This document shows, piece after piece, positions 1 through 64,000 of a stretch of DNA of 64,000 nt. A program made the position numbers and the translations under genes. Each line of letters starts with the position of its first letter. Position 1 is the first letter of the stretch. The notes beneath the pieces are model-generated. The model was not told the origin of the DNA. It worked only from the letters and a program-made list of their open reading frames with translations, and made no database searches. Source of the DNA: Saprospiraceae bacterium (lineage in GTDB: Bacteria > Bacteroidota > Bacteroidia > Chitinophagales > Saprospiraceae); contig JAEUUP010000096.1 in NCBI GenBank assembly GCA_016787525.1, positions 25,608 to 89,607 of the forward strand, given 5' to 3'.

Positions 1-79
1 CCATACCATTGTACTTGCAACCGCCGTAGAAAAACAAAAGAATGGCTGCACCGATGAGCAATAAGGTTGAGTTTTTCAT
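1..79 (-). CDS. LemA family protein, N-terminal fragment
   Basis: Only the first 26 codons lie in the window; the gene runs off the left edge. Reading leftward from the ATG at 79, the protein starts MKNSTLLLIGAAILLFFYGG and continues CKYNGM. A short charged start, a hydrophobic segment and then YNGM is the usual opening of LemA family membrane proteins, which have one N-terminal membrane segment followed by a helical domain. The role of LemA proteins is not well defined. The Cys after the hydrophobic stretch could be a lipidation site, but it lacks a clean lipobox. A TAAATTTG box on the minus strand at 160-167 is a candidate promoter. The first ACTGAGGGG copy (136-144) lies in the leader. Confidence 0.7.
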   Translation of the reverse strand, partial: MKNSTLLLIGAAILLFFYGGCKYNGM

Positions 80-159
80 AATACTTCCAGATTTTTAGAA
101 TTTTTTAAAAAATGTGATTCAATACATTAAATAATACTGAGGGGTCTGTTTATAGCGAA

Positions 160-167
160 CAAATTTA
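160..167 (-). promoter_or_regulatory. Candidate Bacteroidota -7 box for the lemA-like gene
   Basis: The minus strand reads TAAATTTG here, matching the Bacteroidota -7 consensus TAnnTTTG. It lies 80 bases upstream of the LemA start codon. No clear -33 TTTG was found at the usual distance, so the call rests on the -7 box alone. Confidence 0.4.
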
Positions 168-267
168 GACAAAAACTTTGCTTCTACAATTTTTTGAAGC
201 AAAATGTGATAAAAACGTGAATCAAACTGTACATTTTTGCCCAAATTATCACATCAAACACAGCATA

Positions 268-1077
268 ATGAATCGGTTTATCTTCATTTTAGTTCTGTCG
301 TCTATTGCCAGTATGGGCTTTTTATCCTTTATTAGCGGTAAAAAGACGACTAATCCACCTAATTCATCGCCTAAAAATTTGACATCTTTGAATAAGGAAA
401 AAGCTAAAGGCGTGGCTGTCATGGAATTGTTCACCTCACAAGGTTGCTCCAGTTGCCCTCCTGCCGACGATTTACTGAGGGGTGTCGCGAAGCAAGAGAA
501 TGTCTTTGCATTGAGTTTTCATGTCACCTATTGGAATCGCTTAGGTTGGCAAGACTCATTCAGTCAAAAAATATTCGATGAACGACAATATGATTATAGT
601 TCTCATTTCAATACACAAAATATTTACACGCCTCAAGCCATCATCAATGGCACGATTGAGTTTGTAGGTTCTCGCAAAAGTCAAGTGGACAAATATATCC
701 ATCAAGCCATAAACACGCCCTGCAAAATAGATGTAACCTTATCTAAAGTATTGAAAGACAATAAATTTGCTATCCATTATGCCTTCAAAAGTCAAACAGA
801 AAGTGACAAAATTGATTTGGAAAATACCCAATTAAACATGGCTCTCGTCGAATCGAATTTAGAGACCAAAATACAAAATGGTGAAAATACTGGGCGTACA
901 CTGAAACACGATAATGTTGTGCGATATTTTAATACAACAAATGCCAGCCATACTGAAGGGGTGCTTGAAAGTAGGATTTTGGACAATTGGCAGATTAAAA
1001 ACTGCGCTGTGATTGTATTTTTGCAGCACAAAAAAACGCGACACGTTTTAGGGGCTGCTAAAATTAATTTGAATTGA
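268..1077 (+). CDS. DUF1223 family thioredoxin-like secreted protein
   Basis: A 269-residue protein with an N-terminal membrane or signal segment (about residues 3-22) and a DUF1223 domain. The domain opens with VAVMELFTSQGCSSCPPAD, giving a CSSC pair at residues 60-63, and continues through WNRLGWQD and YTPQAIING, all typical of this thioredoxin-fold family. The role is unknown; a redox function outside the cytoplasm is an inference from the fold and the CxxC. I chose the ATG at 268 over upstream in-frame codons because it places the hydrophobic segment at the N terminus. One dispersed motif copy (474-482) encodes LLRG just after the CxxC, and a near-copy with an extra A (TACTGAAGGGG) lies at 951-961. 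Confidence 0.8.
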   Translation: MNRFIFILVLSSIASMGFLSFISGKKTTNPPNSSPKNLTSLNKEKAKGVAVMELFTSQGCSSCPPADDLLRGVAKQENVFALSFHVTYWNRLGWQDSFSQKIFDERQYDYSSHFNTQNIYTPQAIINGTIEFVGSRKSQVDKYIHQAINTPCKIDVTLSKVLKDNKFAIHYAFKSQTESDKIDLENTQLNMALVESNLETKIQNGENTGRTLKHDNVVRYFNTTNASHTEGVLESRILDNWQIKNCAVIVFLQHKKTRHVLGAAKINLN

Positions 1078-1107
1078 ATATCACAAATAAAAATTCAGCG
1101 GCAATAT

Positions 1108-1136
1108 TTTGTTTTCGAGTTTTAGGTCTAATTTTG
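1108..1136 (+). promoter_or_regulatory. Candidate promoter of sbcD-sbcC
   Basis: TTTG at 1108-1111 and TAATTTTG at 1129-1136 are separated by 17 bases. This matches the Bacteroidota -33/-7 arrangement (TTTG and TAnnTTTG). The sbcD start codon follows at 1174, so a start site near 1143 would give a leader of about 30 bases. Confidence 0.55.
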
Positions 1137-1173
1137 GCACAATTCCGTTAGATTTAAATTGAAAAACTCAAAA

Positions 1174-2391
1174 ATGAAAATTCTTCACACCGCCGATTGG
1201 CATCTTGGAAAACGACTTGAAAACTTTAGCCGACACGAGGAACAAGTCGCTGTTCTGGACGAAATTTGTTCTATTGCTGACCGCGAAGATGTAGATGCCG
1301 TTGTCATTGCAGGCGATATTTTTGATGTTTTTAATCCACCTAACGAGAGCGCAGAATTATTTTTCAAAACATGTAAAAGATTATCTAACAATGGTTTACG
1401 TGCCGTCATTGCTATTGCAGGCAATCACGACTCGCCAGAGCGTATTGAAGTACCCGATGTCTTGGCACGTGAAAGTGGCATTGTTTTTTTAGGTTTTCCG
1501 ACCACTGTTGTTCAACCTTTTTCGCTGTCAACAGGCTTGTGTTTAATCAAAAGTGATGCAGGCTTTATTGAGTTGAAATTGCCCCGTTGTGCCTACCCTT
1601 TACGCCTTTTTTTAACGCCTTATGCCAACGAATACCGCTTGCGACAATACCTCAACATTGAAAATTCGGAGGAAGAGTTGCGCCAAAAACTGACTGAGCA
1701 GTGGTACAATTTGGCACAAAAATATGCTGATACTGAGGGGGTCAATATCGCCGTTGCTCACTTATTTGTGGCGGAACTCAAAGGCAAATTGCCCGAAGAG
1801 CCAGAAGAAGAAAAGCCTATCCATGTCGGCAACGCCAGCGTCATCTACAACGATTGTTTCCCCTTTGAATTCCAATATGTGGCTATGGGACACCTGCATC
1901 GGCAGCAAGAAATCAGCTCTTCACCCTGCCCTGTTGTCTATTCTGGTAGCCCATTAGCGTATAGTTTTCATGAAGAAAATCAAGATAAATATGTCATGCT
2001 CATAGAAGCTAAACCGAACGAAAACGTTGATTATCAACGCATTAAATTAACAAAAAATAAAAAATTACTGAGGGGGCGGTTTGAAACAGTGGACGAAGTT
2101 TTGAGCTGGGTGGCGCAAGTGCCTGACGATTTATTGCACATTACGTTGCTGGGTCACGAGACATTGAACCAATCAATAACACAGCGCATACGTGATGCGC
2201 ATAAGAGCATCATTTATATTCTTCCCGAAACTTTGAGCGATGACGGCTCTGTGGGTATTAAAAATATTGAACTCAATAAAAGCATAGAAGAATTATTTTC
2301 TGATTACTTTTTTCATATCAAAAAGTATCCCATAAATAATGAATTACAATTACTATTCAAAGAGATGCTGACTGTGGAGTTGGAAAACTAA
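1174..2391 (+). CDS. sbcD: Exonuclease SbcD (Mre11-type nuclease subunit)
   Basis: A 405-residue metallophosphoesterase, the nuclease subunit of the SbcCD complex, which cuts DNA hairpins and protein-blocked ends. The phosphoesterase motifs stand in order: MKILHTADWHLGK at the N terminus, VVIAGDIFDVF, AIAGNHDSPERI, AVAHLF and YVAMGHLHRQ. Together they supply the metal-binding Asp, His and Asn residues. I chose the ATG at 1174 because the family begins directly with MKILHT; a TTG five codons upstream is less likely. sbcC follows after 11 bases, so the two are surely one operon. SbcCD is relevant here because the window holds several long palindromes, the natural substrate of this nuclease. Motif copies at 1732 (DTEG) and 2067 (LLRG) are tolerated inside the gene. 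Confidence 0.95.
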   Translation: MKILHTADWHLGKRLENFSRHEEQVAVLDEICSIADREDVDAVVIAGDIFDVFNPPNESAELFFKTCKRLSNNGLRAVIAIAGNHDSPERIEVPDVLARESGIVFLGFPTTVVQPFSLSTGLCLIKSDAGFIELKLPRCAYPLRLFLTPYANEYRLRQYLNIENSEEELRQKLTEQWYNLAQKYADTEGVNIAVAHLFVAELKGKLPEEPEEEKPIHVGNASVIYNDCFPFEFQYVAMGHLHRQQEISSSPCPVVYSGSPLAYSFHEENQDKYVMLIEAKPNENVDYQRIKLTKNKKLLRGRFETVDEVLSWVAQVPDDLLHITLLGHETLNQSITQRIRDAHKSIIYILPETLSDDGSVGIKNIELNKSIEELFSDYFFHIKKYPINNELQLLFKEMLTVELEN

Positions 2392-2402
2392 TAGACAAGA
2401 AT

Positions 2403-5400
2403 ATGACACCTAAATATTTAATAATCAAAGGTTTGTACTCCTATAAAAGTCAACAAGAAATTGATTTTACAAAATTGACTGAGGGGGGGCTGTTTGGTAT
2501 TTTTGGAAATGTGGGCGCAGGTAAATCGTCTATTCTTGAAGCCATCATGCTTGCACTCTATGGTGAGGTTGAGCGTATGGGTAAAATGAATAGAAACTAC
2601 AATATATTAAACCTTAGTAGTGACTCTCTTTTGATTCAGTTTGATTTTGAGATAGACAGAAAATTATATCGGAGTAAAGTAACGGGTAGGCGAAACAGCA
2701 AAGATTTTAACGATGTCAGCATAAAATCGCCCAATTTTTACGAACACAAAGGCGATGATTTTGTGCCTATCAACATACCCACTGCTGAAAGCCTGATAGG
2801 TTTAAAATCGAGTGATTTCAAAAAAACCATCATCATTCCACAAGGCACTTTCCAAGATTTTCTACAACTCAGCGATGCGACACGAACTGAAATGATGGGC
2901 AAATTATTCGGCTTGGAACGTTTTGATTTAGATCCCTCTGCAAAATTTCTGCAAAATGAAAACAATAATAAATTAGAAAATCAAAAATCAAATTTGGCTG
3001 TTTTGGGCGATATAAAACAGCAAGATATTGACACCAATAAGGTACAACTCATTGATTTACAAAAAAGTATAGAACTTAAACAACATGAACTTGACCAAAA
3101 AAGGGCGTTTGAAATTTCTCAAAAACAATTGAAGGGTGATTTTGAAATGCACCAAAAAATACAAAGACAATTTGAAGTTTTGATGTCCAATGAATCACAA
3201 ATTATTCTTGCTGAGAAAAAATTGGATGAGTACGAGAAGGTTAAGCTTCATTTTGCAAACCTTTTAGAAAACCATAAAAATTTGACCCATGACATTGCTC
3301 AGAACAACTTAGAATTGAGTCAAAAACAAGAAAATTTAGCTCAAAACAATAAAACTCTTCAAAATTTAATAAATCTCAAAGCTGAGATGACCCCTCAGTA
3401 TGAGCAACGAGAAATCTTGAAGAAAAAGGTCGTCGAAATTCAAAAAATCAGTAGTATTAAAAAAGAATCACAATTAATCGCCGAAAAAACAGGGCGTTTG
3501 CAAAAAGGATTAACGCTGCTCACTTCCAAAAATGCAGAACTCGAATCTGTAAAAATGCAGTTGCACGAATTAGACAATCGCAAAAAGGTATTGACTCAAA
3601 ACACACCTAACTGGTTGGTATTAAATGCTGTAAATGATTGGTTTACAAAGAGTTTGCAGCTTGAAAACGAGACTAAACGATTGTCACTTGAATTAACTTC
3701 AAGGGAGGAAAAAATCAAAGCCATGCTGCAAAGAGTCGAACTTTTTATGGCTAAGGATTTGCCTTTTTTTAACATTCGTTTGAGAAGTGGCAGCAAAATA
3801 GCGGATGTGATTGGAGCTGTGAAGGCAAAAATTGAGGAATTGAATCACACAGCCACAAGCTATCAACAGGAGCAAACCCATCTTTTGGCACATGAAAAAT
3901 TAGAATCGTTGGCTGCTAATCTGATTGAAGGCGAAGCATGTCCGTTGTGTGGGGCAACGCACCACCCCTCAGTCATGCAGGCTGGCACTATTCGTGAAAA
4001 TTTAGTCAAATTATCAGCACAGTTGACTCAGATAAAAAACAGTTTAAAAACCTTGAATAATATTGACCAAGAATTATTTACACTTAATACAAATATCAAT
4101 AGTGAAATCATAGATTGCCAAAAACTAAACGCAGATATTGCCACCAATGAAGCCTATCGGAGAGAACATCGAATGTCATTTAGTTGGCAACCCCTATTTG
4201 AACCTACCCAATTTGAAGCTGTCAAAAATGCCATAGATAATGCTGAAAATACCGAAAAAATCAAACTCCAGTTGGATAAAGACAGCAGTTTGACTCAAAA
4301 AAATAAAGAAAAAATTGAACAAGATATTGAACGATATAAAACTGAAATAACAAAAATTCAGACCGATATTGCGTCTTTGACGGCTTCAGTTCAAGTATTA
4401 AGAAATCAAATTGAAGTTTTAAATTTTGAAGAAACCAATAAATTAGAAGAGGCACATTTAAAAAAATTAGCGCAATCATTTGACAATCAATATACTGAAA
4501 TTGAAGCTAAATTTTCTATCAACGAAAATAATATTCAAAAGCTGCAATCTGAAGCCCAACTACTGAGGGGGGGTATCGAAGCCTTGTTGAAAAGTCAAAG
4601 CCAATTGATAGAAAAAGAAAAAGCTATTGCGAATGAATTATCTAATAAACTTGTAGAGAATGGCTATTCTGATGTGGCATCAGTAGCATCTATTTTATCG
4701 CAAAAAATAGATACCGCGACTGAAAGAAAACGCATTGAAGAGTTTAAGAATCAAAAACTTGTACTTTCTGCACAATTGGATGAGTTGAGACAAAAAATGC
4801 AAGGAAAGACGTTTATACAAACTGAATATGAGGCACTGTTGACAGATATTCAAAAAATGGATGCAGAACTAAAGGCGCATCTAAGTAAAGTTGGCGAATT
4901 GAATCGAGAGATTTGGGAGCAAGAACGACGACTCAGTCAGCGCATCGAAATTGAAAAGCAACAAAAAGAAACACTCATTCGTGCCGAAAATATTAAAATA
5001 CTGAGGGGTCTGTTTTATGGAAAAGGTTTTGTCAATTATGCCAGCTCAAAATATTTAAATAGCATCATACATGCTGCTAATCAACGTTTTATGAAACTGA
5101 CAAAACAACAATTGAGTTTACAAATCACTGAAAATAATAACTTTATCATTCACGATTTGCTCAACGGTGGAAAGGTTCGCGATGTCCGTACACTATCAGG
5201 GGGACAAACTTTTCAAGCGGCTTTGTGCTTGGCTTTGTCGCTGAGTGACCATATACAAATCCGAAATCAGGCACAACAAAACTTTTTTTTCCTTGACGAA
5301 GGTTTCGGTTCGTTGGATAAGGAAACTTTGCAAACAGTTTTTGATACATTGAAAGCACTACGTAAAGAAAATAGAATTGTAGGTATTATATCTCATGTTG

Positions 5401-5486
5401 AGGAAATGCGCTCTGAAATTGATAGGTATCTAAATGTACGCTTGACGGATGCCGACGGTAGTAAAGTTGAGTTGATCTTGGGATGA
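2403..5486 (+). CDS. sbcC: ATPase subunit SbcC (Rad50-type)
   Basis: A 1027-residue SMC-like ATPase, partner of SbcD. The Walker A motif GNVGAGKS lies at residues 35-42. Two long coiled-coil arms rich in Lys, Glu and Gln flank the zinc hook ACPLCGATHH, whose cysteines are residues 513 and 516. The ABC signature LSGGQ lies at 931-935 and the Walker B region FFFLDEGFGSLD begins near residue 961. Length and order match the family. Five copies of the dispersed motif lie within the gene: 2478 (LTEGG, just before the Walker A), 3391 (TPQY), 3965 (HPSV, just after the hook), 4562 (LLRGG) and 5000 (ILRG). This is the highest number in any gene here, though the gene is also long. The gene ends at a strong bidirectional hairpin. 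Confidence 0.95.
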   Translation: MTPKYLIIKGLYSYKSQQEIDFTKLTEGGLFGIFGNVGAGKSSILEAIMLALYGEVERMGKMNRNYNILNLSSDSLLIQFDFEIDRKLYRSKVTGRRNSKDFNDVSIKSPNFYEHKGDDFVPINIPTAESLIGLKSSDFKKTIIIPQGTFQDFLQLSDATRTEMMGKLFGLERFDLDPSAKFLQNENNNKLENQKSNLAVLGDIKQQDIDTNKVQLIDLQKSIELKQHELDQKRAFEISQKQLKGDFEMHQKIQRQFEVLMSNESQIILAEKKLDEYEKVKLHFANLLENHKNLTHDIAQNNLELSQKQENLAQNNKTLQNLINLKAEMTPQYEQREILKKKVVEIQKISSIKKESQLIAEKTGRLQKGLTLLTSKNAELESVKMQLHELDNRKKVLTQNTPNWLVLNAVNDWFTKSLQLENETKRLSLELTSREEKIKAMLQRVELFMAKDLPFFNIRLRSGSKIADVIGAVKAKIEELNHTATSYQQEQTHLLAHEKLESLAANLIEGEACPLCGATHHPSVMQAGTIRENLVKLSAQLTQIKNSLKTLNNIDQELFTLNTNINSEIIDCQKLNADIATNEAYRREHRMSFSWQPLFEPTQFEAVKNAIDNAENTEKIKLQLDKDSSLTQKNKEKIEQDIERYKTEITKIQTDIASLTASVQVLRNQIEVLNFEETNKLEEAHLKKLAQSFDNQYTEIEAKFSINENNIQKLQSEAQLLRGGIEALLKSQSQLIEKEKAIANELSNKLVENGYSDVASVASILSQKIDTATERKRIEEFKNQKLVLSAQLDELRQKMQGKTFIQTEYEALLTDIQKMDAELKAHLSKVGELNREIWEQERRLSQRIEIEKQQKETLIRAENIKILRGLFYGKGFVNYASSKYLNSIIHAANQRFMKLTKQQLSLQITENNNFIIHDLLNGGKVRDVRTLSGGQTFQAALCLALSLSDHIQIRNQAQQNFFFLDEGFGSLDKETLQTVFDTLKALRKENRIVGIISHVEEMRSEIDRYLNVRLTDADGSKVELILG

Positions 5487-5498
5487 ATAAACTCTAAA

Positions 5499-5540
5499 GT
5501 AAAAAAGCGACAATTTTTTAGAAAATTATCGCTTTTTTAC
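5499..5540. terminator. Bidirectional terminator between sbcC and the DUF1573 gene
   Basis: A 19-bp stem (5499-5517 with 5522-5540, one mismatch) and a 4-base loop lie between two convergent genes. The stem has A-rich and T-rich ends on both sides, so it can end transcription from either strand. Confidence 0.85.
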
Positions 5541-5558
5541 TTCAGAACTCATGCTTAA

Positions 5559-6167
5559 TTACTTACTTTCGCTTGCTTTCACATTACCCTTGATAGTCAA
5601 AACAGTATTAGCTGGCTCTGTATTTGCAGTTAAAGTAACTGTTTTTTGTTGATCACCAGGCTTACCTTTTGAGTCAAAAACTACTTTTATCTCACCACTT
5701 TTACCTGGTTTAATGGGTTCTTTAGGCCACTCAGGCACTGTACAACCGCATGAACCATGTGCGTCGCTGATGATGAGGTCGTTTGAACCTGTGTTTTTAA
5801 ATTTAAAAATATGTGTCATTTTATCACCTTCTGCAACGCTTCCCCAATTGTAGTTTAACTCATCAAATTTAATTGCAGTTGTTTTGCCTGTTGCAGCAGC
5901 AGCGGGTGCAGCTGCGGGCGTTGTTTGAGCAGCTGCGGGCTTCACTGGCTCAGTTGCAGTTTTTGAACTGGCAGCATTAGCTAGAACTGGAGGAGGAGGG
6001 ACTGTTCCTGTCAAAGGTATTGGAGTCGATGTGTCAGCTACCGGAGTAGATGCGGCTACGGGAGTTGCCGTTGTAGTTGCGTTTTCTGTGGAAGGCTTAT
6101 CATTTTTACAAGCCGCCAGTGACATCATAAAAGAAGCTACGAAAAGTCCTTTTAATACATTTTTCAT
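5559..6167 (-). CDS. DUF1573 domain lipoprotein
   Basis: A 202-residue predicted lipoprotein. The signal peptide ends in SLAAC, with Cys20 as the lipidated residue. A low-complexity linker rich in Ala, Thr and Pro (about 25-95) follows, then a DUF1573 domain with NWGSVAEGD, HIFKFKNTGSNDLIISDA, GSCGCTVPEWP and IKVVFDSKGKPGDQ. DUF1573 domains are Ig-like and common in Bacteroidota envelope proteins; their partner is unknown. The linker suggests that the domain is held away from the membrane. A TAAATTTG box upstream (6230-6237, minus strand) probably drives it, and a motif copy (6255-6263) lies just upstream of that box. Confidence 0.85.
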   Translation of the reverse strand: MKNVLKGLFVASFMMSLAACKNDKPSTENATTTATPVAASTPVADTSTPIPLTGTVPPPPVLANAASSKTATEPVKPAAAQTTPAAAPAAAATGKTTAIKFDELNYNWGSVAEGDKMTHIFKFKNTGSNDLIISDAHGSCGCTVPEWPKEPIKPGKSGEIKVVFDSKGKPGDQQKTVTLTANTEPANTVLTIKGNVKASESK

Positions 6168-6229
6168 TTTGCTAAAAATTTAGTTTTTTATTTATAAAAA
6201 ATTATTACAATTTAACTTATTAAAGTGTA

Positions 6230-6237
6230 CAAATTTA
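6230..6237 (-). promoter_or_regulatory. Candidate -7 box for the DUF1573 gene
   Basis: The minus strand reads TAAATTTG, matching TAnnTTTG, 63 bases upstream of the start codon at 6167. No convincing -33 element was seen. Confidence 0.4.
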
Positions 6238-6335
6238 GCTATTTCAACTTGAATACTGAGGGGTTTATTTTGTTTATGAAAAGTTAAATGCTATAATTGT
6301 GACAAAAAACAATTTGTTAAAGACGAATAACGGTT

Positions 6336-7013
6336 TTAATCCTTTAGCATATCAGGTCTACGCGCTTGTGTGCGTTTGATTGACTCTTCATAGCGCCATT
6401 CACTAATCTTGCCATCATGACCTGATTTTAGGATTTCTGGAATCCGCCAGCCATTATATTCTTCGGGGCGTGTGTAAACGGGTGGTGCGAGCAAGTTGTC
6501 TTGAAACGAATCGAACAAAGCAGATGTTTCGTCACCTAAAACACCTGGAATCAAACGACCTATCGCATCAACCATGACCGCAGCAGCCAACTCTCCCCCA
6601 CTCAGTACAAAATCTCCTATTGAAACCTCAAGAGTAACAAAATGTTCACGAACTCTTTCATCTACGCCTTTATAATGACCGCACAATAAAATTATACTAG
6701 ATAGCATAGACAATCTATTTGCCATAGGTTGGTCAAATTTTTTACCATCGGGAGTGAGGTAAATGACTTCATCATAACTGCGTTGAGCTTTAAGGTCGTT
6801 GATACAATTCGCAATGGGTTCAATTTTCATAACCATGCCAGCTCCACCGCCAAACTGGTAATCATCAATTTGCTTGTGCCGCCCTATCCCATAATCACGC
6901 AAATTATGGATTATAACTTCAAATAAGCCTTTTTGTTGCGCTCTTTTCATAATTGAATGTTGAAAAGGGCTTTCAAGCAGGTCAGGAACAGCAGAAATGA
7001 TATCTATTCTCAT
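6336..7013 (-). CDS. trmD: tRNA (guanine-N1)-methyltransferase TrmD
   Basis: A 225-residue SPOUT methyltransferase that makes m1G37 in tRNAs and so prevents +1 frameshifting. The N terminus [20 protein letters not shown] is typical, as are [36 protein letters not shown] (part of the knotted SAM site) and [19 protein letters not shown]. The C-terminal part with [12 protein letters not shown] and [10 protein letters not shown] is also as expected. The length is normal for the family. The gene is followed on its coding strand by a spacer of about 170 bases before the DUF1573 gene, and preceded by the FKBP gene with a hairpin in between, so it may be transcribed separately. Confidence 0.95.
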
Positions 7014-7029
7014 GAATTGGCAATAGTCA

Positions 7030-7070
7030 TTAAGTCATTGGCTATTAATTTTTTATAACCAATGACTTAA
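7030..7070. terminator. Inverted repeat between the FKBP gene and trmD
   Basis: A 16-bp stem (7030-7045 with 7055-7070, one G-T pair) with a 9-base T-rich loop. It lies downstream of the FKBP gene on the minus strand. No good T-run follows on that strand, so termination is likely but not certain. The arm contains AAGTCATTGG, a word that recurs in other intergenic hairpins here. Confidence 0.55.
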
Positions 7071-7097
7071 CAACCAGAAATTAATGACTAAAAAACA

Positions 7098-7757
7098 TTA
7101 GTTAATTTTAAACAATTCGACTTCAAAAACTAAAGTTTCATAAGGTCCAATATCTGCACCTGCTCCGCGCTCGCCATAAGCCAAATTGTAAGGAATGAAC
7201 AATTTGTATTTTGAACCCACTTTCATCAATTGTAGTGCTTCTTGCCAACCTTGAATAACACCATTGACAGGAAAATCAATCGTTTGACCACGTTGAACTG
7301 AACTATCGAATACTTTTCCATTGAGCAATGTACCGTGATAGTGAACAGTGACTTTGTCGGTTGCTTTAGGCATTACACCCTCGCCTTCTTTAATTACTTC
7401 ATATTGCAAGCCACTTGCTGTTGTTTTTACTGAGGGGCGTTTAGCATTCTCAGTCAAAAATTTTTGACCCGCTTCAATGACAGGCAAAAATTTCTTTTGT
7501 TGTGCTTCTTGCATAAATTTACTAAAAATCATGTTGGCATTTTGTACATTAATCACTTCTTTGCCTTTCATTGCCTCCTCGAAGCCTTTTGCCATTGAAG
7601 CAGCATCAATATTGATGGCTTCTCCATTTTTGAAATTTTGAGCGAACAAAACGCCCAAGCTGTAACTTACTGAATCCATTTTTAGGTTTGAATCTTGAGA
7701 AAATACATTTGTCGCAAGTAAAATTGCGGCTGCAAATGTCGAGAGAATTTTTTTCAT
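7098..7757 (-). CDS. FKBP-type peptidyl-prolyl isomerase, exported
   Basis: A 219-residue isomerase of the FkpA/Mip type, which speeds proline isomerisation during folding in the periplasm. A signal peptide (about residues 1-20, ending NVFSQ) is followed by a helical dimerisation domain that opens with the family's SYSLGVLFAQNF. The C-terminal FKBP domain contains ASGLQYEVIKEGEG, VTVHYHGTLLNGKVFDSS, VNGVIQGWQEALQLM and NLAYGERG. The order and length match the family. The gene may have its own promoter (TACCTTTG at 7808-7815). The start is divergent from the DUF5684 gene, with a large nested palindrome between them. Confidence 0.92.
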   Translation of the reverse strand: MKKILSTFAAAILLATNVFSQDSNLKMDSVSYSLGVLFAQNFKNGEAINIDAASMAKGFEEAMKGKEVINVQNANMIFSKFMQEAQQKKFLPVIEAGQKFLTENAKRPSVKTTASGLQYEVIKEGEGVMPKATDKVTVHYHGTLLNGKVFDSSVQRGQTIDFPVNGVIQGWQEALQLMKVGSKYKLFIPYNLAYGERGAGADIGPYETLVFEVELFKIN

Positions 7758-7807
7758 TTTTTTATTGAATTTTGAATGATAATAATGAATTATCGCATTT
7801 TGACGCG

Positions 7808-7815
7808 CAAAGGTA
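7808..7815 (-). promoter_or_regulatory. Candidate -7 box for the FKBP gene
   Basis: The minus strand reads TACCTTTG, matching TAnnTTTG, about 50 bases upstream of the start codon at 7757. A TTTG is present but only 10 bases further upstream, too close for a standard -33 box. Confidence 0.45.
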
Positions 7816-7967
7816 ATTTTTTGAACAAAATGAATCGTTAAAGAAAAGTGAAAATCGAAAGATATAATTCTATCACAATTACTTCCCGTTTACGATAAAA
7901 AGAAAAAGGTGTTACACAGTGAACTTTTTTATTGTATTTGAAGTATAAAAGAATGCAATGCACATTT

Positions 7968-8183
7968 AAGTAGTCAAAAATAAGTTTTCGTGCATTTCAA
8001 ACGCCGCCTTTGGCGGCGAAAAGTTCTTTGAGGAGCGCGCGATTTTTTGATTAAAATTTTGGCAACGCCAAAATTTTAATCAAAAAATCGCTCGCTCCAA
8101 TAGAAAAATTTTCAAAGTACGTATTTTGCGCGTAGCGCAAAAGAGTGAGTATCAAACACGCGAAAACTTATTTCTGATTACTT
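7968..8183. repeat. Nested palindromic element A
   Basis: A 216-base element. The outer inverted repeat pairs 7968-7990 with 8161-8183 (23 bp, two non-Watson-Crick positions). Inside lie three hairpins: CGCCGCC/GGCGGCG at 8002-8018, a long central stem at 8032-8063 with 8067-8098 (32-bp arms, one mismatch, 3-base loop), and TTTTGCGC/GCGCAAAA at 8124-8142. Folded, it would make a four-way junction. The central stem opens GGAGCG, as in elements C and D. It lies between two divergent genes, in their promoter space. It encodes no protein. A small mobile element or a structured RNA or DNA site are the open possibilities. Confidence 0.85.
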
Positions 8184-8219
8184 AAAAAATTATTTATTCA
8201 CCCTTAAACGACAAAAAAT

Positions 8220-8627
8220 ATGTCAGGTTTAGCAGGAGCGTTTTCATTGTTTTTCCTATTTTTATTAGGCCTCATTGTGTTTATGATTGTCTGCATGTGG
8301 CGACTTTATGAAAAAGCTGGACAAGAAGGCTGGGCTTCAATCATTCCCATCTACAGCACCATCATCCAACTACGTATCATCGAAAAGCCTTGGTGGTGGC
8401 TACTTTTGATGATGATTCCCTATCTTGGTCTCATCTGGCATATTTGGGCACTCAACTTATTTGTCAAAAAGTTTGGTAAATCTGAAGGTTGGACAGTAGG
8501 TTGCCTATTCCTACCTTTCATTTTTTTCCCAATGATGGCTTTCAGCGACGATGTCCAATTCATCGGTTACAGTTATGACACAGACAACTGGAATACCGAA
8601 AATCAAGATGTGTTGGATCAAATTTAA
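8220..8627 (+). CDS. DUF5684-type small membrane protein
   Basis: A 135-residue protein with about three membrane segments (roughly residues 7-27, 55-80 and 91-107). WRLYEKAGQEGWASIIPIYS followed by KPWWWLLLMMIPYLGLIW is the signature of the DUF5684 family, found in some bacteria as a stand-alone protein and in others fused to signal peptidase I. The function is unknown. The C-terminal tail is acidic and soluble. The gene follows element A and ends at a strong terminator, so it is probably transcribed alone. Confidence 0.75.
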   Translation: MSGLAGAFSLFFLFLLGLIVFMIVCMWRLYEKAGQEGWASIIPIYSTIIQLRIIEKPWWWLLLMMIPYLGLIWHIWALNLFVKKFGKSEGWTVGCLFLPFIFFPMMAFSDDVQFIGYSYDTDNWNTENQDVLDQI

Positions 8628-8667
8628 CAAAAAAGGGCGATGGTTGTTAACCATCGCCCTTTTTTGT
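8627..8667. terminator. Terminator after the DUF5684 gene
   Basis: A perfect 19-bp stem (8627-8645 with 8649-8667) with a GTT loop. The core is AAAAAAGGGCGATGG and its complement, ending in six T, a textbook intrinsic terminator. It begins at the last base of the stop codon. Confidence 0.9.
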
Positions 8668-9032
8668 TAAAAACCGTCGGAAGTCGAGAAAACTCGGAAG
8701 TCTTCCCGACTTGACAGCAATACTCATAACCATTTAAAAATTAATTCAACACTACGGCATTCCGTAGAAATATCTTTAACAACCTACGTTTTATCACTTT
8801 ACTGAGGGGGTGCTATTGATCCATTTCTTTAAAAATATTTCTTAATAATTTTGTGACACTAGAAATGAATGATGGTACAAAGATAAGCCCTAAAAATTAA
8901 TATCCGCAATACCTAACTCACTATATATTTTTCATGACAACAAAATGTAATTTTGCACCTACCTTTTTTAATAAAGCGCAAATATATAACTGCATTTTCA
9001 TCAATTATGTTGTTTAACAGTAATTTTTTTTT
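8628..9032. other. Intergenic stretch with one motif copy
   Basis: After the terminator, this stretch holds a short imperfect inverted repeat around 8680-8715 (AAGTCGAG and CTCGGAAG with CGACTT), a small palindrome CTACGG-CATT-CCGTAG near 8755, and one dispersed motif copy (8801-8810). I see no gene and no clear promoter box for the downstream hydrolase. Confidence 0.6.
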
Positions 9033-9989
9033 ATGCCACTTATAAATTTTTCAAGTTATCAAAAAGCCCCGTTTTGGCAATTCAATGGCGATTTCCAATC
9101 TATTTTACCCGCCTATCGTCCAGTTTTACACATAAATTATATGAGGGAACGGATTGAAACACCTGACAACGATTTTTTAGATATTGATTGGTTAGACACC
9201 AAAAGCCGAAAATTAGTCGTCTTGACTCACGGTTTAGAAGGTGATTCGCAACGTCCATACATACGGGGCATGGCACATATTTTTTCAAAAAACAATTGGG
9301 ATGTACTCGCTTGGAATTGCCGTTCATGTAGCGGCGAGATGAATCGAGCTTTCAGGCTCTACAATCATGGCGAAATCGGTGACATCGAAACGGTGCTAAA
9401 TTATGCGCTGAACAAAAAGAACTACGATGAAGTGATACTCATAGGTTTCTCGATGGGTGGGAATATTTCTCTGAAATTTGCCGCGGTCAAACACCCCCCC
9501 TCAGTAAAAAAGGTGATTGCATTCAGTGCACCACTCGAAATGCGTACTTCCACGGCTATTTTGGACTATCCATCGCGCTATATTTACAAAGCATATTTCC
9601 AAAAAGGGATTCTACCCAAAGTTAAAATGAAAGCCCAGATGTTCCCCGAAAGACTTAGCTTGCAAGAGGTGGAAGCTGCCAAATCGTGGGAAGCGCAACA
9701 ACACCTCTTTTTTGTCAGAATAAACGGCTACAAAAGCATTGATGATTTTTATGAAAAAGGCTCTGCCATCAATTTTATTCCCGATTTAAAAATTCCAGCT
9801 CTCATCGTTCAAGCACAAAATGACCCAATGCTTACACCTGAGTGTTCCCCCGTAGAATTAGCTAAAAATCACAAGTTTATACATCTTGAAATTCCGAAAA
9901 TTGGCGGACATTGTGGCTTTATGTTGCCTCAAAATCGTGAATATACGTGGTCTGAACTGCGCGCGTTAGAGTTCGTTACATCACAATAG
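9033..9989 (+). CDS. YheT family alpha/beta hydrolase
   Basis: A 318-residue alpha/beta hydrolase of the YheT (UPF0017) family. The oxyanion region VVLTHGLEGDSQRPYIRGM is diagnostic. The nucleophile elbow GFSMGG has Ser140. The acid and His are expected in PALIVQAQNDPML and IGGHCGFM. Conserved WNCRSCSGE matches the family. The substrate is not established for bacterial members; small esters are likely. The gene stands alone between two intergenic gaps. The motif copy at 9494-9505 has seven C on this strand and encodes HPPSV. Confidence 0.88.
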   Translation: MPLINFSSYQKAPFWQFNGDFQSILPAYRPVLHINYMRERIETPDNDFLDIDWLDTKSRKLVVLTHGLEGDSQRPYIRGMAHIFSKNNWDVLAWNCRSCSGEMNRAFRLYNHGEIGDIETVLNYALNKKNYDEVILIGFSMGGNISLKFAAVKHPPSVKKVIAFSAPLEMRTSTAILDYPSRYIYKAYFQKGILPKVKMKAQMFPERLSLQEVEAAKSWEAQQHLFFVRINGYKSIDDFYEKGSAINFIPDLKIPALIVQAQNDPMLTPECSPVELAKNHKFIHLEIPKIGGHCGFMLPQNREYTWSELRALEFVTSQ

Positions 9990-10043
9990 TGCACAATAGT
10001 AGATATTCTTGAATAGAATTTCCCGTTCAGTATTCTAACAAGT

Positions 10044-10073
10044 TTTGAGGTCACGATTATTTATTTAGCTTTG
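10044..10073 (+). promoter_or_regulatory. Candidate promoter of the rhomboid gene
   Basis: TTTG at 10044-10047 and TAGCTTTG at 10066-10073 are 18 bases apart, as expected for a Bacteroidota promoter. The start codon follows at 10112. Confidence 0.6.
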
Positions 10074-10111
10074 CAAATAACTTTACACCTATTCACTTAC
10101 ATTCAATCAAC

Positions 10112-10741
10112 ATGTCCATTACACTCATCATCGTCGCTATCACTGTTTTAGCATCCATTCAAGCCTTCAATAATTTGTCTATTTTTGATAAATTCCGACA
10201 TGCTCCTTATATCGAACATCGCCATAAAGAATATTATCGCTGGCTGACTTCGGGCTTTTTACATGTTGACTACATACATTTAGCCGTCAATATGTTCGTT
10301 TTTTATCAGTTTGGTGAAGCTGTTGAAGGCATTTATCAAGATATTTTCAGCAGCGAACTGGGTGGCAGCTTACTGTTTTTGTTGATGTATCTAACGTCTA
10401 TCGTTTGTGGCGATCTCGTCACATTCGTCAAACATAAAGACAATCCGTATTATACGGCAGTGGGAGCATCGGGTGGTGTTTCGGGTGTTCTGTTTGCTTT
10501 TGTTCTCTTTTCGCCTTGGTCTGAGATAAGATTGTACGGCATCATTCCTCTGCCTACTATCGCTTGGGGCGTTCTTTACTTGGCGTACGAGCAATGGGCA
10601 AGTCGCAACTCCAAAGACAATATTGGTCACGATGCACACTTTTTTGGCGCACTGGCTGGTATGGTCGTAACAATTGTGTTAGAACCTAAGATTTTAACTT
10701 ATTTTGTTGATCAAATAGTGAATAAATCGCCTTATTGGTAA
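10112..10741 (+). CDS. Rhomboid family intramembrane serine protease
   Basis: A 209-residue membrane protein with about six segments. The rhomboid signatures are present: HLAVNMFVF (His56 and Asn60) in the second segment, GASGG with catalytic Ser120, and HDAHFFGALAG with catalytic His176. Rhomboids cut membrane proteins within or near the bilayer; the substrate here cannot be told. The gene has a good promoter and is followed after 75 bases by the YdcF-type gene, so the two may share a transcript. Confidence 0.9.
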   Translation: MSITLIIVAITVLASIQAFNNLSIFDKFRHAPYIEHRHKEYYRWLTSGFLHVDYIHLAVNMFVFYQFGEAVEGIYQDIFSSELGGSLLFLLMYLTSIVCGDLVTFVKHKDNPYYTAVGASGGVSGVLFAFVLFSPWSEIRLYGIIPLPTIAWGVLYLAYEQWASRNSKDNIGHDAHFFGALAGMVVTIVLEPKILTYFVDQIVNKSPYW

Positions 10742-10816
10742 AACATAAACTATGGGTAATCACATATCAGAATCATAAAATTTACTTTAAATTCTCTTTT
10801 TTCTGTATCAAAACTT

Positions 10817-11587
10817 ATGTTTTTCATTCTTTCCAAACTGCTGTATTTCATTTTGCAGCCACTGAATTGGTTGATAGGTTTACCCATTTTTGCCATTTTG
10901 ACAAAAAATGCACGCCGCAAACGCCGCATACTGAGGGGGTGCTTTGCACTGTTAGTCATTATCACCAATCCATTTTTAGGCAATCGCGTTTTTCATGCTT
11001 GGGAAGCAGAAGAAGTCTCCATGTCTGCCTTGAAAGATACTTTTGACATAGGTATCGTCTTGGGTGGTTATACGAAAGGTGGCTTGTATCCCGAAAACAG
11101 ACTTCATTTTTCGACGGCAGCCAACAGATTGACAGATGCTGTTCAACTTTACAAAAGAGGCTATATCAAAAAATTACTTATCAGTGGAGGAGATGGTAAA
11201 TTATTAGGCAAAACCTATCCAGAATCCGAATTGGCAAAACAGTTTTTACTCGATATGGGAGTCAAACCCGAAGATATTTTGGTGGACTATCAATCGCGCA
11301 ATACACACGAGAATGCCCTTTACTCAAAACAACTTCTTGATAAACAAGGTCTTACAAATGGTAAACTCTTGGTTATCACTTCTGCTTTCCACATTCCAAG
11401 AGCGATTGGGTGCTTCAAAAAAGTAGGTATTAATGCAAGTCCTTTCCCTGCTCATTTTATTGCCGAAAGATTATCTTTTGAACCCAGTGCATGGTTGACA
11501 CCTGACCCCGAAGTGCTAAAAAATTGGGAAATTGTCCTGAAAGAATGGGTTGGGTATTGTGTTTATAAACTTCAGGGCTATATATAA
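10817..11587 (+). CDS. YdcF/ElyC-type DUF218 membrane protein
   Basis: A 256-residue protein with two N-terminal membrane segments (about 5-25 and 40-55) and a DUF218 domain. Landmarks are DIGIVLGGYTKGGLYPENR, KKLLISGGDGKL, SRNTHENALYSKQLL and LLVITSAFHIPRAIGCFKK. ElyC-type relatives in E. coli affect envelope integrity and the lipid carrier of cell-wall synthesis, but the reaction is not settled. A motif copy at 10930-10939 encodes ILRG between the membrane segments. A perfect 18-bp hairpin follows. Confidence 0.85.
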   Translation: MFFILSKLLYFILQPLNWLIGLPIFAILTKNARRKRRILRGCFALLVIITNPFLGNRVFHAWEAEEVSMSALKDTFDIGIVLGGYTKGGLYPENRLHFSTAANRLTDAVQLYKRGYIKKLLISGGDGKLLGKTYPESELAKQFLLDMGVKPEDILVDYQSRNTHENALYSKQLLDKQGLTNGKLLVITSAFHIPRAIGCFKKVGINASPFPAHFIAERLSFEPSAWLTPDPEVLKNWEIVLKEWVGYCVYKLQGYI

Positions 11588-11602
11588 ATCATTGATTTCA
11601 AA

Positions 11603-11640
11603 TCACGTTTCGGAAACTTTGGAAAGTTTCCGAAACGTGA
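11603..11640. terminator. Bidirectional terminator between the YdcF-type gene and kdsA
   Basis: A perfect 18-bp stem (11603-11620 with 11623-11640; core ACGTTTCGGAAACTTT) between two convergent genes. The T-tracts are weak, but the stem is strong and well placed for both. Confidence 0.75.
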
Positions 11641-11656
11641 TGACAGATATTTAAAT

Positions 11657-12472
11657 TCAGAGAATAGCTTGTCGAATACTCACCAATTTCTCCAACAAGT
11701 CTTCCAACTTATCCAAAGGCAGCATATTCGCTCCATCGCTCTTAGCTACTGAGGGGTTCGGATGCGTTTCGATAAACAAACCGTCCACGCCTACCGCTAC
11801 GGCAGCCCGAGCAATGGTTTCAATCAGTGCAGGTTTTCCGCCGGTAACGCCTGTTTTTGAATTGGGTTGTTGCAAAGAATGGGTACAATCCATAATAACA
11901 GTTGCACCGAGTTGCTGCATTTCGGGGATATTGCGATAATCAACAACCAAATCTTGATACCCAAAAGTATTGCCACGTTCTGTCAACATGACTTTTTCGT
12001 TGCCCAAATCAATGACTTTTTGCATAGCATGAGCCATCGTTTCGCTGCTGGCAAATTGTCCTTTTTTGATATTAACGACTTTACCAGTTTGCGCCGCAGC
12101 TACCAAAAGACTGGTCTGACGACATAAAAAGGCTGGAATTTGCAAAATATCTACACATTCTGCTGCCATCGAAGCCTCTTCGTCGGCATGGATGTCCGTT
12201 GTGGTGGGCAAATGGTAGGTGCGTCCTACTTTTTCCAAAATTGCTAAAGCCTTTTCATCACCAATGCCCGTGAATGAGTCAATCCGCGAACGATTGGCTT
12301 TGCGGTATGAGCCTTTAAAAATATATGGAATCTTCAATTTGTCGCAAATCGCTGACACACGGAGCGCAATTTCAATGGCTAAATCTTCGCTTTCAATCGC
12401 ACAGGGGCCTGCAATAAGAAAAAAATTGCCGCTTTCAGTGTGTTTTATTTTTGGTATCTGATTGATATTCAT
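11657..12472 (-). CDS. kdsA: 3-deoxy-8-phosphooctulonate synthase KdsA
   Basis: A 271-residue aldolase that condenses phosphoenolpyruvate with arabinose 5-phosphate to give Kdo 8-phosphate for the lipopolysaccharide core. Diagnostic stretches are LIAGPCAIES, FKGSYRKANRSR, TTTDIHADEEA, DILQIPAFLCRQT, NIKKGQFASS, MLTERGNTFGY and IETHPNPSVAKSDGANML. The length fits. The Cys in GPCAIES is the usual metal ligand in metal-dependent KdsA; other residues are needed to decide the class. It is the last gene of a minus-strand envelope cluster. The motif copy at 11748 encodes NPSV in the conserved loop, so selection on the protein did not prevent it. Confidence 0.95.
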   Translation of the reverse strand: MNINQIPKIKHTESGNFFLIAGPCAIESEDLAIEIALRVSAICDKLKIPYIFKGSYRKANRSRIDSFTGIGDEKALAILEKVGRTYHLPTTTDIHADEEASMAAECVDILQIPAFLCRQTSLLVAAAQTGKVVNIKKGQFASSETMAHAMQKVIDLGNEKVMLTERGNTFGYQDLVVDYRNIPEMQQLGATVIMDCTHSLQQPNSKTGVTGGKPALIETIARAAVAVGVDGLFIETHPNPSVAKSDGANMLPLDKLEDLLEKLVSIRQAIL

Positions 12473-12478
12473 AGTTTT

Positions 12479-13093
12479 TTATAGATTTTCAAATTTTATA
12501 GAATAACTTTTCAAATATACTTTTTTGCCTCGCTCTGTTAAGACAAAATCATCAAAAGCCAATTGCACATTCGGTAGTTTTTCTAATTCAGGACGTTTAT
12601 GAGGTGTGATGATGACAACATTTTTCGTCCACATAAATAATTGACTGACAAGTGCATACAGTTGTTTTTTAGGACATAAGTGCATCGCAAAACTTGAAAT
12701 AATAGAGCTAAAATGCTGATTAAGAATGGCTAATTGACCTTTGATAATATCCTCAAAACTGAGTTTTAAACATTCAATACCCGTATTTTTCTCAAATAAC
12801 TCAAAAGTAAAAGGGTCACAACCCATTGAATTACCGAAACCAATACCCCTCAGTATGAGTGTCACTTCACCACCGCCACAAGCCAAATCCAAGGTTTTTG
12901 AGTAATCTATGCGATGTCGGTTTTTCTCTAAAATTTGCTGAATATAGGGAAAATGAGGGTTTTCGTAGGCGTTACCATACTGTTGATAATAGTTTTCAAC
13001 GCCCAAATCGGCGTATTCATTCCGAATGGCTTTAAACGAAAACGCCGACTTGTCGAGGTCGGCGTTGGGTTTATGTATCTTTGTCTTTTTCAA
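12479..13093 (-). CDS. Class I SAM-dependent methyltransferase
   Basis: A 204-residue protein with a Rossmann methyltransferase fold. Motif I is TLDLACGGGEVTLILRG (about residues 67-83), followed by MGCDPFTFELFEK for the ribose-binding acidic loop and a conserved SFAMHLCPKKQLYALVSQLF. The substrate is not recognisable. It starts 18 bases after the MCE gene and ends 6 bases before kdsA, so it belongs to that operon. The motif copy at 12846 encodes ILRG directly after motif I. Confidence 0.8.
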   Translation of the reverse strand: MKKTKIHKPNADLDKSAFSFKAIRNEYADLGVENYYQQYGNAYENPHFPYIQQILEKNRHRIDYSKTLDLACGGGEVTLILRGIGFGNSMGCDPFTFELFEKNTGIECLKLSFEDIIKGQLAILNQHFSSIISSFAMHLCPKKQLYALVSQLFMWTKNVVIITPHKRPELEKLPNVQLAFDDFVLTERGKKVYLKSYSIKFENL

Positions 13094-13110
13094 GTTGTAA
13101 AAATTAAATC

Positions 13111-14211
13111 TTATTGTTTTTTCTGCGACGCATTGTAGCGCATTTGCAACGTATCCATCAAAGGGTCTTTGTTGGGTACGACATAAGGCTTGTACTTTCT
13201 AAACGGATTGAGATTCAAATAACGTTTAGGATTCAAACGCAAGTCTTGCATCAAGCTTTGAGTTTGTAATAATGTGTAATTCAAACTGTGATAAACACTA
13301 TCATTGGTGGCAAATTGACCAATTGTACCAGAACCACTGTTCACTTTTTGCAAAGTTGTCGTCAGTTCTGTCAGCGATTTGGTGGTTTGAGCCAGTGTTT
13401 TTTTCAATTCTTCGACGCTTTGACCCGCCCCCTCAGTAGCAGCATTGATTTTTGAGATGTCAATACCTTTCACAAGTGTGTTCGCTTGGCTTGTTGCACT
13501 GTTTACATTGTCGAGCAGTTGGTTGATTTTACCATTGTTTGCATTTAAATTGCCTGTAATACCATCAACATTCTTTATGGTGCTATTCAAAGAACTTGCC
13601 GAGGCTGCCATCATTTGATTGAGTAAAGCCGTTGTTTTGCGCAAACTCACCAATGTAGCTTGAATATCGCGCATGCTTTTGCCTAATTCATTATCGGGCT
13701 GATTCAGTTGATAGCCCAAAGTATCGAAAATAACTTTCATACCATTGGTCACTTTGCCCACATAAGGATCTAAATCGGCTGGATTACCAATCATAGACTC
13801 CAAGGCTTTCATGGTGCGCCCCGCGATAAAATCACCATTTTGAGCGCAATCGCCACCAGTACATGTTTTTTCAAAATCTAAATTGACGGCTTTACCACTC
13901 AAAACACCGTTGGAGAAAAGCACTGCGACTGCATTTTTAGGTACGCCGGGGTTCTGTTTGATGGTCAAGACAAGCGTCGCTTTTGTCCCATTATCGGGTC
14001 TGAAAATAATTTCTTTGACTGTTCCAACTTCAACACCTCTGAAAAAAACAGGCGCAGATTTGTTGATTTGTTGGGCATCCATAAAGTCCGCATTGATAGT
14101 TAAGCTGCGGTCAAGTAGGTTTTCGCCTTTCAAAAATTTGTACCCCCAAATGGCACTAACAATGGTAACGGTTGCGAGAATGCCGATTTTGACTTCGTTT
14201 GATATTTTCAT
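13111..14211 (-). CDS. MCE/MlaD family lipid transport protein
   Basis: A 366-residue protein with one N-terminal membrane segment (about 10-25), an MCE domain and a long helical, Asn- and Thr-rich C-terminal region that may form a tunnel or coiled coil. The MCE domain shows VKIGILATVTIVSAIWGYKF, INKSAPVFFRGVEVGTV and FSNGVLSGKAVNLDF. MCE proteins carry phospholipids between membranes together with an ABC transporter; none is encoded here. I chose the ATG at 14211 because the family starts MKISNEVKIG; a TTG five codons upstream is less likely. It follows the amidase gene with a 269-base gap, so it may have its own promoter. Confidence 0.88.
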   Translation of the reverse strand: MKISNEVKIGILATVTIVSAIWGYKFLKGENLLDRSLTINADFMDAQQINKSAPVFFRGVEVGTVKEIIFRPDNGTKATLVLTIKQNPGVPKNAVAVLFSNGVLSGKAVNLDFEKTCTGGDCAQNGDFIAGRTMKALESMIGNPADLDPYVGKVTNGMKVIFDTLGYQLNQPDNELGKSMRDIQATLVSLRKTTALLNQMMAASASSLNSTIKNVDGITGNLNANNGKINQLLDNVNSATSQANTLVKGIDISKINAATEGAGQSVEELKKTLAQTTKSLTELTTTLQKVNSGSGTIGQFATNDSVYHSLNYTLLQTQSLMQDLRLNPKRYLNLNPFRKYKPYVVPNKDPLMDTLQMRYNASQKKQ

Positions 14212-14480
14212 CTTAATCTTTGTCAAGTTCGCTTTGACGGATTTCTATCGTAGAAACCAACCTAAAGTTTTCTTACTTTTTGAATTGATTGACTGTGTTT
14301 TAAACATCTAAAATTGTTTACCCTTCTTTTTGATGGAGCAAAAATAGACGAATTTTGTTTTTGTACTACGAATTGTTGATTTTGTTTTTGACTTCGATGA
14401 CACAGATTTGCAGATTTTAGGGTTATTAAAAATCTGTTAATTATAAAACCCGCGTAATCTTAGATTTAAAAAACTTACAA

Positions 14481-15656
14481 TCATTTTTTAACTTCCTCTA
14501 AATTCACCCTTTTGCCATTTTTATAAGCAACTATAAAAGCATCTGAAAAACCATTGGCTCTTAAACGTTTTAATTCTTGAGATGCTTCATTGTAGGTATC
14601 GAAACCTGTTTTAAAGTATTTGAAAATCGTACCATCTTTTACAACTTCGAGGTTGGACATCGATTTCCAACGAGGTGTTTGACTCAAATCTTTGCTCGCA
14701 GTCGCCAATTGAATTTTGAAAACGACCCCCTCAGTAACGGGGTCAATCAATGGCGTGGCTTCTCGCGTTTCCACAGCTGTTTTATATTTTTGAAAAGCCA
14801 GGAAAATAGATTCAGCAATAGTCGCTTGCCCCGAAGCACTGCTAATAAACTCACCTTCTCGCGAATGGTTCAAAAAACCTGTTTCAATCAATACACTGGG
14901 CATAGCTGTTTCTTTCAAAACCAAGAAACCCGCTTGTTTCACACCCAAAGAACGCCGACCTGCATTAGAACGAAAACTCTCTTCAACGTATTTTGCGAAT
15001 AAAATGGACTTATCGAGATAGGCATTTTGAAACAAACTAAAAATAATATAAGCCTCCGTCGAATTTGGGTCAAACCCTTCATATTGCTCTTTATAGTCCG
15101 ATTCTAAAAGTATGGAAGCATTTTCGCGACGTGCCACTTCAAAATTTGTCTCTTTTTTGTGCATACCCAGCACATAGGTTTCTGTTCCAGAAATACCACT
15201 GTTTTCGTCTGTTGAGTTGCAATGTATGGAGATAAAAAGGTCGGCTTTGGCTTTGTTGGCGATTTCAGCACGACGGTGCAATTCTATGAATTTATCGGTT
15301 TCTCTTGTATAAATAATCTCAATATTCGGATAGTTGTCTTTGATTTTTTGTCCCAATTTGAGTGCCATTGCAAGGGTATTTTTCTTTTCAACACCCTCAT
15401 TTGAGTGACAGCCTGTGTCGTGTCCACCATGCCCTGCATCAATAACAACTTTTTTTATCCGATAATCTTTTTCGTCATTGTCGTTAGGGATTGTAACTTT
15501 GCCCGCCGAATCAACGATTGACGTTGTTTCAGACGTTAAATTTTCGTTAAAACCTGCTTTATCGGGTTTTAAAAGCGACACAAGCAAGAGCAGAAGCGTT
15601 AAGGAGAGGGAAAAAACAATAATTTTTCTCATTGACATTAGAAGTCTGTTTTTCAT
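14481..15656 (-). CDS. N-acetylmuramoyl-L-alanine amidase (Amidase_3)
   Basis: A 391-residue exported cell-wall hydrolase that cuts the bond between N-acetylmuramic acid and L-alanine. A signal or anchor segment (about residues 10-27) is followed by an Amidase_3 domain with zinc ligands in VVIDAGHGGHDTGC and FISIHCNS, plus the catalytic Glu in SVLIETGFLNH. Two further parts fit cell-division amidases: FLVLKETAMP, and a C-terminal SPOR-like region (about 315-391) that may bind denuded glycan strands. It is divergent from lptD, an arrangement often seen in Bacteroidota. The motif copy at 14726 encodes VTEG at the join between the two domains. Confidence 0.92.
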   Translation of the reverse strand: MKNRLLMSMRKIIVFSLSLTLLLLLVSLLKPDKAGFNENLTSETTSIVDSAGKVTIPNDNDEKDYRIKKVVIDAGHGGHDTGCHSNEGVEKKNTLAMALKLGQKIKDNYPNIEIIYTRETDKFIELHRRAEIANKAKADLFISIHCNSTDENSGISGTETYVLGMHKKETNFEVARRENASILLESDYKEQYEGFDPNSTEAYIIFSLFQNAYLDKSILFAKYVEESFRSNAGRRSLGVKQAGFLVLKETAMPSVLIETGFLNHSREGEFISSASGQATIAESIFLAFQKYKTAVETREATPLIDPVTEGVVFKIQLATASKDLSQTPRWKSMSNLEVVKDGTIFKYFKTGFDTYNEASQELKRLRANGFSDAFIVAYKNGKRVNLEEVKK

Positions 15657-15790
15657 TTAAAACGCGTTTGTAGTGTGTGACGATTGTGGATTCAAAAAAT
15701 TTTTGTGGTTTGAATCTACCCCCTCAGTATAAAAGGGCAAAAAATCGTCTTTTAATATTTTCAGACGCAAAAATAAGGAGATTTTCGACC

Positions 15791-18538
15791 TTGAAACATC
15801 ATTTGCATATCATTATCATTCTTATTTCCTTTTGTGCGACGGCTGTTAACGCTCAAAAGCCTGATTCTATTATACGGAAAGAAAACTCTGCGGTTACTGA
15901 CCCAAAAATCGTGACAGCAACACCTGTGACGATTGTCGCATTAGATACGACTCGCCGCAAAGACTCTACGGCAGTGAAAGTGTCAAAAGATGGTTTGGAT
16001 GCTCCTGTTGACTATGGTGCAAAAGATTCTATCCTTTTTGATAACAAAAATAACCTCGTTCACCTCTACGGCAATGCCTTTGTAAACTATGGCAATCTCA
16101 AACTAACGGCTTCTTACATCGTCGTGGATATGAAAAACAGCATCGCAACAGCTGAACCACGACCCGATAGTTCTGGCAAAATGGCGGGTTTGCCCAATTT
16201 CAAAGATGGTACGCAAGATGTCAGTGCTAACAAAATGCGCTACAATTTTGTCAGCCGAAAAGGGGTCATTTTGGAGGCTCGCTCGAAGCAAAACGATATG
16301 TTCATCCATGGTGGCAAGTCAAAATTTGTGGCTTCCAATGGTGACTCAACTCAACAAGTAGACAATACCATTTACTCCAAAGATGCCATTTTCACGACTT
16401 GTTCGGCTGACCATCCACACTTTGGGATTGTATCATCGAAGCAAAAAGTGATTCCGAATAAACTCATTGTCGTAGGTCCGTCTAATCTGGTTATTGGCGA
16501 TATTCCTACGCCTTTGTGGCTGCCTTTCGCCGCTTTTCCATTGAAGCAAGGCAAAAGAACGGGCTTAATCTTCCCGCGCGACTACGAATATTCGCCTACT
16601 TGGGGCTTTGGTTTGAAAAATATGGGTTGGTATTTCCCTCTTTCTGATAACTATGATTTGACTTTGCAAGGTGATTTGTATGTGCGTGGCACGTGGGGTT
16701 TGCGTGCAAGTAGCCGATATGTCAAAAAATACCGCTATCAAGGCAATTTTGAAGTCGGTTATGCCAGCACCATTAAGGAGAATGAACTGTCGGTGCTTTC
16801 TCGTGACCCCTCATGGAATATTCGATGGTCTCATTCAAAAGACTCGCGGGTCAATCCGACGATTTCATTTAATGCCAGTGTTAATATGAGTGGTTCAAAG
16901 TCCAATGACCCCACTCGCAGCAACTACAACAGCGTGGTGCGCAATGATTTCAATTCTGCCACAACCAGTCAATTGCAGTCTTCGATTTCGTTTACTAAAA
17001 TGTTTCCAGGGAAGCCTTATTCATTGTCGGGCAGTTTCCAACATTCGCAAAATACGGTAACACGTGATGTCACCATGTCATTACCGAATTTGGATTTTAC
17101 GATGCAAACTATTTTTCCTTTTAAGCAAAAAAATAGAGTTGGTCCAGAACGTTTTTATGAAAAAATTGCCTTGCAATACAGTTCGAGTCTTCAAAATCAA
17201 ATATTAACCAAAGACTCTTTGTTGTTGACACAACGGGCTTTCGACAATCTAAAATTTGGCGTGCGCCACAATGTGAGTTCCAATGTGAATTTTAACATCT
17301 TAAAATATTTCAACTTCTCCCCCTCAGTAAATTACACCGAATATTGGTATATCAACCAAATCAATAAAACTTTTGACCCGACACAAACCTTTAAGATTGA
17401 TACAGTTCTCAATCCAAACAACAAAACCGACACCTCTTTTGTAAAACGAGTAGTACAAGATGGACTAACAAAATCCGATACCATTGGCGGTTTCTACCGC
17501 CCACACCAATTCAATCTTGGTGCAAGTTTGACAACTCGTATTTTCGGAACAGTACAGTTCAAAAATGGTTGGTTGCGTGGCATTCGTCACTCCATATCCC
17601 CCTCAGTAAGTTTCAATTATTCGCCCAGTTATTATCGTTACACCGACAGCGTGCGCACCACCAATAGTTCGCTACTCAAACAGGTGTACAGCCGCTACGA
17701 AAACTCGATTTACGGCGCACCCAATGGCGGCAAACAAATGGCAATTGGTTACAACTTAACCAATCTTTTTGAGCTAAAAACGTTCAATAGTAAAGATTCT
17801 ACGTTCAAAAAACGTAAATTACTGGAAAATGTGAACATTTCAGGCAATTACAATTTCGCTGCGGACTCATTCCGTTTCAGCGATATTTCGATGTCAACAG
17901 GTACAAATTTGTTTAAAGGTTTATCTACTTTGAGTGTTGGTGCGTTGTTCAGTCCTTATGGACGTTTGTCCAACAATTTGCGTTCAAGAGAATATGCTTA
18001 TAAAGAAAATGGACGATTTCTGACTTTTTTAAATACCACTGTCAGCCTCAACACAGGCATCAGTATTGGTGATATTTATGACCTCGTAACGGGTAAATCA
18101 AAAGATGAGCCGTCATCAGGTAATACACGTACACCTTCCGCGAGCAAAAAATCTACAAAAAACGCCAATGATGAGACGTTTATAGACTTATTCAAGCAAT
18201 TCCGTCTCAATCATGTCTTTTCAATCAGTGTGGATAGAAACTTTGGTGGTCGCGACACCACTTTGTTTCAAAACTCGCTTTACACATCTGGAAATATCAA
18301 ATTGAGTAAAAAATGGACTATGACTGTTGGCAATATTGGCTACGATTTTGTCCAAAAACAACTCACCTACCCCGATATTAGCTTTAGTCGCGACCTACAC
18401 TGCTGGGATATGGGTATGAGCTGGCAGCCTGTGCGTGGCACTTACAATTTCTTCTTGCGTGTGAAGCCTGGTACATTAGATTTTATCAAAGTACCTTATC
18501 AACAAAATATCAGCGACGGTCAATATCGGCGATTTTAG
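15791..18538 (+). CDS. lptD: LPS-assembly protein LptD-like (OstA) outer membrane protein
   Basis: A 915-residue outer membrane protein of the Bacteroidota LptD type, which inserts lipopolysaccharide into the outer leaflet. After a signal peptide ending CATAVNAQ comes an OstA-like beta-jellyroll (DSILFDNKNNLVHLYGNAFV, LTASYIVVDM) and then a long beta-barrel with many alternating aromatic strands (WLPFAAFPLKQGKRTGLIFP, WGFGLKNMGWYFPL). I chose the TTG at 15791 because AAGGAG lies 10 bases upstream and it puts the signal peptide first; no ATG fits. An alternative GTG at 15677 would add 38 residues without a signal. Motif copies at 17319 and 17598 both encode SPSV in barrel strands. Confidence 0.85.
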   Translation: MKHHLHIIIILISFCATAVNAQKPDSIIRKENSAVTDPKIVTATPVTIVALDTTRRKDSTAVKVSKDGLDAPVDYGAKDSILFDNKNNLVHLYGNAFVNYGNLKLTASYIVVDMKNSIATAEPRPDSSGKMAGLPNFKDGTQDVSANKMRYNFVSRKGVILEARSKQNDMFIHGGKSKFVASNGDSTQQVDNTIYSKDAIFTTCSADHPHFGIVSSKQKVIPNKLIVVGPSNLVIGDIPTPLWLPFAAFPLKQGKRTGLIFPRDYEYSPTWGFGLKNMGWYFPLSDNYDLTLQGDLYVRGTWGLRASSRYVKKYRYQGNFEVGYASTIKENELSVLSRDPSWNIRWSHSKDSRVNPTISFNASVNMSGSKSNDPTRSNYNSVVRNDFNSATTSQLQSSISFTKMFPGKPYSLSGSFQHSQNTVTRDVTMSLPNLDFTMQTIFPFKQKNRVGPERFYEKIALQYSSSLQNQILTKDSLLLTQRAFDNLKFGVRHNVSSNVNFNILKYFNFSPSVNYTEYWYINQINKTFDPTQTFKIDTVLNPNNKTDTSFVKRVVQDGLTKSDTIGGFYRPHQFNLGASLTTRIFGTVQFKNGWLRGIRHSISPSVSFNYSPSYYRYTDSVRTTNSSLLKQVYSRYENSIYGAPNGGKQMAIGYNLTNLFELKTFNSKDSTFKKRKLLENVNISGNYNFAADSFRFSDISMSTGTNLFKGLSTLSVGALFSPYGRLSNNLRSREYAYKENGRFLTFLNTTVSLNTGISIGDIYDLVTGKSKDEPSSGNTRTPSASKKSTKNANDETFIDLFKQFRLNHVFSISVDRNFGGRDTTLFQNSLYTSGNIKLSKKWTMTVGNIGYDFVQKQLTYPDISFSRDLHCWDMGMSWQPVRGTYNFFLRVKPGTLDFIKVPYQQNISDGQYRRF

Positions 18539-18548
18539 AGGTGAGTCA

Positions 18549-18584
18549 TTGGTCATTTTTAGCCCCCCTCAGTAAAATGACCAA
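18549..18584. terminator. Hairpin with the dispersed motif as its loop, between lptD and the DUF486 gene
   Basis: TTGGTCATTTT at 18549-18559 pairs with AAAATGACCAA at 18574-18584 (11 bp, perfect). The loop is almost exactly one copy of the motif (CCCCCCTCAGT, 18563-18573). The two flanking genes converge, so it probably ends both. Confidence 0.7.
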
Positions 18585-18590
18585 ATATTT

Positions 18591-18962
18591 TCATTTGAAA
18601 ATAAAATAAACAGCTAAAATAATAAAACCAAAGCCAACGAAATGATTCCATCGGAGGCTTTCTTGCTTAAAAAAAACGAGAACAAAAATCATAAATACGG
18701 TGAGTGAAATCGCTTCTTGTATCACCTTGAGTTCGGTCAAACTAAATCGCCCACCCATTTCTTTTGAGCCTAAACGATTAGCTGGTACCATAAGACAATA
18801 TTCAAAAAAAGCGATACCCCAGCTGACAAGGATGATGCCGATAAGTCCCCAATTTTCTAACTTACCACTCAAGTTTTTGTATTTCAAATGCCCATACCAA
18901 GCAAAAGTCATAAATACATTGGAGGCGAACAGAAGGATTATTGTCCAAATACTTTTTGCCAT
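18591..18962 (-). CDS. DUF486 (DMT superfamily) small membrane protein
   Basis: A 123-residue protein with four membrane segments. NVFMTFAWYGHLKYK, WGIAFFEYCLMVPANRLG and FSLTELKVIQEAISLTVF are the DUF486 signature, a family of half-size members of the drug/metabolite transporter superfamily. The substrate is unknown. I chose the ATG at 18962 (MAKSIWTIILL), which begins directly before the first membrane segment; an extension of 17 codons upstream looks non-coding. It converges on lptD. Confidence 0.88.
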   Translation of the reverse strand: MAKSIWTIILLFASNVFMTFAWYGHLKYKNLSGKLENWGLIGIILVSWGIAFFEYCLMVPANRLGSKEMGGRFSLTELKVIQEAISLTVFMIFVLVFFKQESLRWNHFVGFGFIILAVYFIFK

Positions 18963-19057
18963 ATTTCTAAAGTTTTCTATGGATTTAATAAAAGTTGTGC
19001 CACTCCGAATCAATCAGAATGGCACAATTTGATTTTTGCATAAAGATTTCGCTTTAC

Positions 19058-19900
19058 TTATTGATTGACAATCAATTTATTAGAAATAACGCGATTGCCT
19101 TTTGATAAGTTGTAGATATAAATACCATTCGATAGATTCGACACATCAAGGTCCAATGTGTTCAAACCCGCTTGAATACTGAGGGGTCTGTTCACGACCG
19201 TGCGACCAAGCAAATCCGTCATTGTAAAATCGAATTTATCAGCAATTGTGGATTCGATACGAATCGTTGTTTTACCATTTGTCGGATTCGGAACGGCAGC
19301 GATGCTGCTGACTTCTGTCAAATCTTCGGCAGCAGTCGTACAACGCGAATCGTTGGCTGCATAAAGGTTCAAATCATATGTTCCTTCTGCCAAAGTGCCA
19401 GGAAAAGTGAGTGGAACAGGGTTGAAAAGTGCAAAAATACCACTTAAATAAGCTCGTCCAGACATTTTCAAAGGGTAAGCTTTGATAGCATTAGCCGATG
19501 TAGGTGTACCTGTCAGTACTACACAACCATAAGATTTCTTTTTGAAATTACAATTGGCGGGGTTACAAGCATAAGTGATACCTGCTGGTAAACCCTCAAT
19601 AGCACCTGATGTATTGATGACAACACTGTCAATAGGAGCTTGCACAAATGAACCATTATAAGGGACAGTAACCGTATCTCCCAATTTAACAGTCCAAACA
19701 AAATTATAAGATTTCCCAATACAAGCAGGTTTATTGATACCACCATTGGGTCGTGTAGTTGCAACATAAGGCAATGGATAAACACCAGAAGTAGAATCTC
19801 GATATTTAACCGTATCTGGTTGACAAACAGGTGTTTGAGCGTTCAAAACAAACGAAAATAAGCAGAAAAACGCAAAAAGGAAGTGTGGCTTTAGTCTCAT
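19058..19900 (-). CDS. Secreted protein with a type IX sorting domain
   Basis: A 280-residue exported protein. A signal peptide (about 1-21, ending VLNAQ) is followed by a Cys-containing region of unknown fold. The C-terminal sorting domain of the type IX secretion system (about residues 205-280) shows VPNPTNGKTTIRI, FTMTDLLGRTV, NTLDLDVSNLSNGIYIY and a final NKLIVNQ. The passenger contains GAIEGLPAGITYACNP, seen in other Bacteroidota surface proteins, but I cannot name its function. A motif copy at 19178 encodes RPLS in the sorting domain. Confidence 0.8.
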   Translation of the reverse strand: MRLKPHFLFAFFCLFSFVLNAQTPVCQPDTVKYRDSTSGVYPLPYVATTRPNGGINKPACIGKSYNFVWTVKLGDTVTVPYNGSFVQAPIDSVVINTSGAIEGLPAGITYACNPANCNFKKKSYGCVVLTGTPTSANAIKAYPLKMSGRAYLSGIFALFNPVPLTFPGTLAEGTYDLNLYAANDSRCTTAAEDLTEVSSIAAVPNPTNGKTTIRIESTIADKFDFTMTDLLGRTVVNRPLSIQAGLNTLDLDVSNLSNGIYIYNLSKGNRVISNKLIVNQ

Positions 19901-20147
19901 ATCTTACGCAATGGTTTTTGATGATGAATAAATGTAGAATGATTAAAATCCAAAGGTGAAAGTACAATGATTTATTGAAATGGACGATGTCAGACCAAGA
20001 TTAACATTTCTTTTAGTTTTTTTTCTGTGACTATCGTTAGCTCTGAAACTTTGAATATGTTTGCATGAAAATACGTACATTTAAACCCTCTGCATTTTTT
20101 TACGTTAAATAATTTGATATTTATGTTTCATCATTCATACTTTGATT

Positions 20148-21020
20148 ATGTCCTCTATTATTGATTTGATTGGCAATACGCCAATGGTAAAATTGCAAAA
20201 ATTGAATCCTAATCCGAATGTCACGATTTTTGCAAAACTCGAAGGCAACAATCCAGCGGGTAGCGTGAAAGATCGCCCAGCACTGAACATGATTCGTTGT
20301 GCTGTCGAACGAGGCGAAATTGCCTCCAATATGCCTTTGGTGGAAGCTACAAGTGGCAATACAGGCATTGCCTTGGCGATGATTGCTCGATTATACGACC
20401 TTGATATTGAATTGGTTATGCCTTCCAATGCCACGCGTGAACGTACTTTAGCTATGGAAGCTTATGGGGCAAAAGTGACTCTGCTCGATACCATCGAAAT
20501 GTGTCGTGATTATGCCGACGAAAAAGCCGCTTCGGGTCAATTTTTCATGCTCAACCAATTTGCTAATCCCGACAATTATATGGCCCATTATAAATCTACA
20601 GGGCCCGAAATTTGGCGCGACACAGAAGGAACAGTGACACATTTTGTCAGTTCTATGGGTACAACAGGGACTATCATGGGGACATCTATGTTTCTGAAAG
20701 AGAAAAACCCGAATGTACAAATAGTTGGTTGCCAACCTACTGAGGGGGCCTCTATTCCAGGCATCCGACGATGGGAACAAGAGTATCTGCCTAAAATTTT
20801 CGATGCTTCACGTGTTGATTCCATCATGGACGTTTCGGAAGAAGAAGCGGTTGCCACTACTCGACTGTTGGCTAAACGGGAAGCGATTTTTGCAGGTATG
20901 AGCTCAGGCGGTGCTGCTGCTGCTGCTATCCGTTTGTCTAAAACACTTACTGAAGGGGTCGTTGTGTTCATCGTTTGTGACAGAGGTGATAGGTATTTGA
21001 GTAGTGATTTATTCGGTTAA
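20148..21020 (+). CDS. cysM: Cysteine synthase CysM
   Basis: A 290-residue PLP enzyme making cysteine from O-acetylserine (or a related acceptor) and sulfide or thiosulfate. The N terminus IIDLIGNTPMVKLQKLN, the PLP lysine in NPAGSVKDRPALNM, the substrate loop EATSGNTGIALAM, GTTGTIMGTSMFLKE and CDRGDRYLSSDLF fit the CysM rather than the CysK branch. I chose the ATG at 20148; a TTG two codons upstream is possible. The motif copy at 20739 encodes PTEG next to the conserved SIPGIRRW, and a near-copy TACTGAAGGGG at 20948-20958 encodes LTEG. The gene ends at a hairpin. Confidence 0.93.
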   Translation: MSSIIDLIGNTPMVKLQKLNPNPNVTIFAKLEGNNPAGSVKDRPALNMIRCAVERGEIASNMPLVEATSGNTGIALAMIARLYDLDIELVMPSNATRERTLAMEAYGAKVTLLDTIEMCRDYADEKAASGQFFMLNQFANPDNYMAHYKSTGPEIWRDTEGTVTHFVSSMGTTGTIMGTSMFLKEKNPNVQIVGCQPTEGASIPGIRRWEQEYLPKIFDASRVDSIMDVSEEEAVATTRLLAKREAIFAGMSSGGAAAAAIRLSKTLTEGVVVFIVCDRGDRYLSSDLFG

Positions 21021-21520
21021 ATCCATCGTTTTATTTTTTGGCATCTTGGATATGGTAAGTGTATTGGCAACAGTCAATTTAATTTCACCAATACACTTAC
21101 TGCTTGATTATCAGTTATTTACATGATTCACTTTAAAAAAAAGTCAATAAGCGATAGTCCTTTATCACTACCTTTTTTAGTTTATTGCGAAAATTGCCCA
21201 AAAAAATATGTTAAAAATACCATCCCAAAAATTTGCAGAATGTGAAAGGAATACCGCACTTTTGTCACAGAAACAAACACAGAAGCGTTATCACTCGCTC
21301 GCAAACATCAGAAAATAATTAACGAAACATACAAATTAAACAGAGAAACATAAACCTCCCTAAGGTTCTCCATTTTACTCCCTAAGGTTCTGGTCAATAG
21401 GCATTGTTCAATGGGCTTTTACCATTGTCATTCACCATATTGCCTGATAAAGTACCCCCTCAGTAATTCGACTGATTTTTTTGAGATAAAATTGAATTTA
21501 CTTTATTTTTAAATTTACTG
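21021..21520. other. Intergenic stretch between cysM and the WG-repeat gene
   Basis: It holds the cysM terminator (21055-21100), a direct repeat CTCCCTAAGGTTCT at about 21356 and 21377, and one motif copy (21455-21464) about 60 bases before the next start. No gene was found. Confidence 0.6.
21055..21100 (+). terminator. Terminator after cysM
   Basis: A perfect 13-bp stem, GTAAGTGTATTGG at 21055-21067 with its complement at 21088-21100, and a 20-base loop. It lies 35 bases after the cysM stop codon. The following T-tract is weak. Confidence 0.6.
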
Positions 21521-23629
21521 ATGATGAGAAATTTACGCACTGCTGTCGTTGTGTTGGCATTGCCAGCATTCACCTATGCACAAACAATGACTTTTGCAAG
21601 TCAAGAACGCTCACCCAATTTAGTCACAGTTTCGACTGTCGCAGCACCCAAAGGTGGAAAGGAGGAAACACCTGAGCAAGCGAGAAAATTGGTTATGTCT
21701 TTACTCAACAATTTTAGAGGTTTTGCTGTCAATACTGATGAAATCAGAAAGGGTGACTCTGAACTTGACGAGCCTTCCATGAGCGAAAAAAAGAACAATT
21801 ATGCCGAGTATCTCCAAAAAATGGAGCGTCTATTGACAAAAAACTTAAAAGCTCTCGAAACAGATGCCATCAACGATGCGCAACAAATGGCTGAGAAAAG
21901 CAAAATTCTTTCTGCACTTAATATATTAAAATCGGCAAATTGCCTCGTTGAGAAAAAAGATGGTCAATTCGCTCGCCAAAAAGATTTAGATGGCAACGAT
22001 ATTGTCGCATTTGCTCTTGACCAACTGCGTACAAATGCGCGCTATGGCATGGTCGAAAACTTTAAAGAAGGCTTTGCTCGTATCAAAAAAGACCAAGTTT
22101 TTGGTTTTTTAAACTATTGTGGCGATGAAGTCGTGCCTTGTCAATACCAGAATGCGCAAGCATTCAACAATGGTCGTGCACTTGTTAAAAAACTCGATTG
22201 GTTTTTCATTGATGCACAAGGCAATGAAAGTGAAACCTTGGCAAATGTGGTAGATGCGCGTGCTTTGATACAGGGCATCAGCATTGCAAAATTCGCAAAT
22301 GGTAAATTTGCTTTTATTGACAATCGCTATGATGTCACCAACTTGCCAACATCGGCAGCTTATGATGACATTGTGCCTTTCAGTAACCTCAATATCTACC
22401 GCATCAAATTGGGCAATAAATATGGCTTGATGAATCTCGATGGCAAAGTTTTGCTTGAGCCTGTCTATGAACTCATCGAACCGAGTGGTGTTGACAATTT
22501 GTACCGTATTACACAAAATGGCAAAGTGGGTTTGATGGACTCTGAATGGAAAATTAAGTTCCAACCCAATTTTGAACGCATCGAAAACTTTGACAATTAT
22601 GGTTTAGCCATCGCTCACGAAGGCGCATTGGTTCGATTAATCAATAAAAACAATTTTCAAAGCAGTAGCTTATACAAATCAATTGGTTCATTCAATAAAT
22701 ACGGTTTGGCACAAATCCAAAATGATGCAGGTTTGTTTGGCTTAATCAACAACAATTTGAAAGTTGTTCTTGAGCCACTTTACACCAGTATCGGCGATTT
22801 CAACGCGCTCAATTTAGCGCCAGCTTGCCGTCAATCAGAAAAATGTGGCTTTATTGATACTGAGGGGAAAGAAATCATCACACCATTGTTCGCAGAATTG
22901 GGTGAATTTAATCCATATGGACTCGTGGTTGTTCGTGAAAATGTGAAAGACATCAACAACAAAATTGTCAAAACGGATTGGGTTTTCAACAACAAAGGCA
23001 AAGCCATTTTAGCAAGACCTGAAGGTGCAGACATCAAAACAATGAAAATTCGTTACGAATTGCGCGATACTTTGCACAGCGACCGCTTCATTGGCATCAA
23101 AACCTCAGTTGACAATGAATACACAGGTTTTCATCTCGTTGATGCTCAAACTTTCCGCCTCATCACAGCAGAGCCGTATTTTGCTATCACGCCAATTGAT
23201 TTTAATGGTATGATGAGAATGCAAGTTGGTAATTTGTGGGGACTTTTGGACTCAACAGGCAAAGTTGTCTTAAAACCAACGTATTCAGAAATTAAAAAGC
23301 CAACAGAAGGTTACTATGCTATCAAAAACGATAAAGACTTGTATGGATTTATGGATAAAAAAGCCAAAGTACAAATTCCATTTGAGTACGATGATGTGCG
23401 TAGCTTCCGCAAAGGTCACTGCATCGTGTCGAAAGGCAAAAATAAATTTGGTTTGATTAATAAATTCAACGCTAAAATCGTTCCTTGCTACTTCCAAGAA
23501 GTAACAGTTAGCGATACAAGTTATGAAATGATTGACAAACAAGGTACAAAATATACTATTGACGATAAGGGCGATTGCTTACAAAACTGCCCTAAATTTG
23601 AAGAAATCCGTAGAAAAGCAAATCAGTAA
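21521..23629 (+). CDS. WG-repeat exported protein
   Basis: A 702-residue protein with a signal peptide (MMRNLRTAVVVLALPAFTYA) and about ten WG-type beta repeats from residue 190 onward. Repeat cores include VFGFLNYCGDEVVPCQYQ, KYGLMNLDGKVLLEPVYE, KVGLMDSEWKIKFQPNFE, CGFIDTEGKEIITPLF, LWGLLDSTGKVVLKPTY, LYGFMDKKAKVQIPFEYDD and KFGLINKFNAKIVPCYF. The region between signal and repeats (about 25-180) is helical and charged. WG repeats are common in Bacteroidota surface or periplasmic proteins of unknown role. A second, larger WG protein lies 2.3 kb downstream on the other strand. The motif copy at 22859 encodes DTEG in one repeat. Confidence 0.85.
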   Translation: MMRNLRTAVVVLALPAFTYAQTMTFASQERSPNLVTVSTVAAPKGGKEETPEQARKLVMSLLNNFRGFAVNTDEIRKGDSELDEPSMSEKKNNYAEYLQKMERLLTKNLKALETDAINDAQQMAEKSKILSALNILKSANCLVEKKDGQFARQKDLDGNDIVAFALDQLRTNARYGMVENFKEGFARIKKDQVFGFLNYCGDEVVPCQYQNAQAFNNGRALVKKLDWFFIDAQGNESETLANVVDARALIQGISIAKFANGKFAFIDNRYDVTNLPTSAAYDDIVPFSNLNIYRIKLGNKYGLMNLDGKVLLEPVYELIEPSGVDNLYRITQNGKVGLMDSEWKIKFQPNFERIENFDNYGLAIAHEGALVRLINKNNFQSSSLYKSIGSFNKYGLAQIQNDAGLFGLINNNLKVVLEPLYTSIGDFNALNLAPACRQSEKCGFIDTEGKEIITPLFAELGEFNPYGLVVVRENVKDINNKIVKTDWVFNNKGKAILARPEGADIKTMKIRYELRDTLHSDRFIGIKTSVDNEYTGFHLVDAQTFRLITAEPYFAITPIDFNGMMRMQVGNLWGLLDSTGKVVLKPTYSEIKKPTEGYYAIKNDKDLYGFMDKKAKVQIPFEYDDVRSFRKGHCIVSKGKNKFGLINKFNAKIVPCYFQEVTVSDTSYEMIDKQGTKYTIDDKGDCLQNCPKFEEIRRKANQ

Positions 23630-23660
23630 ATTTCTTTTTCATCCTCATTTGCTTTTGCAC

Positions 23661-23684
23661 CCCCTCAGTATCCATACTGAGGGG
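23661..23684. terminator. Hairpin made of two inverted motif copies
   Basis: CCCCTCAGTA (23661-23670) and TACTGAGGGG (23675-23684) form a perfect 10-bp stem with a TCCA loop, 30 bases after the stop codon of the WG-repeat gene and between convergent genes. It is followed by TCACTTTTTTT on the plus strand. This is how uptake sequences are often paired in Neisseria and Haemophilus terminators. Confidence 0.75.
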
Positions 23685-23739
23685 TCACTTTTTTTATCAC
23701 AAAATATTGTCTATCAATTATTTGCGTTTAATAAAATAG

Positions 23740-23778
23740 AAAAAGAGGCGCAAGCAACATTGGCTCGAACCTCTTTTT
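23740..23778. terminator. Terminator of the alpha-glucan phosphorylase gene
   Basis: AAAAAGAGG (23740-23748) pairs with CCTCTTTTT (23770-23778) around a 21-base loop that contains further short complementarity. It lies between convergent genes, with a third motif copy (23786-23795) beside it. Confidence 0.6.
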
Positions 23779-23815
23779 TATGTTTACTGAGGGGGTATCA
23801 ATCCCCTTTCTTTAT

Positions 23816-25459
23816 TTATTCTGCATTGTATAATTTCACATAATACTCATCAGCCATGCGGTCGGAGTCGAAAGCAGGAGCTACATCAATCATTGATTGT
23901 TTCACAACTTTTACCCATTCTTTTGGCTTATTGTAGTACATCGGTACGATTTTCTTTTCCAAAATTTTGTACATTTCATCAACATCGTGCTTGTCTTGCA
24001 CTTCGAGAGGCAAATTGTGGTCTAAGTGAGGAATCACAAAACAGTTTTCACCATCTTTTGCAAACTCTGGCACCCAACCATCGCCAATTGAGAAATTGAC
24101 ACTGGCATTCATGGCAGCTGTCATACCACTTGTACCCGACGCTTCGCGCGAATAACGTGGGTTGTTGAGCCAAATATCCGAACCTTGCTTCAACAAACGC
24201 GATAAACGCAACTCATAACCGACCAAAATGGTACAATTTGGAATGGATAAAGTGGTTTTATGAATGTCATTGAATGTATCAATCGCTTCCCAATGCAAAG
24301 GATAAGGCTTACCAGCCCAAATAACTTGTACAGGTCGTTTGCTGTTGCTAACGATTTTTTTGAAACGTTTGAGGTCTGCTAAAATCAAATCAGCCCGTTT
24401 GTAGCCTGCAAAACGACGCGCCCACACAATGGTCAGAGCATCAGGGTCCAATACTTTACCTGTTTGGTCAGCCACTTCGTCGAACAGAGCTTTTTTAAGT
24501 TCACGTTTACGACTCATCAAAAGCTCATCATCATTCGTCTGTAAAGCTTTTTCTAAAATAGGGTCTGCCCAGTAACGCTTATTTTGTGCATTCGTAATGT
24601 GTGTAATTTCGCAAATATCTTTTGCGCTTTTCCACATATCACGAGACACATCGCCATGAATTTTTGACACTGCATTAGACAATTTTGCCATACGCAATGC
24701 CACGAGCGAGTGATTGAATGTTGTTTCTTCGTCACTCGCCCACAAATGTTTTATTGTTTCGGGTTTTACGCCTGCCAAAAAGCCTGTTTTTTTAATCATA
24801 TCGAAGTCACTACGCTCGTTACCCGCATCTTCGGGTGTATGCGTCGTGAAAATCAGGCGTTTTTTCACTTCTGCAAAATCACCTTTAAATTTGTTAAGCA
24901 GCCAAAAAGCGACAGGAAGTGGGTGTGCCTCATTGAGATGGTAAATATCGGGTGTGAAACCCAATGCTTCAAGTGCCAACGCGCCACCAATACCCAAAAC
25001 CATGTATTGAGCCAAGCGAGTAATTTTGTCGTCGTCGTAAAGTTTATCAGTGATGGTACGCAACATCGCATCATTTTCAGACGTGTCTGTACTCAGCAAA
25101 ATGATAGGAGCTGTTTCAAAAGTATCTGCTTCCAACTTCCATACTTTTACCGTCACTTTGCGGTCTAAGAATGGAACAACCACTTTTACACCTGTGTCTT
25201 TGAGAAAATTATTGTATTTTATACGAAAATCAGTTCCCAACGAACCGTCTTCTTTGCGAATTTGGTCATAATAACCTCTTTTCCACAAAATACCCACGCC
25301 AACGAGGTTTTGTTTGAGGTCATACGCACTGCGCATGTGCGAACCTGCCAAAAAACCAAGACCTCCACTATAAATTTTTAGCGGCTGGTGAATGGCAAAC
25401 TCAGAACTGAAATAAGCCACTGGCTTACTATACTTTTTGTCAATTTTGTAAGAGTGCAT
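23816..25459 (-). CDS. glgP: Alpha-glucan phosphorylase (GT35 family, short type)
   Basis: A 547-residue protein of the short glycogen/alpha-glucan phosphorylase type, which releases glucose 1-phosphate from storage glucan. Landmarks are PVAYFSSEFAIHQPLKIYSG at the N terminus, YHLNEAHPLPVAFWL, FTTHTPEDAGNERSDFD, IVWARRFAGYKRADLILAD, VIWAGKPYPLH and SREASGTSGMTAAMNASVNF. The last is the phosphorylase PLP region; at the position where the PLP lysine is expected (GTSGMK or GTGNMK in characterised enzymes) this protein has Thr447. This may be normal for its branch, but it matters for whether the enzyme uses PLP. The gene converges on the WG-repeat gene. Confidence 0.85.
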   Translation of the reverse strand: MHSYKIDKKYSKPVAYFSSEFAIHQPLKIYSGGLGFLAGSHMRSAYDLKQNLVGVGILWKRGYYDQIRKEDGSLGTDFRIKYNNFLKDTGVKVVVPFLDRKVTVKVWKLEADTFETAPIILLSTDTSENDAMLRTITDKLYDDDKITRLAQYMVLGIGGALALEALGFTPDIYHLNEAHPLPVAFWLLNKFKGDFAEVKKRLIFTTHTPEDAGNERSDFDMIKKTGFLAGVKPETIKHLWASDEETTFNHSLVALRMAKLSNAVSKIHGDVSRDMWKSAKDICEITHITNAQNKRYWADPILEKALQTNDDELLMSRKRELKKALFDEVADQTGKVLDPDALTIVWARRFAGYKRADLILADLKRFKKIVSNSKRPVQVIWAGKPYPLHWEAIDTFNDIHKTTLSIPNCTILVGYELRLSRLLKQGSDIWLNNPRYSREASGTSGMTAAMNASVNFSIGDGWVPEFAKDGENCFVIPHLDHNLPLEVQDKHDVDEMYKILEKKIVPMYYNKPKEWVKVVKQSMIDVAPAFDSDRMADEYYVKLYNAE

Positions 25460-25572
25460 TTTAAAATTAATTATTGTTAATTATACACGAAGTTTGATAG
25501 GAGACACAAAGGAATAGATTTTGAATGGAAATTCAAAGAAAAATTGAAAAAACAGCGTGAAATCGCAAAAAT

Positions 25573-25606
25573 AAAGGTCAGTAAGACCTCCATCTTACTG
25601 ACCTTT
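25573..25606. terminator. Terminator after the 52-residue membrane protein gene
   Basis: A perfect 14-bp stem (AAAGGTCAGTAAGA at 25573-25586 with its complement at 25593-25606) and a 6-base loop, with T-rich flanks on both strands. A seven-G motif copy (25617-25628) lies between it and the gene. Confidence 0.75.
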
Positions 25607-25630
25607 TCTGTTTTTTCCCCCCCTCAGTAT

Positions 25631-25789
25631 TTATCTGGTAAAGGCATAATAAATGACATATATCCAGCCCAAAAAAGCGTGAACAATTGCCCACAGGATG
25701 GATTGATTGCGTGTCCAGCTCAAAACTGCGCCCAAAATTGTGCCTAAACCGACACTTGTACCTAACGCATTGACATCTAACAGTATCAT
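25631..25789 (-). CDS. Small membrane protein, 52 residues
   Basis: An ORF on the minus strand from the ATG at 25789 to the TAA at 25631. The protein begins MILLDVNALGTSVGLGTILG and then AVLSWTRNQSILWAIVHAFL, with GWIYVIYYAFTR at the end. It has two hydrophobic segments separated by a short polar turn, which looks like real coding sequence and resembles small membrane proteins seen in other Bacteroidota. Function unknown. It is followed by a good terminator, which supports it being expressed. Confidence 0.6.
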   Translation of the reverse strand: MILLDVNALGTSVGLGTILGAVLSWTRNQSILWAIVHAFLGWIYVIYYAFTR

Positions 25790-25907
25790 CGTTGTTGATT
25801 TTTTTTATTGTTATTGAATGGGACAAAGTTTAGGTCAAATAAATCTGTTTGCAAAAATAAACGATAAAACTTAGGCGCAAAACGACGATATGACAGCATT
25901 TGACCAT

Positions 25908-28900
25908 TTATCGCCGTACAAACGGTGCCAACTCAGCCCATGTCAACGAGATAACAACAAAACTACCATCATAAGCATTCTCTTGTTCAAAACAAAAATC
26001 AATGCCATTCTCTGTTAGGTTAAATCTTTTTTCAACCTGAGTGATGAATGCCGAAGAGTTGCTACAATCAATCGTTTTATCTTTCAATGCTCTTATTTTT
26101 TGAGTCAAAAGATCATTCAACGCCCAGCGTTTATCTGCTTGTAGGTCAAGTATTTGGTAAAGATTTTTTTCAGTCCAACGACCATTTTCCAATTTAAAAT
26201 TGATGAAATCTGTACCTAAGTAATTGGTAATCACGGCAAATGAAATATGCTTATCGAATATAGAAATCCGCTTCAAGATGTATAAATTTTCAGTTTGCTC
26301 ACTTCCCAAATAGTGAACAAAAGACGCATCAGCATTCAAGTAGGTTCGTTCAATTTTCATTTTTGAGGCTTTGTGAATCACTTCAGATTGACATTTTTGA
26401 AGCAGTAGATTCAACAAATTTGTGCGTTGCGCAGAAGTCAAATGTGTACTATCCTTATCCAAAACAAAATCTTCTGCCACGATACTCATAGGCAGCTCTA
26501 AACTACTTCTATTTCCATACAACACGTCAGATTCTGTTTTTGAAAATAAAACCTGCTTTTTGACATTGATGGAATCCATAAACTGCTCTTTAGCAGACAG
26601 CAAATCTTGCGGCTTCACAATTTCATTGCCCAATGAGTCAATCAAACCCACTCGCCCACCTGAGCTGACTAAAGCATATTTGCCGAAATAATCGGAAATA
26701 CCGTCGTAGCGACCCGTTTCAACTAAAATTTGCCCTTTTTCATCTGTCAAAGTCATGGTCGGAGTCAAGCCTTGATTGCGATAGAGCGCGTAATAACCAT
26801 TCGGTTTTATAGTACGGATGTTGTTAAAATTGCGTTCAATCTCTTCTTTTTTATCCTTAAAGAATGGTGGAATAATCATCCCCTCAGTATTATAGAGATT
26901 GAAATCGTCGCCTTGTGCGCCGACACCAATACCGTTTTTGAAATGGATTGGAAAACGAAATGGCTGTGCCAAAATCTGCCTACCCGAACTATCGTGCATC
27001 ACCCAGCCTTGGTCTTCAATATTAAGTGAATCTGTGCTGACCCTTATGACTTCGTAGTTCTCGACTCCCCAACGTTGCACCAAAGGGGTATCTCGTTTGA
27101 CAAAGTATACCCCTTTTTCTATATCACCAATAGCGACACCATAGTTGATACATGGTGTCAAAAGCTTTCCACTTGACGAATATGCTCCATACGACACTTC
27201 TGTCGTGTCTTTAACTATCAAAATCGGACAATCGGAACGAGCAATAGCAATGTCATATTTGAACGGTAAATCCAGTGTTTTGCCTATATCTTCAAACAAT
27301 AGTTTGCGATTTTTTTGTGCATCTTCCACCATCACATAGTTCGAAGTTGCACCACTATTTTCAATCCGTTGATACTGAGGGGGTATGACAACCTTACCCG
27401 TATCATTTATAAAAAATAAACCATCTGCATTGTCGGCAAGCGAATACCTGAACAAAATTTGCCTTTCTTTTTCATCAGACGATGAATTGGGTAAATCTGG
27501 ATTGGGTAAAGGCAATGAGCTGTTGTTGAAATAGTAAGCAATACCATTCTTGACTAAAAAAATACCACCTTCAATATACATACTTCCAGAAATATCTGCT
27601 GCATACTCATATTCGAATGACACCACAATCGTTTCATCAAGTTTAATAAATCCCCATTTTCCACCTTTTTTAGCTAAAAAGTAGTCATCATAATCTGTTC
27701 TGTTGAAGTAACGCTCGCTCAAACGGGTGAATTTCAAATAGTCATACGCATTGGATCTCAATACAGCTTTACCTTTTATGATGTCCATCAAATAGAATTT
27801 ACCTTTCTTTTTGACCCAAAACATACCTTTTACATCATCTATAATGCCAATAGAGTCAATACCCATGGCGGGTGTTATGATGAATTTACCCATTGTGTCA
27901 ATCAAACAATAGGTCTGTTTTTTAACATTTCTAAGAACAAAATAATAGTTTTTTGTGATACCTGATACGGTGTTAACGATTTTATATTCCTTAGCTTCTA
28001 AGACCCATTTTAGTGTCCTGGGATTATAAATGCCATTCACAACATCGTCATTATTTTTTTTTAATTCTGGATTTGCCAACTGAACAACAAACAACGAGGC
28101 TGGATTATGAAAATAGATATAGTCATATTTGGGTTCTAAAATCATTGCCTCTTCACCACCTTTACCCAAACCAACGTAGTGATTATCCAAAGTAAGTACA
28201 GCCAATTTGCTCAGACTATAAGAGTCTTCATAGACTCTTTTCAACTGAAAATAATCCTCGTAACCTGTATATGTGATGTGTTTATAATCTGGAAAAATAG
28301 GTTTTCCGCGTTTATCCAAATACCCAATACTCAAAACAGAATCTCCTTGTCGTTCAATAAAACTAAAAAAGCGACCATCACCAATGTAACTGTTTACGAT
28401 ACCCAAATACTGAGGGGGTATGATGACTTTACCGTTTTTGTCCATTACACCATATTTATGGCTGTCTTCGACAAAAACGAATAATTTGTTGCGTGTTGTC
28501 CTCTCCATGACTTCTATTTGGCGAGCATTGTAGTCAGGATTGAGATTAGACATCAAATTATAATCATACAATGATGTGTTCGATGCTTGTGAAGTAGCGT
28601 AAAGGTTAGTCATTCGTTCTGTTGGTTGAGTCAAAGGTTTTCCTGTCGAAGTAAACATTTTGCAATAATCACCTTCGTACCCAATTATTAGATTATCTGG
28701 ACGACTAAATACTATATGGTCGAATCGAGGTTTCATAATAGTATCGCCTCGACTGTTTTTCAAACCATAGTAACAATCCACATTGTCTTTAAAAGCGAAT
28801 AAAGCCAAACTATCTGGCAAAATAGAAAAATCCAATGCTCCTTCTTTTGAAAAGAAGTTTGTACCCAAATTTGAACGCCCCGCCCCTGTTTGGTCTTTTG

Positions 28901-29474
28901 CGTATGAAATGTAGTAAGGCCGACCATTAGGATAAAATAGAGTATCATAAGACATGACCATGAAGCTGTCAACTGAATAATAAGTTGTATCTAAATATTT
29001 GGCAGTCATTGTGTTACCTGTCCGACCGATCGTTTTTCGATATTGTACTGAGGGGGTATATAGCGTGCTGGTTGTTAACAACAATTCTCCTGATTCATCG
29101 TATTTGTGAATAGTTTGCTCACTTTTAGTATTGATAGAGTGTTCGATTAAACGTCCTTTTGCGTTGTATTCGATAAGGCTATCTGCCAAATAATTATGAA
29201 CGCCATACCGCTTAAATCGAATTTGACCATGAACATCGTAAAGATAAAAACTATCGCGCCAGTTAATTTTTACTACTTTCCCATTTCTGTAAAAATAAGT
29301 GGTCTGAATCGTGTCCGCCTTCTCACGTATGGTGTACCGAACACTATCTCCTTTGCCTCTTGTGAAAGCATAAGTCTCTGTTCGATAATCCTTAAATGTC
29401 TCTATGCGAGGATTTTGGGCGAGCAGTGCCAATGGGAAGGTGAGGGATAACAAAAAGCAAGTAATGTTTTTCAT
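25908..29474 (-). CDS. Large WG-repeat exported protein
   Basis: An 1188-residue protein with a signal peptide (MKNITCFLLSLTFPLALLAQ). The N-terminal part (about 20-190) has MORN- or YD-like strands such as FYRNGKVVKINWRDSFYLYD. WG repeats follow to about residue 980: YGLKNSRGDTIMKPRFDHI, KYGVMDKNGKVIIPPQYLGI, KWGFIKLDETIVVSFEYEY and RVGLIDSLGNEIVKPQ. The last 200 residues resemble a separate domain of unknown fold. Four motif copies lie in it; two (27374 and 28409) fall on IPPQY, the core of a WG repeat, so natural codon choice could supply the word there. The role is unknown; surface binding is a guess. Confidence 0.82.
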   Translation of the reverse strand: MKNITCFLLSLTFPLALLAQNPRIETFKDYRTETYAFTRGKGDSVRYTIREKADTIQTTYFYRNGKVVKINWRDSFYLYDVHGQIRFKRYGVHNYLADSLIEYNAKGRLIEHSINTKSEQTIHKYDESGELLLTTSTLYTPSVQYRKTIGRTGNTMTAKYLDTTYYSVDSFMVMSYDTLFYPNGRPYYISYAKDQTGAGRSNLGTNFFSKEGALDFSILPDSLALFAFKDNVDCYYGLKNSRGDTIMKPRFDHIVFSRPDNLIIGYEGDYCKMFTSTGKPLTQPTERMTNLYATSQASNTSLYDYNLMSNLNPDYNARQIEVMERTTRNKLFVFVEDSHKYGVMDKNGKVIIPPQYLGIVNSYIGDGRFFSFIERQGDSVLSIGYLDKRGKPIFPDYKHITYTGYEDYFQLKRVYEDSYSLSKLAVLTLDNHYVGLGKGGEEAMILEPKYDYIYFHNPASLFVVQLANPELKKNNDDVVNGIYNPRTLKWVLEAKEYKIVNTVSGITKNYYFVLRNVKKQTYCLIDTMGKFIITPAMGIDSIGIIDDVKGMFWVKKKGKFYLMDIIKGKAVLRSNAYDYLKFTRLSERYFNRTDYDDYFLAKKGGKWGFIKLDETIVVSFEYEYAADISGSMYIEGGIFLVKNGIAYYFNNSSLPLPNPDLPNSSSDEKERQILFRYSLADNADGLFFINDTGKVVIPPQYQRIENSGATSNYVMVEDAQKNRKLLFEDIGKTLDLPFKYDIAIARSDCPILIVKDTTEVSYGAYSSSGKLLTPCINYGVAIGDIEKGVYFVKRDTPLVQRWGVENYEVIRVSTDSLNIEDQGWVMHDSSGRQILAQPFRFPIHFKNGIGVGAQGDDFNLYNTEGMIIPPFFKDKKEEIERNFNNIRTIKPNGYYALYRNQGLTPTMTLTDEKGQILVETGRYDGISDYFGKYALVSSGGRVGLIDSLGNEIVKPQDLLSAKEQFMDSINVKKQVLFSKTESDVLYGNRSSLELPMSIVAEDFVLDKDSTHLTSAQRTNLLNLLLQKCQSEVIHKASKMKIERTYLNADASFVHYLGSEQTENLYILKRISIFDKHISFAVITNYLGTDFINFKLENGRWTEKNLYQILDLQADKRWALNDLLTQKIRALKDKTIDCSNSSAFITQVEKRFNLTENGIDFCFEQENAYDGSFVVISLTWAELAPFVRR

Positions 29475-29507
29475 ACTTCAAAATATTTAGAATAAGGTCT
29501 ATATATA

Positions 29508-29547
29508 CAATAACGTCACAAGATCATTAGACATTGTGACGTTATTG
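29508..29547. terminator. Terminator downstream of the 177-residue protein gene
   Basis: A perfect 14-bp stem (CAATAACGTCACAA at 29508-29521 with its complement at 29534-29547) and a 12-base loop, between the stop codon at 29580 and the next minus-strand gene. Confidence 0.65.
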
Positions 29548-29579
29548 TGATATTTTATTTACATTTTAGAGTTATGGAA

Positions 29580-30113
29580 TCACTCACTCTTTTCTCCTAC
29601 AAAATAATGTTCTTTTTGGCGAAAAAGAACATTAAATGTAGTCAAAGAGCCATAGATACGCGTTACATACTGTTGCAAGTTAACTTTTTCTTCACCTGTC
29701 AAAGCACTGGCATTTATGCGTTGTTCCATCACTCGCAAACGGTCTCTTACCATCACAATCTTATGAAAAAATTGCTCAATAGGTATCTCCTTAGACTTTA
29801 AGGTGGAATCTTTAGGTTTCAAAATAAGGCTACCACCTTCCCATTTGTCACCCAGAGGCACCACTTCGCTAATATCAGACCATGCCCGTAAAATACGCAT
29901 CAATGATTTCTCAGCTTCCGTAAAAGTAATATTTTCGGTCGCTTCAATAGCTTCAATAATGTCCCAGCGGTCATAGTCTTTACCAACGGATTTGATACCA
30001 TAAGTCATAAAACAAACATCATAAGCAGCTGGGTGCAAGCGAATGATGACACCTTCGCCAAATGCAGCATGGCGCACACGAGAGCCGACGCCAAAAGTTA
30101 TCGTTTCTGTCAT
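29580..30113 (-). CDS. Protein with a UvrD-C-like Tudor domain
   Basis: A 177-residue protein. The N-terminal 45 residues (VGSRVRHAAFGEGVIIRL and YGIKSVGKDYD) look like the small beta-barrel found at the C terminus of UvrD/PcrA helicases, which binds partner proteins such as RNA polymerase. The rest is helical and charged and not recognised. It could be a stand-alone RNA polymerase or DNA-repair accessory protein, but that is inference only. It contains no dispersed-motif copy. Confidence 0.6.
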   Translation of the reverse strand: MTETITFGVGSRVRHAAFGEGVIIRLHPAAYDVCFMTYGIKSVGKDYDRWDIIEAIEATENITFTEAEKSLMRILRAWSDISEVVPLGDKWEGGSLILKPKDSTLKSKEIPIEQFFHKIVMVRDRLRVMEQRINASALTGEEKVNLQQYVTRIYGSLTTFNVLFRQKEHYFVGEKSE

Positions 30114-30250
30114 TGTTAAATAATTGCAGTTGATTTAGAGAATAATGTTGAAAAACGGAAAACGACGAATTTAGTTACAAAAAAAAACGCCCGTCGCTGT
30201 TTGAAGCAGGACGAGCGCCATATGCAGATTGTTCACACTACTTTTAGTTT

Positions 30251-30421
30251 CTACTGGAGATAAAGTATCTCATTTGGATTTCTGTGACATGAAGTTTTAA
30301 GCAAATCATATCTTGGTTGACGTGGTGACTTTTGGTCATTCACAAAATCTTGATGCGAAGGTAATTTATAAATATAATTGTACCAACAACAAACAAAAAA
30401 ATAATCAAAAAACTGTGACAT
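30251..30421 (-). CDS. Possible small protein, 56 residues
   Basis: An ORF from the ATG at 30421. An aromatic N-terminal stretch (MSQFFDYFFVCCWYNYIYKL) is followed by a polar tail with HQDFVNDQKSPRQPRYD and ending NEILYLQ. Composition and codon use look coding, and the tail does not resemble random translation, but I recognise no family. It sits in an otherwise empty 440-base gap. It could also be chance. Confidence 0.35.
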   Translation of the reverse strand: MSQFFDYFFVCCWYNYIYKLPSHQDFVNDQKSPRQPRYDLLKTSCHRNPNEILYLQ

Positions 30422-30554
30422 GATTAATTTAAAATAAATACTACAATAAAAATCCAAGTAAATGAAAATCAGGTACTTACGCTTACATAACTACTCAAAA
30501 ACCGTACATTGATTTCATGTAAAAAAAGTGAACAGAAGTCACAAAATAGAAATA

Positions 30555-31211
30555 TTACTTGATGGCACGAGTCATTTCTCTTTTACCAATTGGACCAGGT
30601 AAGGAGTGTAATGTAAAACCAACAGATTTTAGAGTCCTTTTAACTACACCTTTTGCACAATAGGTTGTCAATACGCCATTAGCTTGCAAAGCATCGTACA
30701 TTTTTTGCATCATGGGTTGCTCCCACAATTGAGGTTGCGTTTCAGGTTCAAAGGCATCGAAATAAATCAAATTTATTTCATTTTGAATATCAATTTCTTC
30801 AAAAGACATAAATCGTTTTTCTAAAGAAAAAAATGGGCTAATTGTATGGCATTCATTCCATGTACAATTATGGAGCTTATTGAAAACAGTATCTTCAATA
30901 CCTAACAAAGTAGGATAATTAAGCCTTAAAACTTCGTCCATACTGAGGGGGTATTTTTCGTACGTAATATAATGAATATCTAAGCCGAGTTTTTCAGCCT
31001 CTATATATGTCATCAACGCATTCAAGCCCGTTCCAAACCCCAGTTCTAAAACATTTATTTTAGAAACATTTTGCTTGTGAACAAAACTTAAACCTGAATC
31101 AATAAAGACATGACATGTCTCTTGTATCGCACCATGAATGGAATGATAGGCAACGCCAAATTGCTCTGAAATAAATGAATGAGAACCGTCTTCGGTCAGA
31201 AAGGAAGGCAT
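30555..31211 (-). CDS. mnmD: MnmD-like tRNA 5-aminomethyl-2-thiouridine methyltransferase
   Basis: A 218-residue SAM-dependent methyltransferase corresponding to the methyltransferase half of MnmC (DUF752). It would methylate nm5s2U34 in tRNA anticodons. The SAM motif is VLELGFGTGLNALMT; the family's DAFEPETQPQLWEQPMMQKM and LTTYCAKGVVKRTLKSVGF are clear, as is PGPIGKREMTRA near the C terminus. There is no fused FAD domain, as in other Bacteroidota and Firmicutes. It lies 65 bases after the ytxJ gene. The motif copy at 30942 encodes YPLS. Confidence 0.88.
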   Translation of the reverse strand: MPSFLTEDGSHSFISEQFGVAYHSIHGAIQETCHVFIDSGLSFVHKQNVSKINVLELGFGTGLNALMTYIEAEKLGLDIHYITYEKYPLSMDEVLRLNYPTLLGIEDTVFNKLHNCTWNECHTISPFFSLEKRFMSFEEIDIQNEINLIYFDAFEPETQPQLWEQPMMQKMYDALQANGVLTTYCAKGVVKRTLKSVGFTLHSLPGPIGKREMTRAIK

Positions 31212-31275
31212 TCTTTTGATTGATTATAACTGATTGATTATTGATTTCAAAGTATAACTCATTGATAATCAAAAA

Positions 31276-31617
31276 TCAATCAGCATAGCAAGCAGCAAGT
31301 TCTTCAACACTGATGTCCAAATGAGAAGCATCGTATGTGCATTCGCCATCGCGAATCAAAAGAACTTGTGGTGATTCGTGATAGATGTTGAATTTGTCCG
31401 CCACCGCATCCGATAGGGCGCGAAAAGACAACAAATCGAGATAATAAGGCTTTATCTCATCCATTGAGAACGACCAATTTTGCTCCAAACGAGCTTTTGC
31501 CATAGAAGAAATATTACAACGAGTAGAGTGCTTGAAAATCAAGCAAGGAACAGAGTGTGAAAGTTGGATAATCTCTGCAATTTGCCCTTCATTTTGGAGA
31601 GCTGTCCATTGAATCAT
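31276..31617 (-). CDS. ytxJ: Monothiol bacilliredoxin YtxJ
   Basis: A 113-residue thioredoxin-fold protein of the YtxJ family (DUF2847). The diagnostic PCLIFKHSTRCNISSMA has the active Cys34. YHESPQVLLIRDG carries the cis-Pro. YtxJ is a bacilliredoxin candidate in organisms that make bacillithiol, including many Bacteroidota, and would remove bacillithiol from oxidised proteins. It starts 4 bases after a small lipoprotein gene, so they form an operon. Confidence 0.88.
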   Translation of the reverse strand: MIQWTALQNEGQIAEIIQLSHSVPCLIFKHSTRCNISSMAKARLEQNWSFSMDEIKPYYLDLLSFRALSDAVADKFNIYHESPQVLLIRDGECTYDASHLDISVEELAACYAD

Positions 31618-31620
31618 AAG

Positions 31621-31755
31621 TTATTTTTTTATTTCTGTTTTTGCTTGAAACTTGTAAGGACAACCATAACCACGTTGGCATGAACTGAATAATGTAGCAA
31701 GTGTTACAGCCGTGATTGCGACGAAAAAGATGTTTTTGATGAGTGACTTATTCAT
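31621..31755 (-). CDS. Small lipoprotein, 44 residues
   Basis: An ORF from the ATG at 31755 to the TAA at 31621. MNKSLIKNIFFVAITAVTLA leads to a lipobox LFSSC (Cys26), then QRGYGCPYKFQAKTEIKK. The short tail after the Cys is rich in Gly, Cys and Lys. The protein has the signals of a real lipoprotein and is directly upstream of ytxJ with a 3-base gap, which suggests that both are made together. Function unknown. Confidence 0.7.
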   Translation of the reverse strand: MNKSLIKNIFFVAITAVTLATLFSSCQRGYGCPYKFQAKTEIKK

Positions 31756-31896
31756 TCTTAAATCCGATTTTGGAAACTGGAGGAAATTTTTTGCAAAAAT
31801 AATTGATAAATAGACAATAACGTGCGTTTATCGTCACTTAAATAACGAGAGTTAAAAAAAAATATTTTTCAAACACACATTTTACTGTGGATAAAC

Positions 31897-32364
31897 TTAC
31901 ACACTTTCTATTAGCCCAAACTGTGTCAAATGATGCCTAAAATGGCGCGCATGATTTTCAACCCATTCATCATAAGTTAATGCACCAAACTGAGGATGTA
32001 TGGTTGTCATGCCCGGATGTTCTGCGAAATAGTCATCAAAACGCTGTAACTGAGCAAATAGTTGCATTTTGGCATCTTCAATATTCGAAAACTGCGTTGG
32101 AGCAGGTTCTTCTGGCACAAAATCGGGTCGAAAATTGCGTGGCATTGGAAAATCTTTTTCGTAGAAACGCATTTTCCGATAAGCTAATTTAGCTTCGTCT
32201 GCTATGGGCGTAATATTCAAACGCCCATTAGAAGCACTCACCACAAAATACAAATGCTCGATCATTTGTTGGGCATTCATTTTACCCCACAGGGCGGGTG
32301 TCTCCTCTTTCAACCCCCTCAGTAAGATGGGGAATACTTCATAAAGAAAATGTTTAAAATCCAT
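31897..32364 (-). CDS. DUF1569/DinB-like protein
   Basis: A 155-residue protein. GLKEETPALWGKMNAQQMIEH near the N terminus and LTYDEWVENHARHFRHHLTQF near the C terminus resemble DUF1569, a branch of the DinB four-helix bundle. The conserved His residues (EH in the first, H..H in the last helix) could bind a metal. Some DinB proteins are thiol transferases in bacillithiol-using bacteria; whether this one is cannot be told. The motif copy at 32314 encodes LLRG. The gene is divergent from the NUDIX gene. Confidence 0.7.
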   Translation of the reverse strand: MDFKHFLYEVFPILLRGLKEETPALWGKMNAQQMIEHLYFVVSASNGRLNITPIADEAKLAYRKMRFYEKDFPMPRNFRPDFVPEEPAPTQFSNIEDAKMQLFAQLQRFDDYFAEHPGMTTIHPQFGALTYDEWVENHARHFRHHLTQFGLIESV

Positions 32365-32428
32365 TTTTTGTCGTAAATAATGATAAAAATGATTGGTACA
32401 TACCCCTCAGTCATTGTACTGGCTGACG

Positions 32429-32436
32429 TATATTTG
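32429..32436 (+). promoter_or_regulatory. Candidate -7 box for the NUDIX gene
   Basis: TATATTTG matches TAnnTTTG and lies 82 bases before the start codon at 32518. A motif copy (32403-32411) overlaps where a -33 element would sit, and no TTTG is found at the usual distance. Confidence 0.35.
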
Positions 32437-32517
32437 CCCATATTTCGTTGTGCGAAAATAAGATATTCTTTATATTATAAACGACTCTTTTGTTCATTTT
32501 CAGGAAATAAAAACATC

Positions 32518-33003
32518 ATGCACATTCCTTTTGGTCTTAAAATCAACGCTTCAATGGTTATATTGAGGCATGAAACTTCTTATTTACTGCTTAAACGAAA
32601 TAAAGAACCATTTGTGGGACATTATGTACCCGTTGGCGGTAAAATTGAGCCATATGAAAGTCCTTTAAAAGCCGCCATACGTGAGACATTTGAAGAAACA
32701 GGACTTGTCATTACACAGCCGAAATTCTGCGGTGTTTTAGTTGAATCATCGCCAATCAAATATAACTGGATTGTATTTATCTACTTAGCCGATATTGATA
32801 GAGTCCCACCGCCACCCTGCCCCGAAGGTGTTTTGGAGTGGATTGAACATGATGCTATTTTGAGTGTGCCAACACCAGAAACAGATTGGCATATCTACAA
32901 CTATGTTCTTGATAATAAACCATTTATGTTTGATGCTGAATACGATGAGCATCTCAATTTGGTGCGCATGGTCGAGGAATTTGAAAACCAGCAAGTGCAT
33001 TAA
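32518..33003 (+). CDS. NUDIX hydrolase
   Basis: A 161-residue NUDIX pyrophosphohydrolase. The NUDIX box runs from GGKIEPYESPLKAAIRETFEETGL, matching Gx5Ex7REUxEExGU. The substrate is likely a nucleotide with a diphosphate linkage but cannot be named. I chose the ATG at 32518 (MHIPFGLKINASMVILRH), where the domain begins; upstream in-frame sequence contains the promoter and motif and looks non-coding. The stop codon overlaps that of the convergent DUF2934-like gene by 4 bases (33000-33003). Confidence 0.85.
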   Translation: MHIPFGLKINASMVILRHETSYLLLKRNKEPFVGHYVPVGGKIEPYESPLKAAIRETFEETGLVITQPKFCGVLVESSPIKYNWIVFIYLADIDRVPPPPCPEGVLEWIEHDAILSVPTPETDWHIYNYVLDNKPFMFDAEYDEHLNLVRMVEEFENQQVH

Positions 33004-33299
33004 AAATAACTCAAACCACTGTTGCGTTTCAATTCAAGTAGATAAGTTTCAGCTTGCATCCAATAATCCATTTCTTTTCCTTCTGGACAGCCGTCGTGTT
33101 TCCACAGTTTATTGGCTTGTTTTCTTATCGCATTTTCAGTCGGTCTATCGTCCAAATAATAGACACATTCTTCTGTCACAGGCGAGTAAGGTGGTACAAC
33201 AAAAAAATCTTGTCTGCCATATACAGCACCTGTAAACCGTAGGCAAGAGTCTTTTTGAGGGCAATGACCACCCGAACACATACATTTATTTGAAGACAT
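33000..33299 (-). CDS. DUF2934-like small protein with Cys-rich N terminus
   Basis: A 99-residue protein. The first 20 residues are Cys-rich (CMCSGGHCPQKDSC) and could bind a metal. The C-terminal part, NAIRKQANKLWKHDGCPEGK then DYWMQAETYLLEL, resembles DUF2934, a short motif of unknown function. It overlaps the NUDIX stop codon by 4 bases in convergent orientation. Confidence 0.65.
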   Translation of the reverse strand: MSSNKCMCSGGHCPQKDSCLRFTGAVYGRQDFFVVPPYSPVTEECVYYLDDRPTENAIRKQANKLWKHDGCPEGKEMDYWMQAETYLLELKRNSGLSYF

Positions 33300-33604
33300 A
33301 AGGTTGCAAAATTAAATTTTTCAAACAAGGGTTTTCAGCCGCGTTTTAACCATACAAAGATATTACTAAAAACACGGAATCGTCAGAAAATCTGTACTTC
33401 AAGCCATTCAAAGCCCAAGTCTGTTAAAAAGCGTTAAATTTAGAAGCCAAAATGAAGGTTTTGTTAAACAAATCTTAAAGCTGCAATTTTGATTAAACTC
33501 AAATACACACTTCGAGTCTATTATTCCGTAACTTCGCTTGACGATGTAAACACCCCCTCATTTAAGAACCATATTTTTTATTCAAAATTAAAAATCAAAT
33601 TAAA
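33300..33604. other. Intergenic stretch upstream of the small basic exported protein
   Basis: AT-rich leader region. It contains a degenerate motif copy (CACCCCCTCATTT near 33551-33563, where CAGT has changed). A near-consensus -7 box TAACTTCG lies about 33527-33534. No gene or hairpin was found. Confidence 0.5.
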
Positions 33605-33919
33605 ATGAAAAAAATTCTCGTAGCAGCCCTCTTTGTTTGTGGTTTCGCAATGGCATCTAATGCACAATCTACACCAAAAGTTGACCAGCGTCAACAAAAC
33701 CAAAAAGAACGCATCAAAGAAGGCGTAAAAAGTGGTGAATTGACAAAAAAAGAAGCCAAACACGCTGTAAAAGCACAAAAAAACATCAAACACGCTGAAA
33801 ACAAAGCAAAAGCAGATGGCGTAGTGACACCTAAAGAGCGTGCTAAATTAGACCATAAACAAGACAAAGCGAGCCAAAAAATCGCTAAAAACAAACACGA
33901 CAAACAAGATAGAAATTAA
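33605..33919 (+). CDS. Small Lys-rich exported protein
   Basis: A 104-residue protein with a signal peptide (MKKILVAALFVCGFAMASNAQ). The mature part is strongly basic, Lys-, Gln- and Asp-rich and almost all helical, with a repeated pattern (ELTKKEAKHAVKAQKNIKHA; then VTPKERAKLDHKQDKASQKI). Similar small proteins are common in Bacteroidota periplasms, but the function is unknown. The internal VTPKERAKL looks like a second copy of GELTKKEAK, so it may be a two-repeat helical hairpin. The gene ends at a perfect 23-bp hairpin. Confidence 0.8.
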   Translation: MKKILVAALFVCGFAMASNAQSTPKVDQRQQNQKERIKEGVKSGELTKKEAKHAVKAQKNIKHAENKAKADGVVTPKERAKLDHKQDKASQKIAKNKHDKQDRN

Positions 33920-33931
33920 TCTTGGTCTGTC

Positions 33932-33982
33932 AAAATGAAGAAGGCGATAGTGAGTAAATCTCACTATCGCCTTCTTCATTTT
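33932..33982. terminator. Perfect 23-bp terminator shared with coaE
   Basis: A perfect 23-bp stem (33932-33954 with 33960-33982) and a TAAAT loop between two convergent genes. The end of coaE (stop at 33976-33978) lies inside the right arm. Confidence 0.9.
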
Positions 33983-34584
33983 AGGTCTAAAAGTGTTTGA
34001 TGTATCTTTAAAATTTGTGGTATCAAAGCTTGCGAGCCATCATTCGAAATCACAAAATCGGATTGTTTGATTTTTTCTTCATCGGACAATTGTTTCGCAA
34101 TTCTCGCTTCCACATCGCTTCGTGACATCGTTCCGCCCCCCCTCAGTAAAACGCGCTCAATACGCATTTCGACAGGCGCAACAACCGTTATTATTTTATC
34201 CATCAATTTATTGCCACCACTTTCAAACAGCAAAGCAGCTTCTTTCAATGTATAAGGTGCATGTTTTTGAGCATTGTGCCAATCTTCACCATCTTGCCAC
34301 ACAGCAGGATGAACGACTCCGTTCAACTCTTTCAATTTCAATGGATTGTGAAATGCTATTTCAGCAATATAAATCCTATTGAGTGAGCCATCAGTCGCAT
34401 AGGCCTGTTCACCAAATAGATTTTTTATATTTTTTACCAAAATAGGATTGTCAACCATCAAAGCCTTCGCCCTGTCGTCGGCATAATAAACAGGAATACC
34501 CAATGTCTCGAAAATGCGGCAAGCCGTTGTTTTGCCGCTACCGATACCACCTGTTATCCCGATTTTTAGAATCTTTTTATCCAT
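33976..34584 (-). CDS. coaE: Dephospho-CoA kinase CoaE
   Basis: A 202-residue P-loop kinase for the last step of coenzyme A synthesis, adding a 3'-phosphate to dephospho-CoA. The P-loop is IGITGGIGSGKTTACRIF near the N terminus; YYADDRAKALM, NGVVHPAVW and ALLFESGGNKLMDKIITVVA are family hallmarks. The length is normal. The motif copy at 34136-34147 has seven C on the plus strand and encodes LLRGG. The stop codon lies inside the shared terminator. Confidence 0.93.
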   Translation of the reverse strand: MDKKILKIGITGGIGSGKTTACRIFETLGIPVYYADDRAKALMVDNPILVKNIKNLFGEQAYATDGSLNRIYIAEIAFHNPLKLKELNGVVHPAVWQDGEDWHNAQKHAPYTLKEAALLFESGGNKLMDKIITVVAPVEMRIERVLLRGGGTMSRSDVEARIAKQLSDEEKIKQSDFVISNDGSQALIPQILKIHQTLLDLK

Positions 34585-34590
34585 TTATAT

Positions 34591-34660
34591 TTGTTGATTG
34601 GTCATTTGTTGATTGGTCATTTGCCATTATTTTTTCACCAATGACTAATGACCAATCAAC
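34591..34660. repeat. 15-bp tandem duplication plus inverted copy
   Basis: TTGTTGATTGGTCAT occurs twice in tandem (34591-34605 and 34606-34620), and its complement ATGACCAATCAAC lies at 34648-34660. Either copy can form a hairpin with it (13-bp stem, 27-base loop), so this probably serves as the M28 peptidase terminator. Confidence 0.65.
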
Positions 34661-34670
34661 CAGTGCCCCA

Positions 34671-36092
34671 CTACAAACCATATTTATCCACCAAATACAC
34701 CAATGAAGCCATTGCTGCTGCGCCCAATTCCAACTCACGGCGATTCACAAACTCGATATTGTCAAAAGCCGTGTGGTGAAAATCGAAATATCGCTGCGAA
34801 TCAGGGCGCAAACCACCCATTAAAAACTTTTGTGGTTTCAATGGTCCGATGTCTGCACCGCTGCCACCTTTTGTAAAATCAATACCATAGGGTTTCATAA
34901 AATCCTCCCAAGCACTCACTTTCTTAAATTTTTCAGTGAATACTGAGGGGTCTGCATCAAATGAAATACCACGTGGCGAAAAACCACCCGCATCCGATTC
35001 CAATGCCAAAATATGCGTCTCTGAGGTGTTGGCTTTCGCTTCTTCTGCATATTTCATGCCGCCACGCAAGCCATTTTCTTCATTCATAAACAGCACGCAA
35101 CGAATCGTACGTTTGGGTTTATAACCTGATTTTTTCAAAATATCTAAAACACCCATACTTTGCATACAGCCAGCACCATCGTCGTGCGCTCCTTGAGCTG
35201 GGTCCCAAGAGTCCAAATGCCCACCAATGACGATGACCTCGTTTGGAAATTCAGAACCTTTGATTTCGCCAATCACATTGTGACTTTCCACATCTGGCAA
35301 CATTTGGCACGTATTACGCATGAACAGCTTCAAATTTGGCTCGTTTTGCAATGTTTTTGACAGTTTTTCGGCATCATTTGTCGAAACGCAAATAGCAGGG
35401 ATTTTTGCATAGTTTTCATCATAAACCAAAGCACCCGTATGTGGTCGGTCATCTAATTCGGTGGACAGTGAGCGCACCAAAACTGCCAACGCTCCATATT
35501 TTGCTGCCCGCGAAGCACCCGAGCGACGTTGGTCGCCAGCGCCACCATAAGCTTCAAAAGTTTGGATTTTGGTTCTATCCATCGGGCGATTGTAAAACAC
35601 AATTTTGCCTTTTACTTTTTCGCCCAATTTGTCCACATCATCCAAGCTTTTTACTTCAATGACTTCAGCTTCAATGCCTTTTTTTCCTGTACCGATGGAA
35701 TTACCAATGGATAAAACGCGAAGAGGCATTGACCCATTTTTTGTTTTCACCATCACTTTTTCAGCTTCACCGCGCACCCAATGCGGTACCATGCAAGCTT
35801 GCAGACGTGTTTTAAAACCCGATGTATCGAGCATTTGTTTGGTGTACTGCACAGCTTTGGCTGCCCCTTCTGAGCCACTTAGTCTAGCACCAATACGTGT
35901 ACACATGTCGTAAAGCCATGGATACGCACTCGTATTGGTGAGAGCATGATCATAAATCTTGCGAATAAAAAGAGCATCTTCATCGCTATTGGATTTGCTA
36001 TTTTGCCCCAAAACAGTCGTCATACTGAGGGGGGTAAAGGTGAAAAAAAACAGAGCAAAAAGAGTGTAAAAACAGTGATTTTGTTTTTTCAT
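34671..36092 (-). CDS. M28 family metallopeptidase, exported
   Basis: A 473-residue exported aminopeptidase-like protein. A signal peptide (about 1-29) is followed by a PA-like insert (VKGKIVFYNRP, GALAVLVRSL) and an M28 catalytic domain. Zinc ligands and catalytic residues are in VIVIGGHLDSWDPAQGAHDDGAGC, VLFMNEENGLRGG and ESDAGGFSPRG, and the last ligand in YFDFHHTAFDN. The Asp-Glu pair and HxD are all present, so it should be active. Motif copies lie in the signal peptide (36024, six G, encoding TPLS) and at 34942 (DPSV). Confidence 0.9.
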   Translation of the reverse strand: MKKQNHCFYTLFALFFFTFTPLSMTTVLGQNSKSNSDEDALFIRKIYDHALTNTSAYPWLYDMCTRIGARLSGSEGAAKAVQYTKQMLDTSGFKTRLQACMVPHWVRGEAEKVMVKTKNGSMPLRVLSIGNSIGTGKKGIEAEVIEVKSLDDVDKLGEKVKGKIVFYNRPMDRTKIQTFEAYGGAGDQRRSGASRAAKYGALAVLVRSLSTELDDRPHTGALVYDENYAKIPAICVSTNDAEKLSKTLQNEPNLKLFMRNTCQMLPDVESHNVIGEIKGSEFPNEVIVIGGHLDSWDPAQGAHDDGAGCMQSMGVLDILKKSGYKPKRTIRCVLFMNEENGLRGGMKYAEEAKANTSETHILALESDAGGFSPRGISFDADPSVFTEKFKKVSAWEDFMKPYGIDFTKGGSGADIGPLKPQKFLMGGLRPDSQRYFDFHHTAFDNIEFVNRRELELGAAAMASLVYLVDKYGL

Positions 36093-36551
36093 AATGATAC
36101 TTAGTTTGATTTTTAGGCGATGTATGAATCAGTTTTTTCTTGAAAAATTAATGCACTTTTTTCATGCAAATACATTTTTTACAATCAGAATTAAAATTTT
36201 TATTTCAATTTTTATGTAAAAATATATTTTGTTTAAACTCGGAATATAATATTTAATTCTAAAAATAGAAATATTGATTTCAAAAAAAAGACTTTTTTGT
36301 GCTTTCAAAAGCTCTAAAAAACACAATAAAAAGTTAATGAATTATGAAGTTTCGCAGATTTGCTGCAACTTTGTGTCGAAGAAACACAAAGGATAGTTTA
36401 AAATTCAAGTTTACTTGTTATTTGTCTTCGACTAACGACCAATAAATTATCAATCCCTTTTAGACACGACAATATTTCTTAAAAAGATAAATTTATAATT
36501 TGGTTTTATTTGGTTAGGGCTGGAGGTGGTGCTGTCGCGCTACCTCTTTTT
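36093..36551. other. AT-rich intergenic stretch
   Basis: Very AT-rich. It holds a weak hairpin CTTTGTGT/ACACAAAG at 36369-36391 and an imperfect GAGGTGGTGC/GCGCTACCTC hairpin near 36521-36546. No gene or clear promoter box was recognised, and there is no dispersed-motif copy. Confidence 0.5.
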
Positions 36552-37523
36552 TTATTTTTTCAATATACTTTCCAAAAACGCACGCTCCTCTTTCAGTTTT
36601 TCCAAATTGTCCAGCATAGCCTCACGATTGATGTCTGCGTCAGTTCGCACGCCTTTATGGGCGAAGGTCGTTAATCTTTCGTAATATTCAATCGCTTGCC
36701 GCAAATGATATTCTGTTTCGTTGAGCAATTCTAAAGATTTTTGACCGATGGAGGTTTCTTTTTTCTTCGACAAGAAGGTATTTCTTAATTTGAAATAAGC
36801 CGTATAGGCCTCCAAAGCTCGCCCACTATGCCCATTTGCCAAACTCCGAATCGCATGAACATTCCCACGCGCATAGCGCAACATGCGTTGACCTTGCTCC
36901 ATCATTTGTGTCAATGAGTCCTGTGACTGCCACGTTTTTATGGTGTCTCGGAAATTGAATTGTGCAATTGTTTGACAAGTTTTTTTGTTTATAAAACAAT
37001 CAAAATCAATTGGATTTTCTACCAATTGCCACATAGGGTCGTGCGGAAAATGATCTTCTAAAAATACTGAGGGGGTCGTCAGAAAATACTTTTGTGCCGT
37101 TTGTCGGCTATCAGCTCCCCATGTTGCATCGAGCAAATACCAATTATTGTTGATTTTAGCTACATTCCAAGCGTGTTCTTGTTGGTCTATTTCGCCACGG
37201 GCGTTTTTTGTCCAGCCATCCACTACTTCTACTTGAATTTCTACTTTTTGACATAACGCTTTTATTAATTTGGCATAGCCAATGCAAACGGCTTTTTTCT
37301 TTTCAACAACATGATAAGGTTCTTGCCACAAAGTCGTATCACCTTCTTCTCTACTGTACCTAAAACGGTGGTCGTAAACGATGTTTTTTGTCACCCAATC
37401 ATAGATGCGCACCACTTTCATTGAGTCGTTCGACTCATTTTGGGTCAAATTTAAAGCCCATTCATCTACCGTTTGAGCTGTCATTTGAGTACAAAGAAGA
37501 AAGAAAAACAAGCATTTTTCCAT
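36552..37523 (-). CDS. Exported transglutaminase-like protein
   Basis: A 323-residue protein with a short signal segment (MEKCLFFFLLCTQMTAQ) and a transglutaminase-like domain. The catalytic triad is visible: Cys80 in KAVCIGYAKL, His117 in EHAWN and Asp132 in YLLDATWG. Such proteins act as proteases or cross-linkers in the envelope. KYFLTTPSVFLEDHFPHDP is typical of Bacteroidota members. The C-terminal 130 residues are helical. The motif copy at 37066 supplies the TPSV in this last landmark. Confidence 0.85.
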   Translation of the reverse strand: MEKCLFFFLLCTQMTAQTVDEWALNLTQNESNDSMKVVRIYDWVTKNIVYDHRFRYSREEGDTTLWQEPYHVVEKKKAVCIGYAKLIKALCQKVEIQVEVVDGWTKNARGEIDQQEHAWNVAKINNNWYLLDATWGADSRQTAQKYFLTTPSVFLEDHFPHDPMWQLVENPIDFDCFINKKTCQTIAQFNFRDTIKTWQSQDSLTQMMEQGQRMLRYARGNVHAIRSLANGHSGRALEAYTAYFKLRNTFLSKKKETSIGQKSLELLNETEYHLRQAIEYYERLTTFAHKGVRTDADINREAMLDNLEKLKEERAFLESILKK

Positions 37524-37605
37524 GGTTTTTGCTAAAAATTATTGAAGTAAATGTTCCTCCAAATGAATATCAAAAGGCTTGAGCCATACTTTTGGCATTT
37601 CAATT

Positions 37606-37805
37606 ACTGATGCTACGCACGATACCATTACAGACTGTTTTTTGCTACACAAAAAAGACGTGCTAAGAAATTATTTTTTTTTAGACCGAAGTTCATTTTT
37701 CAATCGCAAGCGATTGAAAAATGAACTTCGATAGATTCTTTTTATTGTACGCTTTTTTTGCTGCGCAAAAAATAGTGCGTGAACTGTACCGTGCGTAACA
37801 TCAGT
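37606..37805. repeat. Nested palindromic element B
   Basis: A 200-base element. The outer inverted repeat pairs 37606-37625 with 37786-37805 (20 bp, two mismatches). Inside: hairpin TTTTTTG/CAAAAAA at 37638-37656; central perfect 20-bp hairpin at 37687-37706 with 37711-37730 (CAAG loop); hairpin TTTTTTGC/GCAAAAAA at 37754-37772. In reverse orientation it aligns with the left half of element D (shared words CACGCACT, AAAAAAAGCGTACAA and CGAAGTT), so B and D descend from one ancestor. It ends 4 bases before the 3' end of the CotH-type gene. Confidence 0.85.
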
Positions 37806-37808
37806 GAA

Positions 37809-39347
37809 TTAGTTCAATACAACTTTTTTGAAAACCCAATGACTATCCCAATTAATTTTCAAAACATAAACCCCTTTGGGCAACCCCTCAGTAAGAATAC
37901 TAAAATGAGTCATTAGAGCAGTGTTTGAGGCGTGTGTTTTTCCATTTATATCTATCAATGCCCAAGTTAATTTTTCACTCGATTCCTTTTCAAATTGTAT
38001 AAAAAATTGATTATTAGTAGGATTTGGAAAAACTTTGACTGCATCATCGCTCAATACTGAGGGGTCAGTTGCCGTCAATACCAATTGATTATTAGCTGTG
38101 GTTCGCATAGTTTGCAAAAAGCCTTTTAGTCCATATTTGACATGTTTGATAGAAGTATAGTCGAAATTGTCGTTGAATTGTTGCATCGTAAAACCATAGT
38201 CTAAGGCACGATAAGTATCCTCAGAAGCAGCTTGTCGGACAAAATTACGCAGCGAATCAATGCGTGCGTACATTTTTGGCAAGGCTAACTCTGTATCCAT
38301 CAAGGTTTTAAGATGAAACGAATAGCGATTTTTGTAAAAAGGCACTTTCAAAATATTCTCAATCAAAATACCATTCGTCGGCGAATGCCACGTATAAATA
38401 GGACGATTGCCCCAATCTTTATTTACCCAATCAATACCAAAAGTGTTGTCTGTATCGTAACTCACAAATTCAAAGCGATTGGTTTTAGGGTTGTGATAGA
38501 GGAAATAATTGTTTTTGTTGTAGGCATAATCGTCCCAATGCCCCAACATCACTTCCACAGCATAAGCTTTCAGCATTTGATCAATGTCTAAAATTTGTGA
38601 TAATTCAGTTGGTAAATTTGCCGTTGTGGATTGATTGCCCTTTTTTATCAGCATTACCAAATCGCTGTAATCGTCAGCTAATTCATTGGTTTTCAAATCA
38701 TACGCACGTCCGCCTGTGGCTGTTGACGAGGTGACGTTTTTGTAAGAAGTTTGGTTATCGTTGATGTATTTCAAATCGGCGGGATAAGTGCATTTGTACA
38801 GATTGCCCGTGTCATTGCTGCTACCATATGCTTTTTTGAGCCATTCATCGTCCATTTCTTCTATACTCGTGTATAAACCAAAGTAGTTTCCATTGATATA
38901 AACTTTTGAAAAACTGGCTCGCCGAGGCGGCAAACCGAAAGCATTCCACACATCGTAATACAGTTTTTCGCGCACCAATGTGGGGTCGTTGTGTTGTCCA
39001 TTGAGGTTTAACTCTTTCACACCTTGGTATTTCACACCTTTTGTATAGGCATTAAACTTTACTTTAAAATTTTTTTTCCCAGCACTTCGACTTGTATTGC
39101 CACGTAAGCGAAAACCTACATTGAGCATTGTATCGCGTCTAAGACCATCAAAAAAGATAAAATTAGCTCTGATATTTCCATCATAATTGACATTTCGATA
39201 GAGCCACGTCAAGGAGTCTGCGGGCAATGTAATATCAATACGAGGCATGATTTTATCGTCGAAAAGATTGCGATAGGGAATTGATTGTGAATTAATTGCA
39301 GTTGAAAAACACAGCAATAGGATGTAAAGAATAGATTTAATTTGCAT
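37809..39347 (-). CDS. CotH kinase-like protein with type IX sorting domain
   Basis: A 512-residue exported protein. A signal peptide (MQIKSILYILLLCFSTAINS) is followed by a CotH domain: FRLRGNTSRSAGKKNFKVKF, ELNLNGQHNDPTLVREKLYY, NGNYFGLYTSIEEMDDEWL, and GHWDDYAYNKNNYFLY then FVSYDTDNTFG. CotH proteins are atypical kinases in spore coats of Bacillus; the Bacteroidota ones are secreted and their substrate is unknown. The last 80 residues are a type IX sorting domain (FPNPTNNQFFIQF, GVYVLKI and a basic end). I chose the ATG at 39347 because it begins the signal peptide and fits the TACTTTTG box. It is flanked by elements B and C. Confidence 0.85.
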   Translation of the reverse strand: MQIKSILYILLLCFSTAINSQSIPYRNLFDDKIMPRIDITLPADSLTWLYRNVNYDGNIRANFIFFDGLRRDTMLNVGFRLRGNTSRSAGKKNFKVKFNAYTKGVKYQGVKELNLNGQHNDPTLVREKLYYDVWNAFGLPPRRASFSKVYINGNYFGLYTSIEEMDDEWLKKAYGSSNDTGNLYKCTYPADLKYINDNQTSYKNVTSSTATGGRAYDLKTNELADDYSDLVMLIKKGNQSTTANLPTELSQILDIDQMLKAYAVEVMLGHWDDYAYNKNNYFLYHNPKTNRFEFVSYDTDNTFGIDWVNKDWGNRPIYTWHSPTNGILIENILKVPFYKNRYSFHLKTLMDTELALPKMYARIDSLRNFVRQAASEDTYRALDYGFTMQQFNDNFDYTSIKHVKYGLKGFLQTMRTTANNQLVLTATDPSVLSDDAVKVFPNPTNNQFFIQFEKESSEKLTWALIDINGKTHASNTALMTHFSILTEGLPKGVYVLKINWDSHWVFKKVVLN

Positions 39348-39373
39348 GATTCTAAGATGTTTAAAAAGATGTC

Positions 39374-39381
39374 CAAAAGTA
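39374..39381 (-). promoter_or_regulatory. Candidate -7 box for the CotH-type gene
   Basis: The minus strand reads TACTTTTG, matching TAnnTTTG, 27 bases upstream of the start codon at 39347. It supports that start. A seven-C motif copy (39415-39426) lies just upstream of it. Confidence 0.5.
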
Positions 39382-39488
39382 GGCATTACACAATTGTTAA
39401 TCTCGAAAAAATAGCCCCCCCTCAGTATTTTCGATGAAAAGAAAGGTTGAAAGAGTGAACGACAATTTTTTTTCACTTTTCACATTTT

Positions 39489-39690
39489 CAATACTTCGGT
39501 AATTCTTTAGTTGAAAAACGGCGGCTTCGCCGCCGAAAAAGGGAGGATGGAGTGAGATGTTTTATTTTTTTGAATTGTGGACTGCGCCCACAATTCAAAA
39601 AAATAAAACATCTCACTCCAAAAGGTCTCTTTGCCGCCGAAGGCGGCTATTTTAAGTTATTTTAGGTACTATACAATTACCGAACTATTG
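39489..39690. repeat. Nested palindromic element C
   Basis: A 202-base element. The outer inverted repeat pairs 39489-39504 with 39675-39690 (16 bp, one mismatch). Inside: hairpin CGGCGGC/GCCGCCG at 39519-39535; central perfect 32-bp hairpin at 39549-39580 with 39588-39619 (7-base loop; arms start GGAGTGAGATG); hairpin GCCGCC/GGCGGC at 39633-39647. It shares the GC-rich side hairpins and the GGAG start of the central stem with element A. Confidence 0.85.
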
Positions 39691-39783
39691 TTTTTAGAGT
39701 CTGCAACAACTTCGTTAAACGTATAGTCTTGCTTTTGGCTACAATTTCTAACTTTGCCCTAAAATTTAATCATTCATACTTTA

Positions 39784-40008
39784 GAAGCTGTTTTAAAACC
39801 TAATCGAACAATCACGCACTGTTTTTTCGCTTGCGAAAAAAAGCGTACAAGAGTAGTTTTTTATGGAGCGAAGTTATTTTTTGATGTTTTTCGCAAGCGA
39901 AAAATATCAAAAAATAACTTCGCTCCGAAAGAAATATAACAAAGCACGCTTTTTTCTGCTTGCAGAAAAACAGTCAAAAATAGTATTTATAGGTTTTAAA
40001 ACAGCTTC
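39784..40008. repeat. Nested palindromic element D
   Basis: A 225-base element immediately upstream of trpA. The outer inverted repeat pairs 39784-39802 with 39990-40008 (19 bp, perfect). Inside: hairpin TTTTTTCGC/GCGAAAAAA at 39822-39841; central 30-bp hairpin at 39865-39894 with 39897-39926 (one G-T pair; arms start GGAGCGAAG); hairpin TTTTTCTGC/GCAGAAAAA at 39951-39970. Part of it is an open reading frame in line with trpA, but this is a side effect of its base composition. Confidence 0.85.
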
Positions 40009-40027
40009 TTATATTTCCTACTTTTTT

Positions 40028-40825
40028 ATGAATCGTTTAACGCAGCTTTTTGCCAATAAAAAGAAGAATATACTCAACGTTTACTTCACCGCAGGTTTTC
40101 CAGAACTCAATGATACTGAGGGGATTATTTTGTCGCTTGCTGAGTCAGGTGTTGACCTCATCGAAATCGGTATGCCTTATTCTGATCCTCTTGCCGATGG
40201 CCCCACTATCCAGCAAAGTGGGACAAAGGCACTCGAAAATGGTATGCATCTGAACTTATTGTTCGACCAACTGAAATCGGTGCGTCAAAAAACACAAGTA
40301 CCTTTGGTTTTGATGGGTTATTTCAACCAAGTGATGCGGTTTGGTGATGCGGAGTTTTTCAAAAAATGTATCGAATCAGGTGTAGATGGTTTGATTCTGC
40401 CCGATATGCCTTTGCATGTGTTTGAAAATGATTATCAAAGATTGCTTGCTGATTTAGATTTGAAAATGTCTTTTTTGATAACGCCTCAAACAACGGCTGA
40501 CCGCATTCGCAAAATTGATAGTTTGACAACAGGTTTTGTATATATGGTGTCGAGTTATGCCATCACAGGCGGCAGTTCGGGTATTTCGCAGGCTCAGATT
40601 GATTATTTCAAACGTATTGAGAAGATGAAATTGAAAAACCCTCGTTTGATTGGCTTTGGTATTTCGGACAAGGCAACTTTTGACATTGCTTGTCAACATG
40701 CGCAAGGTGCAATCATTGGCTCGGCTTTCATTCGTGCCTTGGAACGTGGTCATACTGAGGGGGTATCGGTAGAAGAAACTTCTTCTCGTTTTGTGAACAG
40801 TATTTTGGATTCGGTGTTACTCTAG
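40028..40825 (+). CDS. trpA: Tryptophan synthase alpha chain TrpA
   Basis: A 265-residue enzyme that splits indole-3-glycerol phosphate to indole and glyceraldehyde 3-phosphate, passing indole to TrpB. Hallmarks: NVYFTAGFPELNDTEGIIL, VDLIEIGMPYSDPLADGPTIQ with the catalytic Glu and Asp, GLILPDMP, and VYMVSSYAITGGSSG with the phosphate loop. I chose the ATG at 40028 because the family starts MNRLTQLF; upstream in-frame sequence is element D. It stands alone, away from any other trp gene in the window. Motif copies at 40115 (DTEG) and 40754 (HTEG). Confidence 0.95.
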   Translation: MNRLTQLFANKKKNILNVYFTAGFPELNDTEGIILSLAESGVDLIEIGMPYSDPLADGPTIQQSGTKALENGMHLNLLFDQLKSVRQKTQVPLVLMGYFNQVMRFGDAEFFKKCIESGVDGLILPDMPLHVFENDYQRLLADLDLKMSFLITPQTTADRIRKIDSLTTGFVYMVSSYAITGGSSGISQAQIDYFKRIEKMKLKNPRLIGFGISDKATFDIACQHAQGAIIGSAFIRALERGHTEGVSVEETSSRFVNSILDSVLL

Positions 40826-40864
40826 CAATCGCTGCTTTTATGGGTATTGGACAACACATAACCA

Positions 40865-40896
40865 TTGACAAAGCGAATAAGGCGTGTTTATTTTTG
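40865..40896 (+). promoter_or_regulatory. Candidate promoter of the oxidase subunit III gene
   Basis: TTG at 40865-40867 and TATTTTTG at 40889-40896, 21 bases apart, with the start codon 23 bases after. The spacing is at the long end for a Bacteroidota promoter. Confidence 0.4.
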
Positions 40897-40918
40897 ATAT
40901 TTTGAAACAAATAACGAA

Positions 40919-41527
40919 ATGAATTCACAAACCAACGATTTTCGCTCGCTCGGCACGCATCCTTGGATGTTGATGATGTATTTGGTCTTGGCTGGTTTGA
41001 CCATGATTTTTTTAGGTTTATCTATGTCTTACCTCTATTCGCGTATCTATACAGGTGAAGCACCGATTAAGATTCCGTTTTTGTTTTTGTTCAATACCTT
41101 AGTTCTATCGGGCAGCTCTTGGTTTTTGCGCAAAGCAAAGGCATTCTATAAAGCGGATGATACTGAGGGGTATCAACGCGCTTTGTGGGGAACGTTGATT
41201 CTGACGGTGGTTTTTATGTCTTTACAATACATCGGTTGGGGCATGTTGTGGGAGAATAATCCCAATATCAGCGTGGGTAATATGCGTTCCTATGTGTATG
41301 CCATTTCGATTATTCACTTGTTACACATCTTGGGTGGGCTGCCTTTTTTCCTCATTTTTTTGTACACAGCTTATACCCGTATGAAAGAACCCGTCAGCGT
41401 TTTGGTTTATTTTACAGACCCTGTCAAACAGTTGCGTTTACGCCTCTTGACAATGTACTGGCTCTTTTTAGATATTTTGTGGCTTTATCTGATGGTTTTC
41501 TTTTGGGGCAATTATCTGTTTAGTTAA
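40919..41527 (+). CDS. Heme-copper oxidase subunit III-like protein
   Basis: A 202-residue membrane protein with five segments, matching the short form of cytochrome c oxidase subunit III. MNSQTNDFRSLGTHPWMLMM, YLVLAGLTMIFLGLSMSYLY, SIIHLLHILGGLPFFL and LLTMYWLFLDILWLYLMVF are the family's helices, with the conserved WHFLD-like WLFLDILW motif near the end. No other oxidase subunits are nearby, so it may be an orphan or part of a scattered complex. The motif copy at 41162 encodes DTEG. Confidence 0.8.
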   Translation: MNSQTNDFRSLGTHPWMLMMYLVLAGLTMIFLGLSMSYLYSRIYTGEAPIKIPFLFLFNTLVLSGSSWFLRKAKAFYKADDTEGYQRALWGTLILTVVFMSLQYIGWGMLWENNPNISVGNMRSYVYAISIIHLLHILGGLPFFLIFLYTAYTRMKEPVSVLVYFTDPVKQLRLRLLTMYWLFLDILWLYLMVFFWGNYLFS

Positions 41528-41647
41528 ATATTCCTGTTGTTAGCTTTTGCTACAAATATTTGACCCTTAACAGGGTCTTTTCTCTAATAATACTTTGATG
41601 CGTTTGCCATAATATGATAATCTATCCAATCATTTCCATCCGAGAAA

Positions 41648-42178
41648 ACCTATCGGGTTGCCATTCTAATAGAATATTATGACAAAACCACCAAACCCGT
41701 AGGGTTGTCATTCTGGTAGAATATTATAACAGAACCCCCAAACCCGTAGGGTTGCCATTCTGGTAGATGGATAATATGATAAAACCCCCAAACCCGTAGG
41801 GTTGTCATTTTGGTAGAATATTATAACAGAACCACCAAACCCGTAGGGTTGCCATTTTGGTAGATGGATAATATGATAAAACCCCCAAACCCGTAGGGTT
41901 GTCATTCTGGTAGATGGATATTATGTTAAAATCCCCAAACCCGTAGGGTTGTCATTTTGGTATAATGAATATTGATGTGGATAAAATACCATGCTACCAG
42001 AATGACAACCCTACGGGTTTTGTTGGTTCTGTTATAATATTCTACCAAAATGACAACCCTACGGGTTTTGTTGGTTCTGTTATAATATTCTACCAGAATG
42101 ACAACCCTACGGGTTTGGGGGGTTTTATCATATTATCCATCTACCAGAATGGCAACCCTATGGGTTTTGTTCGGGAGT
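41648..42178. repeat. Eleven-copy repeat array with internal inversion
   Basis: A unit of about 47-50 bp with the core AAACCCGTAGGGTTGYCATT then YTGGTAGA. Seven copies run one way (starting about 41648, 41693, 41740, 41790, 41837, 41887 and 41937) and four the other way (41995, 42043, 42091 and 42142), with the turning point near 41980. The sequence between cores is one of two kinds: AATATTATAACAGAACCNCC or TGGATAATATGATAAAACCC. Each kind recurs in both halves. The core AACCC-GTA-GGGTT is itself palindromic. It lies downstream of the oxidase gene; no gene is in it. Confidence 0.85.
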
Positions 42179-42394
42179 GGATTCAATCGTCATTGACTGT
42201 TTGTTTTGAGTTGATTTTTAGTGAAATCAAAATAAATGGTTGTGTTTTATACTTTTTTGTTTTTTACTGAGGGGTGTTTAAAAATTTTCCAGCGTTTTTT
42301 GATTAAAAGATGTGCGTTGAGTAGGGCAAAATATTAAAGAGATTTTGAAAGTTTCCCTAACATAAGGTCAAACTACTTATCAGTCTTTTCTTTA
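42179..42394. other. Intergenic stretch between the repeat array and the nuclease cassette
   Basis: It contains one motif copy (42266-42274) and an AT-rich tail. No gene or strong hairpin was seen. It separates the repeats from the accessory cassette. Confidence 0.5.
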
Positions 42395-43393
42395 CTAATC
42401 TAATTCTATTTTAGTACTAAAAGTCAAATATTTATTGGTTGGAGTAATCGCTAGTTTAAGAGTATTAAGTTTTGACTGATTTAATAAAATTTCATGTTCA
42501 AACACAGTTATATTTTCTACTAAATTTCTAGATAACGTATTAACATCTTCACATATTCTTAAAGAAGGTTTTTCTTCTTTCAAATCAAATACTCTATAGA
42601 TATGATAGTCAGAAGATTGATTCATAAAAAACAGTTCGTTTTTACTGAAAATCATATCTTGCTCAAAAATATAAGACGTTGTTTTTACATCTGTAAAAAT
42701 CTGTTTGCCTGTAGCCATATTTATTTCAAAATCATAGGGAAACCCTGATTCCCTTGATTTATTGACCCAAGTATAATTACCTATTTGTCCTCCACTTTTA
42801 AGCTTTTCTAAATAAACAGCAATTAATTCTTCTCCTTTTTTGCCTGTTTCAGCATAAGCCTTTTTTGCTCTTTCTATATCAAAGAATCGTGGCTTAATAA
42901 TCTTTAAAGGAATTTCATCTGTTTGAGCAATTATCTCTAAATCTTGTAAAAAGCCCGTACTACTATTATCAATCTTAGCTTCTAAATATTTAATTACTGG
43001 ATTAAAATTAGTTGCTTCTCTTTCTATTCTACCACTATGGGTTAGGTTAGGAATAAGGGTTTGTATTTCATTAAATTCAGTAGAACCGTGCCTTATCAAA
43101 CAAAAGACGATTTCTTCGCTCTCTAATCCAAACCATATCAAATACCAATCATTATGTGGAGCTACACTACGCACAATTTCCCTTATTTCTTTTGCTACTG
43201 AACTGACTTTAATCCCATCAATTATTAATTCATGTGGGTATCCTAATCTAATTTTTGGACTTCTAAAAGTACCATCAGGGTTTTGAATATAGTCATATAA
43301 ACAAACTAATTCTGTTGATTCATTATTGTATATCAATTTTGCAGAGGATGTTTTATGTACATCGGTCACAAAAGGTAATATATCGCCATACAA
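42395..43393 (-). CDS. DUF3883-like (PD-(D/E)XK) nuclease-type protein, N terminus interrupted
   Basis: At least 332 residues from a TTG at 43393. The C-terminal part resembles DUF3883, a PD-(D/E)XK-like nuclease fold: GKKGEELIAVYLEKLK, FPYDFEI (Asp221), QIFTDVKTTS (Asp235, Lys237), IFSKNELFF and YHIYRVFDL. The N-terminal 150 residues are unknown. In the same frame the sequence upstream reads SDPDLGRGTSHLTHIGLYGD and begins at an ATG at 43465, but a TAA at 43448-43450 interrupts it after five codons. So either the gene is broken near its start, or it starts at a weak codon, or the base is an error. It is the last gene of a three-gene cassette. Confidence 0.6.
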   Translation of the reverse strand: MYGDILPFVTDVHKTSSAKLIYNNESTELVCLYDYIQNPDGTFRSPKIRLGYPHELIIDGIKVSSVAKEIREIVRSVAPHNDWYLIWFGLESEEIVFCLIRHGSTEFNEIQTLIPNLTHSGRIEREATNFNPVIKYLEAKIDNSSTGFLQDLEIIAQTDEIPLKIIKPRFFDIERAKKAYAETGKKGEELIAVYLEKLKSGGQIGNYTWVNKSRESGFPYDFEINMATGKQIFTDVKTTSYIFEQDMIFSKNELFFMNQSSDYHIYRVFDLKEEKPSLRICEDVNTLSRNLVENITVFEHEILLNQSKLNTLKLAITPTNKYLTFSTKIELD

Positions 43394-43447
43394 ACCAATA
43401 TGGGTCAGATGACTAGTTCCTCTTCCTAAATCGGGATCAGAAAGTTT

Positions 43448-43465
43448 TTAAACCCTATTTTGCAT
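43448..43465 (-). other. ATG followed by an in-frame stop, upstream of the DUF3883-like gene
   Basis: Minus-strand codons from 43465 read ATG CAA AAT AGG GTT TAA, in frame with the DUF3883-like protein. The ATG lies 2 bases after the TGA of the 88-residue gene, as expected for an operon start. The stop therefore looks like a nonsense change at codon 6. Confidence 0.55.
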
Positions 43466-43467
43466 TA

Positions 43468-43734
43468 TCAGCATAGCAATTTTTTTTTAAAAAACGAGTG
43501 ATTGTCAATTGCATTTTCGAGTTCCAATAATTCAGAAAAGGCCTTATTTGTTGATATTAAATGTTCTTGAATTATATAACCTTTAATATCTCTGTTCAAA
43601 AGTTCATATGCGAACTCTCCAAAATAAAAAGCATGTTCATTTTCACAAAAATATTTCACAAAATAAAAATCTACGCTATTTTCAGTAACATATAAAGCAA
43701 ATAAATTTACTTTTCTTAATTTTGTTCCCATCAT
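43468..43734 (-). CDS. Small protein between two nuclease-type genes, 88 residues
   Basis: An 88-residue protein of unknown family (MMGTKLRKVNLFALYVTENS), rich in Phe, Glu and Asn. Its ATG overlaps the TGA stop of the HNH gene (ATGA), so translation is coupled. Its position between two nuclease-type genes suggests that it is part of the same system, perhaps a regulator or partner; this is inference from context alone. Confidence 0.6.
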   Translation of the reverse strand: MMGTKLRKVNLFALYVTENSVDFYFVKYFCENEHAFYFGEFAYELLNRDIKGYIIQEHLISTNKAFSELLELENAIDNHSFFKKKLLC

Positions 43735-44504
43735 TTATTAAAGTAGTTTTCTAAATGAAATTGGATAAAATTTTGATCTGGTAAAAATCTATCTGGTAAA
43801 TCAATTTTTTTATTTTCAATTGCTTTGAAATGATTAATAAAATATTCTTCTTTTGAATACCCTATAAGTTTATCTGCAAAAATAATTTTATAATCAGTGT
43901 CTATTCCGATGAATCCCTTATCAAATGCTTTATCATACAGTGAGTTCAAACAAATTCCATTTGAAGGGTTTAGTCTATTTTCGATATCGTCAGACCATCT
44001 TTTTATATGACTTGCAATTAAAAATTCGGGAATATTTATCCCCGAAATTGCACATTTATTTGAATATGCTGATAAAACAATTTTTCTAAATAAATTTTGA
44101 TTAATTCTTGTTTTAACTAATCTTTCCTTCGTTTCACCAGCGTAATTTTTAATATCAACTAATTCACTTTCAAATTTTTGTTCAATTGTTAATCCTTGAT
44201 ATTTTGCAAGTATTTTTTCACTTTCGAACATTAAATTTTCTCTGTCGTTAATAAATTCATTAAAATATTCTTCACAAGTTTTCTTTCCTCCTGTTAAACC
44301 TTTAATCCCTCTTTGTTGCTGAAATGGGTCAACAGAAGCATATGTAACTAATCTCATAGCGATAGAGCCTGGTGTTCTACCAACAAGATTAGCTAATGCA
44401 ATTACTTCTTTATTACTTTTATCTAATTGACCAAATGGTAGTTTAAGATAAAGATTCAATGTAAGAATAAATTCATCTCTTGTCCAATATACTCTTTTCT
44501 CCAT
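43731..44504 (-). CDS. HNH endonuclease (HNH_2 type)
   Basis: A 257-residue nuclease. The N-terminal 60 residues (WTRDEFILTLNLYLKLPFGQ, VGRTPGSIAMRL) look like the DNA-binding region common in this family. The HNH_2 domain lies at about 150-200: CAISGINIPEFLIASHIKRW with Cys151 and His166, LNPSNGICLNSLYDKAFDKG with Asn182. The final position of the classic motif is Tyr190 or Asp191 rather than His, as in many HNH_2 proteins. Such enzymes are often restriction endonucleases, here without a methyltransferase. Codon use is AT-rich by eye, and no dispersed-motif copy lies in the cassette, which fits recent arrival. Confidence 0.85.
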   Translation of the reverse strand: MEKRVYWTRDEFILTLNLYLKLPFGQLDKSNKEVIALANLVGRTPGSIAMRLVTYASVDPFQQQRGIKGLTGGKKTCEEYFNEFINDRENLMFESEKILAKYQGLTIEQKFESELVDIKNYAGETKERLVKTRINQNLFRKIVLSAYSNKCAISGINIPEFLIASHIKRWSDDIENRLNPSNGICLNSLYDKAFDKGFIGIDTDYKIIFADKLIGYSKEEYFINHFKAIENKKIDLPDRFLPDQNFIQFHLENYFNK

Positions 44505-45342
44505 TAGCTTAAATGTATCTACGTTAGGGTGAGGTGTGCTAATTTATTTTAGTACGCTAATATTATTAATTTCAAGAAGAATTTTCAATTTAGGAATTGG
44601 TTTACTAATATTAGCTTTATGTTCCTCCTATTATATTCTAAATAAATAAATTGTTTAAAAAGCTTCTTTCATTCGCAAATAAACGATAATTTTGCCAAAC
44701 AAACACCCCCTCAGTAAAAAAAGTGCAAAACTTTTTGTTAAGGTAAGGTAAACAAGTATTTTCTCGCCGTTCTAAAAAAGCAAACAAGACAAGATGAACA
44801 ATGTAATCACTTCTACCATCAACTATCTCTCATCTAACGCCCCATTTCCTCTCACCACAACAACCTTTCACCAATCATCAACCACTTATACAGTCACCGA
44901 CAGTGCCATATAGGCATGTATTTTTTGTATAGATGGCAACCAATAGTTGCTTAGATGGTTATATTTTTTGTTTAGATGGCTATATTTTTTGCTTAGGTGG
45001 CAACCAATAATTGCTTAGGTGCCTATATTTTTTGTTTACTTGGTTATATTTTTTGCTTACTTGGTTATATTTTTTGCTTACTTGGCTATATTTTTTACTT
45101 ACTTGGTTATATTTTTTGCTTACTTGGTTATATTTTTTGCTTACTTGGTTATATTTTTTGCTTACTTGGCAACCTACAATGGCATAGGTGCTTATATTTT
45201 TTGCATAGATTGAAGTTCTAAAAGCTAAGAACGGGTCAAAATAGGCTAAAAAACGGCTTTTTTACCCATAAATAGGCAAAAGAAAGGCTCAAGGAGCAAA
45301 GGGATGCTTTGTTCCTTGAGCCTGAACGGTTTGGGCGGTGAT
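44505..45342. repeat. 21-bp minisatellite region
   Basis: Between the HNH gene and the acylase gene. After one motif copy (44706-44715) and a 39-codon ORF (ATG at 44794, probably chance) comes a tandem repeat of TATATTTTTTGCTTACTTGG plus T: seven exact-length units at 45024, 45045, 45066, 45087, 45108, 45129 and 45150, with degenerate units from about 44915 and one to about 45215 that include TGGCAACCAATARTTGCTTAG. T-tracts spaced by 21 bp are two helical turns apart, so the DNA should be curved. Because 21 is divisible by 3 the repeat stays open in several frames, but I do not regard it as coding. Confidence 0.8.
45285..45323 (-). terminator. Terminator of the acylase gene
   Basis: A 17-bp stem (45285-45301 with 45307-45323, one mismatch) and a GGATG loop, 20 bases after the stop codon, followed on the minus strand by TTTCTTTTG. 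Confidence 0.85.
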
Positions 45343-47523
45343 TTACTCACTCGGATGGTAGGTGCGCTCGGCGTGTTTCATCACATCTTCTTTGTAGAAC
45401 AGTACATCTTTGAATTGTCCTTTGGTGTAGCGCACGAGTTGGTCTGTGAAATGGGGTGATGTCGGGTCGCCACTGCCGCCGCCTGCTAAAAGGGATTTGG
45501 CTTTGATTTTGGGACCGAATTCGACGGCGCACACGAAGCTGTTGCCGCCTGTGCCATACCTTTTTGCGCTGTTTTTGTAGTAATTGGAGCGATACGCGGG
45601 CAAACAGCCCCACAATGAGGAAGCGTAGGCGACGGGATGGCTCGGTTTGGCATCGTCAAAGGGGTGTTCGATGGCATTTGAGATGCGTTGAAAGCGATTG
45701 AGGTCGCCCCATGCGACTTGCCATGTGCCGAATTTGGCTTTTAGCTCGGCGATACCCCTCAGTAGTGGCGGAAAAAGGTCGTCGGGTGTGGCTTTGGTGG
45801 CGAATTGTTTTGTGCCTTCCACTTGGTCTATGTCGTCTTCGCTGATGTATATTTTTTGGATGGTCGGATTGAGTCTTTGCGCCCATTCTATTGCCAAAGT
45901 GGTGGCGACGGAGTTCTCTGCGGCGTAATAATTCCAGTTTTTCAGCACTGCAATAGGCTCTACGAGTTCTTTGTAGCGGGGGTCTTCGGGCTTGATGTGG
46001 GTCTCGAAGGATTTTACGAGGGTCGGAATCAGTACCTCGAAGGCGGCTAAGTAGGTATCGTAGCCTGCGGCAATGAGTTTGTCGAGTGTAAAGGCGTTTT
46101 CACGACTCAAAACGCGCACGGCGTTCACACCTCTGAAATTTTCGCCGTCGGGGGCCATGTAGGGGGCGTAATTTTCCTTTTTCGGACTTTGGTCGCCTGC
46201 GCATGTGTAGGGTGTTGAGTTGCAATTTTGCACCCATCCGTTGGGCGGATTGTATGAGTGGACGGTTTGTTCGACGGGATGCAAACCGCGCCAATCGTAG
46301 GCAGGATTTGAGCCATCAACGACTTTGCCCCAATTGGTTTTGGGGTCACGCACAGGGACGTAGTTGCCGTGCCAATAGGCGATATTGCCTTTGTTGTCGG
46401 CAAAAACGGTGTTGTTGGAGGTGTTGGCGCACAAATCCATGGCTTTTTTGTAATCTTCAAAACCTTTGGCTTTTGTACGGATAAAACTTTGCACCAAACT
46501 TTTCATGGCTCGGTTGTAATGCGCCAGACTTATCCATTTGCCATCTCTTTTTGCCATCACAGGGCCGTGATGTGTGAAGTATGTGGTAAATGACTTTGTT
46601 TTCAGACCGCCTTTGTCGAGATAGCGCAGGGTTTTGGTTTTGACTGTGACGGTTTTGAGCTTGTCGCCGTGCTTGTAGTAGAGTTTTCCCTTTTTTTTCA
46701 CGATGGTTTCGGCGTAAATATCGGATACATCAACGGCTGATGAGGTGTGCATCCAGCCACATTGTTCGTTGAATCCTTGATAGATGAAAAATTGACCCCA
46801 TGTCACAGCCCCATAGACATTGAGTCCCTCTTCGCTCTGGACTTGCACTTCGGGACGGAAATAAAAGGTGGTGTGCGGATTGATGTAGAACAAACTATGA
46901 CCCGTTGCGGACTTCGACGGGGCGACTGCGAAGCCATTTGACCCCGATTGCATGTCGTGGTCGAATTTTTTTGTTGCGGACAGACTGTTGTCGCCTGTGT
47001 AAAATGCCTTTAACTCTGCCACCGACAAGTCCGCAGTGCTGATTGCGCCAATGCTCCCGTCCGTCCAGAGCAACGGAAACCACGGCTCGAAACGCTTCAA
47101 GAGGACGGGTTTTACTGAGGGGTGTGTTTGCAAATAAAAGTTGATGCCATCGGCGTGTGCATCGAGGAGTTTTTTGAGCCACGGCTCGGCTTTTTTGTAG
47201 TCCGCCTTGGCATCGGCTGTGTCAATGAGCATCTGTATCTGCAAATCGTCGAACAACATCGCCTCTCCTTTCACTTCGGCGAGCCTACCGAGCTTTTCGA
47301 GGTAGTTCATCTCGATGCGTGGAAAGTCATCTTCGCATTGTGCATACATTAAGCCGAACACTGCATCGGCATCTGACTGACCATAGATGTGTGGAATGCC
47401 CCAATTGTCTCTGACTATGGTGACACGTTGGGCTTGTGCTTTGTAGCGGTTGATTTCGGCAGGCGAAAAGTTTTGTGCCACAGCAAAAAGTGGCATGAGT
47501 AGGCAGAAAAGGATTTTTTTCAT
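45343..47523 (-). CDS. Penicillin-acylase-type hydrolase, exported (S45 family)
   Basis: A 726-residue N-terminal nucleophile hydrolase precursor. A signal peptide (MKKILFCLLMPLFAVAQ) is followed by the alpha part (VTIVRDNWGIPHIYGQSDAD, GLMYAQCEDDFPRIEMNYLE). The autocatalytic cleavage site lies at SGSNGFAVAP, making Ser195 the nucleophile of the beta part. INPHTTFYF and ENSVATTLAIEWAQ also match the family. Substrates may be acylated homoserine lactones, cyclic lipopeptides or other amides; none can be named. I chose the ATG at 47523 for the signal peptide. Base composition is visibly more GC-rich than its neighbours, so it may have a separate history, though it carries two motif copies (45755 LLRG, 47114 HPSV). 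Confidence 0.9.
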   Translation of the reverse strand: MKKILFCLLMPLFAVAQNFSPAEINRYKAQAQRVTIVRDNWGIPHIYGQSDADAVFGLMYAQCEDDFPRIEMNYLEKLGRLAEVKGEAMLFDDLQIQMLIDTADAKADYKKAEPWLKKLLDAHADGINFYLQTHPSVKPVLLKRFEPWFPLLWTDGSIGAISTADLSVAELKAFYTGDNSLSATKKFDHDMQSGSNGFAVAPSKSATGHSLFYINPHTTFYFRPEVQVQSEEGLNVYGAVTWGQFFIYQGFNEQCGWMHTSSAVDVSDIYAETIVKKKGKLYYKHGDKLKTVTVKTKTLRYLDKGGLKTKSFTTYFTHHGPVMAKRDGKWISLAHYNRAMKSLVQSFIRTKAKGFEDYKKAMDLCANTSNNTVFADNKGNIAYWHGNYVPVRDPKTNWGKVVDGSNPAYDWRGLHPVEQTVHSYNPPNGWVQNCNSTPYTCAGDQSPKKENYAPYMAPDGENFRGVNAVRVLSRENAFTLDKLIAAGYDTYLAAFEVLIPTLVKSFETHIKPEDPRYKELVEPIAVLKNWNYYAAENSVATTLAIEWAQRLNPTIQKIYISEDDIDQVEGTKQFATKATPDDLFPPLLRGIAELKAKFGTWQVAWGDLNRFQRISNAIEHPFDDAKPSHPVAYASSLWGCLPAYRSNYYKNSAKRYGTGGNSFVCAVEFGPKIKAKSLLAGGGSGDPTSPHFTDQLVRYTKGQFKDVLFYKEDVMKHAERTYHPSE

Positions 47524-47629
47524 ACGAGTTTGGTTTGATAAGTAGTCATTGATGTGTGCGTATCGCGACAAATGACTACAAAGAAAGCGTTTTTGGGCAA
47601 AAATCCTTCTGAGCTGTAGGCAAAAAAAA

Positions 47630-47661
47630 TCAGTATTTGGCGCATAAGCCAAATACTGATG
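47630..47661 (-). terminator. Terminator of the OmpA/DUF937 gene
   Basis: A perfect 13-bp stem (ATCAGTATTTGGC at 47630-47642 with its complement at 47649-47661) and a 6-base loop, followed on the minus strand by eight T. A textbook intrinsic terminator. Confidence 0.9.
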
Positions 47662-47691
47662 AATGAAAACCATACAAAAAAGCTCTAAAGT

Positions 47692-48933
47692 CTATTTTTC
47701 ACGAACGCTGATAGAGATGCGGCGGTTTTGGGCGCGTCCTTCTTCTGTGTCGTTGCTTGCGATGGGGTGTTTGTCGCCATAACCTTCAGCAGACATACGA
47801 CCCGCAGAGACACCTTTCTTCACTAATTCGAGCATGACGTTTTTCGCTCTGTCTGCTGAAAGTTTCAGATTCGCATCGGCTTTGCCCACATTGTCGGTAT
47901 AACCACCAATTTTGATTTTCACTTTTGGAAAAGCCTTCATAATAGCAACCACGTTGTTCAATTGGGCTTCTGACTCAGGTTTTAGGGTCGCTTTACCCGT
48001 TTCAAAAGTCAAACGGTCGAAATCGAACCACAAAGTTTTGCTGATAGAATCTTTGCTTTGCAAATAAGTGACGATTTTATCTTCCAAAGAACCTTTAGGC
48101 ACGTCCAAAACAGTTCCACCGGGCAAAGAAACCTTTAAGGCTTCCACAACTTTGTTTGCTGCATCGGCAACGGCGTTTGTTGCAGTCGTTGCGGCGTTTG
48201 TTGCAGTCGTTGCGGCGTTTGTTGCAACTTGTGCGGCGTTTTCTACAACCTTTGGTGCAGATACTTCGGTTTTCCCGCAAGATTTCCAACCATAAAGTAA
48301 GCCAGCCAATAAAGCTGCGCCGATAATCCACGGCAAGAATTTACCAAATCCGCTGTCAGAGTCGCTGTTTGAGGTCGAAACTGTCGAACCTGAGTTGCCT
48401 GTCCCGCCAAAACCTAAGACACTGCCGATGCCCGCAGGCAAAGCGGCTTTTACAAAATCGGATTGGCTACCCAAAAGACTCATCAAACCCGAAGTTGTAG
48501 AACCTGCTGATTGTTTGCCAATCAGGCCCATCAAAAGCGGTGCGGCGAGTTTCATCAATGAAGACGTTGACCCACTTTTCAAACCGCTGAGATTGCTGAT
48601 AAGGCTGACGATGCCGCCGAATTTGTCGCCCAAAAGCATATTAATAATGCCACTGCCCGAACTGAGTAAATCTGTTGTCGCTTCGCCACCGCCTAACAAG
48701 CCACCAATGTTGTTGAGAATGCGGCCATCATGACCACCTGTTTTGATAAGATTCAATAAAGCATTGGCCCCCTCAGTATTTGAGCCTTTTTGAATCACAG
48801 AACCCAAAAGCGTTGGCAAAATGGCGTTGATACCGTTTTCAGTTGCGGTTTTGTTTTCGCCTAAAAGATTGCTGATAACGCTCATTGTGTCGCCCGTGGC
48901 GAGTTGGTTTTTAAGAAGATCTAAAAGATTCAT
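47692..48933 (-). CDS. DUF937-OmpA fusion membrane protein
   Basis: A 413-residue protein. The N-terminal 185 residues are a DUF937 region (MNLLDLLKNQLATGDTMSVI, ILPTLLGSVIQKGS, LMKLAAPLLMGLIGKQ), a helical repeat also seen in YidB-like proteins. A membrane segment (about 205-222) follows, then a short repeated linker AATTATNAATTATN built of 21-bp repeats, and a C-terminal OmpA domain that binds peptidoglycan: LWFDFDRLTFETGKATL, IGGYTDNVGKADANLKLSADR and GYGDKHPIASND. It likely links a cytoplasmic or periplasmic assembly to the wall. The motif copy at 48768 encodes NTEG. Confidence 0.85.
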   Translation of the reverse strand: MNLLDLLKNQLATGDTMSVISNLLGENKTATENGINAILPTLLGSVIQKGSNTEGANALLNLIKTGGHDGRILNNIGGLLGGGEATTDLLSSGSGIINMLLGDKFGGIVSLISNLSGLKSGSTSSLMKLAAPLLMGLIGKQSAGSTTSGLMSLLGSQSDFVKAALPAGIGSVLGFGGTGNSGSTVSTSNSDSDSGFGKFLPWIIGAALLAGLLYGWKSCGKTEVSAPKVVENAAQVATNAATTATNAATTATNAVADAANKVVEALKVSLPGGTVLDVPKGSLEDKIVTYLQSKDSISKTLWFDFDRLTFETGKATLKPESEAQLNNVVAIMKAFPKVKIKIGGYTDNVGKADANLKLSADRAKNVMLELVKKGVSAGRMSAEGYGDKHPIASNDTEEGRAQNRRISISVREK

Positions 48934-49151
48934 AGTTGAATTGTTTTGTTAAAGATGAAGAAAATAGAATGTTTAGCTCATAAAAGTATGAAAAAGTCTT
49001 GTACCCGTGTGTATGTTACGTTTGTTCGTTCCTACCATTTTAAATGCCCAATATAGACGAAAGTGGTTTAGCAAGTCACAATTTTGAAAAAATAAATACA
49101 GCATTGGTTTTATTTCGGCAGTTTTCGCTTAAACTTGCCTCAAAAAAAGAG

Positions 49152-50006
49152 ATGCGACTCACCCTTATTCACGCAGGATATTTGAAATTGGACGGCGGTG
49201 CTATGTTTGGCATCATTCCTAAACGCATGTGGGAAAAACTGAATCCCCCCGATGACAAGAATCTCTGCACATGGTCCATGCGTTGTCTGCTGATTGAAAC
49301 GGCTGACCGCAAAATTTTGGTGGATACAGGCATGGGTGAGAAGCAAGATGCCCGTTTCCGAGCGCATTTCGAGCCGCATGGACAATTGAGCATCGTCGAA
49401 AGTTTGGCACAACACAATATTGAAGCCGAAGACATCACCGATGTTTTTCTGACCCATTTGCATTTCGACCATTGTGGCGGTGCTATCCGTTCGACCCCCT
49501 CAGTAGCATCGTCTCCAACGCTCCAACCGACCTTTCCCAATGCCAAATATTGGAGTAATGCCCAACATTGGGCGTGGGCTATGTCGCCCAATCCACGAGA
49601 ACAGGCTTCTTTTTTTAAAGAAAACTTTGTGCCACTGCAAGATTGGGGTTTGTTACACTTTATCAACGATGGTGAAGAGCTGACTGCTGGTGTAAAAGTG
49701 CATATGCAGTATGGGCATACCGAAGCTATGATGGCTTTGGAGATTAAAGCAGGCGACAAAACTTTTTTCTACTGTGCCGACACGATTCCTTCGGCTTGGC
49801 ACATTCATTTACCCTTTGTCATGGCTTACGATGTACGCCCTTTGGACACCTTGAAAGAGAAAAATGCCATTTTAGAACGCGCTGTTACTGAGGGGTGGTA
49901 TTTGATTTTTGAACACGACCCCATCGTGGAATGCGCCCGCATCAAAAAGACGGACACAGGCAGATTTGTGGTTGACACCACTTATGAATTGAAAAACTTA
50001 TCCTAA
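49152..50006 (+). CDS. MBL-fold metallohydrolase
   Basis: A 284-residue metallo-beta-lactamase fold protein. Metal ligands are visible in FLTHLHFDHCGG (HxHxDH), QYGHTEAM and YCADTIPS, with a last His in IFEHDP. LIHAGYLKLDGGAMFGIIPK near the start is usual for the cytoplasmic lactonase-like branch. The substrate cannot be told. I chose the ATG at 49152 (MRLTLIHAGYLKL); upstream in-frame sequence looks non-coding. Motif copies at 49495 (TPSV) and 49887 (VTEG). Confidence 0.85.
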   Translation: MRLTLIHAGYLKLDGGAMFGIIPKRMWEKLNPPDDKNLCTWSMRCLLIETADRKILVDTGMGEKQDARFRAHFEPHGQLSIVESLAQHNIEAEDITDVFLTHLHFDHCGGAIRSTPSVASSPTLQPTFPNAKYWSNAQHWAWAMSPNPREQASFFKENFVPLQDWGLLHFINDGEELTAGVKVHMQYGHTEAMMALEIKAGDKTFFYCADTIPSAWHIHLPFVMAYDVRPLDTLKEKNAILERAVTEGWYLIFEHDPIVECARIKKTDTGRFVVDTTYELKNLS

Positions 50007-50232
50007 TAAAATTAGGGTTTCTAAAATAAACTAATCCTATATACGACACTTTATCCCGAGACATTAAAAATAATTGAAACAATATTCTGCATTTTAAACA
50101 AAATCAAATAAATCTATTGTAACTTAAAGAGATAAAATTAGGAAAACCAAAACCTAATCGAAAACAAAAAACCTGCCTTACATTCGCACTGCAAATGTTT
50201 TGAAACGATAACCAATTCAATTATCAACAATT

Positions 50233-51486
50233 ATGGAAGATTTAGCTGCGCTCTCGAAAGCGCACACCGAGCTCGTTCATTCAATAGACACAGTTTGGGT
50301 AGCTATTTGTGCTGCCCTCATTTTTCAGATGGAAGGAGGCTTCGCCCTACTCGAAGCAGGCTTCGTTCGTTCCAAAAACTCCGTTAGTATCATCGCAAAA
50401 GTTATGATTGACATCATGTTTGGTGGCATCGCTTTCTATGCGGTCGGTTTCGGCATCGCTTATGGCGAATCCAACGGCTGGGGTGCGTTTGGTGTGGGCA
50501 TTCCGAGCCAAGATTTGGGCTTAGGTTTGACCATTTCAAACACCTTGTTCTGGTTTATTCAGATGGGTTTTGCCGTTGCAGCCATTTCCATCGTGTCAGG
50601 AGCGATGGCAGAGCGTATGAAAATTTGGGCTTATGCGATATACGTTACCATTTTCGTTGCCGTACTCTATCCTTTTGCCGCCAATTGGGTTTGGAACCCC
50701 AAAGGCTGGCTTTGCACGATGGGTTTCAACGATTTTGCAGGCTCTTCGGCGGTTCATGCGATGGGTGGCTTCGCTGCTTTGGCAGGTGCAATGATTTTAG
50801 GCCCACGTATTGGCAAGTACAACGCCGATGGGTCTATCAATCCCATTCCTGGTCACAACTTAACCTTGTCTGCGGTAGGTGCTTTTATCTTGTGGTTTGG
50901 TTGGTTTGGCTTCAACCCTGGCTCAACCCTCGCTGCGGTCGGCAAGTGGGAACTGATTGGTTCAGTAGCAACCAATACGTTTTTAGCTTCGGCGGCTGGC
51001 GGTATCTCCACGATGATTTACACACAGTTCTGGTACAAAAAGGTGGACATTACGATGGTTATCAATGGTGTTTTGGCGGGCTTGGTCGCCATCACAGCAG
51101 GTTGCAACGTGGTCAGTCCCAATTCGGCTATCCTCATCGGTTTGGTCGCAGGTGTATTGGTGGATGTGGCTGTCGTGACGATTGACAAGATGAAAATAGA
51201 CGACCCTGTGGGAGCAATTGCGGTACATGGTGTCAACGGTTTGTTTGGTACGATTGCCGTCGGACTGTTTTCGACCAAAGGTGGTTTGTTTACCACAGGC
51301 AATGCGACTCTTTTGGGTGTCCAAACAATGGGCGTTTTAGCCATAGGTCTATTCTCGTTTCTGACCAGCTTCGGTGTTTTGACTTTGATGAACAAATTCA
51401 TGGGCATACGCGTCACTCGCATCGAAGAATCGGCTGGTATTGACACCGTTGAGTACGGTATAGAAGCCTACTCGACCTTTGAATAG
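50233..51486 (+). CDS. amt: Ammonium transporter Amt
   Basis: A 417-residue protein with about eleven membrane segments, the usual Amt trimer subunit. Landmarks are ALIFQMEGGFALLEAGFVRS, DIMFGGIAFYAVGFGIAYG, FAGSSAVHAMGGFAALAGA with the first pore His, LWFGWFGFNPGS, GVLAGLVAITAGCNVVSP and DPVGAIAVHGVNGLFGTIAV with the second pore His. It imports ammonium and is followed by a PII gene, the standard pair in which PII blocks the channel. No motif copy falls between 49895 and 52688, which covers this whole unit. Confidence 0.95.
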   Translation: MEDLAALSKAHTELVHSIDTVWVAICAALIFQMEGGFALLEAGFVRSKNSVSIIAKVMIDIMFGGIAFYAVGFGIAYGESNGWGAFGVGIPSQDLGLGLTISNTLFWFIQMGFAVAAISIVSGAMAERMKIWAYAIYVTIFVAVLYPFAANWVWNPKGWLCTMGFNDFAGSSAVHAMGGFAALAGAMILGPRIGKYNADGSINPIPGHNLTLSAVGAFILWFGWFGFNPGSTLAAVGKWELIGSVATNTFLASAAGGISTMIYTQFWYKKVDITMVINGVLAGLVAITAGCNVVSPNSAILIGLVAGVLVDVAVVTIDKMKIDDPVGAIAVHGVNGLFGTIAVGLFSTKGGLFTTGNATLLGVQTMGVLAIGLFSFLTSFGVLTLMNKFMGIRVTRIEESAGIDTVEYGIEAYSTFE

Positions 51487-51557
51487 GCATAAGCTCTCCA
51501 TATACTTTTATGGCATTTTGACACTATTGTAGTTCTTAACTATTCTGATAAAAAAAA

Positions 51558-51565
51558 TAACTTTG
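51558..51565 (+). promoter_or_regulatory. Candidate -7 box for glnB
   Basis: TAACTTTG matches TAnnTTTG and lies 65 bases upstream of the glnB start at 51631, downstream of amt. If used, glnB can be made independently of amt. No clear -33 element is present. Confidence 0.35.
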
Positions 51566-51630
51566 TCAAAAATAAGTCATTCAAAATGTCTCATCAAAGC
51601 CATTTTGCAAAGATTCAAAATATAAAAATA

Positions 51631-51972
51631 ATGAAAAAAGTAGAAGCCATCGTAAGACCATCGAAACTAAAAGCCATTCAAGCAGGCTTGTTGGCAGCTG
51701 ATATTCCCTGTTTGACAGTCATGCCTGTCAAAGGGGCTGGCTTACAAAAAGGATATGCTGAAATCTATCGTGGTACGGAACGTCCTTTGATACTTCAATC
51801 TCGCGTGATGATTATTTGTGTCATCAGCGATGAAAATTTGGAAAAATGCCTCGATGTCATCATGGATAACGCCTCAGAAGGGAATGTCGGCGACGGCAAG
51901 ATTTTCGTCTATGATGTTTTAGATGCAATTCGTCTGCGCAATGGGCAACGCGGTTTAGATGCAATTCGATAG
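51631..51972 (+). CDS. glnB: Nitrogen regulatory protein PII
   Basis: A 113-residue PII protein that senses 2-oxoglutarate and ATP/ADP and controls the ammonium channel encoded just upstream. MKKVEAIVRPSKLKAIQAGL opens the protein; GAGLQKGYAEIYRGTE leads into the T-loop, and VGDGKIFVYDVLDAIRLRNG is the second family signature. At residue 51, where enteric GlnB has the uridylylated Tyr, this protein has Arg (RGTERPL), so control by uridylylation is not possible. I chose the ATG at 51631 because the family starts MKKV/IEAI; an upstream ATG at 51586 is less likely. The gene ends at a long hairpin. Confidence 0.92.
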   Translation: MKKVEAIVRPSKLKAIQAGLLAADIPCLTVMPVKGAGLQKGYAEIYRGTERPLILQSRVMIICVISDENLEKCLDVIMDNASEGNVGDGKIFVYDVLDAIRLRNGQRGLDAIR

Positions 51973-52006
51973 TATTTTCAGGCTATTGCATGGATTTTTA
52001 TATCCG

Positions 52007-52079
52007 TTAAATATATTGTCGCTCATACAATCGTTTGATTTATTTAATTTCCCGATTGTGTAAGCGGCAATATATTTAA
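52007..52079 (+). terminator. Terminator of the amt-glnB unit
   Basis: 27-base arms (52007-52033 with 52053-52079) pair with only three non-Watson-Crick positions around a 19-base T-rich loop. It lies 35 bases after the glnB stop codon. Confidence 0.7.
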
Positions 52080-52127
52080 ACAGGACAAAACTGATTTATT
52101 GACTTGCCCAAAAGTGTTGCCTCCGAT

Positions 52128-55100
52128 TTATTGCTGCCACAAAATAGACTCTACTGGCATATCATCTCCAATCAATTCTAATAATTCAATAGCATTCAAA
52201 CACCACTGCGCTGTATTATTGGTCGAAACAGTAGGTATTTCACGCATAAACCGCAAATTATTGGGTGGATTTACCTCTTTTGTTCCGAATATCGCCCCAT
52301 TTTTATAATATTTTGGCGATAAAAATATGTCCCAAGACTTTTTTGCAGCCTGTGTGTTTTTTGTTTGATAAGCAAAATAGGCAGGCAAACGGCAAAAATG
52401 CGGCGACATTTCATTCAGTTGAACCGATTGTTGAAATGCTTTTTGCGTTTCTTCTTTCGATGCGCCATACAATTCACAATACTGTAAAAACAGACGTGTC
52501 CAATCCGCATCTTTGAAGTAACGACTCAACTCAAAAGCCACTTCTGGACCTCCCATCAAGACGCTCAAGTGCGATTGTCCAATGTCTTTCGGATTCAATT
52601 GATACAACTCATTCGTTTTGGGGTCATAACCAAACGCACCTTGCACCCCTGAATAAAATCCATAAGGCATTTTGGCAAAACTTTTTACCCCCCTCAGTAT
52701 TTTTTCTTTCCAAGTCGAGTCCCCTGTACGTTCCCATTCGGTCATCCAATTGCCCACCATCGCAAACCAGTCTGGTCCGACTCTCGCATGAGTGGGATAT
52801 TCCGATTTGGGTAAAATCAAACGTAAAGGGTCTGTTTTGACTAAAGTTTGATCTGCATTCGCTACTTCTCGCATCAACTCGCCTGTACGTTCATCTGTCG
52901 TCAGATAGTATAAAAAACGTTTCAAAGCGGCTTGACTGATGCGAATCTCCTTAGAGCCACAGCCCCAATGCCGCACATTGTGCCTCGAACCCAAGCCTGC
53001 AAAACGCCCCAAATGATATACATCCACCTCGCTCGTGTGACGGGTCATTGCCTCTGCCATGCGAAAGGCATCTGATTTGCCCGTTCGCAAAAAATTATAC
53101 CACAGCCATAAATCTGGCATCAATTCCGTATTTGCCCATGCAAAACCACCGATGTCGTAACGCCAAGCATGGCGCACATCATCATAGGTATGCATGACAT
53201 CACCATAATTCCAGTAGCCATACCAACGTCGTTGTTCTACTTCATTTTTATAAAAATTAAAAGCGGAATCTAATTGATTTTCAATCCATTCCCGCCCTTT
53301 TGTCGTGCGATTGGGCAACGACCACACACCAAAAGCTTGCACATTGTGCAGATACTGAGGGGTCGCCATAAGCAAGGGTGGGTTGTTAGAAATATGTACA
53401 GCATGATTCAAAAAATCGTTCGTTGGTACTTCTCCGTAAAAACCCAAAGTCCATTCACTTGTACGAGCAACGCCTTGCGGTGTCGAAAAACCAGGTTGAA
53501 CATCTTCATACGATGCTTCCAAACCATGTCCCCAAGCCAAAGTATCGTAGTGACGCATATCCATCGCTTCACCAAAAGGCGACCAAGACCACCCCCTCAG
53601 TATCGCAGCATCGGAAGCGGCATTTTTAACCTCAAAAGCAGCAGGATAAGACTGCCAAAAATCGCGTAAACTCAACGACAAACCACCCGATACATCGCCA
53701 ACAAACACCAAACCCGAAGCTCGTTTACCTGCATTGACATCAATCCATGCGCCTTTATCGTGTGTTCTTTTTTGAATAGAAAAACCGTCTGCCGCATGTT
53801 GAGTCAAACGGAAATCACGCCAAATCGCCCAATCTTTAATGAGGTTTTGCCCTTTGGTATCGTATGTATCTTGATTGGGTACACGTTTTCCTAAAAATTG
53901 ACTGTCGTACACATTTTTTTTATCCCAAATCAAGGTTCTGCGCCCTGTAAGCGGTTGTATGGGTTCTGACCAAATACCACCACTCTCTTCTGATTCTCCG
54001 CCAAAACGAACATGACGATTCAGCACCTCTTCACGCATTGGCACATCAAATTGCCAACCGATACCTTTGATAAAATCTTTGTCGGCTTCACCATCGTAAA
54101 TCAAAGTTTGAACGATGCGTACATGCTCAATATCAGCGTAAAAATAAAGCCGCACAATAAACGGCAGCCATTCGCGCTTCCCATCTGAAAAAACACCTTC
54201 AATGCGCACAACGGCTTTAATTTCACCATTCTGCTCAATGCTTACATTTTTAATTTTATTTTTAAATACCTTTTTTTCAATAGTTTGTGCCATCTCCAAT
54301 TCACCATCGGGTTTATTTTGCCAATGACAAACCAGATAGCCATTGCGCCCAATCAAACGGTTTTGATACGTCAAAGAGTCTAGTAAAATATTGCCATTGC
54401 GAGGTATGGAACAGCTGATTTTGCCCGTTTGAATGTGAATATTCTGCGCATTTTCTTCAATTTTAAGGGTATTGACCTGTTTGGGCATTTTGCCAATACT
54501 CAATTCAAATGCTTTTTCATTACCTTCGACAACAGTGGCTAAACCAAACCATTTGAGTGAACCGTCGTCCCAATAAGCATTTGTCCATGTTTGCAAAGGC
54601 ATTGTTTTACCTTCGTTGCTTTTCAACAAAAATGTTTCTTTTGTAGAAATTTCACCTCTTTTGAATGGTACACCCCAACTGACACCCGTTTTTACTGAGG
54701 GGGGTGTTTGTCCTAACCAATTGAGCGTAATGGTACTTAAAAAGTTTTTTAGAGAACAGTTTTCTAAAGAACGAATACCGTCAACAACGATTGAAGCGTT
54801 GAGTTTTGCTCCATCAAAATTTGTATGCGTATTGTCTTTCGGAAAAAACTGTTCTTTAACAGCTTCTTGACTCAATTTTTCATAAGCAGAAGCTATTTTT
54901 TTATTCAAATCAATGAAAAATACCCCTTCTTGCTCTGCTATTTGCTGCGCCCAAGATGCGTAAGAGTCGCTTGATAGCACCACTTTACCATTTTTATCCC
55001 AATTATTGCGTGGCACGAGCGAGCAAATGATAGGAATTGCGCCTTTGCTTTTGGCATCGCGCACATATTTTCGCATATACCAACCATAGGTGTAAACCGT

Positions 55101-55517
55101 TTCTTTGACCTTCCGAATGGGGTTATAAATTTCTTTTGACGAGTCGCTGATGCCGCGTATTGTGCCGCGTGCGCGCGATGTGTCGTCGAGTGCGCCTGCA
55201 TCGTTGTGACCAAATTGCATGATGACAAAATCGCCCGCTTTGAGCGTTGCCATGATTTTGTCCCAACGTCCATCGGTGACGAAAGTGCGACTGCTACGCC
55301 CTCCGATAGCGTGGTTTTGTATGTCAATACGGTTGGTATCGAAATGAGGTGCGATGACTGAACCCCAGCCCCACAGACTGTCTTTACCAAGTCCGCTACC
55401 GTTTTTGACGGTTGAGTCGCCGATGATGTAGAGAGTCGGTTTGGTTGTCGTGAAACGAAACGCGGTTAATAGAGTAATAAAAAATAGAAGCCCGAAAAAG
55501 GGGATATTTTTTTTCAT
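52128..55517 (-). CDS. Rhamnogalacturonan acetylesterase (CE12) fused to a PL26-type lyase
   Basis: An 1129-residue exported protein with two catalytic parts. The first (about 28-260) is an SGNH esterase of the rhamnogalacturonan acetylesterase type: IIGDSTVKNG (Ser35), HAIGGRSSRTF (Gly72), QFGHNDAG (Asn105) and PKDNTHTNFDG (Asp228, His231). The second (about 265-1129) resembles exo-rhamnogalacturonan lyases (PcRGLX/YetA, PL26): WLGQTPPSVKTGVSWGVPF, TNAYWDDGSLKWFGLATVV and WYGYWNYGDVMHTYDDVRHA. Together they would remove acetyl groups and then cleave pectin backbone. It lies behind susC-susD. Motif copies at 52688, 53354, 53592 and 54694. Confidence 0.82.
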   Translation of the reverse strand: MKKNIPFFGLLFFITLLTAFRFTTTKPTLYIIGDSTVKNGSGLGKDSLWGWGSVIAPHFDTNRIDIQNHAIGGRSSRTFVTDGRWDKIMATLKAGDFVIMQFGHNDAGALDDTSRARGTIRGISDSSKEIYNPIRKVKETVYTYGWYMRKYVRDAKSKGAIPIICSLVPRNNWDKNGKVVLSSDSYASWAQQIAEQEGVFFIDLNKKIASAYEKLSQEAVKEQFFPKDNTHTNFDGAKLNASIVVDGIRSLENCSLKNFLSTITLNWLGQTPPSVKTGVSWGVPFKRGEISTKETFLLKSNEGKTMPLQTWTNAYWDDGSLKWFGLATVVEGNEKAFELSIGKMPKQVNTLKIEENAQNIHIQTGKISCSIPRNGNILLDSLTYQNRLIGRNGYLVCHWQNKPDGELEMAQTIEKKVFKNKIKNVSIEQNGEIKAVVRIEGVFSDGKREWLPFIVRLYFYADIEHVRIVQTLIYDGEADKDFIKGIGWQFDVPMREEVLNRHVRFGGESEESGGIWSEPIQPLTGRRTLIWDKKNVYDSQFLGKRVPNQDTYDTKGQNLIKDWAIWRDFRLTQHAADGFSIQKRTHDKGAWIDVNAGKRASGLVFVGDVSGGLSLSLRDFWQSYPAAFEVKNAASDAAILRGWSWSPFGEAMDMRHYDTLAWGHGLEASYEDVQPGFSTPQGVARTSEWTLGFYGEVPTNDFLNHAVHISNNPPLLMATPQYLHNVQAFGVWSLPNRTTKGREWIENQLDSAFNFYKNEVEQRRWYGYWNYGDVMHTYDDVRHAWRYDIGGFAWANTELMPDLWLWYNFLRTGKSDAFRMAEAMTRHTSEVDVYHLGRFAGLGSRHNVRHWGCGSKEIRISQAALKRFLYYLTTDERTGELMREVANADQTLVKTDPLRLILPKSEYPTHARVGPDWFAMVGNWMTEWERTGDSTWKEKILRGVKSFAKMPYGFYSGVQGAFGYDPKTNELYQLNPKDIGQSHLSVLMGGPEVAFELSRYFKDADWTRLFLQYCELYGASKEETQKAFQQSVQLNEMSPHFCRLPAYFAYQTKNTQAAKKSWDIFLSPKYYKNGAIFGTKEVNPPNNLRFMREIPTVSTNNTAQWCLNAIELLELIGDDMPVESILWQQ

Positions 55518-55562
55518 TTTGTCGTGATTTTGACACTAAAGTAAGCGTTTTTATAAAAAATG

Positions 55563-55594
55563 ACCCCCTCAGTAAAGGCTGATACTGAGGGGGT
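55563..55594. terminator. Hairpin made of two inverted motif copies, 55563-55594
   Basis: ACCCCCTCAGTA (55563-55574) and TACTGAGGGGGT (55583-55594) form a perfect 12-bp stem with an AAGGCTGA loop. It sits between the SusD gene and the esterase-lyase gene on the same strand, so it may attenuate transcription into the latter. Confidence 0.7.
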
Positions 55595-55628
55595 GAAAAC
55601 TGAATTTGTATGAACCAAAGAGAAAAAC

Positions 55629-57116
55629 TTAGTTATAGCCCGGGTTTTGCTTCCAAAAACCTGGATTAATCAATAATTCTTTTTGTGGAATTGGATACAA
55701 TAAATCATGCTCATCAATCAAACGACCGAGTGGAACGGCATTGTCTTTGAAGTGCTTGTTCATAACTTCAATTGCTCTGCCGGTACGAACAAGGTCGTGC
55801 CAACGCAAACCTTCGCCCACAAATTCCCATTGACGCTCTTGTTCCAAAGCCAATCGGAAGCCTTCTTTGGTGGCAATAGTGGTGTCCGCCAAACCAGCCC
55901 GTTTGCGCGTGCGATTGAGGTATGTGAGTGCTTGGGCAGGCGGTGTTGCAGCCTCTTCATTCAAGACTTCTGCTTGCATCAACAAGACATCTTCGTAGCG
56001 AATAAGAGGGAAATTGTTCGGTTGGTCACCGATTGCAGTCGGTACAGTTGAACCTTTTTCTAAAAACTTAGTCAACTGAACACGCGCAGATTTTGCACCT
56101 GTTTTGGTATCTGTGTAACCTGTATCGAGTGTAGCAAATTTTCTTTTATCCAAATTGATCCAACCTTTCAACAATGCAGGCGAAATCTGAGCATCGAAAC
56201 CAATGCCAGGTTGATAAGCTGACCATTGTGACGGATATTGAAACGCCTGATTGTTCGCCATAGGGTTGCCCAAGCCCAAACCACCTGCAACGTATTGAAT
56301 CTCAAATACATAGAATTTGTTATCGTTCGCTGCTTTGAACATGTCGCCATAGACCGTTGCCAAAGGAAAAGACGCATCTTTTGCAATCACATCCGCAAAT
56401 TCTGCTTTTGCAAGAGCTAATTTATCTGCTTGTTTGAGTGGATAGCCATACATTGTGAGATAAACTCGACCTAAGAGGGCTTTTGCTGCCCACTTTGTTA
56501 CACGACCTTTGTCGGCTGCGGCGTAGGTTTCGGGCAAATTGGCTATCGCAAATTTTAGGTCTTCGATGATTTGATTATAGACATTGACGGCAGGTTCACG
56601 TTGGATTTTCTTAGATTCCTCAAAAGTCAAAACCTTTGTCGCCAAAGGCACATCACCGAAATAGCGAACTAAATCGAAATAAGCCATTGCACGTAGAAAG
56701 CGTAATTCACCCTTGAATTGTGGTACACGCGTAAACGAGAATGCTTCAATTTTTTCCAAAACGATGTTTGTTCGGTAAACCAGATTGTAAAGGTTAGACC
56801 AAGTTGTTTGCATCGCGCCTGTTTGCGATGTATTGACAAAATTGCCAAAATCTAAGGCATCGCGTTGTGCGCCACCAAAGGCTTCGAGCATATTGTCGGA
56901 GCGTACATCAGACATCAGCCAGTTGTTTGTTGGCATTGTCAGCAATGAATTATATGCGGCAATAACACCTTGGTTGAGTTGATTTTCATCTTTATAAAAG
57001 TCATTAGAGGTGTTGTTTGTCGAAGGTGAAATTTCTAAACTGTCCTTACCACAAGAAGCAACGAACAGGACTAATATTAGACTGCCAAAGGCTATTTTTA
57101 AATTTATAAATTTCAT
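55629..57116 (-). CDS. SusD/RagB family glycan-binding lipoprotein
   Basis: A 495-residue outer membrane lipoprotein that caps the SusC channel and binds glycan. The signal peptide ends in FVASC (lipobox Cys22). Landmarks are ANQAYNSLL-like IAAYNSLLTMPTNNW, ELRFLRAMAYFDLVRYFGDV, GRVTKWAAKALLGRVYLTMY, FPLIRYEDVLLMQAEVLNE and RALEQERQWEFVGEGLRWHD-like stretches near the C terminus. It follows susC after about 160 bases that hold two motif copies (57152 and 57220). It holds no motif copy itself. Confidence 0.93.
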   Translation of the reverse strand: MKFINLKIAFGSLILVLFVASCGKDSLEISPSTNNTSNDFYKDENQLNQGVIAAYNSLLTMPTNNWLMSDVRSDNMLEAFGGAQRDALDFGNFVNTSQTGAMQTTWSNLYNLVYRTNIVLEKIEAFSFTRVPQFKGELRFLRAMAYFDLVRYFGDVPLATKVLTFEESKKIQREPAVNVYNQIIEDLKFAIANLPETYAAADKGRVTKWAAKALLGRVYLTMYGYPLKQADKLALAKAEFADVIAKDASFPLATVYGDMFKAANDNKFYVFEIQYVAGGLGLGNPMANNQAFQYPSQWSAYQPGIGFDAQISPALLKGWINLDKRKFATLDTGYTDTKTGAKSARVQLTKFLEKGSTVPTAIGDQPNNFPLIRYEDVLLMQAEVLNEEAATPPAQALTYLNRTRKRAGLADTTIATKEGFRLALEQERQWEFVGEGLRWHDLVRTGRAIEVMNKHFKDNAVPLGRLIDEHDLLYPIPQKELLINPGFWKQNPGYN

Positions 57117-57278
57117 TATTGAATGATTTTAACATTTAAATTGATAAAAATACTGAGGGGGTAGAGAATTACGAATTAACTTATTGATTATAAATCAATT
57201 ATGCTAATAGAGTAAATTTACTGAGGGGGTAAAAAGGGTTTTGCAAAGCAAAACTCGTAATTCCTAATTCGTCATTCA

Positions 57279-60200
57279 TTAAAACCCTGCTTGCACACCC
57301 AATGTCAAGACTTTCGCTTGCGGATAACCACCATAATCTCCACCTTCGTTGTTTAATGCTTCAGGAGAGAGACCGCCGTAGTATTTGTGCCAGATAAAGG
57401 CATTTTCAAGCGACAAATAGAGTCTCAACGATTGAAATCCTTTGATTTTAGGTGCATCATAGCCCAAAGTGATGTTTTTGATGCGCAGATAGTCTGAGCT
57501 ATACAGCCAACGTGTGTCGTAGAAACCACCTGTTGAAGCATTCATATTAGGCACCCAACCGTTACCAGGTTTATCAACCGATTGCCAACGGTCTTTCCAA
57601 ATCGCCAATTTATTGTACAAATAGCCCATTGTCGGGCGGTCAATTGAGCGACCAATCATGGAGTAAATACTACCACCTGTTTGTGCAAAAGCGACAATAC
57701 GGAGGTCAAAACGCTTGTATTTAAAGTCGTTTGTCAAACCATAAGTGAAGTCAGGCGTTGGTTGCCCTACGATAGAACGGTCTGCGGCTGTAATAACACC
57801 ATCGCCGTTGGTGTCCGCATAACGAGAATCACCGACTTTCATCGTTGACATTTTGGGATATTTTGCCAAATCATCGGCATTCATAAATACACCAACGTGT
57901 GAGTAAAGCATCATAGAGTTGATAGGAGAACCCACTTGAATGATATTTGTCAAGTTTGAAAAGCCTTGTGGGATAGGTGTATTGTCGAAACCTAATTTCA
58001 AGACGGTGTTTTTGTTATAAGAAACATTAAAATTTGTGCGCCATGTGAAATCACTTCTGACAATATTGCGTGAAGTCAAAGTCAATTCATAACCTTTGTT
58101 TTCAATATCGCCTACGTTTTGCCAGCTTGTACTGAATCCAGAAGTTGCTGAAACAGGTGCTTGAAGCAGCAAGTTATTGGTCAAACGGCGATATCTATCT
58201 ACCGATACTAAGATACGATTTTTGAACAATCCGAAATCCAAACCAAAGTTCGTACTTTGTGTTTGTTCCCAACCCAAGTCAAGGTTTTCAATCGTCACAG
58301 GACTGAAACCAGCGACTGAAACATTATTAAACGGATAGTTTTGATTGCCCAATAGTGAGAATTGCGCATTGTCGGGGATACGATTGTTGCCTGTTACGCC
58401 CCAAGAACCACGTAATTTTAAATCACTTACTATATTGTTGTTTTTTAAGAATTTTTCTTCTGAAATGCGCCATGCACCTGAGACAGCAGGGAAAATACCC
58501 CAGCGTTTGTTTGAGCCAAATTTGGAAGAACCGTCTTGACGCAAACTTGTTGAAACGATGTATTTGCCTTTGTAGTCATAACCTGCACGACCGAAATATG
58601 AGACTAAGCCCGTTTTACCAGCACTGATACTTGATCCAATTGTTTTGACAGAAGATGTGCTGAAAATAGGCGACCAGTCGTTGGCAAAGCCTGATGCCGT
58701 TTGTCCACTGGCTTCAAATTGTGTTGTTTCAATCGAATAACCTGCAATTACATTAACATTGTGCGTTTTGTTGAATGATTTATTGTAGCTCAAAACACTT
58801 TGGAACAAATAGCGATTGTTCCAGTTTTGATTGCGGGCGGCTGTTGTTGCTGCACCTTCAACTGTGGTGGCCCAATCACGTAGAGCCGATGTGGGTGTGA
58901 AACGCAAGTCCGTATAGTAGTTGAAATCCATGCCCGCCATAAATTGCGCTTGCAAACCGCTTACAATGTCCACATTCAAATAAGCATTAGAATTTAAACG
59001 ATAGCGACGTGCGTCAAAAACGGAGCGTTCCATATTGGCGATTGGGTTTTGATAACGACCTGACCAAGCATAAGACGGATAAGGCATTGCACCTGTGTAT
59101 TTTCCATACGCTTTGTCCACCACAGGTGGCATCTGAATCGCAACCATCGCCGTATTGTCTTTGCCATCTACACGACCCGTATTCGACCATTCTACTGAGG
59201 GGGCGAGCATGACACCAAATTTAAAGCGATTGGCAATTTTTGTTTCAAAATTAGCACGCAAATTGACCCTTTTCAAGTTCGTTCCGACCGCAATACCATC
59301 TTGGTCGAGGTAAGAAGCTCTGATATTGTACGACATATCGTCACTACCACCGCTTACACCCAATTCGTTATACTTCATCATGGCATCGCGGAACATTTCT
59401 TTTTGCCAATCAATGTATTGCAAACTGTCTTGCCCATAAGCCCATTTGGGGTCATAAATCAAGTTGGCAATAGATAGAGAAGGTGTTGCCCAAGGACTAA
59501 CCCCTAACTCGGCTGCACGAAATTCTTGTGAGTCTGTTGCTTTATAGTCTTTTTTAGGATTCAAAGTTTGTCCACGCGCCACCCATGCTTCGTCAATACT
59601 CTCTTTACGCATCTGAATCCAATCTTCTGCCGAGAGCATATCTATCTTACTTTCAAGGCGTTGCATACCGATATATCCCGAATAAGTCAAACGCGGTTTG
59701 CCTTTTTTACCTTTTTTAGTCGTCACCAACACAACGCCATTTGAACCACGAGAACCATAAATCGCTGCGGCTGCCGCATCTTTCAAGATGTCAATGGTTT
59801 GTACATCCGTTGGATTGATGCCCCGTAAGTTGTCCACAGGTACACCGTCAACAACATAAAGCGGCTCATTTGAGGCATTGATAGAGCCTGTGCCACGTAC
59901 ACGGATTTGCATCTCCGCACCAGGTTCACCGTTGACCGTTTGAGCATACACACCTGCTAACTGACCTGAAAACGCATTTTCAATACGATTCAAAGGACGG
60001 TCATCGAGGTCTTCACTTGATATGCTGGACACGGCGTTGGCGATATTGCCTTTTTTAGCCGTACCATAGCCAATCACAACCGCTTCATCGAGCATACCAG
60101 CTGCTGCTTCCAAAGTAATTTTTAGAGCAGCCGAACCTTTGAAATTCTCCTCATGCGGCTTATAGCCTACAAAAGAAAAAATGAGTGTACCTGATTGAGC

Positions 60201-60416
60201 CGATGATTTGAGTTCAAAAACACCATTGTCGTCGGTGATTGTTCCTGTCGAAGTCCCTTTGATGACCACACTGACACCTGGCATGGGTTCACCTGTGGCA
60301 GCGATGACTTGACCCGACAAGATGGCATCCGCTGTGTTTATCAAATTGTTCCCTGCGTTCCCTTTTGTACCAAGCAGCAAAAGAGGCAGAATGAGGTAAA
60401 TAAGTTTAAATTTCAT
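57279..60416 (-). CDS. SusC/RagA family TonB-linked outer membrane transporter
   Basis: A 1045-residue TonB-dependent transporter for glycans. A signal peptide (MKFKLIYLILPLLLLG) is followed by a carboxypeptidase-like domain (LSGQVIAATGEPMPGVSVVI), a plug domain (GYGTAKKGNIANAVSSIS, EPLYVVDGVPVDNLRGINP, DAAAAAIYGSRGSNGVVLVT) and a 22-strand barrel ending LTLGVQAGF. I chose the ATG at 60416 because it begins the signal peptide; the open frame upstream overlaps the cupin gene. With SusD, esterase-lyase and KdgF-like cupin it forms a pectin use locus. Motif copy at 59194 (APSV). Confidence 0.93.
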   Translation of the reverse strand: MKFKLIYLILPLLLLGTKGNAGNNLINTADAILSGQVIAATGEPMPGVSVVIKGTSTGTITDDNGVFELKSSAQSGTLIFSFVGYKPHEENFKGSAALKITLEAAAGMLDEAVVIGYGTAKKGNIANAVSSISSEDLDDRPLNRIENAFSGQLAGVYAQTVNGEPGAEMQIRVRGTGSINASNEPLYVVDGVPVDNLRGINPTDVQTIDILKDAAAAAIYGSRGSNGVVLVTTKKGKKGKPRLTYSGYIGMQRLESKIDMLSAEDWIQMRKESIDEAWVARGQTLNPKKDYKATDSQEFRAAELGVSPWATPSLSIANLIYDPKWAYGQDSLQYIDWQKEMFRDAMMKYNELGVSGGSDDMSYNIRASYLDQDGIAVGTNLKRVNLRANFETKIANRFKFGVMLAPSVEWSNTGRVDGKDNTAMVAIQMPPVVDKAYGKYTGAMPYPSYAWSGRYQNPIANMERSVFDARRYRLNSNAYLNVDIVSGLQAQFMAGMDFNYYTDLRFTPTSALRDWATTVEGAATTAARNQNWNNRYLFQSVLSYNKSFNKTHNVNVIAGYSIETTQFEASGQTASGFANDWSPIFSTSSVKTIGSSISAGKTGLVSYFGRAGYDYKGKYIVSTSLRQDGSSKFGSNKRWGIFPAVSGAWRISEEKFLKNNNIVSDLKLRGSWGVTGNNRIPDNAQFSLLGNQNYPFNNVSVAGFSPVTIENLDLGWEQTQSTNFGLDFGLFKNRILVSVDRYRRLTNNLLLQAPVSATSGFSTSWQNVGDIENKGYELTLTSRNIVRSDFTWRTNFNVSYNKNTVLKLGFDNTPIPQGFSNLTNIIQVGSPINSMMLYSHVGVFMNADDLAKYPKMSTMKVGDSRYADTNGDGVITAADRSIVGQPTPDFTYGLTNDFKYKRFDLRIVAFAQTGGSIYSMIGRSIDRPTMGYLYNKLAIWKDRWQSVDKPGNGWVPNMNASTGGFYDTRWLYSSDYLRIKNITLGYDAPKIKGFQSLRLYLSLENAFIWHKYYGGLSPEALNNEGGDYGGYPQAKVLTLGVQAGF

Positions 60417-60513
60417 TATCAAAGTGAGTTTAGTTGAGTAAAAATATTTATGAGTAGTGGTTGTGTCGGCTTTACACATTTTAAGGTATAACGCATTGTC
60501 AATAGCTCTTCGA

Positions 60514-60861
60514 CTATAAGAAATCTTCACGCAGAGGGGAAAAAACATCAATAAGTAAACCATCTTCCAAACAAACAGCACCATGAACAGCATTCTCGGG
60601 AACAAAATAAACATCGCCCCCCCTCAGTATTTTTGCCTCACCACTGATGGTTATTTCAAAAACACCGCTAGCGACATAGCTGATTTGTAGGTGTGGGTGG
60701 TGATGCAACGCACCTATTCTGCCTTTCTCGAAGGTTACTTTGACGAGCATCAAAACATTGTTATATGCCATAACTTTGCGACGAACACCTTCTTCTACAT
60801 TCGTCCATTCCAACTCGTCATCGGTAATTAGCGTCTTTCCAAAAAGTTCTGAGATTGTCAT
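60514..60861 (-). CDS. kdgF: KdgF-like cupin
   Basis: A 115-residue single-domain cupin. GALHHHPHLQISYVASGVFE and GGDVYFVPENAVHGAVC give the metal-binding His residues, and the end LLIDVFSPLREDFL is typical of KdgF. KdgF converts the unsaturated uronate released by pectin and alginate lyases to its linear keto form, which fits the lyase three genes away. It starts the locus, 97 bases ahead of susC. The motif copy at 60617-60628 (seven C on the plus strand) encodes ILRGG in a cupin loop. Confidence 0.8.
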   Translation of the reverse strand: MTISELFGKTLITDDELEWTNVEEGVRRKVMAYNNVLMLVKVTFEKGRIGALHHHPHLQISYVASGVFEITISGEAKILRGGDVYFVPENAVHGAVCLEDGLLIDVFSPLREDFL

Positions 60862-61193
60862 CTTGAATCAAAAAAGTTAAAGATAGACATGAAACTATAC
60901 CTATGATTCTATTTAAAAATAAGGCTTTAGCAATATTTTATGTCAGGTTTTCAATATTTGCCACAATGATATTTTAAGTATGGCGTTATTGCGCTATCTT
61001 TTTTGATTTTACTTTTATACTTTTTGGTCGGTAACGTTCCCGATATTCTTTTTTACATAAAGTCTTTATAAAACCCCATAAAAAGAAGTGCTTCCCAAAC
61101 ACAATTTGGGAAGCACTTTTAGTTTCATAAATATTCTTACAGATTTAGTAACAGCTAGCTATTTTTTAATTTCGGGTAAACCAATTCAAATTT
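60862..61193. other. Intergenic stretch upstream of the kdgF-like gene
   Basis: It holds the promoter region of the pectin locus, where I see no perfect TAnnTTTG box, and the flippase terminator (61086-61118). No gene and no motif copy were found. Confidence 0.5.
61086..61118 (-). terminator. Terminator of the flippase gene
   Basis: A perfect 14-bp stem (AAGTGCTTCCCAAA at 61086-61099 with its complement at 61105-61118) and a CACAA loop, followed on the minus strand by CTTTTTATG. Confidence 0.8.
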
Positions 61194-62714
61194 CTATGGC
61201 TTTCGTTTTTTTATTGAACCCCAAAACTGGTTAACAGTCTGACTGACATCCGTCGAAACATTAAACCTTAAAATCAAGAAAAGATAAACCACCGCCACTA
61301 TTGAGCCTTTGAGAAAAATGGTGAGCATGGCATTCACCATTTTGGGCAAATCTGCAAAATATACTGAGGGGGTCGTATAAGCCGCCAACCAAGCCAAAAA
61401 CCCGAAGGTAAAAACCCACAACATGCGCCTATCCAAAGGCTGCATATTGAACTTCTGTTTGATAAACACCAACCGCCAGACATTCACAATCGCTATCGCC
61501 AACAAAGTCGCCAACGCCGAGCCTTCGATGCCCCAAATAGGTATCAAAAGAAGGTTCAAGACGATATTCATAACCGCCATCGTCGCAAATGAACGAAAAT
61601 TGAAGCGATAATATTCCGAGAAAGTGATAATTTCGGCATTCGTCCCCGTCGCCATATCCGCCAAACGAGACAAGCCGAGAATCAAAATCACCCATTTGCC
61701 CGTTCGGTAGGCTTCGCCATTTTTTATCATCAAATCGAACAAGGAGTCCGCACACGCCCACACGCCCGTCAACAGAAAAACACCCGCTATAACCTGCAAC
61801 AAAGCCGTTTTTCGATAGATTTCGCTGATGTGCGCCCAGTTTTTTTCGGCTATTGAGGTCGCAATCAAAGGTTGTGCGATGCCCGACAAGGCTTTGCGCG
61901 GCACATCAATCGCTTCGGCTATCATCGCCCCGAAACTGAATATTGCCAAAGATTCGTAACCCAACATAGGTGTTATGAATATTTTATCCGCTTGTTGTGC
62001 AAAGACACTGCCTAAAACAATCGTGAAATTAAACGCCGAAAAACGCACCATCTCTGCCGCATACCCCCTCAGTATAGAGCCGTTTTTGGGCAATACAAAA
62101 CTGTTCGGACGCAAAAAATAGACATAGCCAACCACGCCCATCATCATCAAAAAGAACGTCAAAGCCAGTCCTTTGAAAACTTGTGTGAAGCCGATGATGC
62201 CAAAGAAATACAGCAAAACTAAGGTCGGTTGCGCTACTTTGGGCAACAAATTCTGGAACAACGATGGCACAACAATCCGACTCTGATTCGCAGCAAACGA
62301 GTTGAACAAAGTAGCCACTGCCACCAAAATCGTAAATATCAAAATAAAATGAAGCGAGTTGAGGAACTGGTCGGCATCTTTTTGAAAGAAAGAAGCGATG
62401 GGCAAACGAAATAAATAAATCAACGACACAAAAATCAAAGTCGTAGTCAAAGTAGAAAGGGTGAGCAGACTTAAAAAACCATTGTCCTTACCATCTTCCG
62501 TCTTGAAATTGGGGTAGAATCGCGTGGCGGTCATGCTGGACGCAAACGAAGCAAAAGGCGCGAAAAAAGCGGCCGTACTGATAGCAAATTGAATCATACC
62601 CAACTCCGTTTTGTCAATCAGCGTATAGATGAAGATGGAACTCACCGCCCCTATGACCACACCGAGATAACTCACCAAGCTGTTTTTGATACTTTGCCGT
62701 TTGATAATACCCAT
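61194..62714 (-). CDS. Polysaccharide flippase (Wzx-like)
   Basis: A 506-residue membrane protein with about fourteen segments of the MOP (Wzx/MATE) exporter superfamily. KNSLVSYLGVVIGAVSSIFI opens the protein; ATRFYPNFKTEDGKDNGFLS and IWGIEGSALATLLAIAIVNV are typical. It would flip lipid-linked oligosaccharide units of capsule or O-antigen. It starts one base upstream of the stop codon of the epimerase gene (62714/62715), so they form an operon. Motif copies at 61363 (TTPSV) and 62064 (ILRG). Confidence 0.85.
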   Translation of the reverse strand: MGIIKRQSIKNSLVSYLGVVIGAVSSIFIYTLIDKTELGMIQFAISTAAFFAPFASFASSMTATRFYPNFKTEDGKDNGFLSLLTLSTLTTTLIFVSLIYLFRLPIASFFQKDADQFLNSLHFILIFTILVAVATLFNSFAANQSRIVVPSLFQNLLPKVAQPTLVLLYFFGIIGFTQVFKGLALTFFLMMMGVVGYVYFLRPNSFVLPKNGSILRGYAAEMVRFSAFNFTIVLGSVFAQQADKIFITPMLGYESLAIFSFGAMIAEAIDVPRKALSGIAQPLIATSIAEKNWAHISEIYRKTALLQVIAGVFLLTGVWACADSLFDLMIKNGEAYRTGKWVILILGLSRLADMATGTNAEIITFSEYYRFNFRSFATMAVMNIVLNLLLIPIWGIEGSALATLLAIAIVNVWRLVFIKQKFNMQPLDRRMLWVFTFGFLAWLAAYTTPSVYFADLPKMVNAMLTIFLKGSIVAVVYLFLILRFNVSTDVSQTVNQFWGSIKKRKP

Positions 62715-63785
62715 TTATACCAATGCTGTTTCTTGTGTGTATGCTTCAAATATTTGTTTCATAATATCTTGAATACCAAATCGTTGCTCCCAATTCGGAT
62801 AATGGTTCTTAAATTTCGATGTGTCTGAAATATACCAAATATGGTCGCCTATCCGATTGTTTTCTGTGTAAGAAAAATCGAATGTATTGCCTGTGATTTC
62901 TTCACTCATGCGAATCGCTTCCAACATCGAACAATTGGAAAAACGTCCGCCACCTGCATTATACACCTCCGCAACACGCGGATTTTGGTAAAACGCATCA
63001 AACATCGTTATCAAATCGTAGCTGTGGATATTATCGCGCACCTGTTTGCCTTTGTAACCAAAAATAGTGTAATGTTTTTTCTGTATCGCGCATTTCATCA
63101 AATAACTCAAAAAGCCATGCAACTCTGCGCCTGCGTGATTGGGCCCTGTCAAACAACCGCCACGGAAGATACCTGTTTTCATACCGAAATAACGTCCATA
63201 CTCTTGCACCAAAACATCGGCGGCGACCTTCGATGCCCCAAAAATCGAGTGTTTACATTGGTCAATAGACATCGTTTCATCAATGCCGTGTTTGAAAAAC
63301 GGATGCGTTTCCGCAATTTCCCAACGACTTTCTAACTCAACCAATGGCAACAAGTTCGGTGTATCGCCATAAACCTTATTCGTCGAAGTAAAAATAAATA
63401 CAGCTTCAGGTGCGAACTGCCGCGTGGCTTCCAACATATTCAAAGTGCCGTTGGCATTGATACCGAAGTCCGTAAATGGTTCACGCGCTGCCCAGTCATG
63501 GCTCGGTTGTGCGGCTGTGTGAACCACCAATTTGATGTCAGCACCGTATTCATTAAAAATATTAAAAATGGCTTTTTCGTCACGAATGTCAACGTTTTGG
63601 TGTCTAAAATTCGGAAAATCGGCTGCCAACTTGACCGTTGAAGCCATAGTTGAGGCTTCTTTTCCGAAGAAATAGCTGCGTTGGTCGTTGTCAATACCAA
63701 CGATGCAGTCAAATTTTTCTGAAAAATACTTAACCGATTGCGACCCAATCAAGCCGCCCGAACCTGTGATGATGGCTACTTTCAT
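62715..63785 (-). CDS. NAD-dependent nucleotide-sugar epimerase/dehydratase
   Basis: A 356-residue short-chain dehydrogenase of the extended type, close to CDP-paratose/tyvelose epimerases. The NAD motif [18 protein letters not shown] lies at the N terminus; [21 protein letters not shown] and [12 protein letters not shown] follow. In the expected YxxxK active-site motif the Tyr is Phe182 ([11 protein letters not shown]); Lys186 is kept. This may be a subfamily trait. I chose the ATG at 63785 ([11 protein letters not shown]); an ATG six codons upstream is possible. It precedes the flippase in one operon. Confidence 0.85.
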
Positions 63786-64000
63786 ATTGTTTAATTTATA
63801 CAAGAGTTTTTAGTTGTCTAATAAAAAAACGTCTTTGATAAGTCATTTTTAATCTTCACAGGGAATGTTCAAAAAAGTGTGTCAAGGAGTAAAAATATTA
63901 AAAAATAAAATTTCCCACATTTTACAGACGTTAGCCAACAATGTTTTAGTGGCTGGGTCTGCCTTATCCACATTTCAATGCTTTGACAAATTTTAAAATG
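63786..64000. other. Right-edge stretch, possible end of another element
   Basis: A 215-base stretch. On the minus strand a partial frame reads DKADPATKTLLANVCKMWEI then LFFNIFTP and a stop, which looks like a coding remnant, possibly the end of a mobile element, but it is too short to identify. No motif copy is present. Confidence 0.2.

What the first reader, a model, noticed from the sequence alone, without database searches (positions are those of the whole stretch)
136..62073. A 10-base word repeated about once per kilobase: candidate DNA uptake-like signal in a Bacteroidota
ACTGAGGGG is present 66 times on the two strands of 64 kb; a random 9-mer is expected about 0.5 times, and fewer in AT-rich DNA. 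Copies are spread evenly, in both orientations, in genes (48) and between them (18, more than the share of intergenic DNA). No longer sequence is shared around them, so they are not copies of a mobile element. Density, spread and use in terminator hairpins match the uptake sequences of Neisseria (DUS) and Haemophilus (USS). Other options are a Chi-like site, a chromosome-organising site or a methylation target. I know of no such word described in Bacteroidota.
Basis: partly seen in the sequence, partly recalled or inferred. Interest (0 to 1): 0.95.

Follow-up and report, generated by a model that had tools for sequence, protein, structure and literature searches.

The report
Genome-wide DNA uptake word in Bacteroidota
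One Bacteroidota genome carries the same 10-letter DNA word 6,920 times, evenly spaced and almost unmutated, and three phage records with integration genes carry it nearly as densely; it likely acts as a tag by which the cells would prefer DNA of their own kind, a kind of signal our paper searches did not find described in this phylum.

Summary
ACTGAGGGG occurs 66 times in the window (shuffles: mean 0.11) and TACTGAGGGG 6,920 times in the 7.27-Mb genome (reversed control 3), equally on both strands; the other 397 family genomes searched hold 0-14. Words arose in place by substitution (30 of 36 ungapped), have almost no mutated cores, survive paralogue divergence (32 of 51) and are spaced more evenly than random. 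Three viral records carry 25, 28 and 30 copies; all three encode integration or transposition proteins. Strand balance per contig speaks against Chi-type sites. New: AT content around the word swings with a ~10.5-bp period on both sides, in host and phage words alike, so the word anchors phased, probably bent DNA. Best reading (0.55): an uptake-signal-like word kept by biased DNA uptake, in a lineage with ComEC, an HHH protein and DprA but no pilus ATPase over the cut-off. Main rival: a gyrase-like DNA-wrapping site (0.2). Uptake itself is untested.

The parts
136..144 (+). word ACTGAGGGG (T before)
474..482 (+). word
1732..1740 (+). word
2067..2075 (+). word
2478..2486 (+). word, preceded by G
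3391..3399 (-). word
3965..3973 (-). word, preceded by G
4562..4570 (+). word
5000..5008 (+). word
6255..6263 (+). word
7429..7437 (+). word
8801..8809 (+). word
9497..9505 (-). word
10930..10938 (+). word
11748..11756 (+). word
12846..12854 (-). word
13429..13437 (-). word
14727..14735 (-). word
15720..15728 (-). word
17320..17328 (-). word
17599..17607 (-). word
18565..18573 (-). word
19178..19186 (+). word
20739..20747 (+). word
21456..21464 (-). word
22859..22867 (+). word
23661..23669 (-). word, left arm of an inverted pair between convergent genes
23676..23684 (+). word, right arm of that pair, T-run follows
23786..23794 (+). word
25620..25628 (-). word
26880..26888 (-). word
27374..27382 (+). 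word
28409..28417 (+). word
29047..29055 (+). word
30942..30950 (+). word
32315..32323 (-). word
32403..32411 (-). word, preceded by G
34139..34147 (-). word
34942..34950 (+). word
36024..36032 (+). word
37066..37074 (+). word
37884..37892 (-). word
38056..38064 (+). word
39418..39426 (-). word
40115..40123 (+). word
40754..40762 (+). word
41162..41170 (+). word
42266..42274 (+). word
44707..44715 (-). word
45755..45763 (-). word
47114..47122 (+). word
48769..48777 (-). word
49496..49504 (-). word
49887..49895 (+). word
52690..52698 (-). word
53354..53362 (+). word
53593..53601 (-). word
54694..54702 (+). word
55565..55573 (-). word, left arm of an inverted pair just downstream of ORF 55629-57116 (-)
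55584..55592 (+). word, right arm of that pair
57152..57160 (+). word
57220..57228 (+). word
59194..59202 (+). word
60620..60628 (-). word
61363..61371 (+). word
62065..62073 (-). word

Best explanation
The word TACTGAGGGG, present 6,920 times in this genome (preferred context A-TACTGAGGGG-G/T), is likely a DNA uptake signal: fragments that carry it would be taken up preferentially by cells of the same lineage, and that bias would have spread and preserved it by molecular drive. Shown: number, both strands equal, even spacing, in-place origin by substitution, near absence of mutated cores, survival through paralogue divergence, phased AT/GC flanks, near-host density in three phage records with integration or transposition genes. 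Inferred: a surface or periplasmic receptor reads the word and needs the flanking DNA to be bent; uptake runs through ComEC, a ComEA-like protein with four HHH matches close to comEC, and DprA, without a type IV pilus; prophages gain words while resident in the chromosome; one word per roughly 1-kb fragment suffices, which would explain why close pairs are rare. Untested: uptake itself, the receptor, and whether the three phages infect this species.
For: 6,920 copies against 3 for the reversed control; one-mismatch copies 1,011, so relative excess falls 304-fold from load 0 to load 1, against 92- and 82-fold in H. influenzae and N. gonorrhoeae (PMC1939737, passages). No strand bias in 7 contig pieces of 64 kb or more (p 0.73), no link with GC skew (rho 0.11, p 0.40). 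30 of 36 words aligned to congener orthologues without gaps nearby. 32 of 51 words perfectly kept between paralogous DNA copies. Under-dispersed spacing: CV 0.73 against 0.99 +- 0.027 in simulation; pair density rises from 0.27 below 100 bp to about 1 at 1-1.5 kb. Intergenic and convergent-gene enrichment. Three viral records with 25, 28 and 30 words, 0.71-0.94/kb, all with integration or transposition proteins; this matches Pasteurellaceae, where temperate phages accumulate USS (PMC6776037, passages) and HP1 and HP2 carry 17 each. USS too has phased AT tracts (my control), reported to matter for uptake (PMC7811141, passages). ComEC, an HHH protein close to it, and DprA are present. An ORF that reads like an IS256-type transposase (recalled name) lies in a word-free gap, as expected of newly arrived DNA.
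Against: No uptake experiment. No PilB/PilT-type ATPase over the Pfam cut-off (four weaker matches in G000, 21.7-23.1 bits against 24.9, were not examined), although every uptake-sequence system I know of uses type IV pili (recalled). ComEC, HHH and DprA are equally present in the word-less congener, so they do not explain the difference. Flank phasing is two-sided and reaches beyond 100 bp, unlike the one-sided tracts of USS within about 27 bp. Close pairs are depleted (30 pairs under 100 bp, about 112 expected), whereas 23% of USS10 lie within 100 bp of another (PMC7811141). No word-free stretch above 5.2 kb in the 1.19 Mb sampled, fewer than I would expect if foreign DNA also arrives by other routes.
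Confidence: 0.55

Rival explanations
1. The word is the core of a DNA-wrapping site, in the manner of a strong gyrase site or of a sequence-addressed nucleoid protein, of which about one per kilobase is needed on any resident DNA.
For: AT content oscillates with a ~10.5-bp period on both sides (amplitude 0.076 upstream, 0.042 downstream, noise 0.003; three usable controls 0.008-0.029 in the same ranges), fading by about 200 bp; alike in intergenic and coding words (0.090 and 0.092 for -45 to -2) and larger in 83 phage words (0.129 for -44 to -2, noise 0.012). E. coli gyrase sites have arms with 10.75-bp GC periodicity and lie downstream of highly transcribed operons (PMC6379681, passages). Short-range exclusion and excess in convergent intergenic DNA would fit.
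Against: No fixed 10-mer is known to me for gyrase (recalled). GyrA looks ordinary and alike in G000 and the word-less congener (frames of 873 and 881 aa, six CTD-repeat matches each). Two of the longest word gaps lie in a ribosomal-protein operon (gene names from my reading of the translations), where gyrase demand should be high. Exclusion reaches to about 1 kb, well past a 130-bp wrap.
Confidence: 0.2
2. Chi-like site: the word regulates a RecBCD/AddAB-type nuclease and protects word-bearing DNA, with phages carrying it to survive.
For: G-rich, dense, and present in phages.
Against: No strand bias on any of 7 long contig pieces (26-81 words per strand, single p 0.21 to 1.0, joint p 0.73), no link with GC skew, none relative to genes (300 sense, 289 antisense). 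Known Chi sites are mostly leading-strand biased (recalled).
Confidence: 0.07
3. A resident mechanism other than uptake (biased gene conversion or an unknown word-writing enzyme) spreads the word on all long-resident DNA.
For: Words overwrite sequence in place, saturate the sampled genome evenly and sit on prophage-type DNA.
Against: In SbcC, 4 of the 5 word sites fall on tetrapeptides also found at that place in homologues, whose own DNA I did not see, and frame use is uneven (197, 103, 0 sense; 124, 107, 58 antisense), as if words arose by ordinary mutation filtered by protein constraint. No such writer is known to me (recalled).
Confidence: 0.1
4. A short mobile repeat, or an assembly or sequencing artefact.
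For: Absent at this density from the other 397 family genomes searched.
Against: Substitution, not insertion; never in the frame that gives an in-frame stop (0 of 589, although ORF calling enforces part of this); same word and same flank phasing in viral records from three IMG metagenome numbers.
Confidence: 0.01

Closest known systems
USS of Haemophilus and other Pasteurellaceae
   Same: About one 9-10-base word per kb, both strands, genes and intergenic DNA; phased AT tracts beside the core; accumulates in temperate phages.
   Different: Different word; phasing two-sided and longer; close pairs depleted; no pilus ATPase over cut-off; different phylum; sharper fall from perfect to one-mismatch copies.
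DUS of Neisseriaceae (dialects)
   Same: 10-12-base word with a core that hardly varies; both contain CTGA; inverted pairs at terminators; lineage-specific word.
   Different: No other word at this density was seen in single stretches of 40 relatives (39 gave sequence, 5 of these 10 kb or shorter), so no dialects were found; inverted pairs rare; no pilus ATPase over cut-off; the shared CTGA may be chance.
E. coli gyrase binding motif
   Same: Two periodic GC arms of about 10.5-10.75 bp on either side of a centre.
   Different: The gyrase motif is degenerate, without a fixed 10-mer; here the core is almost invariant.
Chi (RecBCD/AddAB) sites
   Same: Short, G-rich, frequent (recalled).
   Different: No strand bias here.
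HIP1 of cyanobacteria (recalled)
   Same: Very frequent short word without settled function.
   Different: HIP1 is palindromic; this word is not. Not compared by any search.

Membership tests
DNA uptake sequence (DUS/USS class) | Word enhances uptake or transformation of DNA that bears it | not testable with these tools
   No experiment possible; paper searches gave no test of this word.
DNA uptake sequence (DUS/USS class) | About one copy per kb genome-wide, both orientations | tested here: met
   6,920 copies in 7.27 Mb, 3,457 and 3,463.
DNA uptake sequence (DUS/USS class) | Over-representation falls with mismatch load | tested here: met
   885-fold at load 0, 3.9-fold at load 1; higher loads not counted.
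DNA uptake sequence (DUS/USS class) | Temperate phages of the host accumulate the word | tested here: inconclusive
   3 viral records with 25, 28, 30 words and integration or transposition genes speak for it, but they were found by their word pairs and that they infect this host is inferred.
DNA uptake sequence (DUS/USS class) | Inverted word pairs common at terminators | tested here: inconclusive
   16 of 18 close pairs inverted and 16 of 18 intergenic, but close pairs are depleted overall (18 against 64 simulated).
DNA uptake sequence (DUS/USS class) | Type IV pilus machinery that binds and pulls the DNA | tested here: not met
   PF00437 (PilB/PilT/GspE): no match over cut-off in G000 or G001, weak matches only; 14 of 14 control genomes ring, 13 over the cut-off. 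Secretins and pilins were not searched. So the word is described as working like an uptake sequence, not filed as a DUS or USS.
DNA uptake sequence (DUS/USS class) | Inner-membrane and recombination part of natural transformation (ComEC, ComEA-like HHH, DprA) | tested here: met
   present also in the word-less congener.
Gyrase strong site | Helically phased GC arms around a centre | tested here: met
Gyrase strong site | Gyrase binds and cleaves at the site | not testable with these tools
   Needs protein or Topo-Seq.
Chi site | Over-represented on the leading strand (recalled) | tested here: not met
   7 contig pieces of 64-160 kb all balanced, p 0.73; replication direction itself is not known.
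Short mobile repeat | Copies are insertions relative to orthologues | tested here: not met
   30 of 36 aligned words lie in ungapped alignment.

The most novel reading that the evidence does not exclude
The chromosome and its prophages share about one sequence-addressed DNA-wrapping station per kilobase, some 6,900 in all: a 10-base word that fixes a gyrase-like or nucleosome-like complex in helical register, a way of organising a whole bacterial genome that I know of nowhere else.
Probability: 0.2. Interest if true: 0.97.

Novelty: new variant of a known kind. Interest (0 to 1): 0.9.

Why it matters
Uptake signals are known to me only from Neisseriaceae and Pasteurellaceae, both with type IV pili (recalled). 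A word this dense and this conserved in a Bacteroidota lineage without a pilus ATPase over the cut-off would be a third, independent origin and would open the little-known DNA-import machinery of that phylum, since the word can be used to fish for its receptor. It also gives a ready marker for which phages live in this host and, through its helical phasing, a direct test of whether such words work by bending DNA.

Tried and rejected
Chi-, KOPS- and primase-type sites: rejected on strand balance of 7 long contig pieces and no link with GC skew. Insertion of a mobile repeat: rejected on orthologue alignments. A recent burst: rejected because 32 of 51 words are identical between paralogous copies of 65-84% DNA identity (several rows share one word, so they are not independent). 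An apparent run of all-forward words on contig C6 was an artefact of a truncated listing (checked). Protein helix periodicity (10.8 bp) as the source of the flank oscillation: rejected because 268 intergenic words show it as strongly as 885 coding ones near the word (0.090 and 0.092). Intrinsic genome periodicity: control 10-mers of the same strong/weak shape give 0.015 against 0.076 upstream; one control (TGAGGG without ACT) reached 0.029 downstream, and a fifth control, the reversed word, had a single context and says nothing. Other relatives with a word of their own: none seen, but only one stretch each of 40 relatives was read, one of them without usable sequence. SbcC homologues at 48-52% identity could not settle whether a sister lineage has the word, because four of five word tetrapeptides are widespread. 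Naming the organism by a genome scan: its own records may be left out there. The inverted-pair scan of genome contigs found 18 records with one pair each. Of the 40 distinct records found by pair scans (one search found none) I gave 25 to the whole-record count; the 15 others held only their pair in the fetched stretch. The rest of the sequence of G000 (84%) was counted for the word but not read.
Full report
What was checked. The window holds 66 exact copies of ACTGAGGGG (38 on +, 28 on -), mean 0.11 in shuffles; 63 carry a T in front. The window lies in contig C79 of a 7,267,541-base genome (G000, 98% complete, 1.8% contamination, 169 contigs), in which TACTGAGGGG occurs 3,457 + 3,463 = 6,920 times, and the same word read backwards 3 times. 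Of 398 genomes of the family searched (G000 and the one held congener among them; drawn from a larger group), every other genome has 0 to 14. The family is probably that of Haliscomenobacter/Saprospiraceae: one member has a contig of 8,371,686 bases, which I recall as the Haliscomenobacter hydrossis chromosome, and named homologues of a window protein include Saprospiraceae. This label is not a call result for G000 itself.

Shape of the signal. I read 1,193,054 bases of G000 (16%) with 1,161 words. Preferred context is A before and G or T after (A 0.61, G 0.61, T 0.34). One-mismatch copies at the five core positions ACTGA total 9 in that sample against 1,161 perfect copies; the first T and the G-run tolerate some change. 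Genome-wide there are 1,011 one-mismatch copies, 3.9 times the base-composition expectation, while perfect copies are 885 times it: a 304-fold fall in relative excess, steeper than the 92- and 82-fold reported for H. influenzae and N. gonorrhoeae (PMC1939737, passages read).

How the words arose and how old they are. In 64 reciprocal-best pairs with the word-less congener (from 793 kb of G000 and 502 kb of G001), I kept pairs of at least 38% identity; 36 words fall in aligned stretches, 30 with no gap nearby, 6 with one. So the word replaced sequence in place, changing residues where needed (for example TAVG against DTEG). 589 of 775 words lie in ORFs; reading frames are used unevenly and the frame that would give a stop is absent, which ORF calling partly enforces. 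Between paralogous DNA segments inside G000 (139 pairs), 51 words align and 32 are identical in both copies despite 65-84% overall identity; rows share words, so this is not 51 independent tests. The word is therefore, I infer, old in this lineage and kept under a strong force.

Distribution. Spacing is more even than random: CV 0.73 against 0.99 +- 0.027 in 500 simulations; variance-to-mean 0.44 in 213 windows of 5 kb, none empty; longest gap 5,180 bases. Pair density is 0.27 of expectation below 100 bp and reaches about 1 at 1-1.5 kb. All 7 contig pieces of 64 kb or more are strand-balanced (p 0.73), and strand shows no link to GC skew. Density is 0.84/kb in coding, 1.78/kb in intergenic DNA; 2.53 in convergent, 1.83 in tandem and 1.43 in divergent spaces (1,152 of 1,161 words classed). 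Close pairs are few (18 under 60 bp, 64 simulated) but mostly inverted (16) and intergenic (16), some terminator-like. Among the longest gaps are two in a ribosomal-protein operon and one with an IS256-like transposase (names from my reading of the translations).

Phages. Scans for paired words in viral contigs led to three records that carry the word at near-host density: 25 in 26.5 kb, 28 in 36.8 kb, 30 in 42.3 kb (0.94, 0.76 and 0.71/kb, host 0.95); reversed control 0 in each. The other 22 records counted hold 2-8. The three encode, respectively, a MuB-like transposition protein with terminase and portal, an integrase with terminase and an integrase. They were found because they carry word pairs, so word-less phages of the host would have been missed; their host is inferred. 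This mirrors Pasteurellaceae, whose temperate phages accumulate USS while large, likely lytic ones are poor in it (PMC6776037, passages); HP1 and HP2 have 17 USS each, 0.53-0.54/kb.

A new feature. Around the word AT content swings with a period near 10.5 bp: amplitude 0.076 for -60 to -3 and 0.042 for +12 to +70, noise 0.003; three usable controls give 0.008-0.015 and 0.009-0.029 there, and farther out the word has 0.018-0.023 against 0.004-0.014. The swing fades by about 200 bp, is alike in 268 intergenic and 885 coding words near the word, and appears in 83 phage words at 0.129 and 0.065, noise 0.012. For comparison I measured 354 USS contexts in USS-rich viral contigs: strong AT tracts at about +11 to +15 and +24 to +26 on one side only, and outside these 0.015-0.027, at other periods, with noise 0.005. 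So the Bacteroidota word sits in a two-sided, helically phased, probably bent stretch. Gyrase motifs have such arms (10.75 bp, PMC6379681, passages; other gyrases, PMC12324340, passages), which is why a wrapping site is the main rival. GyrA looks alike in G000 and the word-less congener.

Machinery. G000 has ComEC and, within about 1 kb on C7, a frame with four HHH matches, plus DprA and two NamZ/DUF1343-type proteins; the congener has these kinds too (one NamZ). No PilB/PilT-type ATPase passes the cut-off in either; weaker matches (four in G000, one in G001) were not examined. Riemerella anatipestifer, a naturally competent Bacteroidota, needs ComEC, DprA, ComF, RecA and four proteins unlike known machinery, among them an HHH and a DUF1343 protein (PMC8459023, abstract and two sections); a term search of that paper found no mention of an uptake sequence.

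Judgement. An uptake-signal-like word spread by biased uptake explains count, strand neutrality, lineage restriction, in-place origin, phage content and intergenic excess, and the even spacing if one word per fragment suffices (inferred). It does not by itself predict the long two-sided phasing, and the pilus motor normally involved was not found. I therefore hold it at 0.55, a wrapping site at 0.2, and describe it as working like an uptake sequence, not as a DUS or USS. Searches of the held open-licence papers for an uptake sequence in Bacteroidetes/Bacteroidota (listings only) and for the word itself (18 papers, of which the 10 listed were seen by title and start of abstract and concern animal, cell or virus work) gave no description of it; subscription journals are mostly not held there.

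Noticed in passing
window 41655-42171: Two tandem arrays of a ~48-50-bp unit in opposite orientation, containing AAACCCGTAGGGTTG; no word lies inside them.
   Followed up: no
window 44930-45204: Tandem repeats with a 21-bp unit (TTGCTTACTTGGTTATATTTT) in the gap between two minus-strand ORFs.
   Followed up: no
L066:12987-16592: Word-free stretch with an ORF that reads like an IS256-type transposase and an open frame of octads such as ITPFDLCI.
   Followed up: partly
L096:1-3300: A contig binned as a Leptolyngbyaceae MAG carries 5 words in its first 3.1 kb, while genes after about 4.9 kb read as cyanobacterial; probably a chimeric contig or a transfer from a word-bearing organism.
   Followed up: partly
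L122 (G030) and L155 (G002): Nine-mers GACCTGACA (8 in 20 kb, 0.09 expected) and CTGCTCGCC (9, 0.57 expected) are among the most repeated words in the relatives' stretches; far below the 1/kb word and not examined.
   Followed up: no
L102, L183, L189, L321-L325: The phage records hold more one-mismatch core variants than the host sample (7 beside 83 perfect words, against 9 beside 1,161), as if phage words were gained or lost more often.
   Followed up: partly
window 2403-5486 (SbcC): Four of five word sites fall on tetrapeptides (ILRG, ILRG, PQY, PSV type) that several homologues also have, so words seem to settle where the protein already allows them.
   Followed up: partly
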